Assembly (NCBI RefSeq): GCF_037975245.1
Contig: NC_092580.1
Span: forward strand, 25,402,501 to 25,466,500
Reading direction: 5' to 3'
DNA length: 64,000 bases
Origin: Apostichopus japonicus
Lineage: Eukaryota; Echinodermata; Holothuroidea; Aspidochirotida; Stichopodidae
A model generated the notes under the pieces. It did no database searches, was not told where the DNA came from, and was given only the letters and a program-made list of their open reading frames with translations. Within the stretch, counting starts at the first letter, position 1. Each line of letters begins with the position of its first letter. A program made the translations under genes and the position numbers. This document shows positions 1 to 64,000 of the stretch, one piece after another.

Positions 1-599
1 GAAAAACACTGAAATTGGTACACTTCAGCAAAGGTAGCCATTTGACTATTACTGAGTGAATATTTTCATACTCATATAATGTAGCATTCAGAATACCAAA
101 AGTCTTCGTATTTTGTTTTATTCAATGTCAAATTCTTAAATCCCGATAATTATTACGGAAACTCTTGTATAAAGTCTTCCACGTAGGAAATGTCGACATC
201 TTCCCGTGTTATATCTACATTTCATTCCGAACTCGTGTCATCTTTCCGTCATGGAATGCTGTTGGCGTTCCATTCTATTCAGATCCCGAAACAATTATAT
301 TACGTTCTTCTGTCACGCACCCATTATTATACTATGTTGAGAAAAGTAACATTTTCTTATACAAGGAATCATATTTATCAGCTCTTTAAACTGGTTGCGT
401 GATAGTGTGTATTGACGATATCTTGATCTTGTTATCTTGTTACAACAGCAACACTTGAAGTGCATAAACCTTTCATCCACCGAAACTAAAAGCAACTAGT
501 GTATATTATCGCAGACTACAGTGTGTTAAGGTTTGTTATAATTAAAGTTCAATACACACTGGTACGTGTGCCGCGGATGTCGATGCAGAGAAAGTGAAC

Positions 600-687
600 A
601 ATTTAGATCTTCGATAGCTCTTTTGTGTTTATATTGTAAGAAAACTACTATTCTGTGCTGGACAAAGAGTCCTTGTATCTGTAAACG
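600..687 (+). other. Gene A probable 5' UTR exon (3' edge only)
   Basis: A strong donor (gtaagt) at 688 precedes the acceptor at 961-962 of the ATG exon. The stretch before it has no useful ORF. The left edge is arbitrary. A TATATAAAG near 852-860 lies inside the following intron and could be an alternative promoter. Confidence 0.4.
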
Positions 688-969
688 GTAAGTCAAATTC
701 ATACAAACATCCTGTGTACATCCGTCCCTGTTACTTACCCATATCCTAGGAATATGTTTAGTAACGTTTGATTGATATGACTTATTCTTAATTGAATGAA
801 TATGTAATACAAATTAACTAACTAAGAAAGCAGAATAGTTTCATGTTCACGCTATATAAAGTTTACCGCTATTACTAAAAGTCGCCAAGTGATAATATTT
901 AAATGTATGTAAATTAAAAGTATGTTTCCGTTAACTTTAAAATGTCTCATTTTATTTTGCAGACCAAAC

Positions 970-1024
970 ATGACGAGTATTCTGACCTTATTCGTGGCTC
1001 TTTCATTATCAAGACCCGGAAGTT
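970..1024 (+). CDS. Gene A exon: signal peptide
   Basis: Met, then a hydrophobic run (ILTLFVALSLS). Ends phase 1 at a gtaagt donor. The same exon type starts genes B, C and D. Confidence 0.8.
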
Positions 1025-4000
1025 GTAAGTGTGCAATGCACCGTATTGTCCCTCAGGCCGGTAGATTATAACAACTCATATTGTAGCTATCGTTGGTATT
1101 TGATAATTGGATATAGTTAACAACTCGTAAATAGATTGTTTATTGGGTAGTTGTATAATTTACATTTTGAAAAGTAAAAACTATTTCCTTTATATATGGA
1201 ATATAATATGATAATCACTACCGTTACATATTTTGGAGTGCAATTGAAACTATTTCGGCGTGTATATTTCATAAATTGTTGCAGTTTTCCGAATTGCCTA
1301 AAAAGGTACCTATCTATATGTAAGTGCATGTCAGAACTTACCTTGTGCAAAAAGAAAGATTTATATACTCGTAAGCACCACACAGCACGCACTAAAACAA
1401 TCATATTTTTTTATGAACATTCCAGGTTTAATAGAGATGACAATCACACAAGGGGAAGATGTTGCTTTAAACTGCTGTTTTAAGAACAGTTCAGAAAACA
1501 AAGCTGTATGGTGGTTTAAGAATGAAATAATACTTGCAGACGGGTATTGCCCATCTGAGGTCGGATATAAAAATGTCATGTGTAATCAGACAAATGGAGC
1601 CGAAACCTACTTGTACATTAAAGGCTTCAAGTCTACCAATGCAGGAAGTTACAACTGCGCCATTGGAAATGAGTCCGCTGAATACAATTTGCTCTTGAAA
1701 GGTAAAAAGAACAGCTATTGTTTGAATCTTCTAGCGTTTACGAGTTACATGTAATGCAACTCGGACTTTTTGAACAGCAAAGTACATTCGAGTATGTCCG
1801 CTTCATTCACTTAAACATATCTAGTATTCTTGATTATTGATATTGATATTATTGATGAATGCTTACTATTTGTTTATGTAATAATATGTTACTCATGAGC
1901 TCTCCCTTCCTCCTCCTCCTCCTCCCTAGAAATTTCCTTTGATATATTCTACATGGGTAAAGAGATCAACGCGACTCTACAGTTGAACCAATCAGATATG
2001 ACAGAACTTCAGTGCTACACTGACAAAATGGCGCCCGGTGATACGTATGCGTGGAGCATTAACGGCTTACAAACTTTCCAAGGAGTGAAGAAGTCGAATT
2101 TTTCTGTAGACGAGCGTGGTGTTGTCGAGGGTTCTATATTAACATATGATGGCCAAGAAAGAGTTAGCAACATCACTTGCCTTGTTGGGAATATGTCAAG
2201 ATCTGTGACCATAATTGTTGAGATAAATGTCACTGACTTCGGTAATTGTTAATCATCAATCCACATATAATTCAAGGACGTATGATGCATGAGGCGGTTG
2301 AAAGGAATTGGTTAATATTAAACAATTGTTCGTGCAAACATGAGCGTCATTGTGCAATACGACTCCTCATTAATGTAAATGCCATTTAAGCACGTATAAC
2401 TCTCGCGTGGATAGATGATTGCTTAAAAAGGACACTTGATTAACTTGTGCCCAGCAATCATAACAATATTATAATATTCTTTTAATGTATTTAGTATAGC
2501 CTTATTGCGTAACAGTATCAATTAATATAAGTGGTGCATTATATGGAAAAAATACTGTATGTTAATATCTATTATAAATGTAAATTGCTTTTGTTTTTCG
2601 AAGTGAATGAAAACAACCAGACCATCTCTAAGGACGATACCGGAACACCACTTCTTGACATAGGAACGATTCACCATCTATTATATGGAATCGGTGGTTT
2701 AATAGTATTTGTACTGACTACTTTGGTTTGCAGGAAGATTAAAAGTAAGTAAAAGGTCAGCAACTGCTCTCTTCGGCTGGCAACAATTAACACCTTTCAA
2801 TGAATCGTTGAAGAAACAATCAGTTCCATAGGAGCATCATAACTATTAATGTAGCAATTGAACATGTACAGTCTTAGTATTTATCTGATTAATACAAGTA
2901 ACATATAAGTAATTCCAAACATGTACTCTCCTTGACATAGCTATAACTGTCAAGTTTTTAACTACTCATCGACTAACATGAATTATAAGGGTATATTAAA
3001 TAGGTTACTACATGTATTATTTATATATTCAATTTTCGAAGGTCTAATCAGTCCTTTTCTACATTATTGCGTAATAGTAATACACTCCTGGCGATGTCTT
3101 TTTGTACCAGAGTTTTAGCCCATGCGCAAATATCTAGTATATTACTTTACTTAGGTTGTATCACGGACTACGTGTTTTATACAATCACAACTGTGTGAGT
3201 AGCACCATTACATTACATAATGTCTGCCTCCCTTGCTATCTCAGTTAAATCTTTGTCCATATTGAGTTCATGTGTTGGCGTAACTGAGAAGACTTCATTT
3301 GTTTGTATTTGTCAATATAGTTGGCAGAAGATGCGCCCAAGTCATATTTTGAAATAACGTGTGTTGACAGAACATGCAATTCTCTGCAAATTGGCCGAAA
3401 TTTTGTTTTACAAAGTAGATGGTCATAATTTTGTTCTAATTATCTACACTATGGTACAAAAGACACAAGGGTAGAGGAATGTTCGAAATTTTAATGGAAT
3501 GCATAACGAGTTAAGTTCGGTAGCATATGCTAACTAAGTTTTGTTGTAGGATCATATGACAAACAAAAACAAGATTGCTTTTTTGTTTTGACAGATTCAT
3601 TGCCAAGTCGAGGTAAAGCGAAAGTGTAAGTTGATGATTAAGTAAGAAGCAACAAATGATTTCCTTATTGCAGATAGCTCAACGCTTTTCAAAATGAAAG
3701 TTGCGACACAATAATTTAATCTGTATAGCATTTAGGGCGTTATTACCTACACTCCGGATTCATTTCTACATGCCCTTTGCAACCGATTGATATTTGCCCG
3801 TCTTTCTTAATATAATCAATCACGATAAGGATTAGATGTATTCATACTGATCATAAAGTATAACTTTCAATGAAGTCGTATGAGTGCTATTTGCAGCAAT
3901 GCAACAAAAGTTTCAGTATTTTCACTTTTGGAATGCCGACCTACCACTTTCAACTCTCTCTGTAATTTCTGATTGTGTCACCCTGTCATACCTTACCGTA

Positions 4001-7000
4001 CTAATGTAGAATATCCCTTCACTTAATGTATTTATATCCCGATTGGTATTTAATTAAAAATGTTGTCGTTTTAGTCCATAAGAATGTAACAATAACTACC
4101 GTATGTCTCAACAATGGAACAAGCCATCATACTGAGAATTGTATCAAAATGTTTCGATGCAATCATAAGAAATTCAAACCTGCTCATTTAATTTTCTACA
4201 CAATTGTGCTGATGAAAGGGAAGATTTCCGCCTTCCCGAATTATGTCGACTGCAAAAAAATTATATTCGTCGCTTTCAAAGTTTATTTAAAACAGTAGCT
4301 TATAACTTAACAACAGTAACCGCCGGCAGACTACGGCGATACGTTTGTATATTTATTTTATTTTTCAGATAAATCAAGAAGCACTAAACATGTTTTCGGA
4401 TACTTAATATACTATATATATATTATATTCGTAAAATGAAAACTTGAATGTATGTGCAATGTACTCTTATCGCTATCAACCCAGCTCCCATGCACATAAA
4501 TCAATGTTGCTTTTATTGTTTTTACGCTTTGCATCAAACATACCAAATCAGTTGTATTTACAGTTCAGTTTTAATGATTATTTGCCAGGCATCCTGTGTG
4601 TGATGTCTTATACACAGAACTAAATGAGTTTTAACATACTTGATCTTATTCTCATGGACAGGATTAATATTGCTCCCTAAACCTTGTTAGATACGGCATA
4701 TGTCGATTATTTTCATTTTCCTACGTAGTCTAAAACACATTATAAAGTGTCCAGTGACGTAGTTTATGTTTCAGTACATTGGTTACAAGGTGAGAGTTGT
4801 GGCCGTTCAGTCTCATCCTTCTAAACCGTACCTGACGCAAGTCGTAAATGTAACACTAAAGAGCGTACATCATGATAAATATGAAATTGACTAATGCAAT
4901 TAATAAGAAACAAAATTACAGCCTATTTTGTTATGAAATAACATAATACGAAGCTAGGCATGTTAGTACGCATTCAATGATTCGTTGAAACTCATGACGA
5001 GGGGTTGTGATCAGTTGGCTTAAAATTTCGGACTATTACTTAAAGGCGCTTGGACATTGAGGTTCCCGGTTTATTGAACCGCCTGAACCACATATTGGTG
5101 GTGTCAAATACATTACTGTGTAAAAAAACAGCCTTACATATTTGTGTATAAACAAGTAAGAGTTCGAACAGCTCTATGTTATTAGCTGTGATAGCCCGTT
5201 AGTCGCCATTTGCAGCGTTTGTGGTAAAATAAAATACCAGAGTTCACAAAGAATTGAACACCAAGATATTTGACAGAGCAAGTTAGGAGGTATATTTTTC
5301 TTTGAAAATAATATTGCAATGAATTACACTATTGGAAATGCACATTTAAAACCACCATTTATTATATACCTAAGTCAGGAATGTATAGTTAAATGTGCGT
5401 GTATGCTTCTTTGGGTGTTCTTTTTTTCTTCTACATTTCATATTGTAGCTTAAAGTAATTATGCATGTTATATTCTTTAATAGTTCATGCAAATAACGTG
5501 TTCCTTTCAGAAACTCTACTTATCATGTCAACAATTCGAGAATAGAGGATATAGAAGAAATTAGCAGCTTCTATGGATCTCTACCAGGTATATATTTAAT
5601 GCTTGCAGTTACTTGTTATTAAATTAATACTATATATAATTATATTATATAACGTTTTTATTTTTGCACACAACGATCGTTTTGTTCAATAGATATATCT
5701 CAGCGACAAATAATTACCTTCCAAAATTTTGTAAGTATGCACTCAACGGGATACTCAATTGTTTTTCTTTCTTTAGATTTTGAAAACGTCCTGATCAATG
5801 AAGAACCAGTTTCTCGCGTTTTTGCGAGGGAAAATCTTTGCTTTAACAGGGATCTACCGTCTTCGTTGATTTTATTGTATTGGAGCGGAACTTTAACGTA
5901 CAGTAGAAGCAAGATGCATGATGTCATGATATCGTATGTTGAAGGTAGGATCAGCCTCGAAGAGTGCGAACCAGAGATAAACGGTGTCTTAATATAAGTA
6001 TAATGGTGTGATAATTCAATCTTTATATGTTACGATGACATTTTAATATATATATCATTTTCGAACTGAGTACATTATGCATTCAAGTGGTTGATGGTCT
6101 AATTAACATTGGGAGATTATGTTGTGTCTGAGCAGACATGTAGTAAAACAGAGTTCTATCAAGTATTTATATGATATGTTATCACATACTTCTCAAATAC
6201 AGAAGCTTACCTAGGCTCATTTCCTTTCTCAAAAGGTGACGCACCGGTAGAGGCAAAACGATTGTGGAAAACATGCAGCGATTCTCGTCTGTCGATTTCA
6301 GAACATCCAAATTTGTTAAAGACAATTGGGTATTGTAAATGTGATGGTGAGTGTAATGAACATACGCGTCATGATAAATGGTTATTACTTAATTCTTATT
6401 TTTCGTATTACTTATGGTAATTCCATTCTTTAACAAATTAATAGTTTATACCATAAATTTAAGTTAATGAAATCTCTGAGCAACATTTTATATAATTACC
6501 TACATACATACATTAATAAACGATAGTTATAGTATCCTTGGAGGGGTTAATAATTGTTTTTCATTTTGTTATCAATTTTTTACACCATTTAAGGCTTATA
6601 CCATGATAACTTTTGACGTCCTTTATCAAAATTCTTCTTTTCTAAATGATTATTAACAGGACTTCTTTTCATAATTAATGACTACTTTGAAATGAACACA
6701 TTGGATAACTTCTTGGTATCTGAGTACAGTAATTGGGAAACCAGTGGCGATGATTATACTGGATATGCCCTCGACATAATTGATGGGATGGAATACCTTG
6801 ATTCTGTAGCAGTGAGTCGAAATTAATATTTAAATAGTTTATAAGAACAATCATGAAATATGAAGCAATTGTTAAGACGGACCGAATGTAAACATGGAGT
6901 GGAAAACTTATTTCAGTAGTTTAAAAACTTATGTTTACAGTTCTACATATATGTGTAAAAGTAATTGGACGGACGTTTCGATCCCCGTCTCTCCATTTTC

Positions 7001-10000
7001 TCATAGCTCTCATCCACCCTTTTTTCTCCACACCTTTCTGTCTTTGTCTTTCTCTAGGTTTTCCTTACCTCCTTCCCTTAATCCTCTCTTTGTCCCTCTA
7101 TTGTTTATCTCCTAACCTCTCCTCTTCCTCTGTTGGCTTCTTTCATTATTCTCTCCATCCCTTGTCTACTATTCCCCTTATTTTGATATATTTGTGTTCA
7201 CCATGCTCATTAACCTGTCTGTATTCTGTGCGTGTTTTGTCCCTTCTGTTAGTTTACGTTATTTGTCATTTAGCCTCTGTAGATCTCGCTAGGATTGAAA
7301 CGTCAGGCCAACTTACTTTTACACATTCTGTAACACAGGCTCTCAAGTGGATAAGCAGTTTGCTAACAGTTGTATTTGATTCTGAGTTCTACTTATCAAT
7401 TGTTATTTACAATTAGCTTGGTTGGTGGTGTGGTGGGCGTTGAATAAACAAAAGTGAGTGATAACGATAACATTTATAGACAATCACTTAAAATATCATA
7501 ATCATATTAATTATGTAAACAATTATGATCAAAGTTGAAATGTTTTAAAATATCACGCAATATTACAAATTATGTGGATAGTTCGTATAACAGTGAAGTG
7601 ACGGTTGTTACCTCTTGCTTTGTTGAAAGTGTGCTCATCCAGGTCTTTGTGCTAAACGTATCGTTGTCAATCATCTCGGTATTTGCAAACTGTACGACTT
7701 TTGTCCTAGTAAGCAGGCGAGAGACTTCCTGGAAATTTTCTTGAAGGAGGTAAGCTAATAAATGGTACAACAATTGAAAAGCTTAAACAAGATTGCTTGA
7801 ACGCTGATATCATATTTGTCTTTTTAATTTCTCACATTCTTTATTAAATAATGTTTATATCTGACATCATATATGAGTCCTGAGAATTACCCCCATTCTA
7901 TGCTGCAAAAGAACAGCAAAGCTAACACTACCTATATATTAACGTAGTTTACTTTCAACAAGTGTTCCTAATACCACTTAAAATAAGATGAAAGAACAAG
8001 GATAAAAAAGACCCTTTAATGGTTCATCTGGACTTCATCATGTGAATGGTTAGTTTTGAGCAATTGATAATAACAATGTATGTATTTCACCGAATAGTTA
8101 CCCTCAAATAACAGTATTATCGAATGAAAGCCACAACAAATTTTGTCTTGGAAGATTTCTTATGTTATGTTATAAATTGGCTTATAATGTGCGCATGTGC
8201 GAAGGTATATGATTGTTTTCACCACATTTTACACTTCATAGGATAGGGAGTTTGAATACAGATTGGCGCCTGAAATTCCACATTGTGATAATTATCCTAG
8301 CTCATGTGACGTATGGGGAGTTGGAATGACCTTGTGGGAGTTGTTTTTTGGCGGTAAGTATATGTTTGTACATCGTTTACGTATTTTTTGCCATAAGTTA
8401 ATTTTTAGTGAGGAAGCTGAATTCTCTTTCACTTTCGGAATATTGTCATTGTACTTACTAGCTCACTTATTAGTGTAACTTTGTAGCCTCTAAAATAATG
8501 ACTAATTAATTTCAAACTTAATTACCTAAGGCCGGTTGTAAACCCTCAATATTCAGGTCAAAAATTGGCTCTACGAAACCAAAGAAAAAAGGCTCCGTTA
8601 TTGTTTTTTTGTCTGGTCAGTCTAAACCACTTTTTAGTAACGACTTTTTGTAGAAAATACAAATTACACAAAAGCAGATGCGTTTTCCTTTCTCTTTTAC
8701 ATAACTTCAAACGCATGTTTGAACAGTTATAAACTGTATATTACTTTTTCTCTTTGATAGGGCATACACAAATTTACGGAATCATTCATATGGATGGATA
8801 TGAAATGAAGAAACATTTGGATATGATTCAACAACCCCCTGAGTGTCCGGAAGAAATGTAAAACTAGTGTTTACTTTGAATTTTTGTTTTGTCTGTTTCA
8901 ATGAATCGATTCAAAACGATAATATTGAATTGAGACCTGTTTTCGATTTACTGTTCCATCAAGATTCTCTCCCCCTCCCAATACAATATCTCTCACTTAA
9001 ACTCCATATCATACTATCACCTAAGGACTAGCTTATGTACATATCATATTACAAAATATTTCATATTCGCGATTGTTATCAGTTACCTACGTTCAAGCTC
9101 AACATATATTGCATTGAAGTTTGAATTGTGTGTTTTCATTCCAGATTCACAGCTATGAAGATGTGTCTTAGCAAGGAGTGTGATGATCGTCCAACAATGA
9201 ATGAGTTGAAATATTTGACGAGAAAGAATGCAACCGTGGGAGCGCAGGTAGATATTTTGGGCTATATTTTTAAAACAGAACACAATCGCATAACTGATAA
9301 TATGCATTGAATTCTGACAAATGTACAGCTCCCTCAATCGATTATGTGGGACCAGTATTGCTAATGTATGTATTTCGAGTATATTAAATGGAGGAGAGAG
9401 TGTACATTGAGAAAACAATAGTACATAACCTGCTAACAAAGCAGGTATAAATTACTATCAACATCTTTAATCCTTGCATTGTTAACACATGAAATATTCC
9501 AATGCAGTCACTTTATTTTGATGAGTACATTGCACAGTAATATGTGATGTTAAGAACGAAGTATGTGATTATGGACGATCATAGACGATTCCCAAAAACT
9601 ATTTTGATTGTCTTACAATTGAATTTTCGAAGAGAGATCAGACATATTTGAAAAGCTAAGAGAAAGTTGCTTTAGTTAAAGGGTATTTCAGGCCAAATAG
9701 ACAATATAACGACAAACAGAAAGGAACGTTTGAAGTGTTGACCATTATGGAATACAATCACTTTGTTTTAACTGACATATTAAAATAAAACAAAAGAAAC
9801 TTCAGCATATTATATCTATCGAGATAAGTGTCGAACCCATGGGCTTTGCTCTTCTTCCCAAGTATTATATATTTATATTGGTTAATAGCAGACCTTTTTA
9901 TCCCCTTATTGATGATTGACAGTTTTAAGTTTCACGAAAATGAAAAATGACCCTCTTTATTGTAAATCAGTAGCCTATACAGGTTAATGGATTATCATCG

Positions 10001-10609
10001 TAGACTATTAAATTATCGATCAATAGGAAGAGGCTGTAACTTGTGACAAGACTAGCGAGTTATCGCATGTGTAAATACAATGAATACGTAAAGTTTCTGT
10101 TTCAAAATGTTTCATCTAAATACAAAGCCAGTGTGTATAACCGTTATTCATTGAAAGACAAAGAGTAAAGGTTGTGTTTATAGGGTAGACTAAGGGTGAA
10201 AGTTTGATATAATAATACAAATTATCATATTTGTACTTCCTTATGTGAGCAATGCTGTGAAATCTCAACTTACAACTTTCTATATATATATTCACAGAGT
10301 TTAGAGTATGTTAAATGTAATATGTATACATGTATACGATAAGTTTACCCCCCCCCCCCCCCAACGCGAAATTGATCCATTTTACATGACTGTTCCTCGA
10401 AAATATATTATTACATCACTTCTACGCTTCGTTTCCCATTTTGCGCACAGAGTTCCTTGTATATTAAAAGGAAACGAAATCCTGCCACCCAAATACAAGA
10501 AGAACATTATGTCGAAGATCCAACAGAGAAAGAAACTTATCCAGACGATCGGAGGGAAGATTACTACTCTGACGATGATGGTGATAATGTGTACGATGCT
10601 TTCGTTTGA
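970..10609 (+). CDS. Gene A: two-Ig receptor pseudokinase (14 coding exons)
   Basis: Predicted single-pass membrane receptor with a degenerate tyrosine-kinase-like domain. Coding exons: 970-1024, 1426-1701, 1930-2241, 2604-2744, 3595-3625, 5511-5587, 5777-5944, 6236-6346, 6660-6811, 7630-7749, 8242-8353, 8761-8857, 9145-9247, 10451-10609. The sum is 1914 nt, 637 aa plus stop, and all phases agree. Layout: signal peptide 1-18, Ig1 19-110, Ig2 111-214, membrane helix about 240-257, kinase-like domain about 298-585, acidic Tyr-rich tail 586-637. HRD is HPG (444-446), DFG is DFC (464-466), and no beta-3 Lys is visible. I therefore infer a pseudokinase signalling by scaffolding. The start ATG follows an acceptor at 961-962 and opens a good signal peptide. 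The exon set and phases match genes B-D, which supports the model. Ligand and name are unknown. The join 9247 to 10451 could skip an unseen tail exon. Confidence 0.8.
1426..1701 (+). CDS. Gene A exon: Ig-like domain 1
   Basis: Phase 1-1 exon. Ig hallmarks: VALNCC (strand B Cys), AVWWFKN (core Trp) and NAGSYNC (strand F, Tyr-x-Cys). An N-glycosylation sequon (NSS) lies beside the first Cys. ADG..PSEVGYKNV aligns with ADG..PSDIG.DNV of B and C. Confidence 0.85.
1930..2241 (+). CDS. Gene A exon: Ig-like domain 2
   Basis: Phase 1-1 exon with TELQCYTD, YAWSING and VSNITCLVGN, the Cys/Trp/Cys spacing of an Ig fold. Several NxS/T sequons. It follows a pyrimidine-rich acceptor at 1928-1929. Confidence 0.85.
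2604..2744 (+). CDS. Gene A exon: transmembrane segment
   Basis: Short stalk (VNENNQTISKDD), a helix rich in L/I/V/G (LLYGIGGLIVFVLTTLV), then the basic stop-transfer CRKIK. Phase 1 on both sides, with a gtaagt donor. Confidence 0.85.
3595..3625 (+). CDS. Gene A juxtamembrane mini-exon (31 nt)
   Basis: Encodes NSLPSRGKAK, the counterpart of VLSTLSR in B and FLSTISR in C. The donor gtgtaag at 3626 turns phase 1 into phase 2, as the next exon requires. An earlier donor (gtaaag) at 3613 would break the frame. Confidence 0.65.
5511..5587 (+). CDS. Gene A juxtamembrane exon
   Basis: 77 nt, phase 2 to 1, identical in length and phase to the matching B exon. Encodes NSTYHVNNSRIEDIEEISS..., open only in this frame. 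No recognised motif. Confidence 0.7.
5777..5944 (+). CDS. Gene A exon: kinase-like N-lobe
   Basis: 168 nt, phase 1-1. ENLCFNRDL...LLYWSGTLTYS replaces the glycine-rich loop region. DVMISYV stands at the beta-3 VAxK position, with Ser where Lys is expected. Aligns with B 21201-21362 and C 40881-41039. Confidence 0.8.
6236..6346 (+). CDS. Gene A exon: alpha-C/beta-4 region
   Basis: 111 nt, a length shared by all four genes. Encodes EAKRLWKTCS...SEHPNLLKTIGYC, matching the kinase motif HPNIVxxxG. Confidence 0.85.
6660..6811 (+). CDS. Gene A exon: hinge to alpha-E
   Basis: Phase 1 to 0. LLFIINDYFEMNTLDNFL is the hinge. ALDIIDGMEYLDS matches the I..GMxYL helix that precedes the catalytic loop in receptor tyrosine kinases. 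Confidence 0.85.
6950..7400. mobile_element. Foldback element copy 1 (gene A intron)
   Basis: Left end tgtgtaaaagtaattggacg and the complement of the right end (7280-7330) match each other, giving long inverted termini around gacgtttcgat. A pyrimidine-rich middle and the block gctcattaacctgtctgtat recur at 45.6 kb and, inverted, at 62.5 kb. It lies between the alpha-E and catalytic-loop exons of A. No transposase ORF seen. Confidence 0.65.
7630..7749 (+). CDS. Gene A exon: degenerate catalytic loop (HPG, DFC)
   Basis: Exactly 120 nt, phase 0-0, open in one frame. HPGLCAKRIVVN replaces HRDLAARNxLV: Arg to Pro, Asp to Gly, Asn to Arg. KLYDFC replaces KIxDFG, keeping the Asp. The metal- and proton-transfer residues are therefore mostly gone. 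Confidence 0.9.
8242..8353 (+). CDS. Gene A exon: APE and alpha-F
   Basis: 112 nt. LAPEI is a canonical APE motif. SCDVWGVGMTLWELFFGG matches the SDVWSFGxxLWE helix. This structural part is well kept although the catalytic loop is not. Confidence 0.9.
8761..8857 (+). CDS. Gene A exon: C-lobe alpha-G
   Basis: 97 nt, phase 1 to 2, the same length in all four genes. Ends QQPPECPEEM, like the PxxCP motif of tyrosine kinases. Confidence 0.8.
9145..9247 (+). CDS. Gene A exon: C-lobe end (DRPT)
   Basis: 103 nt, phase 2 to 0. FTAMKMCLSKECDDRPTMNE carries the CW..DPxxRPT motif in reduced form. Same length as the gene D exon 54164-54266. Confidence 0.85.
10347..10362 (+). repeat. Poly-C run
   Basis: About 15 consecutive C just upstream of the gene A terminal exon, inside the last intron. 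Confidence 0.8.
10451..10609 (+). CDS. Gene A terminal exon: acidic tyrosine tail
   Basis: Phase 0 exon after an acag acceptor, ending in TGA at 10607-10609. Encodes SSLYIKRKR..., then EEHYVEDPTEKETYPDD and EDYYSDDDGDNVYDAFV. The six Tyr in acidic context resemble phosphotyrosine docking sites. The end VYDAFV echoes VYDFEG at the end of B. Confidence 0.75.
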   Translation, partial: SSLYIKRKRNPATQIQEEHYVEDPTEKETYPDDRREDYYSDDDGDNVYDAFV

Positions 10610-10824
10610 TAGATAATATGTATCATTCAAACTATAAACTTTACAGTCGTATATTTTTGAGAACCTGCAAAGCTCTAAACAGACTAGAGATATTGCTTGT
10701 CACGTTCATATATATTTTTGGTGCATTAATGTACTAAAAGTATTAAGAGCAAGAACTTACTACATTGTCAACGTTTTAGGCATTATAGTGACCTAGCGAA
10801 CCAGGTAGCGAATGGATGTAGATA

Positions 10825-10830
10825 AATAAA
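10825..10830 (+). promoter_or_regulatory. Gene A polyadenylation signal candidate
   Basis: AATAAA 216 nt after the stop codon. Another AATAAA-like site lies near 10961. Confidence 0.45.
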
Positions 10831-11047
10831 CATCATTTGGTAACAGTCAAGTGGCCTGTATCTTTATGAAGATTAAAAATGCACACGTTAGTATTATAGT
10901 TCTTACCAATTAATAGAACAATGTAATATTGTCATATATTTTTAGTGGTCATAATTTACCAATAAATTTCATATGAAGTTAGTGTTTACTAAATGTCATT
11001 TCTCATAAATATATATATATTTAAATCTATGTATATATTTAAATCTA

Positions 11048-12233
<1,186 letters not shown>

Positions 12234-12294
12234 CACATATATTGGTGGCCAATATTCACAAAGAGTGCTCTATGCCAAGGCAGAGCTAGAATGT

Positions 12295-12675
12295 CACATA
12301 ATATACTTAACTAAACTATCATCATACTGCTACTCGGAGTTTCACGGGTACGGCTAGCGCACCGATCATCAGGCAACTGAACAACATAGGCTCGGCTTCA
12401 GGCGTGCGTGTTTGCGGTTGGATCTTGCAATCTATGCAGCGGTTGGATCTTGCAATCTATGCATGGAAGAGAAGCTGGCCATAATACAATCGAAAGACAG
12501 ATGCATCAACAAAAGAACAGAGCTGTTATCGCACTGTCGCCATGGCAACCGCAAACACATACGCCTGAAGCCGAGATAGCCTATGTTGTTCAGTTGCCTG
12601 ATGATCGGTGCGCTAGCCGTACCCGTGAAACTCCGAGTAGCAGTATGATGATAGTTTAGTTAAGTATGTTATGTG
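12295..12675. mobile_element. Foldback element with long inverted arms
   Basis: Left arm 12295-12420 and right arm 12546-12675 are near-perfect reverse complements over about 125 bp (a few substitutions and a short indel). The approximately 125-bp loop has a direct repeat of gcggttggatcttgcaat (12415 and 12440). AT runs lie on both sides. No coding capacity. It looks like a non-autonomous foldback/MITE element in AT-rich DNA. Confidence 0.8.

Positions 12676-12736
<61 letters not shown>
12676..12736. repeat. (AT)n run, right of foldback
   Basis: AT dinucleotides immediately after the right arm, followed by degenerate tatatgtataaag repeats up to about 12775. Confidence 0.9.
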
Positions 12737-12739
<3 letters not shown>

Positions 12740-12779
12740 ATATATATATGTATAAAGATATATATGTATAAAGCATAAA

Positions 12780-15700
12780 GAACAACAAATAACGAAGAAT
12801 ATTGCACAAGGATAGGGTAATGTGGTAACTTGCCAGTTACTTCTCAAATAGCTACTTTGAATGATGCAACATTGAGGCAGGTTTCCAGAGAGAATTTACG
12901 CGAATTCTCACATATTGTTTGGCAATATTACTTCTAAAAGTGTAAAGGTTATCAACTGACCTAGTGTTATAATTGTGTATATTTGCTTGGAGTAGATTAT
13001 GAACAATTCTGCAAGCAAAGTTCGACATTTTAGTAGTGAATTAAAACTGATATTATTCTGTTAAATTTACTTCATGGTAATTTTGTCAGATTGTAGAGTT
13101 GTATTTCTCCATGTAACTTTGTCTTTTTGCTCAGCTTTTCAATTATCCAAAATACCTTAATATTTTTCAGAATGTTCAAGATTTAAGCCAAATAAAACTA
13201 ATGCTTACTTTATTATTCAAATAATTCATACTATTGTTTCATAGCATAATGGACTTTTTGCACACTATTGAATATGATTCATTCATCAACTTTGACTTTG
13301 CTCCTATTATTACATAGCGAAATTAATTAATACTGATTTTATTCTGATTTAACTTCATCACTATTTGTTGTGCTTATTTTATCTGACTGTATCTCCTCTG
13401 TATATGTTACAAATAGAATTATTCATTACTCAAAAAGAGTGTTTATTATGTGACCTCCCAGAGTCGGATCTCTAACGTCATGGGATATAGTATTTCATGT
13501 AGAGATATCAGAGACAACATTGGAGACATGGTAATATTGCATTATTTTGTGATTATGGGATCTATGTGAAAATACAAAAGGAATAATTATGAAACAATGA
13601 AATAATAAAACTATCAACTAGCAAATGTATGCAATCCTGAATAGTCCCATGACTAATATATGTATACTCTCATTACAAGTTTATTATCATTATATTGTCT
13701 TACTATGTTTATCAGGACTACACAAAGTTCTCAGTAGGACGTCCCACTATCATTACATAGTATGTAGGTGAACCCGCAAAGATTTGTATAGTGGAAATTC
13801 TAGTAATCCTTGCCAGGGATTTTGAGGTTAGGGATGAGCAATTTAGAAAGGGCACACACAAGGTCTGCTAACTTGTGATGTTTGTGTATACTTTGTGGTA
13901 GCCCAAATGGGGTAGGAGGCAGACTAATCATTCCCCCATCGCCTCCCTATGTTACAGCCTGTCTAAGGACATGATTAACAGTAACATTAGCTAAAACAAG
14001 TCGTAAGAAAAATACAAACGTCGACTCCGTATAAATATATATTCATGGAATTGAGACATACAACATGTTTTATTCAGAAAACATGTTTTGGATATGGGCA
14101 ACTTGTTAACAGTACTTAGTGCGTCTGGAGACAATGAACTATGTAGGATCTTTGCTTTGATGACACTCAATTTGCAAAGAGCCGAATGTACAAAATACGA
14201 GCACGAACACTCACAAGCACGCAAACTTCATATGAAGATATAGTATAGATCCGAGGGCGCTGTATCGTTATTGGGGACAGAGACATTAATAAAGAGAATT
14301 GCGAGGCAGAAGGGTTACAGTCGCGTCATTCGAAGTGCCGTTTTTGCATCCGTCATCATTCTATACCGAGTTCTATACCGACACATGATTGCAGCAAAAC
14401 ACTAATATTAGGTTGCCGTGGGCGTTAAATGTACTAATCCCCCTGAGACATTAAAAGAAGGTACAATTTCTGGTTTCTTATCAACATATCAAAAACTCCA
14501 AAAATACATGTTTTTCTCCACAAAACAACAGAACAAGCTAGGAGATGTTCAATGATATTTGCACTTAAGGACCATAAAAGCTATCGAAAAATATGTTCTA
14601 TCACATGATTGCACTGTTTTAAGAATTTCCCCACTGACTAAGTTAGGGCTAAACTTTTGTGGAATGGTCAGAGTCGAATGACGAATTTTATAAAGGAGTG
14701 GAATGCAATGGAGTCGTTGAAGCCAACTGCTTTGCAGGGGGATTTTGGGTCCTGCACAAAACAATAAATAAAAAAATAGACGTCAATTGATGAATTCTGT
14801 GACATATGTAGACAAAAATTGAGTATATATAAGCAGGCCTAACCGCAAGATTTTGTTTAATAAATGCGTTGCAAACGCCACTGACCCGCCTCAAGTAATA
14901 TTCGTTCATGTGTGAAAAAATCCCTCACTCGAATACTCTGACACCCATCATTAGGGGTTACCTTTAAGTTTTCAATGGATACAAATTGGCGACAATGCGT
15001 ACGTTGTCGCAAATCTCTCAATCCCTCTAAAAAATACGTATGAAGAGAAAATTCCAACTAGCAACTTGACACCATATTTGTTTGTGCTAGTTAACGATCG
15101 CAACTTAGCACGTAAACGTATGACGACTCAATTACTGACATAGAGCCACACGGTTAGGAACGTATGTTTACTATTCTCTAGGAGTTACCACGAAATCTTT
15201 GCGAGTGGATTACGTGATGCAAAATATATTTACGTATAAGTTAAAAGTCAATTTTGGCGTAGCACAACGCATCAAACCGTTCAAACTTTTCGGTTTATAT
15301 TACGCAGGCCTATATAAATCTACAATAATTTATCAAACACTCATGACTGTATAAATATTAGGAGTGTGATTTTCTAATTCTAAAGTTGGGCATATTTTGG
15401 GGCTGATTGTTGTTGATGGTAACCTAAAGTAAAATATGTTGGATTCTTTTACTACATTCGGTAGGGTTACGGTTAGCTGATATGCAAGGTAGTATCCAAT
15501 ATACATGAACACATGATTATTTTTGCCTTTCTAACTTTGAAGTTTGAAGCAAAAAAGGATACAGATTTATAATGTTCAACAATTTCAACTGAATTTCGTT
15601 TTGGTTTCAGGATTTTACAATACCTTTGCTCAGCACAGCGACAGTGTAGAACAATAACATTTGCCTTGATCTTTGACGGAGACTTGATATGCTCAAAACT

Positions 15701-16850
15701 AACACCTATTCCCAACTTTTATAACAGAAAAACATGCTTTCTAAAACTGGTGTTCATCCAGGAACGCAATAAACATATTATTTTTGGTAGAAAAACAGGA
15801 ACTTGACAAAATTGTATATCAAGGTGTAAATTACAATACTGAATGAATTTAGGTTACTGTTCTTAGATTTAAACCTCATTATGCACGCCACTGGTGTAAT
15901 TTAAAAATGATTTATATCGTTCTAGTCCTTCGTCTAGTAAACTATGTTGGAAAAATATACAGAAATAACTGCACAGTAAAAGAACACATTAAAACTTTGC
16001 AGTCTTCTGTAAACAAAATTATTTTACTTTTTTCTATTCACAATCTTCGTCATGGCGATGCTCTTGATTCCCAATTCTCCTCCTGACGTAGATGTAGTTA
16101 TTTTCTTTATTTCAGACTGACCTTCCTTGCAAAATATCTGAAGAAATACTACCGTAGAGCAGCTTTCTGTAGATTTCATGACAATCTGCAAATTGAACAT
16201 TCATGGTTGCTGTTGTAAGCTGTGAGTGGGGATTTCTTTAAGTGGTTTAACTTATTGATCTGTGATGAATACTAAACCATATGTAAAACCAAGACAATGA
16301 TGTACATATATCTAAAAGTCACATTACAGTATATTATTACACAGTATTTCAGTTGGCACATACAAGGAAGGTTATCTACGTAACATTTACTTCTTAGTTA
16401 AAGCGTTTAATATATTCTCGACCATGATAATCACCGGGCGTGAGGAACAGGGGCAATGACGGACTCGAGATCTGATTGACATAAATGTGACGGATGGTAG
16501 GTTGTTTCGAGAACGATGATATTTGATGACACGGAGACCAAATTCAATGATAGGAAGGGACCTGGGAAGGTATTTTGCTTCCTTATTGCATCCATTGAAA
16601 GTACATTGTAAGTTCATTAGTTTTCTATTTGATTTTACCCAAACGAATCAAACGAAAGTGCTTTGAAGTACATGAAGATATTAATTGCGCTTCAGAAGTA
16701 CATGGCACCTCATGTAACTGTCAGCGCAAAAAGTTACAATACCTTCTACTTTTAAGGGTCGATTACGTAAAACGTAATTTAGGGCTATAAGTAAAATATT
16801 CTTCACACGAATCCTTTCCAGGAGTCATATCAAAGTGCGAAAGTCGAATC
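12780..16850. other. Intergenic A-B, no gene seen
   Basis: About 4 kb of AT-rich DNA. The short ORFs on both strands (for example - strand near 13991-14224, 14857-15057 and 16387-16617) have no recognisable domain, and their ends do not line up with splice-joined frames. I see nothing functional here. Confidence 0.6.
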
Positions 16851-16854
16851 GCGA

Positions 16855-16862
16855 TATATAAG
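16855..16862 (+). promoter_or_regulatory. TATA-like box, possible gene B promoter
   Basis: TATATAAG about 1.25 kb before the ATG exon of B, whose acceptor (18073-18074) requires an upstream 5' UTR exon. The transcript start is not visible, so the link is inference. Confidence 0.25.
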
Positions 16863-18074
16863 TAGCCGTACGCACATTTCTTAGAGCTAAACATTGAAAG
16901 GGAAATCGTGTGTTCTGTTTCAATTCTATTTTACTTTAATTCTATTTTTAGTTAATAGGTTATGTTAACAATCTATCTTCAATAATTGTTTCACATATCA
17001 GAGGCAAATGTTAAGAACTAACTTGAATAAGTGAAAGCAATCATAAATGACAAGACAAGAAAGACAAAGCTAGTTCACTGTAAAACGAATTCTCAAAGCA
17101 TCACCATCGATGTATGTCTTGTTACCATCTTGCTTTCAATATGAATTGTTTCCGATATCGCAACAGATAGTTCAGTACGGAATACAGCTTTTTTTCATTC
17201 TTTTATGATTCGTCGACATCCGTAAATTGCATCACTGACACTAAACCTGCATGGTAGGTGATTAAATTACTTTATTATTTGAGCCCTTATACACACTTTC
17301 TAACTAAGACTTTAAATAGAAATGCCTCATATAATAACACTGTGTTGTCATACCTTTTCGGCTTTTAATTTTCCTTGATTGTGTTCAAAGTGATGTAGGG
17401 TATCTTTTTTCTATCCTTCCAATAAACATGTTAAAACATTGCTTTTCATCCATCAACATGGTGTTTCTTCGTATCCACATTATGTTTTCTCTATGAGCAT
17501 TGTAAACCGAGATTTCTATTATGAGCAGCCGTTCGTTCCTTTTATTTGCTTAAGCATTTTCCCAGTGAGTGCTTGAGGGCATAACACAGTTGTATTCTGA
17601 GAGACATGCAGCGGCATGTACCATCAATTACATCATATCAAATACGAAAATGCTAAATCCCGTCGAAGAGAGTGTTGTATTTTCCTGATATTAACAAATT
17701 AACATGCAAGCTGTTGCTCCTGATTATATCTGTACGCCAATCACAGAGTAAAACAATGCTCTACGGTATTTCATTAATATGATTCAAAAACTTTATATCT
17801 GACCAGAATTTTGACATCAATGACCAACAAGTGGCAATGATCCCCATGGCTTGTAACACTATCAAATGGTAACATACAGTGAAATGTTATAATCACCACA
17901 CGGTTACGGACCTTTCGAAGGTTTTCTTTGGTAATGAGCACAACGACCTAGTCATCTTATCTGTTTGTTATTAAATTACTTTAACATATTAAACTTCCCG
18001 GAATAAAGTTTTACTTCCGTCTATTGAAAGTCAAACTGTGTCTCTTGATTTCGCCATGAGCTATTTTCCTCCAG
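16863..18074. other. Gene B upstream/5' intron region
   Basis: No coding signal. It probably holds the 5' UTR exon and first intron of B, whose borders I cannot place. Confidence 0.35.
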
Positions 18075-18109
18075 GTTCTTTGCGTTCCGGTGGGAAATTC
18101 CGTTTCAAC

Positions 18110-18164
18110 ATGAATATAATGTGTAAAGTGCTGATAATCACATCTTTGGTGGTCATAACACAAT
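18110..18164 (+). CDS. Gene B exon: signal peptide
   Basis: MNIMCKVLIITSLVVITQ, then a Cys split by the intron (phase 1). The exon body starts at 18075 after a ccag acceptor. Closely parallels gene C. Confidence 0.8.
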
Positions 18165-21100
18165 GTAAGTTTAAATTAGAATATAGATTTACCACTGACA
18201 TTTTTGATGCATTTTTGACAACTATTGTATATAAGAGTGTTGCGATTAAAAAAAAAGACAAACAATTGATATTACTTTTATCACTATTATAAGCTGGAAG
18301 AGAATTAGAAAATATACTTCTGGTAGTTCATATGTTCTTACCAACTTAATGAAACGTTGTCGTGACTTTTAGTTTTACTTTCATAGAAAAGAATAAGCAG
18401 GAAGATATTAAATATTAGACAGAAGAAATAAGCGCAAGTAACTTTGATTTGGCTAATAATACTTTTTATTTGTCCCTAGGCAATTCCGAATTCGTTGAGA
18501 AGTCCGTGGTGGTTGGTAATTCCATCGAAATGATTTGCAACTGCAGAAACTGTTCTCAGAATCGGCCTGTCTGGCGGTTTAATGGTCGAACTATATTTGC
18601 CGATGGCTTAAAACCAAGTGATATAGGACTCGACAATGTGAAAGGAGTCTTTCTTACCGCCACATCTTCGGCTTTGAAAATTGAAAGATCCATAACCAAA
18701 AATAAAGGAAACTATACCTGCAAGAACAGCATGTATAATATTATAGTATACAGGCTTCATATTACACGTAAGTACATATTCTGCATATAAAGAAGATACT
18801 TGGCGTTATGTATTTTAAACTCACTTCTGCGTGACCCGTCTAAACGGTCTTGGCAAACTAGTGGTGATATGTATTTCCAATAAACACTTGAAAACGTTGA
18901 CCTTTTCAAGCGACCTATATTGTAGATCACCATGTTCCCCTTTATGTTATATCTACAATGAGTTTTATCAATGCCTTACTTTCTTTTCAGGGCCTAAGGT
19001 TTTCATACTGTGCGGAAAGTCAAAATGCCCAGACAAACTTCTTTTTGATCCATCACAAGTATTTGAATTCAACTGTTACAGTGATCAACTGAAACCAAAG
19101 AGTACTTTTACATGGAATGTTAACAATGTCACATCGAAAGGAGTAACAACAGATACCTTTCACAAACTGCATGGAGATAACACGACATCGATTGGATCCA
19201 CCTTGAAAACCAGTCTACACGAACCAGTTTCAAGTGTTAGTTGTTCGTTGGGGGATGCATCCAGTGTTATATTTGCACATGGTAATAAAGTTGCATTCTC
19301 ATCCCTGATCAAATTAGAACACTTCAAAGCATATATCCCAATCAGAAGATACTTTTTAAGAAAAAGTCACCCAGGAAAGAACCTGGGCACGAAAACCAAA
19401 CTACCAAACGACTGATCCGCTCTCAGCCCCAGTCCCCTTGCATCGGGACTGTGACTGTGTGATCATCGTCAGGTGTGTATCACCATTCCCTAAGGGAACA
19501 GATACTACACATGATCTTAGCCAAAAGGCCGAGAAGCGATCAGAAGAATTTTTGGATTCCTCCCAGTAACTGACAAGTTTTTTGAATTTTTTTTTCTTCA
19601 TAATTTGGCTTGATCTAAATATTGATTAAACTTATATTCGTCGTGAAACAGCATGAGTGGTTGTTACTTATTTGTCTGTATTTTTGCTAGATATTTTATC
19701 TGACTCTGAGATATGAGGATACCATTCTAAAGTACTTCCAATGAGCATGGCATAGCTGTGAGCGTGGTAGAAGATCACCATGGCTTTGAGTTAAAGAAAC
19801 CATAAAGATGTATTTAGTAAAATATAACAAAACCCTTTTTAATTGTCTTCCGAGATAGTTCCCGATACATCTTAAACAGCTGGTAGTGCTACTAGGAAAC
19901 AATTGCCGCAAAGTAAAAAGGCTAAAAAAAAAATCATTGTAAGCTTTTTGCCTGGCAGATACAACAAGGTACTTTAATCCATAAGTAGATTGCTCAACAT
20001 AATCTTCTAGAAGTATTTCCATTGATTAACATGGCATATGTTGTGATTATTAAAACACATCAGCTGATTGTCTCAGATGCGGATAATTTCCCTTAGTATT
20101 AGCAGAATAATAGTAATGACAAATACATTTTCTTGAACTTTCAGTGACGGAACAAGAGAGTAATAATGGAACATCGACTGCATTGATCTTAATAACAATT
20201 CTCATCATTGCTTTAATCGTCGGAGCGTTTGTATTCCGGAAACACAAGAACAGGGGTAAGTTTGTGATATGCAAGGAGATATTTTCATTTGTAGAAAACC
20301 TTAATCGTTTACAAATCCATTATAAATCATGTTTTACACTTTGATGGTATTTAATCAACCAGAGGAAAGGATTATGGAGAGGATTACTGTCATTTCAAAA
20401 CTGACCAGAAACTAGTTGTTAGAATAAGATTAGTGTGACATATGTTAAGGCTATGATATTTTCTTTTCTAAAACCAGTATGGGAACAATAAACGAACTTA
20501 TAAATAAAACATACTACGAACGATTTAAATTCTTTAACATTTATTTTCGGGTGTTTTTCACAGTTTTGTCAACACTGTCGAGGTAAGAATCTTCTTCTTA
20601 TTATTTTTATAATTCCACCTATTGAAAAACAAGAAAATATGCTGTTATTTGTACTTAATGCATGGTAACCGGGCAAGAATTTAAAGTTAATGTTCGAGGC
20701 ATTACTCTCTTTCTCACGCAGGTGTCTGAATACCAGGAAATCGGGACGTACTTATCAAAACAAGCCGAAAGCCCAAATCAAGAGACGTTCGCGCTTTGGT
20801 AAGAAAAATCACGTGACTTTGTATTGTAGTGATTCTCCTTTCGTTACGCTTGTTATTAAATGTTAGGAATAAAACTAATGACTAAACTTTGACAAGCTAG
20901 CAATTAAGGCAATCATGTTTTATAAATATATAGAGTTGGCATAAAACTATCGTGATTTTTAGTTTTTTCTTATTTGTTCTACAAGAATAATAATTCGGTA
21001 CATTTAAGTATTTCGGTGCTGCCTACATTCCAGTAGTGCCAAATAAATATTGCATACTAGGCATATCATTATTTATTGGTTATGTCACATTCTTGAAATT

Positions 21101-24100
21101 GTAAACTTGAAATAAATATATCAAATTCGTCCTAGCCTACTTGTCCTTCAAAATGTTGTTGATAGCATTTTGAGAAATGTTAAAACCGTTCTCTTTTTAG
21201 AATATGAAGATATTGCGAAACAGATTGATCTTCGGTCGTTTGACCGAAAGAGTATTTGTTTCCGAGGTAACATCTCGATCTCGCCTACAATTAAACAGTG
21301 GTCTGGAAAAGTGAATTTAGGCGGTAAGGAGAAGCAAGATGTTGTCATTTCCTTTATACAAGGTTAGTCACGAAGTTCAGGTACTTTGTAAAAGCACTTG
21401 CTATGGTAGCACAGTTCTTTTCATTTCTTATGTACAAGGTTATTCATCACTATTTGCCAAATATGCTAGACATCGATTGCTTTGGTTATAGAGTGTAGAG
21501 GAGGTATGAAAGATTGCATTAGTTCAAAATGTTTAAGCCGAAAGAAAAATAATAATCGTCAATTTATCATGTACTTTCTGATTGATCGTATCTTTTTTTG
21601 TATCCTTCGTGAACGATTTCCACGTATGCTGTATGCCGCTTGCAAGTTAGTTATTAACTATTCATCAATTCCACTTTACCTCTGTCCACTTTTTAGACGA
21701 AGAGCCACGTGAGGCGAAAGAGCTATGGAAAACTTGCTCTAAGGTCAAATTTGCAATTCCAGAACACCCAAATATTCTCAAAATGATCGGGTACAGTTCT
21801 TATGAAGGTAATGTGACACAATCAATTCAAAACAATTCAACCTGGACATTTTTACAAGATATACCGAAATTAAATATAGTTCACACTTGCTATAACAGGG
21901 CCAGTAAAATCAATTTAAAACGTTAGCATACGTTTCACACGTTTAAATGGAAATGAGCCAAAGTGTTTAAAGAACAAACTAGGAGTTGAAGAATGATTCT
22001 CGTTACACTTTTTTTGTATCCATGTTGGTATTATTTTATGCATTTTGTTGATTTTTTTACAGGAATCTTCTACCTGATACAAGATTACTATGGCATGACA
22101 TCATTAGATTTTTGTCTAGTGACCGAGTACAGCAACTGCTCTATGACAGAGACTGACCTTTCCATTGATGCATGTCTAGGATATGCGTATGATATCGTTA
22201 AAGGCATGGCTTATTTAGACTCACATCGGGTGAGGCTTTGCTAATAAACCAAGTTCTTATAACCTTAGTAATATAAATTGACAATACGTTAATTATTTTC
22301 CTTGATAATATATCATTAAATTTTTCTTTCAAGTCGTTTTATTGGGTCGTTGTTTGCTTTATAAATTAATGACATTGTATCTTTTACTAATTACCCAGTA
22401 CCTGCAATAACGTTTTCAATAATCGAATGAAGTTTGTGGAATGTTTACTATAGTGATAAATGCTAATTTCACTTTCCACGATTGTAAGTGCCATAATATT
22501 CAACCCACTATCGTAAATTATAATACCATTTACAGTGAAAGTGTATTCAGATTGAGGTAATAACTCATTATTATAAATAACATTGTTATAACTCATGCAT
22601 ATTCTTTGGTCATTAGTGCTGTCATCCGGGACTTTGCTCCAGAAGAATTATGGTCAACAGCTTAGGAATTTGCAAACTTTATTGTTTCTGTACTAAAACC
22701 GACGTTGACGCATTTTTGAAATTAATACTTCTAAAGGTAGGAGTATGCATTTAACAATTCAATGATTATTAAGAAAACTTAGAAATTTTAAAAATTTTAC
22801 ATAATTAGTCCTGCCGTCCCAGATTGAGCAATGCATGTGAAAACATTCCCAGATTGAGCAATGTATGAAAACAACATTTCCTGATGTTTTAAATAAGCAG
22901 CTCTGTAACTGACAGTGGTGTTTTACCAATTTACTCTTGCAGGACGCAGAAAATGCATGGGTTCTTCCACCAGAGTGTACATTACCTAACAGATATACAG
23001 AAGCCAGTGACGTATGGGGCATAGGCTTTACATTCTGGGAAATATTCATTGGAGGTAAGTCTTTGAATTAACTCCATCGCAACCATATAACATATATTTT
23101 CTACCTGAAAATAATAACATGCTTTGACCTAAGTGTGATTAGCGAAATCCACCGATTGCCGTGAAGTTCTTTATGAGTTTTACATTTTAATGTGACGGTT
23201 TAATGTGATGTTCATTAATTAAAGTTAACCCTTCCATAATGGAGAAAACACATTTTTAGGTCGATAAGACATCGACTCAGACATATTGATGAACAACATT
23301 AAATAACATTTGGGCACGGTTGCATTAAACAACAAACATGACAAGTCTACATGTAAAATTATTTCAAACATTAATTTAGACGAAGAGCAACATTTACTTT
23401 CCTATTGGTATTATATTTTTTATCTCAAGATATAGAATCATTACGTAAATACGTATTACTGGGAAATGACGAACTCAAGAATGAAATGGAAGCAGTCGGC
23501 AAACCCGTATATTGTCCCGATCAATTGTGAGTGGGTTTTCCCCCCTCTATTTTTTTTTTTTAGAAAGTAAGGTAATATAATATTGATGTCGTTTAGCGTG
23601 CGTTACTATCTTTCGACATAATCTGCTTGTTTATGTATATTTATGTGTATTGATGTATATAAATGAATTACATATTCTATAAATGTGAAAATAAAATGAG
23701 AAGCATACATGTCCTATAGCTGCAAATCCATTCTGGCACTACCCAAACGTTGCCTAATCGGGGAGCTGCTACTTTGACCTGTTAGTTTTATTTATATGAA
23801 TGTATGTTCAATAATCTGTAACCGTACACGTGGGCTTCACTAGTTGGAAATTATTATATTTCTTTTGAAAACACAACAATGTAACTTGAAGAGTAATAAA
23901 CAAAGAAAAAAAAGACAGTTGCATGATATCACTATGGATTGGCCAATGTATAGTTTTGAAGTAAGCTGAATCCAATTTACAATATAATATGCAAGCAACG
24001 GAAACAAATCTGTCAAAATAGAGCATTGATTAAATACAGATGACAAAGCCTACAGTGAAATGACAACCTTCATCATTGGTTTAAACACTCCAGCCTAGCT

Positions 24101-25936
24101 GTGTATATTTTTTAACATACCTTTTGACTTACCTCTACATAATTACCATGAAAATAAGACACTATGAAAAACCTTTAAAACATTCAAAGCTATAGGCATA
24201 ATAATGAAATGTGTTTGGATATACAGTACCATGTCGTATTCTTTGGTAAAAATGTTAAACATACGATCATATGAGCAGCTTAGAATGTTTAAATGACAAT
24301 TACTATTCAAAACGATTTGTGTAAACGTATACCTTCAATGTGTTTCAGATAAAACATGTGTTAAACACCTTTCCTAACTTAATGCATTCATTCCATTATT
24401 TCTTTCTATGTTTAATGTTGTTCAGGTGGGAAGCGATTAAATTATGTTTCTCAATCCGACAAACAGACCGTCCAACTATCGAAGCACTAAACAGTATTCT
24501 TCAGAACCCTTCAGAAGTCGAATATAGAGACAAACGACAGGTTGAAGATGTAATTCTTCTTTCTTATTTTCACTACATTAATACAGTAACGCTCCATAAC
24601 TTTATCAGACCAAGTTTTCTTTTTAACCTCCCGCAACGGTATTTATATAGATTTGTAGTTTTCGACTGCCATTTCTAACTTTACTATAGTGTTAGTAAAA
24701 GTTATGTGTTCACGAATACGTGTATCACATATTCTTTGAGTTTGCTTAGATGTTTTTAATATTTAATTTAAGCTGTTCAACTGTTACACAAAGGTAGTAC
24801 AAATATGGATAACAGTTATGAGATTTATTTCTGAGAATAAATGTAACACGTAACGGTAACGTGTGATTGTCACTCCACTGTTCGAAAATAATGATGAGTT
24901 AATATTGGTAACACGGCTTTGTGCGTCTAGGTTTTCGGGGAGGTTAAAATCTTACTACAGGTTTATGTCTTTGTAATGATATGCCCATCCTAATTTAGTA
25001 GGTTATCATCAATATGAAAAAGATAACATTTCAAAACTGAAACTAAAATTCCATATTTGTATAACCTATTATGTAACTTCGAGTTACAGAGTAGGAAACT
25101 GATGACAGTTTTTCAACCAAAATTTCAACGCTGACGAATTTTATGTCAAATTTCTGTTTTCACGAAATAATGCAAGTTTCCTTAAGGCCATTATAAGTTC
25201 GTGTACTGTATATCTAGTTAATGAGACCAAATGTCTTTAGGAGACTTCCTTTCCCTTTGTACACAATTGGCGATAAAACAAATAAATGAATTTAAATGTA
25301 TTCTAGAGACAGCAGAAAGTGACGGGAGCAAGTATACATTACGTCATTTGAACAACGTAAATATACAATTGAATTGAAAGTAATATTTAACCATGCCGGT
25401 GATGCTACCTACATCAATGCTACTTGTTTATCATGAACGATTTTGAAATGTGTCTATAATTATCAATTGATTTCGCAACACTGCTTTTTTGATGCAATGT
25501 TATTTCTTTTAATGGATAGCTGATTAACAGCGAAACTCAGGAACGCCATGTTCGGTACAACACGGTCGTTGTTGATAACTTTTATGTGACGATTGAAACA
25601 GACAGTAGCATCAAAGTGGCGTGAAAACGTTATAGAAGGGGCGGACATTAAATATACGTTTCTAAGAACATCAGTACCAGCTGCAAGCAGTGTGTAAGAA
25701 AGATTATGGCTTCACGACAAAATAAAAGTAAAAGAAAAGTGTGTTGCATCGGCATTTATGTTTTATTATTACTATTATTATTGTTAAATTATGTTTTATA
25801 TCTTCTTTCACTTCTCCAGGAGCCTCTGACTAGTACCATGGTAAACGGTGACATTGTTTCTGACACTGAAATATATGTCGATGAAGAAACTGCTAAAAAT
25901 GGACGTAAAGACGACGTATATGATTTTGAAGGCTGA
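18110..25936 (+). CDS. Gene B: two-Ig receptor pseudokinase (14 coding exons)
   Basis: Coding exons: 18110-18164, 18480-18767, 18991-19281, 20145-20255, 20564-20582, 20722-20798, 21201-21362, 21697-21807, 22063-22229, 22617-22736, 22943-23054, 23430-23526, 24426-24540, 25820-25936. The sum is 1842 nt, 613 aa plus stop, in frame throughout. Signal peptide 1-18, Ig1 19-114, Ig2 115-211, membrane helix within 212-248, kinase-like domain about 281-575, tail 576-613. The catalytic loop is HPG (430-432), the DFG site is CFC (450-452), and Ser replaces the beta-3 Lys, so it is inferred to be catalytically inactive. It is the closest relative of gene C: the two Ig1 exons share long identical blocks. 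The start is the Met opening a signal peptide matching that of C. Upstream in-frame codons to 18075 probably belong to the 5' UTR. Confidence 0.82.
18480..18767 (+). CDS. Gene B exon: Ig-like domain 1
   Basis: Phase 1-1. IEMICNC, PVWRFNG and NKGNYTC give the Ig Cys/Trp/Tyr-x-Cys pattern. NCSQNRPVWRFNG is identical in gene C. Confidence 0.88.
18991..19281 (+). CDS. Gene B exon: Ig-like domain 2
   Basis: 291 nt, phase 1-1. FEFNCYSDQL, FTWNVNN and VSCSLGDASSVI. Same length as in C, with NTTSIGSTL shared exactly. Confidence 0.88.
19351..19540 (-). ncRNA. U2-snRNA-like unit (5' domain only), possible SINE or pseudogene
   Basis: Read on the - strand from 19540, about the first 45 nt are almost identical to metazoan U2 snRNA (atcgcttctcggcc, then gtgtagtatctgttc, which includes the branchpoint-pairing GTAGTA). 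After that it departs completely: no AATTTTTGG Sm site and no usual 3' stem-loops. Instead there are a hairpin of agtccc/gggact, one of cccagg/cctggg, and a final acttttt/aaaaagt palindrome. It lies antisense in the Ig2-TM intron of gene B. It could be a U2-headed SINE, a retropseudogene or a divergent RNA. A functional spliceosomal U2 is unlikely. Confidence 0.55.
20145..20255 (+). CDS. Gene B exon: transmembrane segment
   Basis: TEQESNNGTST stalk, ALILITILIIALIVGAFVF helix, RKHKNR stop-transfer. 111 nt, phase 1-1, the same length as in C. Confidence 0.88.
20564..20582 (+). CDS. Gene B juxtamembrane microexon (19 nt)
   Basis: Encodes VLSTLSR across its borders. acag acceptor and gtaaga donor. 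Changes phase 1 to 2, the phase needed by the next exon. A 19-nt counterpart exists in C. Confidence 0.75.
20722..20798 (+). CDS. Gene B juxtamembrane exon
   Basis: 77 nt, phase 2 to 1. Very basic: CLNTRKSGRTYQNKPKAQ, then IKRRSRF. Such a patch could bind the inner membrane leaflet. Confidence 0.75.
21201..21362 (+). CDS. Gene B exon: kinase-like N-lobe
   Basis: IDLRSFDRKSICFRGNISIS, then IKQWSGKVNLGG and DVVISFIQ. No GxGxxG loop is visible, and Ser stands at the beta-3 Lys position. FRGNISISPT is identical in C. Confidence 0.85.
21697..21807 (+). CDS. Gene B exon: alpha-C/beta-4 region
   Basis: 111 nt. EAKELWKTCSKVK..., then PEHPNILKMIGYSSYE with the HPNI..xxG motif. Confidence 0.88.
22063..22229 (+). 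CDS. Gene B exon: hinge to alpha-E
   Basis: 167 nt, phase 1 to 0. FYLIQDYYGMTSLDFCL hinge. YAYDIVKGMAYLDSHR helix leading into the catalytic-loop exon. Confidence 0.88.
22617..22736 (+). CDS. Gene B exon: degenerate catalytic loop (HPG, CFC)
   Basis: 120 nt, phase 0-0. CCHPGLCSRRIMVN stands for xxHRDLAARNxLV, and KLYCFC for KIxDFG. Both catalytic Asp residues and the Asn are missing. The other two frames contain stops, so this exon is easily overlooked. Confidence 0.88.
22943..23054 (+). CDS. Gene B exon: PPE and alpha-F
   Basis: 112 nt. WVLPPEC replaces APE. ASDVWGIGFTFWEIFIGG matches the alpha-F helix. Confidence 0.9.
23430..23526 (+). CDS. Gene B exon: C-lobe alpha-G
   Basis: 97 nt, phase 1 to 2. 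IESLRKYVLLGNDELKNEME, ending VYCPDQL. Matches C 43228-43324. Confidence 0.85.
24426..24540 (+). CDS. Gene B exon: C-lobe end (DRPT)
   Basis: WEAIKLCFSIRQTDRPTIEA, the W..C...DRPT motif closing the kinase fold. Ends phase 0 at cag/gttgaa, a weak donor, but the matching C exon ends at the same place. Confidence 0.82.
25820..25936 (+). CDS. Gene B terminal exon: acidic tail
   Basis: Acceptor cttctccag. Encodes EPLTSTMVNG..., EIYVDEETAKNGRKD and DVYDFEG, with TGA at 25934-25936. Two Tyr in acidic context (IYVDE, VYDFE). Phase 0 fits the previous exon, though a small extra tail exon between them cannot be excluded. Confidence 0.75.
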   Translation, partial: EPLTSTMVNGDIVSDTEIYVDEETAKNGRKDDVYDFEG

Positions 25937-26010
25937 ACTCAAGAAGTGATTTGGTTCTTAAAATGTTGTGTTGAAAACGCATGGTAGTTAATGATCAACT
26001 TAAACCAAAA

Positions 26011-26694
26011 AAAAACCTAGTTAGTGATTGTAAATACGCAACTGCTACTATCTTCGTTAAGTTTAATGTAGTGTAACATCGTTCGAGATGCTCTCATTGA
26101 GCAAATGCCTAGACGTATGACGATACTTCCCTTTATTTTGTTCGCATATTTTGTATAATCACAGTGTGTTCCAATAAGTTTGGATCTTTAAAGTATATAT
26201 AGGTATGAATATTCTAAAATCATCTCGATGAATCTCTCTAATTTGATTTAGTTTATTTGTGTATTGGCACGAATAATGTGATTTTCATTCCACCTGAGCT
26301 CGGTTGGTAGGTTAGTAGGCCCATATGAGCGTTCCGTTTATTGTGAATATTAGAGTAACGAGACTGTTATATTACTATATTAATTAAGCCAGGTAAGATT
26401 AATGTCGTAAGGTAGCATACCTATTTCAAAAGCCCCATTGACTAAAACACTAAATCATAAAGTAAAGTGGTCTGCATGTCTAGATAGAAGTTCTATAGCT
26501 GACAAATTGGCGGCCACGCATAACATTATCAATTTTCTGTATCATGAACGTGTAGATATTTTGCTATGAGAGCCTAAGGTCTTCGTCAGCTGTAGTCAAA
26601 TATATTCATTCAGTAGTAAACAATGTCCGTACACTACTCCTGGGAGGCCTTAGTGGTTTAAAATTGCCTCTGCTAATTGTTGCACCACATGTAC
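26011..26694. repeat. Tandem duplication, copy 1
   Basis: 684-bp unit downstream of gene B, starting aaaaacctagttagtg. It aligns almost end to end with 26695-27735 apart from one insertion. It contains the unoccupied target gctactat (26044-26051) of the MITE in copy 2. No coding signal. Confidence 0.85.
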
Positions 26695-27735
26695 AAAAAA
26701 CCTAGTTAGTGAATGTAAATACGCAATTGCTATGATCAGGGGCGTAGCGAGCGGGGGGTGTGGGGGGTGTCACACCCACATAATTTGGTCGCTGTCGGCA
26801 AATTTTGGGTCTGTCGGCAAAAGGAGAAAAGGTGAAGAGAGCGGAAGGGGAAGAAAGAAGGAAAGCTGAATGGAGAAAAGGAGAACGGGAGCTTCTTCCG
26901 TGCCAAATTTGACTTAAAATATGCACCAAATTGCATCTAAGGACGTTTCAAAACTAAAAATTTTCCAAAGGGGAGGGGTAGACCCCCTACCCTTAGACCC
27001 CTCCCCCATTTCAGTCACCACTTCCAGATCCGTCGGCAAATCAAATTCTCCACACCCCCCCAACAAAAACCCCTTCGCTACGCCCCTGGCTATGATATTC
27101 TTTAAGTCTAATGTGGTGTAAAATCGTTCGAGATTCTCTCATTGAGCAAGATGACTAGACGTATGACGATACTTTCCTTCAATGTTTCCATATTTTGTAT
27201 AATCACAGTGTGTTCCAATATGTTTGGATCTTGAAAGTATTGTGTTATAATATTCTTAAAACTATCTAGATGATTCTGTCTAAAATGGTATAGTTTAGTT
27301 GTATGTTGGCACGAATAATGTAGAATAAAGTGATTTTCATTCCACCTTAGCTCGGTTGGTAGAAGCAATAGCACATTCTAATAAATAGGCCTACCTGAGC
27401 GTTCAGTTTATTGGGAAAATCAGAGTAACGAGACTGTTTTATTACTGAATTAATTAAGCCAGGTAAAGCTTATCTCGCTAGGTCGCATACGAATATTAAA
27501 AGCCCTACTGACTTAAACACTAAATCATGAAGTAAAGTAGTCTGCAAGTCTAGATAGAAGTTCCCACTAGCTAACGCTACCCATCACTAGATTTTTGGTA
27601 TCATGAACGTGTAGATATTGTGTTATGGGAGCCTGAAGTCTTCGTCAATTGTAAACAAATCTCTGTACGCTGCTCCTGGTAGGCCTGAAGTGGTTTAAAG
27701 TTGCCTCTGCTTACCAAATTGTTGCACCACATGTA
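26695..27735. repeat. Tandem duplication, copy 2 (with MITE)
   Basis: Second copy of the unit. Without the MITE and one target duplication it is about 681 bp. Shared blocks include tcacagtgtgttccaata and gttgcaccacatgtac at the end. Confidence 0.85.
26737..27088. mobile_element. hAT-like MITE 1
   Basis: 352 bp with 14-bp perfect terminal inverted repeats (caggggcgtagcga) and 8-bp flanking duplications gctatgat at 26729-26736 and 27089-27096. The 8-bp target duplication and CAGGGGCG-type ends are typical of hAT elements. G-rich left side and C-rich right side. No transposase. Confidence 0.85.
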
Positions 27736-27739
27736 CTTC

Positions 27740-28730
27740 CATTCATGTTCTTCAACATCCAAGTCGCAACAGTTTTGATCTCCTCCCTGTTTTCCTTTTG
27801 GCCCTTCTCTTGAAGGAGAATACTTGGGGTGGATTGATATAACTATAACAGGAGTATTTCGCCGTAAGCCAGCGATTAGCTCAAATGTACCTTCAGTCAA
27901 TAAATCGTGTTAACCATTGAGACATATTCATCCTATTAATGTGTTTAGAATAATTAGAATACCAGCTTGAAGAATTTGTTACGAAGTACAACTTAATAAT
28001 TGCACTTTGAATATTACCAAGAAAATACGGAACAACACTAGTTTACCATTGTTTTTGTCTCCTTTGTATTACATATCAACTCTTGTTCAGAAAGTAATAA
28101 CGACATGGTATACTACATGTAATTAAATATAGATTAAGCCCACCTATATTGAGAATGGTAAATTCGTAACATTTAATTTATATGTATCCTTTTACATGAA
28201 TAAGGATTACCGTTCCGTTGGAATTTTTGAAAAGAGAAGAACATCACCACTCACTCGAATGTCAGAATTATTCCATCGAATTTGAAAGCCATAACTATCC
28301 TCTTGATATGCGTATAAAATACAGCACCATGATTGGACACAGTTTGTAACAAAACTATTTCTATGGTTTCTAACATCATCAGGCTTACATATGCAGTTAA
28401 AAATAAACTGCAACCATACATCTTTAAACTTACATTGCGGGAAGACACTTGCGACTGTTAATAAACTATCAACAACTTTAAAACCCCAGACTTAATTGGA
28501 TTTAAAATCGCAGAAAGTTTAACCTTCTCTCGATTTACAGCCTAAATAAAATTAAAAGGTAGTGCATTTAAGCTCTTTGATGAAATCCTCTGGTGGATTC
28601 GGTAAACCAATAAATATTTATACTAATTGAGAGATTTTAAACGATGAAATTACGTCAAATAGAGGTCAAATCCCGACTGGTCCAGATACGGAGGCTATTA
28701 TTGAGACGGAATAGTTTGAGCTGATAATTA
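27740..28730. other. Intergenic, nothing recognised
   Basis: AT-rich. Short ORFs on the - strand (near 27601-27900 and 28207-28448) show no domain. Confidence 0.5.
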
Positions 28731-28739
28731 AAACGAAAT

Positions 28740-30290
28740 AATTCATCAATGCTGTGCTTGAATACATCACCTTACATAATAACAGGGCACAAGGTAAATT
28801 CCCTAACTAAATCAGAGAGAGAAATTTGCTCTTTTGCAATAAGAGGTAATTGTTTGAAATTGTTCAGAACAGAAGTTAAATCATTTTTAAGTAGCTCTGC
28901 TACCATGTGTCGTCAGTATATTGGATACATGACTTTCAGTACCGTTAATTGTAATACAATTAATATAAGTAGAATAATTAACTCTGAGAGAAAGGATTTC
29001 TGCATAAATAATACATGAGTACGGGCCCAAAGGAATTTTCTCTGCCATTTCTTTGAATTTGAAAGAAACCGGTCACATAACCGTTAAAAAACACATGCCA
29101 GAGCGTTGTTGTAAATAGTATACATCGAATGTTTGAAACTGTTCCCAAACTTATAAGAGAAATTCAAATCATTAGTATGATAACTCAACTCTGTAACAAA
29201 TCTAATATTTTCACCAATACATCTACCTTTGAGGACACCGGTCTGGTTTGGACTAATCAGATGCTGGATAACTAATTCCGACCTAGCCGCAAAAGCTTTA
29301 TTTCCAAGTTTACAGTCTGTATTTACAAGAGAAATAACACGGTAACTGTGAAGCAAAGTGGAATCCTTTTCCGAAGATGAGATGCGAGTTTTCACACCGC
29401 GGGTGTGCTCTGGAGACAGTGAATCTTTACTATAACCATAATTAATGGAATCGACCACCAGATGACCAAATCAAGTGCCAAATTATTTGTGTAATATAGC
29501 CGAAATACCATATATTCAATGAGCGTTATCATTATGTAATATATAAAGTGCATTAGAGCATTCTTCCAAAGTGAGTTCATCATCACTAAGCTTAGAGACA
29601 CCATCGCATAATTCAGGGTGATCTCAGTCATAGAGGAGAGATTCCGCAGAAGTTTTGTCGGAGCTAAAAACTATAGAAGGGACTAACTCCATGCCAAATA
29701 TCGTTTCCGTTATTGAAAATATGGCTCTCTAAGTTCAAGAGTTGACGAATATGATTATTTCTATATTTCATTTTTCTATATTTAAAAATTCATTGTTTAT
29801 CCCTGTCTCTCCTCAACCCATGTGACTCTTGACCTGATAATAGTTCCTTTCAGCTTATACTCGTAATAAGATAATATATTATTCTGTGCATCATTAAGCT
29901 GAGGTCGAACCTCGGCATATTCGTGCATTAAGAGCTGTTGCTCTAAAATTGAAATTTTATACAAACGTTTTCCCTCATTACGTCGTCGCTCAAAAGCCTT
30001 CTGCTTATAATACTTTATGAAGGAAGACAACATTTAAGTTAAGGTGCTACTTTATTGATGCATGGGTTTGCTGAATGAGGATTTTCAGTTTCGAATCCAA
30101 TAATATCATTTATAATGTTTATAAAAGAATCATCATTTATTAGAGAATTTATGAACTTTTAATAACCAGGACCCCTATTGTCAGGAGTAATCATAACTAA
30201 TAAAACCATAAATGCAAGTGTCGTATTCTGAGAATTTTTTTCTCCATATATCAATTAGATTAAAGACGGCCATTAAAGAAAAAAATCATC
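28740..30290 (-). pseudogene. Decayed L1/Tx1-like LINE ORF2
   Basis: Read on the - strand the pieces come in LINE order: NLIDIWRK near 30270 (end of the endonuclease domain), GTIIRSRVTWVEE near 29820 (linker before the reverse transcriptase), SDDELTLEECSNAL near 29560, YRVISLVNTDCKLGNKA near 29330, and ISPNQTGVLKGRCIGENIRF near 29240. Several frameshifts and stops separate them, so the element is dead. The downstream (28.7-29.0 kb) limit is uncertain, and neither a 5' UTR nor a poly-A tail is identifiable. Confidence 0.75.
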
Positions 30291-30299
30291 TAAAGCCTT

Positions 30300-33200
30300 A
30301 ACATTTTACATTCAACGTAATCCAAGCAACAATCCCAATTGAAATTAGGTTGAAGTCTTAAGCCATGACAATCGCATCGCCCTGAAAAAAGCATGATTGG
30401 ATAGTCCCCTAAAAAAAGCTGGAATATATACGTTAGGGCCATATACCTCAACAAGAACGGTAATTATTTTATCCAAAAACATGAAATAAACAATAATTAT
30501 ATGTAAACATGTAAGTGTGGGCTAAAAAGTAGACAATACAAATATTTTTTTTTATCGATGAGACAGGTGTGCGTTCCTGAATTAAAATGATTTCAAGTTT
30601 AAGTCTATGGAGGTGAACGAATAACCGTTAACGTTTTCACATTGTTTAAGACCTCTCGCTTTAAATGAAAGGAATTTTACCTTTGTCATCTAGTAAAAGT
30701 GTAAAGTTAAATGCATAGTTAATTATCATATGGGCACCACGCTTGGTGTATTTTAACTGTCAATGATATAATAAGACAAATAATTTGATTGGGAATTGCC
30801 TTATTTCGTTTGACCAGCAGATATTCATACAAGGTTCCAGGGAACCTACCCCCGATCTTTATAAAGTTCAGACCTTGACCTCAGATGGTTTTACATAATG
30901 TTTAACATGATAATAATCATTGGTGCACCGTTGTTCTTAATTATCCTTGTCGTTAAGCCCATAAAATTCGATTACATTTTCTCCAAACCTATATAAATAA
31001 ATAACAGGTAAATTACTTTCAGGACGCTGAGTGAAAGGAGATATAACAATAGTGAAGAATAATTTGAGTTTCTAACTTAGCCCTCCGACAATTTAGAAAA
31101 AAAAAACGAGCTGTGTAATGAATAGTTTCATCCCTTTATTACTCCATCCAAAAATTGCGAGAACTAAAGTATCTGGAATAACCAGCTCCGTCAAGTCGGG
31201 ACTATGTACATCAAGGATATTTCAGAAATTATGGTCAAACAATTCGTATACTCAGTTTAGGGATAAATTTAATCTGGCAGGGTTTCCCAACACAACGCTG
31301 TTTGGTACTCGTGCAATTTCTCCGGCTGGGAAAGTTATATTTAGGCTGAGGTTACCAGCGACCCAGAAGATCATCTAATAAATGTTATTTCTAATACTCC
31401 AAGTCTTTCAAAAGCGGTTTAATCTATTTTCATCCGGTATATTAACTCTAATCCCGACACACGAAAAGTAATACAATTAATATTAATGTTCTAAAGAACT
31501 GTTTTGCTTCCAAGAATGTTCGAAACTAGATTGTTATTGTTAAAACAAAAACAACTAGCGTAAACGAATATAAATACATATATAAAATGTAGATGCGTTA
31601 CAATCTAGCGGTCAGAAATTTACAAATTTTGTTACAGATGATGCAAAAATATTCCTCCATCTTACAAAACTTTCTAAAAGGGAGAGGTTATGCCTCCCGT
31701 AGTACGTATGCCCCCTCCATGCCCAGTTACAAAATCTTGTTTGCTCCTTTGCCTTTTACGGAAAACTAATGCATTTGATAGATGATTAAATATGTAGTTT
31801 TGAGTTCAGATACATCAAAATAAAATTGCAATTTTGCCTGACATGGCATTATCTTTCATGAGCGTATTTTGTCTTTGACCGGGGGATGGCTCACTCAATT
31901 TCGCAAAAGAATATTGTTTTCGTTGAAAATTCCCCTTTTCACTCTTGCTGGACCTGTGCAATTTCACGTAAATGTAAGCGTGGAATTAACTTATGGCATT
32001 AGTCATGTTTAATGAAGAACGTAATAATGTTAAATGTAAAACCATTTACATAAATTGCGCGGTGGAAAAAAATGGAGCAATTCGATTAAACCTAAAGTGG
32101 ATGTATGAAACTGTTTTAATCAGTTAATAGGTAACGTTTAAATCCATATTTACCAATTTGTTTCACATGAGAAGCAAAATGAAGAACAACATGCATTGAA
32201 ATAACGAAAGCAATCAGTCATAAGTAACAAGACAAGTTTCGCTGCATTTTGTAAATAGCCAAAGATTATTTTCACGGTGTACTTCTTGGCACCTTTCATT
32301 TATAAAGGTGGTTCTTCCTTTAGGGCATAGATACTTGAATAAGGGAAGACGGGTTGTCTCACTCTGTATTATTTCAAAGCTACATATTTGGCCATATCGA
32401 AAAAAAGATCTGTATGGTAAGTACTAATTTAAATATGTCCTTATAAATTTTGGTTATCTGAATATTACATTTTACATTTGTAGTTGATATGTGAGATAAA
32501 GACACTTCATTAAATAATACAGTTGTGCTATGGTGCTACTACAGCTTTTAATTTCCTTGATTATTTGATTGCATTGATGCATATTTTCGTTAACATTGTG
32601 TTTTTATCACCTTCGTTTTGACAAATTTGTTCAAATGTCTTTTATTGCCTTGTTTTTCCATCTAGAATATTAATACTCTCTTTGTACACATGTTTAGCTT
32701 CGAAGTCTGTTTGTTTAGGGAAATTCGCTGAGAACATAACAAATAAGAGAATTCTAATATAACAACTTAGCACACAGTGTAATATGTTTAATCCCTTTTA
32801 AATCAATTAACGACCTATATGATTGTTGATAGTGTATTATTTGGGCACATTTGTCTCTGGTGGTACCACTATGATGTAGTTTGCTTTTTCCGAATTTAAT
32901 AAAAAACTCAAAAAGGAAACAATGCACGTATTAACATTTGCACATAACATTTATAAAATCTCACATTCTTTTAAAATACTAAACCTTATAGAGTCGTGAA
33001 TAAATGCAGTAATATTCAACAATTCTTGGCGAGTCTTATGCATAACACTGATGTAGTTTCCTCATATAAACTCAAAATATCGTCTTTTTTTGTATTCCAA
33101 GCTACAAAAACAAACATACTCTTCGCCACGTTTGGTCTTTTCTAGAAACGTATATATTTCCTGCGATTAAACCCATGCTATATATTGTTACGTTGGAGTG

Positions 33201-34600
33201 CTTCTCCTCAATTACTTAAGGGCTCCGTTATTAAAATATAAAATTAACAGCAGATAAAGAGAACCTCCAGACATTGTAGAAAATTAACTTTAATTATTCT
33301 GATATGACAATATTGTTACTGGAGTGCAGATCAAGGAAAGTACATGTGAACTCACTCTCTGACGTCTGGAATGCTATTTCTTCATACTACAAAATACAGT
33401 ATTTAAGTCATTACGACTTCCTGAGAAGGGGCGATAGCCTCTCTGTGACATAAAATCTTGGTCACAGACTCTCTTACTTATAATTACTAAGGCACATAGA
33501 AGAGGGCTATGACTAACCATATTTTTATACACACGAGATGCAACAGGTTGTCATCTGTGTTTAATCTTGACTATTTTATGGAATTAAGACAATGGGGACT
33601 TGTACGACTTTGATGTGGGTGAGGGGTAAATTAAATCGGAAACAGGAAGTAAGTAGTAACTCTTAAGACAAAGAGGCATGAAAGCAAATTCTTAAAGTGA
33701 TATTATAGGGGATATTACTACATACTACATTGCAATATGAAGAAGAATCTTTCATTCATATATAAATGTAATGAATACTGCCTACTTTCAACTTGGTGAT
33801 TCTATTAAATCTAGTCATCCTCTCTGTATAACGTAAATTAATTAAGCTCTTTCTAAACTATGAAAACATGCTAACTGGACTTTCTTGAATTAAATTCACC
33901 TAATTTGTGATAAAGTGGATAACGTATTGTAATTAAAGATGACATAAGAATATACAAGATAACAAACTTTTATATCAGGAGGGACAATGTAAACAAATAT
34001 GTGTGAATAGGTATCTTCTAGCATAGAGATATTATAAATTCATTAAGTATTATTTGTAGATTTACTCATGTACATTCTTCAACAATATAAAACATTATAG
34101 TTGCGTATTCTTAAAACATCTATGTGATTGTCTTATTCATTCAAATAATATTCCTAGCTGAATTTACCAATGAGTTTTAATTGAGCTTCTAGGTCAACTA
34201 TTTAAATAGTATATATGTTTATAACAAAGCTGTCATTGTAGATGATGATACCACATACAAAATGATAACCAATACCCATTTTCGACCTAAACTTTGTAAA
34301 CTTAAGAATAAGATTATAATACATTTCGTAAACTACAAGAAGAAGAATTTAATAATCAAAATAACAAGTTTACTTCCTTTTCATTGTAGCAAAATAATGT
34401 TGCGATATTATGCAAGTGATCTACTTAAATTACAATGAGCTGAGCAAAGAGAACATCGGCCAAACCAGGTATAACAAAAACTTAATGTATCAGGTCATGG
34501 ATACTTCCCAAGTTGACGTGAATGATTTCGAACTATTTTGCTCTTCCTTGTGTGCTTAACTTACTATACAGAAAGTAAACATAGACACAAGACCAAACAA
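30300..34600. other. Intergenic B-C, no gene seen
   Basis: About 4.3 kb of AT-rich sequence. The 31118-31378 ORF has no recognisable domain or splice-linked partner. No repeat structure stands out. Confidence 0.55.
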
Positions 34601-34610
34601 CGAAAAACTG

Positions 34611-34668
34611 ATGAAAACTGTTAACCTGGCATCGACTAGAAGAGAGCGGGAACCAGTATCTACAAAAA
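34611..34668 (+). other. Gene C probable 5' UTR exon (3' edge)
   Basis: Strong donor acaaaaa/gtaagt at 34669 ahead of the ATG-exon acceptor (34974-34975). Left edge arbitrary. Confidence 0.35.
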
Positions 34669-35005
34669 GTAAGTATTCAACTTGGGTACATATATTTTAT
34701 CTTAATAATCCTTCCCAATACGGATTTCAACTTGCTATAGAAAACCTCATCGGTTGTTGGAATGTATTCGCTTGCACCTCTAACCCCTCTCACGGGTAAA
34801 CGAATTCCTCCTTTTCGAAAGAGAATTGACAAGACACCATATCATACAATAATGTTGTAAACAATTGTCAATTAAAGCATTTGTATTTTCTTACAATAGA
34901 GTAAATATTAATCCGGCTTCCAGATTTCGAGTTACAACTATTAAAATGAAATTTCTTCATTTAATATTTTTACAGGTTCATTGTGTGCCTCACTGTTGTC
35001 GAGTC

Positions 35006-35063
35006 ATGATGAACATATACCTTGCAGTGGTTATTATCACATCTCTGATGTCCACTACACAAT
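35006..35063 (+). CDS. Gene C exon: signal peptide
   Basis: MMNIYLAVVIITSLMSTTQ, then a split Cys, phase 1. Exon body from 34976. Confidence 0.8.
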
Positions 35064-38000
35064 GTGAGTTTGAAATATACTGTTTTTTTTCCCTTCAGAT
35101 TAAACATGTCTTTATTTTGAGCAGACATGATACGTAGATGTTTTCCCTTTAAAGTCATTCAACATAGCACATTGTCATATGTCATATATTTTTTTCTAAT
35201 CTCCTGTTACAATACGTCTCAGGAGCTTAAGAGCAGTGGCGGAGCGTCCATACAGTCAGGGGGGCATCGACCCCCCTCCCCTCCCGACGGACTCAAATGG
35301 AATGCTGGCGCCCTTTTCAGCTTTTACCACTTTTGACTTATTCGCGATTATTGACTTTATATCGCGCTCTCATCTACGTATTGACATTTGTCACATTTTC
35401 TTGGTGTAATTTTCTGACAAAATGCTCTAACGTACGGCGGTCTTTAATTTATCGGCACTTAATTGCGTTGTACGAAACGAAGCGAAAGAACTGTACGGGG
35501 TTTTCGATCTATTTATTCGAAAAAATGAAAACTCACAAAGATACCACAGGGATTGTGATGAAGCGCATGAACTTTCAACACCCATATAAACTTCCGAGTT
35601 GTCACAAATGGCGATGACACATATATTTATTCTTCGTTTATCTGCAAATTAGCAAGGCCCGGAAAGAGTAATTTCCGGCGATCTAGGGAGTATATTTTTT
35701 TACTCAAAAAAGTTCTGTACGCTCCGCGCCAACCTGTGGTGGCGCTCCGCTTAGATATTGTCGAAAGCGCCCCTACAGGTCATTCTCGCCCCTGGCCAAT
35801 ACCCCTAGCTCCGTCACTGCTTAAGAGACAACCTTACTCATATCAGCACTCAACCCGGCTTTACTTAGGCTATGTCACATGACACAGGATGATTAGATCA
35901 GCAAAACCATAACTCCTTTGTTGCGATATGTTAATGGAAACTGAACTTAACTACTACACCATTAATATTTTTTATTTCATCACAAAGAATTAACAGAAGG
36001 AACTGTTAACCAATATTAACGTATTCGACTATTAATTGAACAATATTATTTTACTTGTCTCTAGGCAAATCTGAATTCGTCGAGGAGACAGTGGTGGTTG
36101 GTAATTCTATCGAATTGATTTGCAGCTGCAGAAACTGTTCTCAGAATCGGCCTGTCTGGCGGTTTAATGGTCAAACCATATTTGCCGATGGCTTAATACC
36201 AAGTGACATAGGGTTCGATAATGTTCATGGGGTCTTTATTACCGACACATCTTCAGTTTTGAAATTTGAAAGCTCAACGTCAGAAAATGAAGGAAACTAT
36301 TCCTGCATGAACGGCATGGATAATAATATCTACATACTGCATGTCACACGTAAGGATCTTTTAAAAATCATCATTTAAGATATCTTTTGTTGGAATCATC
36401 TAAATTTATATAGCTGGCAACGGTGATAAGTTGCCAAACTGTGAGTCCTAACACTAAATGATGTAACGATACTCCCATGTTACAAGTGGAAACATTACAT
36501 CATATGGGGAATACAAGGGTCACAATGCGCGCTTAGTTATCGTGTAATTTTGATATATACAATTGGCAGGTCTTAATTAACACATATAAAAATTAACATT
36601 TGTCATTTTCTCTCGTTCGTTCAATAGCACTCATTGTTTCAGTTGATATATGATTCTAAAGTAACATCGTTTAGATACCACATAGCTTCCGGCCGCATTA
36701 ATATTTTTTTATATTTTTAAACCTCCTGGACCTCAGGGCGTCGCGCGGATGCCGTATTTGTCCGCTTGTGGTCTTAATTTCTGGAATTTGATTAATTCCA
36801 CAACAACATGCCCTTTTTTCTTATAAAATCATTAGTGTCCTTTTCAAGCCTCTTTATTGTCATCATACAATTGATCACTTTATGTAGTTCATAATTTAAC
36901 ATATCAATGTTGAACTTTCATTTCAGGTCCGATAGTCTACTTGTTATGTATGAAGTCAAAATGCCCAGACAAACTTTATTTTGATCCATCACTTCTGTAT
37001 GAATTCAACTGTTACAGTGATCAGCTCAGTCCAGAGAGTACTTTTATATGGAAGGTTAACAATATCAAGTTGAACGGAATAATAACAGATAGCTATTACA
37101 AAATGCATGCGGATAACACGACGTCCATTGGCTCCACTTTGACAACCACACTACACGAAAATGTTAAAAGTGTTAGTTGTTCGTTGGGGGATGCGACTTC
37201 CGTTATAATTGCAGAAGGTACTAAAGCCTCATCAAGTATTTTTGTATTTTCACATGAGCTGACACCTTTGAATGTATCTTTACACTTTTGTATGTTTTAT
37301 CATTGGCACACTATCCAAGAAACTTTGAATTCCTACATTTGTTGTAAATACAGTGTGACTTACCAAACCAAATCAGTGATCAGCAAAATCAATGTGAACT
37401 GAATTCAAGAATCTCTGCTGCTGATAAGTATTATATGGCTTACCCTTGTAACGCTTTGAGTTAATGTGTGGAATGCAATCATTGTTGGTTCTTAATGAAA
37501 TTCAATGTTAAACCATGCTTAAGAAATATTGAAGTAATAAGATCCTGCAACCCACGATAAAGTCAAGTTTGAAATATTAAATTTAGTATTCACAGAACTA
37601 AAGACAAACCAAAACGTTTTCTTTAATTTCATTTAGTATCGGATCACGAAGATAAAGGTGGAACATTCGCTGCACCGATTATTATCACTATTGCTTGCAT
37701 TGCTATACTAGCAGGAACTTATACATTCTGGAGACACAAAAACGAGTGTAAGTACAAAATACGTATGGACATTTGTTGGAAAACGATTTGTGTTATTGAT
37801 GGATCTTTCATATAAATAACATGGCAGACCTTATTATGAGACGTACTCATCATATTTTGATATATACTATTAAACCAGATATTGTAGATGTCTACCGTTA
37901 AGTTAAATAAGATGAAAACCCAAGTAGTAGTTTTGGCTTACATTATAGAGACGTTTATAGTGAACAACTGTCCCAGACAGCTAAAATATAATTTTATTAT

Positions 38001-41000
38001 TTGTTATGCCGTTCGGGTTAAACATTTGTATCAGACGGCTGTCATTTTTGTAAATTTGTGTTGTCATAGTGGTAGTAAGATATCAAACCTTTTACCTTCT
38101 TATATATTCATTTTATATTTTCATGGAAGGGTGTACGTAGTGCTGATGATAAAACCAATGCTATTTCTAAATAAAATTAAGAAGTAGCACATATTTCAGG
38201 AACCGACATATGCTTGTAACGCAACCACAAGAGAAGTTGACCAGTGGAAGTAGGGTTCAACTTCCACCATTAGTCGCCTACTCAGAGAGGATATATGTAC
38301 AAGTATATCAAAATTGATGCAAATGCAATATTCTCATTGTAATAATGAGGGTAATTGCTGTTAATTACCACGGATTAAATACAAGGGAAATACTAAATGC
38401 AATGATTAACTGTCATTTTAATTTAACGCTTCAAATCTCCTAATACTACTGAATCTACGAATACTGATGCGTGCCCTCCTTATTCGTGCACAATAGTCCT
38501 TTTTTTGTCGATTACTGGCGGGAGAACATCGTATTCGCTCCCTCGGGTTGCGGGACCATGAATGGGGATGCCGTTGCCCTAGGACAGAATTGACCTTTCA
38601 CTTGCTAATACATCGGTAACCTAAATACTGTTTGGAAAATAATAAATGTGTTTATTCTATATTCCTCTGGCTTGTCATCACTGCAGATGTATGGCGGATT
38701 TTAGTGTCTTGGATAATGGTCACAATGCACTTTTAATGTTGCCAAAACATAATAATTACAATACAACTATTAAATAACATAGGGGCAAGGGTTAACATTT
38801 TCCTGCGATAAGCAAACTATGGTACATATCATATATAATATATAATAAATACAAAGTAACACTTGACATGAGTACACTCTCCTATTTAATGCATGCCCAA
38901 AGTACACCAAAATAACTAACGGTGACATGACCCATCTAGCATATTCAAGATTCAAACTGGTCACCTCAAATGACAATCGATGAACTCTAACATGGTCACA
39001 CCCTTTATAACTAAAATAAGAGTCCCCGAGGGACATCCCTCAGCTAGTAAATATAACGACACAATAACAAGTGAACAACTAGCACACTTACTGACTTCAA
39101 ACCATACACAACTACTGACTTAAAAACAAACCACGGGCTATATAACCTAGCCTGTCTGCTGTATCTGATCATATGGCATCTGTACCGATAAGTGGGTGAC
39201 TACTATGGTTAACTTCAAACGGAACAACCTTATTAGTGCCTCGTTTGACATATACACAATATATCGACACATCTACTGACATATGGCTACAACTCTAGCA
39301 ACTTAGAAGTTCACAGGAACTTCGGTTATTCCTATCTTCATGTCAACTAAGAAAAGTGTATTATAGGACCTAAACATAGCTCGAACAGACGATATTTAGT
39401 TCTAAAATAATTAATACGAAGGTATGACAATAAAATGGTAATGCGCGATAGTACTATTACAATATATAATTAAATTATTAAAGACAGAGAATTAAACAAA
39501 GCCATGTGTTTTAATACTGGATTCGGAAAGGGGAAATGGTTCACTACACATCCCACCGAATACTTAAGATAACCTAAAGTAACAAGGTCTAACAGTAGTA
39601 AACAGTGGTAAAGACTACCACAGACCACACAGGAACAGTGTACACACCCAAGAAGAGCTTAAACAAGCAAACAATGGAACTAATTCACGCAGAGTCACTG
39701 AACCTATAGTTAAAGTTACATACTTATGTAGGGACCTACATGGAATAAAGAAAAAGGGGAGTGAAGGGGAGACTTTATGTCATATACAGCGGCACAGCAT
39801 GTTAGACACTACTAATGGGAGTTATAAGAGGTGCCACAAAGAGCTTCAATATTTTATAATTGGAAGGCATGTAGCGCGAAGATGTCAAATTTAGTAGACT
39901 TGAACGACTTATCAGCTTAGTGCTTGAATTTTCAACCAGTGATGTGATATCTTTCAAAAGTTTAAGATGTTGTGTGTTAGCCATTGATAAGTTCTTCTAT
40001 CACATTTATGCCTAGAATAATGATGATGGTTGGGTTTGAGTCTCTTTTAATAATCCACCCATTAAGTTAAGACATTTTACTTTCAACATTGCAATTGACA
40101 TTGAAAGGGTTTGCATAGAACGGATTATTTTGAACATATTTAAGTTACAAATCTCTCCTGTTACATTTTTTATACAGTTCTGTCAACAATATCTAGGTGA
40201 GAAATCAGCATGTTTTATCATATTTGTATCAATATTTTCTCAATGCAAGAATTTGACACAATATTACTATTATTGTTAGAGTTAACGATGGTACAAATAT
40301 TTTTAGTAGGGGTGGTGGTGACAGTAGTAGTATTACTAACAACAGCAATAGTAGTAGTAGGTGTACTGAGAGTTGTATGTTTAGTGATAGGTGTAGTGGT
40401 AGTGATATGATAGCGGTAGTGGTAGTGTTGGTGGTAGCGGTATTGGTGTTAGTATATAATGGTAGCATTCCATTAGCATTATTAGTTGTACTAATATTTT
40501 ATTTGAGGAAATGAAAACAACGGAGATAAAAATTAGTTAATATTTTTTTAAGATACCCCTTCTCACACAGTTTTCTGCCTGCTAGGAATATACTAAGTAA
40601 TCCTCAGCACCAACAGGAGAAGAATATTGAGACTGGTTTGCTTCCAGGTAAGAATACCACATGCTGTGTTTTATATAAAGCTACACGCGTTACACTTTGA
40701 TGTTCTCGTGGCATATTATCTTTTGGAATGGTTATCTTCCTCCATGTTCGTGTTTTACTGCTTAAATGTGACTGCTAACATGCATTTAAAATTTCAGATT
40801 TATAATTTTCTTACCAGTTCCATATGACTCTGCTAGATGTGAAAAGTTAAAGTCTTCACTCTTTCTGTTCCCTGTTTTAGAACCTGAGGCTATTGCAAGC
40901 CATATAGACCTTCGATCTTTTGAACGTCAGAATATCTGTTTCCGAGGTAACATTTCTATTTCGCCAACAATTATTCAGTGGTCCGGTAAATTGGAAATTG

Positions 41001-44000
41001 GTAAAAGCAAGAAAGATGTCATCATTTCTTACATTCAAGGTTGGTCATCACTGTCACCTCAACTTCAAGAAATCGGTTGTCATGATTGTATAGTATACTG
41101 TTGGTGGAAACTTAATTATTGATATAAAGTACTCCAAAAGAAGATTAAATTTGATCACAAGTTGAAAGGGTTACGTTGACTTAACACCTATCTACGTTAT
41201 CAAAAGTACATTCTCAATAAGATAACACACTTATATCAGTCATTCTAGAGGTTCGTCCTTACATTTTTATTTGCTTTAAACTGATTTCGAGAAGCAGTGA
41301 TACACTTAGGTACGTTTCGTTTAACTTATATTTATAGAAAATGAGCAAGAAGAGGCAAAAGAGTTATGGAAGATTTGCTCTGAAGCTAAACTTACCATGC
41401 CAGAACACCCGAATATTCTGAAAACTCTCGGACACAGCACGTATGAAGGTAATGTATCAATATAGTTGAACATAAGAAATGTTAAAGAAGCTAAAACTCT
41501 GAACTGTAGAACTACCGGTTGGGCAGCCATGAATGTTGATACAATTACAATATTATCAGCGTTTGAACATTTCATGGAAATTTGTAGAACTAATATACAC
41601 ATTGTAAGTATAATAAGTATCGTCTATAAGTTATGCTTCTTTCCTTTTTACAACAGATTGTTTTTCTTTTTCTTTACAGAAATATACTGCTTAATACAAG
41701 ATTATTATGGAATGACATCGTTGGATTTTTGCCTTGCAACAGAGTATAGCAACAACCCTATAGCAATTTCTGAAAACACCGTTGATACAAGTGTGGGATA
41801 TGCTTATGGTGTCATTGAAGGCATGGCTTATCTTGACTCTCAACAGGTGGGTGTATGGTATCTTACACTTATAACAAAATGCTAATTATTTCCAATTTCA
41901 ATGCATATTTGTGGTAGTACATTAATTGAATCGCCTGACTAAGATTCAAACTGAATGACGGCGGAGAATTTCAACATTGAAAAGCTTTTGCCGAATCTTA
42001 CTTTTGGACATAATATGGAATTCTGTGTACTTACATCGTTATTAAATCACCGTTATTTCGTTGTTGTTTCCTTCTAGTGAACTCGGTAACAATGTTGTAA
42101 GAGGTACAATAGTTTCATGTTGATATTACGGGTTATAGTATCAGCGATGATGCGTTGTATTACCTTTTCAAACAGAAATAAAAGAATATGAAACAAACTG
42201 TTTCTGTTTGAGAGGTATCCCAAAAGCAATTTAATTCATTAGCACGAATATATGGTATATTGTTAGTGGTTAATAACTAACGGTATCAAATTCCTTTGAG
42301 AGATGAAGGAAGCTTCATACCAAGTCATTTTTAAGCAACGTGGTTAAATATTGAATTAACTAGATCTAGTACACTATTATGTGTAGAGTATGTCCGTATA
42401 AAATTACACTGATAATGAGATATGAGAAAAGAATTCGACCAGTAGTTACATTATTTAACTTAAAGGAATACTTCTTGACTGTAGTCGCCGGTTTGTAGAG
42501 CCGCAATGGTTTTACTTATTAGTTTTCAATTATTTGGCATTTCACCAGGGTAGAGTGATAGTTATATAGAAAGGGAATAGTTGACAAATTGACTATCACC
42601 ATACAAAAATTGATTCTACATATAAGCCAAAGAACGAAAAATGATAATGTCGAAGTTCAAGTACGTCGCACAACTACACATTTTCAAAATTGTAAGTTTA
42701 ACCATCAACAGTGTTTCCCTTCGTCTACTTTTATTAATATATTTGCCCCCAAAACACTTATCCATTACATATTATTTTTATATATATCATTTATAGTGCT
42801 ATCATCCGGGACTTTGCTCCAGGCGAATTATGGTCAACAGCTTCGGAATTTGTAAACTTTACTGTTTTTGTCCCAAAACTAACGTCAACACATTTTTGAA
42901 ATGGATTATATTAAAGGTATGCTATGTCAATATCTTTTGTCGTGTTTGCGCTATTGATGATATGTCCACTTCGAAAACTTATTCTCTACGTTTAAATATG
43001 TTCAATCTTTACAGGACGAGGAAAATGTATGGGCACTTCCTCCAGAATGTCAATCGTCTGGTACATATTCAGAGTGCAGTGACGTGTGGAGCATAGGGTT
43101 TACACTTTGCGAAATATTTCTTGGGGGTAAGCAATTCTTCACCCAAACTTGTCCGTATCAAGTACTAGTTTATATGTTAAAAATAAGATAACAAGTATAT
43201 TTTATGGTCTCTGTTTTATATTTTAAGATATGGAATCATTACGCAAATATGTCCTACTGGAAAACAATGAAATGACGAAACATCTCGAAGAAATCAGTAA
43301 ACCCCTTCAGTGTCCAGAAAAATTGTAAGTGAACTTTTCTACTTTAAAGTTGTTCTTTTGGCCAAACATGTCTTGCTGACATTGGAACTGTAAGCTTTTG
43401 GTATCGCAAATATGTTGTAAGTGTTATGTAGTAACCATTTATTTACAAGACTATTAATTTTCTAAAACCAAAATTTAAATGTAAAGTTACATTAAATTTA
43501 AAAAATGAGAGAGATTTTACAAAATGATTTTTCAGGTGAAAGAAATGTGTCTGCAATTTCCAATTATTTCAAGTCATAACCTTGAAACAACCAAACCAAA
43601 AGTCAAGACCAAAAATACCTAATAGCAAATGTTCTTACTGATAACATTATTCGATTACTTATTTTAATATTCCTTTTCTCATTCTTGTGTATTCAGGTGG
43701 GAAACGTTAAAATCATGTTTATCAATCGGACAACAAGATCGTCCAACTATCGATGCAGTAAAAACTCTTCATCTTCAGAAATCGCCAAAGATCGAGTATC
43801 TAAAAATAAAAAAACAACAGGTAGACAAACGCCATATTTTGTGATTAATTGTTAAAAGCTCTAAAATTACAATATTAGATCGCTTTCACGTGGCTATTAA
43901 TTATTATATTTATCGACAAACTTCTTTTTCAGAAATCTTCACAGGACGACTACGAGACGGTAGTCAATCAAGAGGTAAGAAGACTCGATTTCTTGTTTTG

Positions 44001-46977
44001 ATTTCAGCTGAAAAACTACAACAATAGATAGTATTCCAGTGGAAAAATAAACCAGTTTTTCTTTTAATTGGACAGACTATCGATCAGCTATCGACGTACT
44101 AAAATCTCTTCTTTCTCAGAAATCTTCAAAGACAGTCTACGGTATAATGGTAAATCAAGAAATAGGAAGATACAAGTTTCTGTCCATTTATAAATTGTAA
44201 GACTACCTTATTAGACTGACAATTGAAAAGTTCCCCCGTTCTTGTTTTGCACTTTTTGTTCTCAAATAGTAGAGACTAATATAATACAGTTTGCACACAT
44301 ATAATCGAATACGTTTTTAACATACATGTGTGCTAAAACCCTTTTACAATATTAGATCGTTAACGTCGTTAGTAATTATTTTTATTGTCACACTCCCTTT
44401 TCAGAACTCTTCACAGGACGACAACGATAGGGTAGACAACCAAGAGGTCAGAAAATACCATTTCTTGTGTTTGCTAGCTGAAAAACTAAAACAATAGATC
44501 GTATTCCCAGGGACAGCTAAATCAGTTTTTCTTTTAATTGGACAGACTATCGATCAGCTATCGACATACTAAAATCTCTTCATTCTCAGAAATCTTCAAA
44601 GACAGTCTACGGCATAATGGTAAATCAAGACATAGGAAGATACAAGTTTCTGTCCATTTATAAATTGTAAGACTACCTAATTAGACTGACAATTGAAAAG
44701 TTCCCCGGTTCTCGTTTTGCACTTTTGTTCTCAAATAGTAGAGACTAATATAATACAGTTTGCACACATATAATCGAATACGTTTTTAACATACATATGT
44801 GCTAAAACCCTTTTACAATATTAGATCGTTAACGTCGTTAGTAATTATTTTTATTGTCACACTCCCTTTTCAGAACTCTTCACAGGACGACAACGATAGG
44901 GTAGACAACCAAGAGGTCAGAAAATACCATTTCTTGTGTTTGCTAGCTGAAAAACTAAAACAATAGATCGTATTCCCAGGGACAGCTAAATCAGTTTTTC
45001 TTTTAATTGGACAGACAATCGATCAGCTATCGACGTACTAAAATCTCTTTTTTCTCAGAAATCTTCAAAGACAGTCTACGGCATAATGGTTTATCAAGAA
45101 ATAGGAAGAAACAAGTTTCTGGCCATTTATAAATTGTAAGACTACCTTATTAGATAGACAATTGAAAAGTTTTCCGGTTCTTGTTTTGCCCTTTTTGTTC
45201 TAAACGTTTGGCACACATATAATGGAATACGTTTTTAAGATACATGTGTGCTTAACCTTTTTTTAAATAATAGATTGCTTTCAGGTGGCCAGCAATGATT
45301 TTTATATACACAATTCTTTTTCAGAAATCTTCACAGGACGACAACGAGAAGGGAGACAATCAAGAGGTAAGAAGATATCATTTCTTTTTTGTATTTCAGC
45401 TGAAAACTGCAACAACTAATCGTTTTCCCGGGGACAAATAAACATTTTTTTATTGTGTAAAGTGAGTTGGCTTGACGTTTCGATCCTAGCAGGATCTTCT
45501 TCAGAGGGCTAAATGTCAAGTAACGTGCAGAAAGTTTCTTTCATTCTTCTCTCCATTCCTTGTCTACTAATCCCTTACATCTTTCTCGGTGTGTTCACAA
45601 TGCTCATTAACCTGTCTGTATTCTGTGCGTGTTTTTGTTCCTTCTGTTACTGTGCGTTACTTGTCATTAGCCTATGAAGAAGATCCTGTTACTTTTACAC
45701 ATTATCTTACACAGAGTCTGAAGTGGATAAGCTGTTTGCTTATAGCTTTATTTTGATTTTCTTTAAATTGGACAAATAATCGACCAGCTATCGACGCACT
45801 AAAATCTCTTCTTTCTCAGAAATCTTGGAAGACCGGCTCCGGCTTAAAGGAAAATCAAGAGGTGGTAAGGATACAAGTTTCTGTCCACTCATAAGTTGTA
45901 TGACTTCCAAATTAGACTGTCATGTTCTTGTTTTGCCCTTTTGTTCCCAAATAGTAGAGACTAACATATTAACGTTTGAACGCTTTAACGTTGCAAGTAA
46001 TTATTGTCATCGACACATTGCTTTGCAGAACTCTTCAAAGGACGACTACGAGAAGGTAGAAATCAAAGAGGTAAGAAGATACTATTTCTTGTTTTTTATT
46101 TCAGCTGAAAAACAACAACAACAGATCGCATTCCCGAGGACAACTAAATCAGTTTCCTTTTAATTGGACACACGATCGATCAGCTATCGACGCTCTAAAT
46201 ACACTTCAGTTAACCTTTCGAATGTTTTTGTGAGACCACTATTAAACTGTTACTTTGAATGTAACATGTATCGAGGAAAGGGTTGTTATCAACTTTACAG
46301 TAAAGAAGGTATCCTTTTTTGGTACTGGTTAATACGTTGGTCAAAAAGACGTTCGTTGCGAGCTTTGTGCGCTATTATTTATTATTACCAAATAAACAAT
46401 GGTTACGCAAGTAACATCAAATATGATAACCAAACATGATATTTAGCTATGGGAACAAGCAAACTACCAATCGTTGCGTATTTCTGACACTACCGCCTGT
46501 GAAACAGCTTACGTGCTGATTTTATCGGCGAGACTTTATGCTAGTAATGAAGGTTAAGAACAGAGAAAGCATTATTTATCTGAGCAACATGTTAATGCCT
46601 AGTTATATATAGCAGAAACATTCATTACAATATTAGGGCAATTACACTTTCAGAATCTTAAATGACAGTAAAAGGGTTAGCATGTAATGTGCATCTAGTA
46701 TGAAAAAAAAAGAATACCAGCAATCTTATATAAGCAGACTCATCGTTGATAAACGAAAGTCATTCATCTATGTTTTCAATTTAGTGACAAAATGTGTAAA
46801 ACATTCGCATGTGTCGTCTACTTCTGTTTCTGTTGCTAGAAGCCACCCCTTGGGACAACTGAAGACGGTGATACTCTCTCTAAAAATCAATCAAAAGTCA
46901 ATAAAGTTGAAGCTATTATGCAAGGTGGACTTACAGATGACTCATATGAAGACATGAATGTTCCAATTAATAAGTGA
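35006..46977 (+). CDS. Gene C: two-Ig receptor pseudokinase with a duplicated tail
   Basis: Core exons: 35006-35063, 36065-36349, 36927-37217, 37637-37747, 40178-40196, 40586-40647, 40881-41039, 41338-41448, 41680-41846, 42797-42916, 43015-43126, 43228-43324, 43697-43820 (1716 nt, 572 codons, in frame). Tail: 42-nt exons at 43933, 44405, 44874, 45325 and 46029 and the last exon 46840-46977, giving about 687 aa. Optional exons: 44120-44149, 44590-44619, 45059-45088, 45820-45861. Signal peptide 1-19, Ig1 20-114, Ig2 115-211, membrane helix within 212-248, kinase-like domain about 276-572. HPG at 424-426, CFC at 444-446, and Ser in place of the beta-3 Lys. A receptor pseudokinase is inferred. 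The tail is built from repeated frame-neutral cassettes, so isoforms could differ in docking-motif number. ATG could be 35006 or 35009. Confidence 0.8.
35234..35819. mobile_element. hAT-like MITE 2 (gene C intron)
   Basis: 586 bp. The ends cagtggcggagc and, inverted, cagtgacggagc form a 12-bp terminal repeat with one mismatch. 8-bp target duplication cttaagag at 35226-35233 and 35820-35827. Non-coding. Different terminal sequence from MITE 1. Confidence 0.82.
36065..36349 (+). CDS. Gene C exon: Ig-like domain 1
   Basis: Phase 1-1. IELICSC, PVWRFNG, NEGNYSC. Very similar to B over the whole exon. Confidence 0.88.
36927..37217 (+). CDS. Gene C exon: Ig-like domain 2
   Basis: 291 nt. YEFNCYSDQL, FIWKVNN, VSCSLGDATSVI. 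Phase 1-1. Confidence 0.88.
37637..37747 (+). CDS. Gene C exon: transmembrane segment
   Basis: SDHEDKGGTF stalk, AAPIIITIACIAILAGTY helix, FWRHKNE. 111 nt, gtaagt donor. Confidence 0.88.
37750..40170. other. Gene C TM-to-microexon intron
   Basis: 2.4 kb without convincing coding signal. A perfect 8-bp stem hairpin gtggaagt/acttccac lies at about 38242-38266. A 60-codon - strand ORF (39802-39984) is unexplained. Confidence 0.5.
40178..40196 (+). CDS. Gene C juxtamembrane microexon (19 nt)
   Basis: Encodes FLSTISR across borders, phase 1 to 2. gtgaga donor. Orthologous in position to B 20564-20582. Confidence 0.72.
40290..40470 (+). repeat. Degenerate GTA/GTG trinucleotide tract
   Basis: Low-complexity gtagtagta / gtggtggta stretch just after the microexon. 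The apparent ORFs through it are repeat artefacts. Confidence 0.8.
40586..40647 (+). CDS. Gene C juxtamembrane exon
   Basis: 62 nt, phase 2 to 1. NILSNPQHQQEKNIETGLLP. Shorter and less basic than in B. Confidence 0.7.
40881..41039 (+). CDS. Gene C exon: kinase-like N-lobe
   Basis: IDLRSFERQNICFRGNISIS..., IIQWSGKLEIG, DVIISYIQ. Ser replaces the beta-3 Lys. Confidence 0.86.
41338..41448 (+). CDS. Gene C exon: alpha-C/beta-4 region
   Basis: 111 nt. EAKELWKICSEAKLTM, PEHPNILKTLGHSTYE. Confidence 0.88.
41680..41846 (+). CDS. Gene C exon: hinge to alpha-E
   Basis: 167 nt, phase 1 to 0. CLIQDYYGMTSLDFCLATEY, then GVIEGMAYLDSQQ. Confidence 0.88.
42797..42916 (+). CDS. Gene C exon: degenerate catalytic loop (HPG, CFC)
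   Basis: 120 nt, phase 0-0. CYHPGLCSRRIMVNSFGICK, then LYCFCPK. Same substitutions as B. Followed directly by a short activation segment without Tyr. Confidence 0.9.
43015..43126 (+). CDS. Gene C exon: PPE and alpha-F
   Basis: 112 nt. WALPPEC, CSDVWSIGFTLCEIFLGG. The Trp of LWE is Cys. Confidence 0.9.
43228..43324 (+). CDS. Gene C exon: C-lobe alpha-G
   Basis: 97 nt, phase 1 to 2. MESLRKYVLLENNEMTKHLE, ending LQCPEKL. Confidence 0.86.
43697..43820 (+). CDS. Gene C exon: C-lobe end (DRPT)
   Basis: WETLKSCLSIGQQDRPTIDA, then VKTLHLQKSPKIEYLKIKKQ. The 3' half is the source of the repeated fragments downstream (44.07-46.2 kb). Confidence 0.86.
43933..43974 (+). CDS. Gene C tail cassette 1
   Basis: 42 nt, phase 0-0, gtaaga donor. 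KSSQDDYETVVNQE; YETV is a possible phosphotyrosine site. Confidence 0.8.
44120..44149 (+). CDS. Gene C optional exon KSSKTVYGIM, copy 1
   Basis: Derived from the DRPT exon. tttctcag acceptor, atg/gtaaat donor, 30 nt, phase 0. The older donor after VNQE is mutated to ataggaaga. YGIM is a YxxM motif. May be unused. Confidence 0.4.
44405..44446 (+). CDS. Gene C tail cassette 2
   Basis: 42 nt, NSSQDDNDRVDNQE. The Tyr is replaced by Asn. The donor gtcaga is weaker than in cassette 1. Confidence 0.65.
44590..44619 (+). CDS. Gene C optional exon KSSKTVYGIM, copy 2
   Basis: 30 nt, identical peptide to copy 1, gtaaat donor. Confidence 0.38.
44874..44915 (+). CDS. Gene C tail cassette 3
   Basis: 42 nt, identical to cassette 2 including the gtcaga donor. 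Confidence 0.65.
45059..45088 (+). CDS. Gene C optional exon KSSKTVYGIM, copy 3
   Basis: 30 nt with the same peptide, but the donor is gtttat, so it is the least likely copy to be spliced in. Confidence 0.25.
45325..45366 (+). CDS. Gene C tail cassette 4
   Basis: 42 nt, KSSQDDNEKGDNQE, good gtaaga donor. Confidence 0.7.
45452..45755. mobile_element. Foldback element copy 2 (gene C tail array)
   Basis: Starts gtaaagtgagttggcttgac and contains gacgtttcgatcctagcag. The inverted counterpart ends near gcctatgaagaagatcctg. It separates two parts of an array unit that are contiguous in the other units, so the insertion limits can be read directly. Confidence 0.75.
45820..45861 (+). CDS. Gene C optional exon KSWKTGSGLKENQE
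   Basis: 42 nt or 45 nt (second donor gtaagg at 45865). A diverged relative of the KSSKTVYGIM exon that kept an end near NQE. It has lost the Tyr. Confidence 0.45.
46029..46070 (+). CDS. Gene C tail cassette 5
   Basis: 42 nt, NSSKDDYEKVEIKE, gtaaga donor. YEKV retains the Tyr. Confidence 0.75.
46840..46977 (+). CDS. Gene C terminal exon
   Basis: Acceptor tgttgctag, phase 0. KPPLGTTEDGDTLSKNQ..., GGLTDDSYEDMNVPINK, stop TGA 46975-46977. YEDM fits YxxM, the binding consensus of PI3-kinase p85 SH2 domains. Confidence 0.8.
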   Translation, partial: KPPLGTTEDGDTLSKNQSKVNKVEAIMQGGLTDDSYEDMNVPINK

Positions 46978-47028
46978 TTTTGCTCATAGTTGGTTTGAAT
47001 ATTGATGACAAAAAATGGTGGATATAAC

Positions 47029-47100
47029 AATAAAAGCAAAGAAGGTACTTTGCTGAATCTTGATAAGGGTTCGTTTGATAGTTAATTTGAACTTAATAAA
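47029..47100 (+). promoter_or_regulatory. Gene C polyadenylation signals
   Basis: AATAAA at 47029-47034 and again at 47095-47100, 52 and 118 nt after the stop. Confidence 0.55.
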
Positions 47101-47109
47101 AATTATGCA

Positions 47110-50100
47110 TTATTTTGTTTCAATCTTATGTATTTATATATTGGTGTTGGAGTTTTCTTAGTAGCCTACTTTAAATATAAGTTATCGTTATTTTTACAAA
47201 ATAATCTACTTCACGTGTACTGTCGTTGTATATTTGATAATATATCTTGCTCAAATCTTGCTTTTGGGAATAAGTGTCTAAGATAATATATGTAGTTCGA
47301 CAACTGTTGATATTTGATCCCATGTATCCGTACATAATTTCGCAAAACATACACCTGCCTGGTTTAACTTTCACTGATGGAGTCATAACTGGCTTAGTTC
47401 TTGAAACTTTCCAATTCCAAGCTGCAACTATAAGATGTCTATACAGTGCCGGCCATAAGCTAGGCCAGGCTTTACCATCTTCACCCTAGTGATAGTACAG
47501 TGAGAAGCGGTTAGTGTTATTGTTAAGATAAGTCGAAAACAACTAGGCTAGGCTTAACTTCTTATAGGCTTGGCGTACTAGTCTAATGACATTCACATAG
47601 TCTTGGCATATGTGAACATTCATGGCGGCCAAACTTAATAGGCTTATACTAGGCCTAAACAGGCGCATTAGGCCCTGACGCAATATCCTAGCTAAGCCTA
47701 TGCTAGTAGTTTAAGCCTACGAAGGCTAGTAATAGTAGTAACTTGTATCATTTTAAATGCTTACTTTATGCTAGCCCATACTAGCATATAGCTCTTGTAA
47801 AGAACTGAAGTGTGGGTTATCGATCAGCCTTAGCGGCTTCCTGACTCTGAAAAACATAATAGTAATACTTATAGTTGCTAGCAATGGCTAAGCCTCGACT
47901 GTTTAGGCGCATTGGCGCGACGAAACATATGTTCCAGCGGCCTTTGAAAGTGACAATTTAGTGTGGAAGTCAATTGGAGCTACAAATTCTGGTGGGACAC
48001 CTTTAAAACGCTTTTTTTAGTCAAAGGTCACAACCTCGGTCATGTCAAAAAAATTAAACCATACGCATCTTAAGACACGTCTTAGTGAAGAACAGTTTGT
48101 GAAACCAAGATCCAGACAGAACTTTATTAAGAAACATCTTAGTGTAAGAGAAGTCCGAGAGCACTAAGTCCTGTATGGGAAAGTCGAGTTTAGTGAATCA
48201 GGTCCCAGGACTACGCAGAGAACGTATTTCACGGGACCGTGATTATCCTCTCGTCAACTACAATGATGAAGGTCTATACGATCGATATCGTTTCACGAGA
48301 AGGGGGCTGATGCGCAAGAGACAAAATCAACTTTAGGAGAAATATTCTATCTCTCGAAAAGGGCCCCGAGATGAAAAGCGCTAAAGTGTAAAACCTTTAC
48401 ATTTTTTTCCCTTTGGATTGGCACATTTAAGAGCAAGGTGTGAACGCTTTTATTGATATTTGCCATAGTAATTTGTAAGTATATGGTGTAGTTCAATATG
48501 AACATTAAAATTAAAACAACGAAAAATGTGTCACCATTTGTACATATTCATGCAATGATCAATAAACGAAAAGTAACAACCTAACTTTAGCAAACATGTG
48601 GACAACTTGTTAAGAGCCTTAAAATGTGTTGAACTTGTGAACTCTGTTCATTCTATTTACATTGTTTTAATATTTATAACTTAAGTACCATTTTTGCCAA
48701 GCAAAGGAAATTATAAACAATCAAAACAATACATTTAACTGATAATTACTAAAGTTTTGTTTGTATTTAGTAAGGTGGATTCAGTGCACAATTAAAGTAT
48801 TTACTACAATAATAAATCATAATTGCTATCTTCAGTACTCAGTTGTCCATATTACTCAAGGATACAACCGCAGCATCACAATCACTAAATTTACTATATC
48901 GGGATCGTTGATGTTCAAAATCACTATTTTCATGTCAGTATATGCCCATCCATGCTTAATAAAAGTTGAAAATTATCGTCTCCAAAAATTATATCTATGT
49001 ATTTTCAAAGAGCTCCATGTTAATCTCTGTATCTTAATAAAAATGAAACTGATCACAATAAAAACAAATAGACACAAGTAAATAATATCCTTGTAGACTT
49101 TATATTATGTGATGAAGCTTTAAATACCTGTAACATAAAACTGGCTAAGTTGTTTGACAATGGACCTTAATTGCAAATTATTTTTTATAGCAAACTTTTT
49201 CTTTTATCTTAAAGCAGCAACATTGGTATGGAGACTTTAAAGTTAACACGTAGAGCAGGTATAACAGCACGTAAACATAAATGAAACCACTCTACCACAA
49301 TTGAGAGTATACATGGCACAGCTTGAAAAAAGACGAAAAATAAAAGAAAGAAAATAACAACATCGCTACGATCTTTGGCAATTCTTGTGTTGAGCTTTAA
49401 ATAAAGTTACCATTGCGACAGTAGAATGTAGTTCTCACAGACCAAGATGGTAAATAGAGTTAATTTGAGCAAGGTTCAGCATGTTGCCTTGATCAGTCGT
49501 CACCACATTCAAACTTTGCTAAAGCAATTGGGAAATTCTTCACCTTGTTGCCGACCATGCCATAAAGGTATATTAATACAGTACTCTAGTAATTAGATGT
49601 AAAAAATCTTGAAGTTTGCACTGAATAATCCACACTGTACGGAAAGTGAAGTTTAATCAAGAGATCGGTGGCAGTTGGTATACCACATATTTCCCTTGCA
49701 TCATGAATAGCTACTCTATCTACAACTATGAACTACTGCTGTGGACTGCTGATATCACTTTCAAGAGAAAGAAAGTATGGCTGTCTTTTAGAAGCTTCGT
49801 TACTTTATGGCCTATCCTTCCACACTCGTCCTAATCTGCAGAGAAAGTAGTATCTACTTATTGTGGCATCATTGTCATTTAAAGAAAACAGACTTGTGAA
49901 GTGTTAAGACATGTTGTAAGTATAGTATTAATATAGTTTTTGTTTTGGCTAACTCACATTTATCCCACCATCGTAAATAGTAGTAAGACTTAAGACTATC
50001 ATTACCTCAATAATGTTCCTACTACCTTTCATGAAATAGTAAATACAATTTTTGAGCACACACAGCATATATATTTAACCAGTGAAAGCTGAGGCAGGGT

Positions 50101-53100
50101 GGGAAACAGTCACACCACGGAAAGTTGAAGCTTTTTCACTGTCTGTTATAGGGATATCTTAAGGTAACATGCTAGGAAGTGCAAGGAAGCCAAGGGTATT
50201 CCCTTTTATTTTTACCCAAGTTGATTCAAAAGCAAGACGACTTCTTTCATGCTCAATAAGAAATATATCTCTTTTTGTATGCTATCATTGCCTGTATCTG
50301 TTTACGTAGGGATGTATTCTAAGCAAAAGATCAGCGGTTGCCAATGAATAAAGTATCCGATATTTCTCCTCGGCTGCATTTTCCTTTCTTCCTTGTAACT
50401 AGAGATGTAATCCTAAAATAGTAGCCTAGTACTGCTAAAAACAAGTAATACTAATGTGTTTGCTTTTAAAAGAAACACAAAATTGAGTGATGTAACACTA
50501 ACGAGCTACAGACCCCCCCCCCCCCCATCCCGCTTACTTCCAGAAATGTTTTAAGGCCGATCCGCAGCTAGTAGTAACTTTTAAAACTTTAAGTACTAAC
50601 TTACTAATATAAATACTAGCCCATACTAGCCTACCCCTTGGTCTTAATAACTGTACGAGAACAGTGTAGTTAAGCCGAGATCCAATCAGTATTTTACTAC
50701 GATGCATCTTAGTGTAAGTCGAGTCCGCAAAAACCTACGTTCTATGTGCCTAATTCTATTTTAGTGAACAGGTTTCAGGTCCATAAACGTATACTTTAGA
50801 GTGTTAAAGTTCAAAATGGCTTTAAAAATGATTTAATTCGTAGTGTAAGAGTTAACTCCAAGATCCTGATTCTTAGGCTGGGGATTAAGTGATTGTTTTC
50901 CTAACAAAATCGGCATAACAATAGAAATATTTTCAAAGAGCACAATTGTTCATTATTATGTGATAAATGTTTCAGTTCCCTAGCTAAATAATCTGCCCTG
51001 CGAACAATGTGATCTATGAGTTTGAATCGATAACTGCCCTCTAGACCAGACAATTTCTATTATACAAGAAACAAAATCTTAGACAGCTTAGTCGATAAAG
51101 CTAAGTGATTGAATAGTCAATATCTTAAATGAGCATTAAATATTACAGGCGATCTTCATAACCATATATTTATAACTTAGCAATGTAATTTGCTACAATC
51201 AGCAATTCGATTTTATTCTAATCATTACAATGTTCACAGATGATAAGCAAAAACCAGAGTAGATGGTTAGGATAAGACGTTTCAATCACATTGTAATTTT
51301 CTTTCAACTAAGCTTTACAGGTACTTACAAGCTTATTATATATGACGTGGAGAAACCTCTGGTTGACCGGCTTCGGCTGGTTTGATGCTCATAGGGCGTG
51401 TCACATCCCTCTTGCAGTCGGCAACAGGTTATAGATCGGGGTTCAAGATACTTTTAAGCATGATCATCGAAGGAAAGGTTAACAAAAGAAGGTGACGACA
51501 GTTAGTAAATCACGGAGAACATTGTTGTCTGTATACGAATTTAAATCTCTTTGCTGTAAACTGCAGACAGACATCCGGGTGGGCTAAGAGAGATCCAAGG
51601 AGGTAAACCCACCAAAGGGCGGCCACGTGGAGAATGTAAATAGCTACTAAATTTAATATTATGATATGTGCAGTCAATATCAGGGAACAATAAAAACCAT
51701 GACGTCATGTAAAATATAAACGTACACATGGTTCATGCATTAGTACATGAGAAGAGGCCCATTACATGTGTACGATGTAACATAATTCCACTAATAGTAG
51801 AATTGCATTTCGAGTTTATAAGTAGAATTTCAAATACAATTTCACTTCAATAGAATGCATTCCACGTAAGTTTAACTAAGGGATAAATGTTAAACGGCTT
51901 TCCATAGAGTCAGGGGTCTCTTGAATTACCCAAAAATATTGTCATGCATTCTGAATCGTATGCAGCGGTTTGCCGGCAAGAATGCGTTGGAAACGTTTTT
52001 TTGTGGGTAATTAAAACCGAAGAACGTAAATCGCCTCACCAATGGATTCGCGCCTGATAACTGCACTCTTACTGACTATGAGGAAAAGGGGTGGGCAAAC
52101 TTCACCGGGAGTGCAACTGACATACTTAAGAAAGAAAAGGAATTCACTACTATTATAATTTATGTACCTGAGAGCCCTTGTTGGGGTCCAGGCAGAGGAA
52201 GGGAGGGGCGATTCTCGAAACTTAATATTGTTTAGATATTACATATTCACCTATAGCGAGTTCAAACCACTAAAAATACATTTGAAATGCGGAAATTTAT
52301 TTTCTCTAGAATGTATTTCATAGTGTTCTCGTTAGTACACAGCCGGCATGACCCCCGAAAGATGTAGCGTCGTTAGGTATTTCTTTGTAACTCGTATAGA
52401 TTTTTAAACACAAAAACACCAGTCAGAAAATAAGAATTACGGTTCCCGCTGAATATGATCTTGTGTCTGACTCGGCATGGACTGAGGACTGACCTCGTGC
52501 ATAAAGCAATAAGTAAGATGCTACCTGCCAGCATTCAGGGGGTGTCCTATGACAAAATGGAATACATTTAAATCATATTTAGCTTAATGACAGAGAAGAA
52601 TAAAAGAACAAAAATATGCTAATTTTTTGTTATCAGAAAATTCCAGCCAGATTTATAGCACCGTAAACCAGCAGAGAAAGCATCTAAGTATAACATAAAC
52701 TGAAGCTTTTATTTTACTACAAATTTAATATTTGGCGAAAATGGTTACCAATAAATCAACCATTGAAAAAATGTGAACTAATTACAACAGAATCTTTCCT
52801 TAAGGTATTACCATCTGATAAAAGCCATTTGTTATGATCTCTACCGCCTATACAGCTAACACATGCATCATGCGTAATTTCATAGTCTTTCCACGCTGAA
52901 CTGGTAACTTTATCTTCATATCGAACTACTAATTTGAGTTTTTGGTTTCATTTTCTTGTAGCTTGATGAAGAACATAAATAACAGCACGTGTTTACATTT
53001 TTTTACATTAAAAAGAGAGTTGGTAGCACACGGAAAAGAGCGTTTAATGGATCAAAAATACACGTATAAGCTAATATAACCCAAGATAGGATACTTATAT

Positions 53101-53680
53101 GATGATTTACAGACATGTACTCAGTACTTAGTCTATGCAAGTTCTCTGAGTTCTTTGGCTCACGTTCGAAAAAAAAAATTAACAGAAAAAAAAAAAATTT
53201 TTGATATCAATATCTTAACATTGAACAACTGCTGGCGGGCAATTAGACACATTATGTTGGTGCGTGGTTCAAAAATGGCTTCATCGACGGCTGGTGGTGT
53301 TTTGGTCATGAACACTAGAGATAATTGCAAGTTAGTATATTTAAAGAAAGTAAACTCAATCGAATTAACTCCATAGAATTAACTAATAAACAGGTCAATG
53401 GCTAAGCTGCGAAGTATTACTAATAAGGTACAAAGTCTGATTTTAAAATTTCAAATATTAATCTCACTTTATAGCGACTTTTGCCATAACCATATATTAA
53501 TAAAACCGATGCAGGTGAAAACTACAAATATATTTACTGCAGGGATGTGGACATTTATAATAAGGGCTGAGCTGTTTGAATGCAAAGCATTATTCGGTAT
53601 GGCTATTTTCATTCTGATCAACTATCAAGAGCATACTATATACACTAAAGGAAATTGTAACTGTTGAACTTGTCATCCGT
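47110..53680. other. C-D convergent intergenic region
   Basis: 6.5 kb without a supported gene. Holds taggcct-rich degenerate sequence (47.55-48.3 kb) with weak relatives at 50.57-50.87 kb (shared catcttagtgtaag and ctagcccatactagc). Short ORFs have no domains. Confidence 0.5.
50513..50526 (+). repeat. Poly-C run
   Basis: About 14 consecutive C in intergenic DNA. Confidence 0.8.
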
Positions 53681-53684
53681 TGAA

Positions 53685-53759
53685 TTAAAAGTTCACTTCG
53701 TTGTAGTCGTTTGGTTCTAACACGATGTAACTTGTATCTGCTGGTTGCGTCATATCTAC
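53685..53759 (-). CDS. Gene D terminal exon: tyrosine tail
   Basis: [20 protein letters not shown], then EVNF and TAA at 53687-53685. TSYIVL resembles TxYxxL/V switch motifs, and DYNEV is a second Tyr. Phase 0 agrees with the preceding exon. Confidence 0.78.
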   Translation of the reverse strand, partial: VDMTQPADTSYIVLEPNDYNEVNF

Positions 53760-56700
53760 CTGAGAATGCAACGTGTAGAGGACGTAGTTATATAATGTTC
53801 TTGAAAGGAAATATTGTCAAAGACCAAAACAATCGAGAACGATGGAACTGATACTCATCGTTGCAATTATTAAATTCCCCTGAAAAAAATTAATCAACCA
53901 CTTAAGAAATTCCTAAATCTAAGAATAAGTATACCATTTTTCAAAAGGCGTACTTGGTCAACGGTGACTTTGAAAATGGAGCAACATTACAGATTTTTTT
54001 GTTTCAAATATTGTTCTTATTTCTATTAAAACAAATCAATATGTATTACATTTCAAATAATCTCAGATTTGCTAAGACGATTGACTCAATACTAAAGTGG
54101 AGTAGTGATGAAACTGTTAGTCAATGACAGTTTGTTTTTCTGTAAATTAGTTTTCATTAATACCTTTGCAATACCCTCATATAGTTCCTCGATTTTGTTG
54201 CGGACCTTCATGATGGTCGGTCTCTGTCGAGAGTTCTTGTGCCATGTAGAAAGCATCAGGTTGTATCTGAAAATAGAACGTTATTGTAAGTAATACATAT
54301 TTAACTTGAATGGAACTTATTGCTAAGTTCTGAATGTGTTTAAGCTACGTAGTTTCAGAGATTAAAAAGTAATAGACCACATATGCGATATGATGTTTTT
54401 TTCAGCGATGGGGACTATTACGAAATAGCAATGGAGTTACAACCTTTGTTACCTTTATGTGTGTCTTCTTACTTACATACAACATATACTAGAGTTTCAT
54501 CGTATCGTGCAGATTGTACAACGCAACTTCCAATACATCGGATAAGCATCACAAAGCTTAAACTCGCAAATAATGCAAGCATTTGTTAAATTACACCAGT
54601 GCTCAATGCTATAAATATGGATTTATGAAAATAAGTATTTTGTTCATACATGGCTCCAGGACAACAGTCTGGTTGTTCCAAGCATTTCAATTGCCTAATG
54701 TGTCCTTCTATTTCCTTGGCGGTATTCGTGTGGTATGGAGCTTCTCCTACGAAATAAAAAAAAAAGGCTAGTTATTTTCAGCACAATTATATGTGTCACC
54801 AACTGGCCATGCCAGACTTAACAGTAAATTTTGCTGAAATGTGTTCTACAACTTAAATTTTACATTGATAAAGTGTGTCTACAACTATAACTTACAACCC
54901 CCACCCTAAAAATCAAGAAAGTGAAGTATATGAATCAGCAACTGTATTCTCTTGAACGTCATTTCCAATTAATATGAAATTGGTAGTTTGAAATAATTAC
55001 CGAATGAAAATATTTCCCAGAGAAGTATCCCGAAGGACCAAATGTCAGACGAGATGCCGTACTCGCTCAGAAAAATTGTTTCGGGAGGCAACCACGCTAT
55101 GGGTGGATTTTTCTGGAAAGCGATAAAGAATAATCAGTTTTACAAAGGATATGTCGCACTTCATTTTAAAATAATATTATGCTTCAAAACATGTCATGAC
55201 TCTGCAATTGTTACAACTTAGATACATCGAGATTAGAATGACTCACACTTTCTGTCAGGTTGGTGATTCTATCCTCACTAAGATCAATCGGGAAAAAGTC
55301 GAAGAGTTTTGGCCTCATCTTATCCCCCAAAAGGACTTTTCTAGCGGCCAGTGCAGGATGACAAAACTGTGAACAGAACAAAGTACCCTGGTTGTTGCAG
55401 AATTAACATCGTAGTACTTTGCGATTTCCGCTTCACAACCAGAGGAAGAGGAAAATTCCTTTTCTAAATAAGCATGTTTGAAATAGGCAATATTTACATT
55501 AGCATGTAACTTATATTGCTCCCAGGAGTTGAAATGTGCACACATTTAATACAATTTTCATTATATATAGTTCCTTGCTTCAACGTTACATTACTGCCCT
55601 AGCCCCAGTGTTATACACTGCCATAGTTTCAATGTAAAAGTATTTTCAGCTACCTGATTACAATGCAGGAAAGCTAGGGCATCTGCAATTTCCTTGGAAA
55701 ACACAATGGGATGTTGCAAACCGCTGTCATTGCCTTTATCGGTGCTATTCAATTCTCTTTGTGGCTGATAGCTTGTTTGCAGTAAATCTCGCAAGTTTCC
55801 ATTCGCGATATATTCTTGATAGATAAAGTAAGGCACTGTTGGAAGAGGTAAGAATCATTTTTTAACTGAGTAAACACCTTCGAAATTTGCTTCTTGAATA
55901 GTCATATTTGAGAAAATAGTGTGATATATTGTCTGGAGATCAATTAACATTTATTAAAATATAATACGTTTTAAAGTTTTTTTTAAAGTATCATACAGTA
56001 CATGTTCTTAAATATATCCTTAATTGGGATTTAAATTGATTCCAGTGGTTTGAAATTGCATTAACTTACCTTCATCCAGGGAGGACCCAATATAGTTCAC
56101 GATGTTTTGGTGGATTTCAAGTTGACGTAGAGCAGATGCGAGCTTTAAAAAGTTATAACCGTCTTTCATTTTTGCCTTTTCTGTCAAATGAATTAGTTAA
56201 TTATTTTTAATCGACTAAATCTCTAATTCAACAGTGTTTAATTAAAGAGAAGGATAAATTAGTTAAGGCAAACCTTCTTTAAACTTAATGAATACCATTA
56301 TCAATTGTTCTCTAAACCATGTTCGTTCAAAGTTTATCTTCAAACAGCTGCTTTTTCTAACATTAATTTTATGTGATATATATGATATTTATTTTATGTT
56401 GCACTTACGAATTCTTTCGTTGCATGTTGATCTTTGATATTTTATATGAAGTGACTTAATTTACTTAATTTATGCTTATAGAAACAAAAGGAATGCATGT
56501 CTAATTCACATCATGTAACGTAAACAATGTAAATAAAATTTGCAGTCTACATTTTGTTACCTGAGACTGTCTTAGCGACGATAAATTCATTTTCTGGATG
56601 ATCCTTACGACTCGCTTTCCAATAAGAAAAAACACTACCAGCGGGAAATAGCGAAATTAGTTCCACGGAGAGTCTAAAACTTGCTGTCTCCGTTTCTTCA

Positions 56701-59700
56701 ATCTTTGATTCTTTTTTGGGTGCAACGGACGGATTTTTTGGGGTTGCTGATGGTGGCGAGATGAAAAGGTAACACGGTTGCTTCACAAAACTTGAAATGT
56801 ATTATATCATGATTCCATGCAATACTAGAGTGACAAATATAATTTTCCGTTCAAGATAATCTAAAGGAATGATTTCAAGTTCTACACAACATCTATAACT
56901 GTTTACGAACATCAATTATGAAGTAAGCATATAAAACAAAAGTGATATTAGCTAATAACACCTCGGTGGTAATGCGTTGTACTTTACATGACAACTATAT
57001 AGACAACATATCTAAAACAATATTAAGATATATGAGATGGAATTATTTCATGTTAAGAGAAGCATAGCTACAAACCTTCGGGGTGATCCTTGTTGCTAAG
57101 CGTTTTGGTCTTCACTGTGCTAGACGGCAAAAACGACACAATGTTACAGAACATTTAAAACTAACTTTTATTAATTTTAAATGATAAAATGCGACTGATG
57201 GTTTATTCAATTTAAGAACTTGTACACTGCCTCGAAAGATAAATAATAGTTCATGACGTTTTACGTAACATGATTTGTTCTTCTTTAGGACACAATGATA
57301 CTTATTTTGTTAAAATTTGAAGTTTGTTACAAACTCACAATAATAAGTTATAAAATTTGCCCTACCATGCATAAAACGCAGTCGCCACGGTATCTGTAAA
57401 CATACGAGTAAAAAATACATGAATACGCATGATGAGAATGTTTCAACAGCGTATGTGAAATATTTTTGAGTTGTAACGTTTAATAGCAGGAGTGAGCAAG
57501 AGAATGTAAGTTATATATCTCGCTCTCTGTATCTTTTTTTATCGTGCACTATTTACTAGTCCGTAATAAGATAGACGTTTTATAATATGTTACTTTGTCG
57601 TGATAAAGAATGTCCTGACTAGTGCATCATATATGTGTCAAAAGTAAATATGACGTAATACACCTTTCCCAACTCTTCCGTCCAACGTCGCCAGTCATCA
57701 TTCATCTGTCCATTATTTACGGTCAACTGGATACGAAATTGGTATTTTGATTTATCAGTTAGCAATAGGAAATCTAATATTCTGTGTTAAAAGAATAAAT
57801 AGTACCTTGTTTTCGTTTCTTGTACACGAAACATGCAAGAAGGCACGTTACGCAAAGGAATAAAGTAGCCAGCCCGACAAACATTATTATAGTGGTGGTG
57901 TCTGTGAAATAAAAATTTGAGATAACGGTAAGTTCGAAATGGGGATATACTCTTTACATCACAAACAGTGAATTACATAACCTTAGATGTAACGTCAGGG
58001 CCAGCGACTCTTAATTTGTTCACGAAAGTTTTAGTTAGCTGTTGATAACAATTAGCTTTCCGGATACCAAATAATGAAAATGAAATGAGATAACAATCTT
58101 TCATATATTCTCTTCATGCTTTAATTTTCACTGCCTGGATGGGATAAATCATCCATATACCAATTGGAATTAAAAACATGAGGCAAATCGAGAGGTCACG
58201 TAATAATTACACTGGATATTATGATGTGTTTTCGACTCACCATTAATCTTAATATCCAGTGTAGCGTGTTGCATCAAGGAGGAAGAAGATAGATTGCTTG
58301 AACAGGAAATGTGGATTCTTCCCTTTACTGTAACATTCAGGTGACTTTCGTAATCCAGTAATATCGGGTTATGAACATTAGGCTTGTTTAATGTCCCAGT
58401 ATCGATATATTGGTCGATGCTTCCAGACTTCCAAAGCAATCTAGCTTCTGGCCGAGAACCAAACGCCACACATTTGAGAACGACCACTTCTCCGTGATAT
58501 GTCATTATCTCTCCAGAAACGTTGATATTGTTTATTTGGATTTTTACGTCTGGTATTGCTGTAACGAGAAAACTTCATTATAAATATAATTGGAATGTTC
58601 GTCGGGGAAAACGTAAACAATGAGTACATTTTAGCTGCGGTTCTTAAGTTATACAATAAGTGCAACATGACAACTATCACATGCATAATTACAATCAATG
58701 GTGATACCAACTATCATTACTTCTAATCTCCTAGTTACATAGAATATGCACTAGTTTAACCAATTTACCATATATAGGAAGTTTGTTTCCTGCAACAATA
58801 GTATCATCGTTCTCGCCAGAGTAATTTCTTTCACATTTCATGAATATTTCAATTGCATTCTCTGGGAATTCCATAGCGTATGTGATCGATCCAGTATCGG
58901 TGCGGAACGTTCGATTAGAAACGTCACTTAAACCGTCTTCGTGTACATATCTTGTCATGGTTGAAAGTTCCACAATTTCGCTTTTCTTGCAGTTTTTCTT
59001 TTGAGTACATGAAATCGTGTACATTGTTCCAGTCGTTATAAAGCTCAGGGCCTCTATGTCTTTGCCATTCAGGGAAAACTTGGATTGGCAATCTGAAATT
59101 GATTAGGGGAAATTCTGTTTCAATGATTTATTAATTAAGATCTTTAGATCAAGATATGACAAGAGAAACTCTCATTATGCCGTTTTTTACACCTCATATC
59201 TTGCAGTTTATGTAAGAGATTGTCAAATTTACAACATAACGTGAAAGTTGCTTTGAGCATAGAATGTCAAGTTAGGGAATGAAAGAAAATCATTTCTATA
59301 CGGTACTGTATATAATTACAATACAATGCATTTCTTCTCTGGTCTATATATTTAACTGTAATTTTACATTGTTAACACATTTTATTAAATTGTAATATAA
59401 CGATAACTTGACTTGGTTACATCTAAACTATCAACGTGGAAACATTGCGTAATATATGGTTTTCTTAATTTGTTTCTTAATAATAATTTTTTCCTAATAG
59501 TTTTCGGTCAGAATATTGTATGTTAATCATGTGCCTTAAAATATTAAGATATCTTTGTAGGTCATACCATCTAATTCAAGAAAATGTTCTTTAAGTACTA
59601 TTCGATTCACAAGACAAGCGTATGTGCCTTCATTTTGTTGCTGAAACTCATCAATCAGTAACTCTGTCACCGATGAGTTCACTGATTTAACGATGACATT

Positions 59701-60760
59701 TTCAGTTCCGGGTTGAGTGTCTTTTGAGATCAGTGTCTTATTCTTAAACTTCCAAACAGGCGAATTATTGTCCAATGAGGTGCTGTGACAGTTCAACTTT
59801 ATCGAATCTCCTTTGGTTACGAGTTCACTTTGCGACTCTGAACAGACAGAAACTGAAAAACGTGGAAGAAAGGTTTGTTAATATTTGCAATATATTACTT
59901 TGCTTCTTTATTTTGTATGCATAGAAAGCATACCCAAAGTAATTATTTTCCAGCTCTCTCGTTTCGATGCAGTCATTTGGGTTGATTATTCTATGAGCGG
60001 TAAATAATGTTTTATTAACATAAGGTATTGTCTTCTGCCGTTACACGAGGTAATACAAAAGGCTATATATAGGCAGGTTGCATGTATTAGTAAGGTTACC
60101 AGAGATAAAACAAGGAATGTAAAACTACCAGACAATACTCTGTAGTTAATGTGTAAAGTAAAACGTGTGACCAATTAACGTAAGCACTGTAAAATGGCCA
60201 CATCAGAAAGATGTTTTCGAATCCAATTTCATTACCAGTGCCTAGTTGGTGAATGAGAAAGGACCAAATGTGAACGAAATGTTTTCTTTGTTACATTATG
60301 AGCATTATTTACATTAGCCCTTACACGTAAATTATCTAATAATTGGGATTCAAAGACGCTGATATTAATGACTTGGGATTGTAGTTCAAAAAATACTATT
60401 GACGATCATTTGATACCTTTTCATATCTCAGGTTTTCAAGGTCAGTCAGTTTAAGATTGTTAATATTGGAATATGCCTATCGTTTCGGATACTAATGCTT
60501 TTATTATATTAAGATATTGGAGATAACTCTATTTGATGTAAAGAATTCAGTCAGTTGGATTCACGGGATGACCACATGAATTTAACCTTAAGAAAGATAT
60601 AATAAAATGATCACTTTGTTTTCCACTGATAAAAGATATGTTCTCCAACGATCACGTCGTCGGTGAAGGAAGGCCCCTTTTGTTGTAATCAATATCTTAA
60701 TATATTACCTGTGCCGATCGCGGTGAGCAGGAAAACATTGTGCAGTAAGGCCATGTTCAT
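53685..60760 (-). CDS. Gene D: three-Ig receptor pseudokinase (15 coding exons)
   Basis: Exons in transcript order: 60760-60709, 59852-59568, 59092-58769, 58558-58241, 57901-57806, 57393-57366, 57119-57076, 56746-56561, 56180-56070, 55835-55654, 55366-55247, 55112-55001, 54746-54650, 54266-54164, 53759-53685. The sum is 2133 nt, 710 aa plus stop, in frame. Signal peptide 1-17, three Ig-like domains (18-326), membrane helix within 327-358, kinase-like domain about 390-686, tail 687-710. It keeps the beta-3 Lys (IVAKT), but the catalytic loop is HPALAARK (545-552) and the DFG site is DFF (565-567). It is the least degenerate member of the cluster. Kinase exon lengths 111, 120, 112, 97 and 103 match genes A-C. 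ATP binding might persist; phosphotransfer is unlikely. Ligand unknown. Confidence 0.82.
54164..54266 (-). CDS. Gene D exon: C-lobe end (QRPT)
   Basis: 103 nt. [16 protein letters not shown], closing the kinase fold. Phase 2 to 0. Confidence 0.86.
54650..54746 (-). CDS. Gene D exon: C-lobe alpha-G
   Basis: 97 nt. [31 protein letters not shown] and P..CP motifs present. Confidence 0.87.
55001..55112 (-). CDS. Gene D exon: PPE and alpha-F
   Basis: 112 nt. [27 protein letters not shown], a near-canonical receptor-kinase motif. Confidence 0.9.
55247..55366 (-). CDS. Gene D exon: degenerate catalytic loop (HPA, DFF)
   Basis: 120 nt, phase 0-0. [20 protein letters not shown], then LFDFFPID. Arg to Pro and Asp to Ala in HRD, Asn to Lys, Gly to Phe in DFG. 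AAR is retained, linking HPG of A-C to the usual LAARN. Confidence 0.9.
55654..55835 (-). CDS. Gene D exon: hinge to alpha-E
   Basis: 182 nt, phase 1 to 0. [19 protein letters not shown] is a typical tyrosine-kinase hinge. [14 protein letters not shown] helix. A 20-odd-residue insert rich in N, D and G (kinase insert) lies between. Confidence 0.88.
56070..56180 (-). CDS. Gene D exon: alpha-C/beta-4 region
   Basis: 111 nt. [33 protein letters not shown] replaces HPNIV. Confidence 0.87.
56561..56746 (-). CDS. Gene D exon: kinase-like N-lobe with beta-3 Lys
   Basis: 186 nt. [20 protein letters not shown] stands for the glycine loop, with one Gly. FIVAKTVS carries the VAxK-type lysine lost in A-C. 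Confidence 0.85.
57076..57119 (-). CDS. Gene D juxtamembrane exon
   Basis: 44 nt, phase 2 to 1. [15 protein letters not shown]. Confidence 0.65.
57366..57393 (-). CDS. Gene D juxtamembrane microexon (28 nt)
   Basis: DTVATAFYA. tttacag acceptor, gtaggg donor, phase 1 to 2. Position matches the microexons of A-C. Confidence 0.65.
57806..57901 (-). CDS. Gene D exon: transmembrane segment
   Basis: [20 protein letters not shown] helix, then CFVYKKRKQ. Phase 1-1. Confidence 0.87.
58241..58558 (-). CDS. Gene D exon: Ig-like domain 3
   Basis: 318 nt, phase 1-1. [20 protein letters not shown] and GRIHISCSS. No counterpart in A-C, so a domain was gained here or lost there. Confidence 0.85.
58769..59092 (-). 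CDS. Gene D exon: Ig-like domain 2
   Basis: 324 nt, phase 1-1. [11 protein letters not shown] and [11 protein letters not shown] supply the Cys pair. No clear core Trp. Confidence 0.82.
59568..59852 (-). CDS. Gene D exon: Ig-like domain 1
   Basis: 285 nt, phase 1-1. [24 protein letters not shown]. Same length as gene C Ig1. Confidence 0.87.
60551..60650. repeat. Gene D upstream repeat, partial copy 0
   Basis: Block ttggattcacgggatgacca, and the preceding ttattatattaagatattgg (60498-), recur at 61.9, 62.3 and 62.9 kb. Lies in the first intron region of D. Confidence 0.6.
60709..60760 (-). CDS. Gene D exon: signal peptide
   Basis: [17 protein letters not shown], phase 1 donor gtaata. The acceptor taacag lies directly before the ATG, so an upstream 5' UTR exon is needed. 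Confidence 0.8.
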
Positions 60761-61534
60761 CTGTTAAACAAAAAGAAGAAGATAGGAATACAAGAAAACA
60801 CATCCTGCTTGAATAGACTAACATTTTGTAACTGATGAACAAGAAAAGAGTAACTTGAGCAGACATAACCAGCTTGCTGCTTAGGCCTAGTTTAATCCGC
60901 AGTTAAGTATACTCCAATGTACCATGCCTATGGCACAAATGATTGATAATCATATTTAGGTTAAGTAATGTTTCCTACAACATGACATAAGCTAGGTTTA
61001 CTATACTTAGTAGTTGCGAGGAAGGGTAAAATTACTATAATCAACCGACTTGCATTGATACACAGCGAAGCTTTAGTAGTATTCTGATATTTTCAGCTTA
61101 AACTTGAATTTGGTATTGAATGGCGTTTATACTGCATCCATTCCGACGCGTGGTAAAGAGTTACTGGCTGGGCACGATTTGGGGAGATCTTTATAACGTT
61201 CGATGAAATTAATTTAATTCAGATGTGTTCGAACTGAAACGTTTTAAAAAGTGCTGCAATATATGTATTCCACTAAACTCGAAATGGCCTTCCTTCCTAT
61301 ACCTATTTCTCCTAAGATTTTATAACAAATTAGTAACGATATAAACTATAATTACACAGAAACATACGCTTAACTGTGGATACCACGAGCCATGTAGTAG
61401 CATTGAACGCTTCAACAAAACTTACTACAATGTAGGCAAGTGATTGGAACATAATTATGTTCCCTAATGTGCAATAAAAATGATATCTTGGTCGTAGGAC
61501 ATTGCTTAACCCTGATGAGTAGTTATTGTTTTCT

Positions 61535-61735
61535 AATCTATGAATGATCTAACTGACATTTAACTGACAAAAAAAAAAACACTCTAAAATCGATTTTTCT
61601 GTCGGGGAGTCTTGATCAATCCCAAATACAAACTCTTTGTAGTTGATTAAGAAAACTTAGATCGACATCGATACCCACAAATGTCATATATGTAAAACTT
61701 TTAAGTGAATGATCAAATGACCTGAAAAGAAAGAA
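61535..61735. repeat. Gene D upstream repeat, copy 1
   Basis: Contains the counterpart of the candidate first exon, but the donor is degraded (gagtgt instead of gtaagt on the - strand). Confidence 0.65.
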
Positions 61736-62017
61736 AATGCAAATCGTAGTAGTCAGTAGGTCAACATATTTTCTGGATGATCATGTAATAATGCTTGCAA
61801 AACACTTGAGAGTTAAATATATGCCTGGGAGTATGGCGTTGTTCCTTATCATTCGGAAAATATATGCCATAACTATATTTAATGTACACGTATTAAGTCA
61901 GTTGGATTCACAGGATGACCACATGATTTCTACCTTATCAATTTAATAACAAAATGGCCACTTTTTTTCCACTTATAAAGAATGATCTAACTGACTTATT
62001 ACTGAAAAAAAACTTAC

Positions 62018-62075
62018 CTTGAAATTGATCTTACTGTCATTGAGTCTTGACCGGTCTCAAACACGAACTCTTTGT
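62018..62075 (-). other. Gene D candidate 5' UTR exon (copy 2)
   Basis: On the - strand ttcaag/gtaagt gives a strong donor at 62017-62016, and a TATATAA lies just upstream. It could splice to the ATG exon acceptor at 60761-60762 over a 1.26-kb intron. Start position estimated. Confidence 0.4.
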
Positions 62076-62091
62076 AAATGATCAAGGAACC

Positions 62092-62098
62092 TTATATA
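62092..62098 (-). promoter_or_regulatory. TATA-like box of gene D copy 2
   Basis: TATATAA on the - strand, suitably placed ahead of the candidate first exon. Copies 1 and 3 do not have it. Confidence 0.35.
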
Positions 62099-62351
62099 GA
62101 ACTTTTAAGTGAATGATCAAATGACCTGAAAAGAAAGAAAGTACACATTGAAATAGTCAGTAGGTCAAATTGTTTCTTTATGCTAATTTTATAATGCTTG
62201 CAAACACATAAGGGTTAACTTTGCGTGGGAGTATGGCGTTGTTCCTTATCATTAATATTCGTATGCCGAGGTGGAATTTTTCAAGACAGGAAAGGAGGCG
62301 GAGGTTTTTATTATATTAAGATATTGGGATGACTATATTTGATATAAATAA

Positions 62352-62865
62352 ATCCAAATAAAAGAAAATAAAAAAAACTGTTAACAAACTGCTTATCAAC
62401 TTAATAGCCTGTGTAAAAAAATGTGTAAAAATAAGTGGGCCAGACTTTTCGATCCTAGCAGGAACTTCTTCAGAGGCTGAATGACAAGTAACAATTAACA
62501 GAAGGGACAAATAAACGCCAAGAATGCAGACAGGTTAATAAGCAGGGGGAACACAAACGAGAGATATGTAGGTGGTTTAGTAGACAAGGGATGGAGAGAA
62601 GAAAGTAACCAACAAGGGGAAGAAGAGAGGTAGGAGATAAAGTGTAGAGGGACTAAGAAAGAATTGAGGGAAGAGGGTAGGGAATAAACTAGAGAAGGTT
62701 AAAAACGGAAAAGTGTGGAGACGAAAGGTGGAAGATAGCTAATAGAAGAGGTGTGACAGAGAGGAAAATAAGGGGAGACGGAGGGGTGGGGAGCACAAGA
62801 AAGGTAAGTCATGTCTTTTCTGAATGTTGACCCCCTAAGGTTGAATGGTGCGAAGGCGTTATATT
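62352..62865 (-). mobile_element. Foldback element copy 3 (upstream of gene D)
   Basis: Inverted relative of the 6.95-7.4 kb copy: tttcgatcctagcaggaac, caagggatggagagaagaaa and a purine-rich middle. It interrupts an upstream repeat that is continuous at 60498-60580, so the insertion can be delimited by comparison. Right terminal repeat not evident. Confidence 0.7.
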
Positions 62866-62869
62866 AATT

Positions 62870-63180
62870 TAGGCAGTTGGATTCACGGGATGACCACATG
62901 GATTCTACCTGGAGAATAATATAATAAAATGACTACGTTGTTTTTTTACTGATAAAGAATGTTCTTACTGACTTATAACTGACAAACACTTACCTTGAAA
63001 TCGATCTTACTGTCATTGAGTCTTGACCGATTTTAAATATGAACTCTTTGTATATGATCCAGGAAGGTTACATCGACATCGATACCCAAAAAATATATAA
63101 TATATGAACAACGTTTATGAGAATGATCAAATGATTGTCCTGCGAGACACTGAAAGGGAAGAAAGTGCCCATTGTAAAAG
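62870..63180. repeat. Gene D upstream repeat, copy 3
   Basis: Includes a second intact ttcaag/gtaagt donor on the - strand (exon edge 62994), hence a possible alternative first exon. No TATA box at the matching place. Confidence 0.65.
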
Positions 63181-64000
63181 TCAGTATGTAAACAGTCTCT
63201 TTAAGTGAAGCTTTAACTACTAGCAGAACCGACGATACGTTATCCAATTTCCTTGTTACATAAAATGGCTCAATTTGATCACATAACACGTACAAATATT
63301 CGGTTAATCGAAAAGTTCGGATAATCGCATTTTCATCAATGAACTCATTTCGACTTTAACGCACTCATGTAATGCAATACTATGCCTTCTAAATGACTGT
63401 ACATATTATCTTCCATGTTTATGAATTGATTAATTGACAATTGCATTTAGAAGTAAACACATAAATTATTTGACCGAGAGGTTTTGGGGGAGAGGGTGGG
63501 GTATTACATGCGTACTTGTACCACTCTGACCACAATTTCAGTAGTCTATATATATTTCCGCTGTCTATGCCTCTTTTTATACAATAGTACAGTAAACACT
63601 AGTGTACATCATAGTCTCGATATACTTCGTTATCTCTTTAAGCGAGCTGATAAGAACGTTGCAATTTGTGACAAGAACAACTAAAGGTTTTTTTTATGTT
63701 CAATACAATGCTACTCAAGAGGTTCGTAAATCAGTAAAATTCCTGCCAGGTTCATGTACGCAATACAAACAGTAATTAAATTGGTTTGACTTTCGGTTTG
63801 AAGGCACCATGTCTGTTGTACAATATATGTCTGTGATATTATCTGATGTATACGTTCTCCGTGCTTGCAGAAGGTCGAAGTCCATACTGGTTCAATGCAT
63901 GTGCACTTGTAAGAAGTGTAATGATAACTATATTTGTATAAAACGAACCAGTGTAGGTTTGATAATGTGTTTGCACTGTGAAACACGCATCAAGGGGTTC
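63181..64000. other. Right flank, nothing recognised
   Basis: AT-rich. The ORFs here (63484-63684 +, 63711-63986 -) show no domain. Confidence 0.5.

Follow-up and report, generated by a model that had tools for sequence, protein, structure and literature searches.

Four receptor genes of the sea cucumber Apostichopus japonicus raise the question of what a receptor is whose kinase domain appears to be dead. They lie in a window of 64,000 nt, the whole stretch of DNA analysed here (NC_092580.1, GCF_037975245.1, positions 25,402,501-25,466,500 of the forward strand), and the receptor cluster extends upstream beyond it. We conclude that they almost certainly belong to a selected family of dead receptors, and consider below how such receptors might work.

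Gene models in the 64-kb window

An earlier note on this DNA had described four in-frame Ig-receptor pseudokinase genes. GT-AG introns without an internal stop were obtained for all four, giving 14, 14, 17 and 14 exons for genes A, B, C and D, respectively. The models are as follows.

970..10609, + strand: gene A, 14 exons, splice model and Pfam
970-1024, 1426-1701 (Ig1), 1930-2241 (Ig2), 2604-2744 (membrane), 3595-3625, 5511-5587, 5777-5944, + strand: gene A exons, first half
6236-6346, 6660-6811, 7630-7749, 8242-8353, 8761-8857, 9145-9247, 10451-10609, + strand: gene A exons, second half
18110..25936, + strand: gene B, 14 exons
18480-18767 and 18991-19281 (Ig-type), 20145-20255 (membrane), 21201-24540 (kinase), 25820-25936 (last exon), + strand: parts of gene B
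35006..46977, + strand: gene C, 17 exons in the model
36065-36349 and 36927-37217 (Ig-type), 37637-37747 (membrane), 40881-43820 (kinase), 43933-46977 (tail exons), + strand: parts of gene C
43867..45201, + strand: tandem array in gene C, 469-bp unit, 2.8 copies, which multiplies Tyr-tail exons
53685..60760, - strand: gene D, 14 exons
59568-59852, 58769-59092 and 58241-58558 (Ig-type), 57806-57901 (membrane), 56746-54164 (kinase), 53759-53685 (last exon), - strand: parts of gene D

In all four genes a signal peptide is followed by two or three Ig-type exons and a membrane helix; small juxtamembrane exons come next, then the tyrosine-kinase domain and a Tyr tail. They so show the RTK architecture of signal peptide, ectodomain, one membrane helix and tyrosine-kinase domain. 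Signal peptides and membrane helices were called by eye, with the P0003 structure model also used. The four genes share kinase-exon lengths of 111, 120, 112 and 97 nt, exactly the constant lengths reported earlier. A Pfam search of the joined proteins, as the note had suggested, matched PK_Tyr_Ser-Thr in 4 of 4 genes (E 2.9e-28 to 4.5e-50); among the Ig models, Ig_3 in A and ig, Ig_3 and I-set in D exceeded the Pfam cut-off, whereas those of B and C fell below it.

Chance exon joins were rejected on the basis of agreement with annotated proteins. Gene B equals P0088 except for 3 residues at one donor. At aligned residues there were 0 differences between B and P0088 or between C and P0087; a few residues at junctions and in the tail are present in the annotated proteins only, and P0087 has more tail exons than our gene C model. 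The juxtamembrane join of gene D is provisional, as P0001 has another peptide there. Gene A is likewise a provisional model: its small exon at 3595-3625 was picked by reading frame, and no annotated counterpart was among the retrieved A. japonicus proteins. When 14 exons were tried at five paralogous loci, the expected length was the sole best splice choice in 10 and only joint best in 2 (L036 exon 8, L033 exon 10), while another length was preferred in 2 (L033 exon 12, L034 exon 10). A relative of 689 residues, P0010, is encoded on a 2177-nt contig. Since this contig is too short for introns, its Ig, membrane, juxtamembrane and kinase exons must be joined in spliced sequence.

Loss of catalytic residues

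The catalytic-loop exons of the four genes carry replacements in both the HRD and DFG motifs.

7630..7749, + strand: gene A, 120 nt, HPG for HRD, DFC for DFG
22617..22736, + strand: gene B, 120 nt, HPG, CFC
42797..42916, + strand: gene C, 120 nt, HPG, CFC
55247..55366, - strand: gene D, 120 nt, HPA, DFF

Among the catalytic exons read across the family, the first 40 of which came from a dead query (a sampling bias; the same search also returned active kinases), the HRD Asp was retained in 0 of 62 and the DFG Gly in 0 of 63. The absence of both residues from every exon read identifies the family as pseudokinases. Pro occupied the HRD Arg position in 60 of 62 exons and the DFG Asp was present in 58 of 63, which points to a shared, maintained replacement. 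These counts omit L091 (C12:21.96 Mb; HRN, GFS), judged to be another kinase, and L095 and L096, for which the fetched piece held no catalytic exon; L088 is omitted from the HRD count only. The Asn downstream of HRD was also replaced, with Lys there in 38 of 39. The beta-3 Lys was present in 8 of 14 aligned members and gone in A-C and others. A kinase fold is thus combined with loss of key catalytic residues, as in receptor tyrosine pseudokinases, and judged from these residues the tyrosine-kinase fold of family members should be incapable of phosphate transfer.

In the predicted structure of P0003 the kinase domain is mostly confident and matched FGFR and Eph kinases best among PDB entries (E about 1e-20). 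For gene B the N-lobe was modelled without confidence (block pLDDT 28-71), and the A-C subgroup, lacking the beta-3 Lys and including this poorly modelled N-lobe, may behave differently. The earlier note had named skipping of the kinase exons as evidence that would count against it; this was partly seen, in that three annotated models (P0006, P0089 and P0091) leave out the catalytic exon without a change of frame.

Kinship, extent and age of the family

An active tandem RTK pair in the same genome (G000:C12:22.446 and 22.460 Mb) has kinase exons of 123, 112, 97 and 100 nt, the latter two read in the first gene only. Comparing kinase exons alone, the pseudokinase exons of 120, 112, 97 and 103-124 nt are split in the same way, whereas the active pair, unlike the A-D family, keeps HRD and DFG. 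Among PDB entries the active RTK matched an EGFR construct best, followed by RET and FGFR, which assigns it to no class. Class III/V RTKs (PDGFR/VEGFR type) have C-lobe exon splits of 123/112/100/106 in human; their ectodomain holds 5 or 7 Ig domains and their kinase domain a long insert. The A-D splits may correspond to this pattern, from which their lengths deviate by 3; the domain layout does not match, with 2-3 Ig-type exons and an exon 9 of 152-182 nt. An FGFR origin was rejected because the genome's own FGFR-like gene splits 123, then 209. Cad96Ca, Ror and MuSK appear as database labels on sea cucumber relatives, with which they have a tyrosine-kinase domain in common. We rejected membership of the ROR, MuSK or Cad96Ca families since Pfam found no Frizzled, Kringle or cadherin domain in A-D; ephrin-binding domains were likewise absent from the Pfam results. 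In the accessible text of PMC12784826 and PMC9854957 Cad96Ca is merely a listed name, and the Ser-phosphopeptide of a 'Cad96Ca-like' protein in the accessible part of PMC6037860 matched none of the 111 retrieved proteins or A-D. Three candidate VEGFR/FGFR references, L029, L030 and L031, were ABL-, EPH- and SRC-like by eye, and L032 was another kinase.

The note could not match these dead-kinase Ig receptors to a named family, and they fit none of the named families tested here. They form a supported branch of their own: branch support was 97/93 in a tree of 13 rows against 15, where A-C lie on a long branch, and 100/99 in a second tree of 15 rows against 16. Both trees used a small retrieved reference set and left out the partial rows P0010 and P0002a; STYK1 rows were also out of the second.

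Kinase exons related to A-D were found at no fewer than about 104 places on seven contigs of the same genome. This number comprises 98 places (101 minus the two active RTKs and L091), 3 places with a catalytic exon only, and genes A, B and C; it leaves out further matches at C12:1.536, C12:7.792 and C3:16.365 Mb. Places are not proven intact genes, and near-identical pairs may include assembly duplicates. The family had been called locally expanded: the expansion is evident, but it is not confined to this locus, and 61 of the 98 places lie on the contig of the active RTK pair. A search of other genomes, also proposed earlier, returned relatives with a named source from holothurians only, two families included, and this distribution makes the inactivation old. 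By sequence, this is a greatly expanded family of predicted single-pass receptors, whose members identified to date are all holothurian. We found no account of such a family in the open literature, to which the search was directed.

Between B and C, dN/dS was 0.26 for the kinase (0.217/0.827) and 0.12 for the catalytic exon (0.094/0.764). These ratios show purifying selection between the two coding sequences and argue against decay. Relative to a second A. japonicus protein, gene D differed at 13 of 203 residues in the two outer Ig exons versus 3 of 397 elsewhere (Fisher p 1.1e-4). This variation is the only pointer, and no stronger than a hint, to an immune-type as against a growth-factor-type role.

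Possible function of the dead receptors

Ig recognition may be coupled to signalling through an active partner. A ligand or another cell would be bound by the Ig domains; the dead kinase would pair with an active kinase, and the latter would phosphorylate tail tyrosines that then recruit SH2 proteins. Candidate partners are the active RTK pair at C12:22.45 Mb or a cytoplasmic Src/Abl-type kinase; many receptors would then feed few active kinases. For the whole mechanism we regard the case as evenly balanced. In its favor are the active RTKs with pseudokinase-type exon splits and a tail motif in the last exon of gene D, which is kept as SSYVVIEPNEY in the relative P0093:

53685..53759, - strand: gene D last exon with tail motif

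Against it, the four genes have no one tail motif in common, and three annotated models skip the catalytic exon. FLOR-1 of the C. elegans KIN-16 family, as described in the accessible part of PMC10523662, is a pseudokinase with HRA for HRD that is required for an immune response, is needed together with active OLD-1 and depends on its own tyrosines; it offers a precedent for pairing a dead with an active receptor. KIN-16 is likewise a lineage-specific RTK family with a pseudokinase member, but according to the same text it keeps active members, compared with 0 of 62 here, and homology between the two families is known at the kinase-fold level only.

Alternatively, the receptors could be decoys or negative regulators that damp active RTKs by ligand binding or dimer formation, with tail motifs recruiting phosphatases. 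TSYIVL of gene D and SSYVVI of P0093 resemble ITIM-type motifs, and by exon layout the dead kinases are next of kin to active RTKs. However, genes A, B and C have no such motif in their tails, and about a hundred copies seem excessive for damping a few RTKs; we consider this rather unlikely. It is less likely still that they are ordinary growth-factor co-receptors in development with no recognition role, on the model of ErbB3, a dead receptor that acts via heterodimers (PMC13259870, accessible part): family size and the outer-Ig variation of gene D suit recognition better, though neither is decisive. Catalytic-exon skipping, the long A-C branch and the many places with single exons only would fit drifting pseudogene copies of a transposed RTK, but in-frame genes of 14-17 exons, dN/dS below 1, a replacement common to 60 of 62 places and the presence of members in two holothurian families make such relics very improbable. 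A changed enzyme that still binds nucleotide and performs another reaction would account for the DFG Asp and for the beta-3 Lys where present, but with the HRD Asp lost in 62 of 62, the downstream Asn replaced and the beta-3 Lys gone in A-C and others, it too is very improbable.

If recognition through an active partner is correct, the family might, tentatively, constitute a germline-encoded repertoire of about a hundred Ig-type receptors with diversified outermost Ig domains, dead before the two holothurian families split and sharing few active kinases. Pseudokinases would then be the basis of an invertebrate receptor system, which may serve recognition in an animal that lacks adaptive immunity of the vertebrate type. 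With every copy read dead and the family apparently constrained, it would also allow one to study the role of the kinase fold after catalysis is lost. Receptor pseudokinases have usually been treated as single genes. Eight are counted in human in the accessible part of PMC13259870, likewise kinase-fold receptors without phosphotransfer, compared with about 104 related places in the A. japonicus genome.

Receptor gene models in the window

Within the window (G000:C20:25402501-25466500), we compared reading frames and picked exons by their likeness between copies together with GT-AG sites. The four in-frame multi-exon models claimed in the earlier note, genes A, B, C and D, all read openly through their joined exons using GT-AG sites (4/4). 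Genes B and C showed 0 differences at aligned residues from the annotated A. japonicus proteins P0088 and P0087. P0088 is longer than our gene B model by 3 residues at one donor, and P0087 includes more gene C tail exons than our model; a 469-bp tandem array has multiplied these exons. No annotated counterpart of gene A was found among the proteins retrieved.

The proposed common order and exon lengths of 111, 120, 112 and 97 nt were seen in all four genes. Each has a signal-peptide exon, Ig-type exons with phase 1 boundaries (two in A, B and C; three in D), a single membrane exon preceding small juxtamembrane exons (A 31 + 77, B 19 + 77, C 19 + 62, D 39 nt), kinase exons of 159-186, 111, 152-182, 120, 112, 97 and 103-124 nt, and a tail with tyrosines. 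The Ig domains reached the Pfam cut-off in genes A and D but not in B and C. The juxtamembrane exon of the gene D model is uncertain, as protein P0001 carries another peptide at this position.

The local cluster described earlier stands, but it is not limited to four genes. Within 264 kb around the window, a fifth complete kinase exon set (P0006 gene) lies ∼10 kb upstream; its catalytic exon, reading HPA and DFW, is omitted from annotated protein P0006. A further group of kinase exons, found ∼110 kb upstream at C20:25.292-25.294 Mb, probably belongs to the P0007 gene. In the 100 kb downstream nothing was found beyond one weak partial match (16.7 bits). The end of annotated P0006, at window 918-1480 (also locus L012), uses a different frame from gene A; judged by this end, the annotated model seems to result from gene fusion or read-through.

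Dead kinases across the genome, apparently under constraint

The HRD position reads HPG in genes A, B and C and HPA in gene D, and the DFG position reads DFC (A), CFC (B and C) and DFF (D). The beta-3 Lys is absent in A-C, present in D and retained in 8/14 aligned family members; the helix-C Glu of IGF1R aligned to Leu in gene D. Catalytic exons were read for 63 places in total: sets of 40 and 5, 13/16 of a further set, the four genes of the window and that of P0006. HRD Asp was kept at none of 62 places and DFG Gly at none of 63, while DFG Asp was kept at 58/63; Pro replaces HRD Arg at 60/62. With the same procedure, active receptor tyrosine kinase (RTK) loci L078, L079 and L080 had intact HRD and DFG (3/3).

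Using the gene D kinase and an exon pair of P0009 as queries, the 112-nt exon was found at at least 101 distinct places in the genome.

Places with the 112-nt exon, by contig
C12: 64
C16: 21
C1: 6
C20: 4
C7: 2
C11: 2
C21: 2

After correction, the count is at least ∼104 places, a lower bound because scoring covered the best 140 and 150 candidates only. Many alike copies of a different tyrosine-kinase exon, matching Pfam positions ∼116-187, were seen at C17:13.17-13.61, C18:8.7-14.3, C19:8.8-9.1 and C21:8.45-13.48 Mb, possibly a second kinase expansion.

Divergence was estimated by NG86 for one gene pair, B versus C. The dN/dS was 0.217/0.827 for the kinase, 0.094/0.764 for the catalytic exon, 0.133/0.356 for Ig1 and 0.206/0.430 for Ig2. 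These genes encode constrained dead kinases carried by Ig-type receptors with tyrosine tails. Synonymous divergence between B and C drops from 0.83 in the kinase exons to 0.36 and 0.43 in the two Ig exons, which suggests that neighbouring genes have exchanged Ig exons. Gene D differs from P0001 at 7/95 residues in Ig1, 6/108 in Ig2, 1/106 in Ig3, 0/32 in the membrane exon, 2/175 in kinase exons 8-11 and 0/24 in the last exon; in this single protein pair, Ig1 + Ig2 has 13/203 versus 3/397 in the remainder (p 1.1e-4). This count omits the signal-peptide exon (2/17) and the juxtamembrane exon, as well as the two residues that open exon 7 and exons 12-13, where the gene models disagree. The contig that carries P0001 is 260 kb long and may contain errors.

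The predicted structure of P0003 is a kinase fold of mostly good confidence whose best matches are FGFR and Eph kinases, alone no evidence of kinship. For gene B the C-lobe is fair (block pLDDT 62-91) and the N-lobe poor (28-71).

Origin and age of the family

In the phylogeny with RTKs that the earlier note had proposed, the family stands apart as one side of a branch in both trees (support 97/93 and 100/99), with genes A, B and C as a long-branch subgroup. An active tandem RTK pair at C12:22.446-22.462 Mb (L078, L080, L081) shares the family's exon layout. Both genes (22.446 and 22.460 Mb) have 123- and 112-nt exons, and the first additionally has exons of 97 and 100 nt; in an FGFR-like gene on C5, by contrast, the 123-nt exon is followed by one of 209 nt. 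The corresponding human KIT/PDGFR exons are 123, 112, 100 and 106 nt long. Constraining the family and the C12 pair together was not rejected (AU p 0.527), which is compatible with kinship and not proof of it.

Relatives were sought by protein searches, with candidates partly chosen by shared words. Among the matches listed, family members are A. japonicus proteins, Holothuria leucospilota P0005 and P0008, and P0010, P0093 and P0111; P0010 has 689 residues on a 2177-nt contig and is thus a spliced sequence. Of the other matches, those whose sequences were inspected (P0011, P0012, P0014, P0015, P0016, P0021, P0094, P0095, P0096 and P0101) carry a catalytic motif of the usual form or close to it. 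Neither sea urchins nor sea stars contributed a member to the matches listed, which does not prove absence. Since A. japonicus belongs to Stichopodidae and H. leucospilota to Holothuriidae, the dead state is older than their split. No published account of the family was found in the open-access literature searched.

Possible outputs and other elements in the window

TSYIVL of gene D and SSYVVI of P0093 resemble ITIM-type motifs, and from this likeness an inhibitory output would also be possible. A dead receptor could work with a partner kinase, its tail tyrosines becoming phosphorylated and offering SH2 docking. C. elegans FLOR-1, a documented pseudokinase RTK, acts together with an active member of its family in an immune response and requires its own tyrosines for this function (PMC10523662).

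Other elements observed in the window were as follows.
11048-12226: almost perfect TATC microsatellite, ∼295 copies, soon past gene A
19457-19540, reverse strand: U2 spliceosomal RNA-like copy (RF00004, 53.3 bits) in a gene B intron, perhaps a retrocopy
25998-26366 and 26653-27469: alike segments between genes B and C, possibly a mobile element
29087-29470, reverse strand: weak reverse-transcriptase fragment (RVT_1, E 3.1e-5, under the Pfam cut-off)
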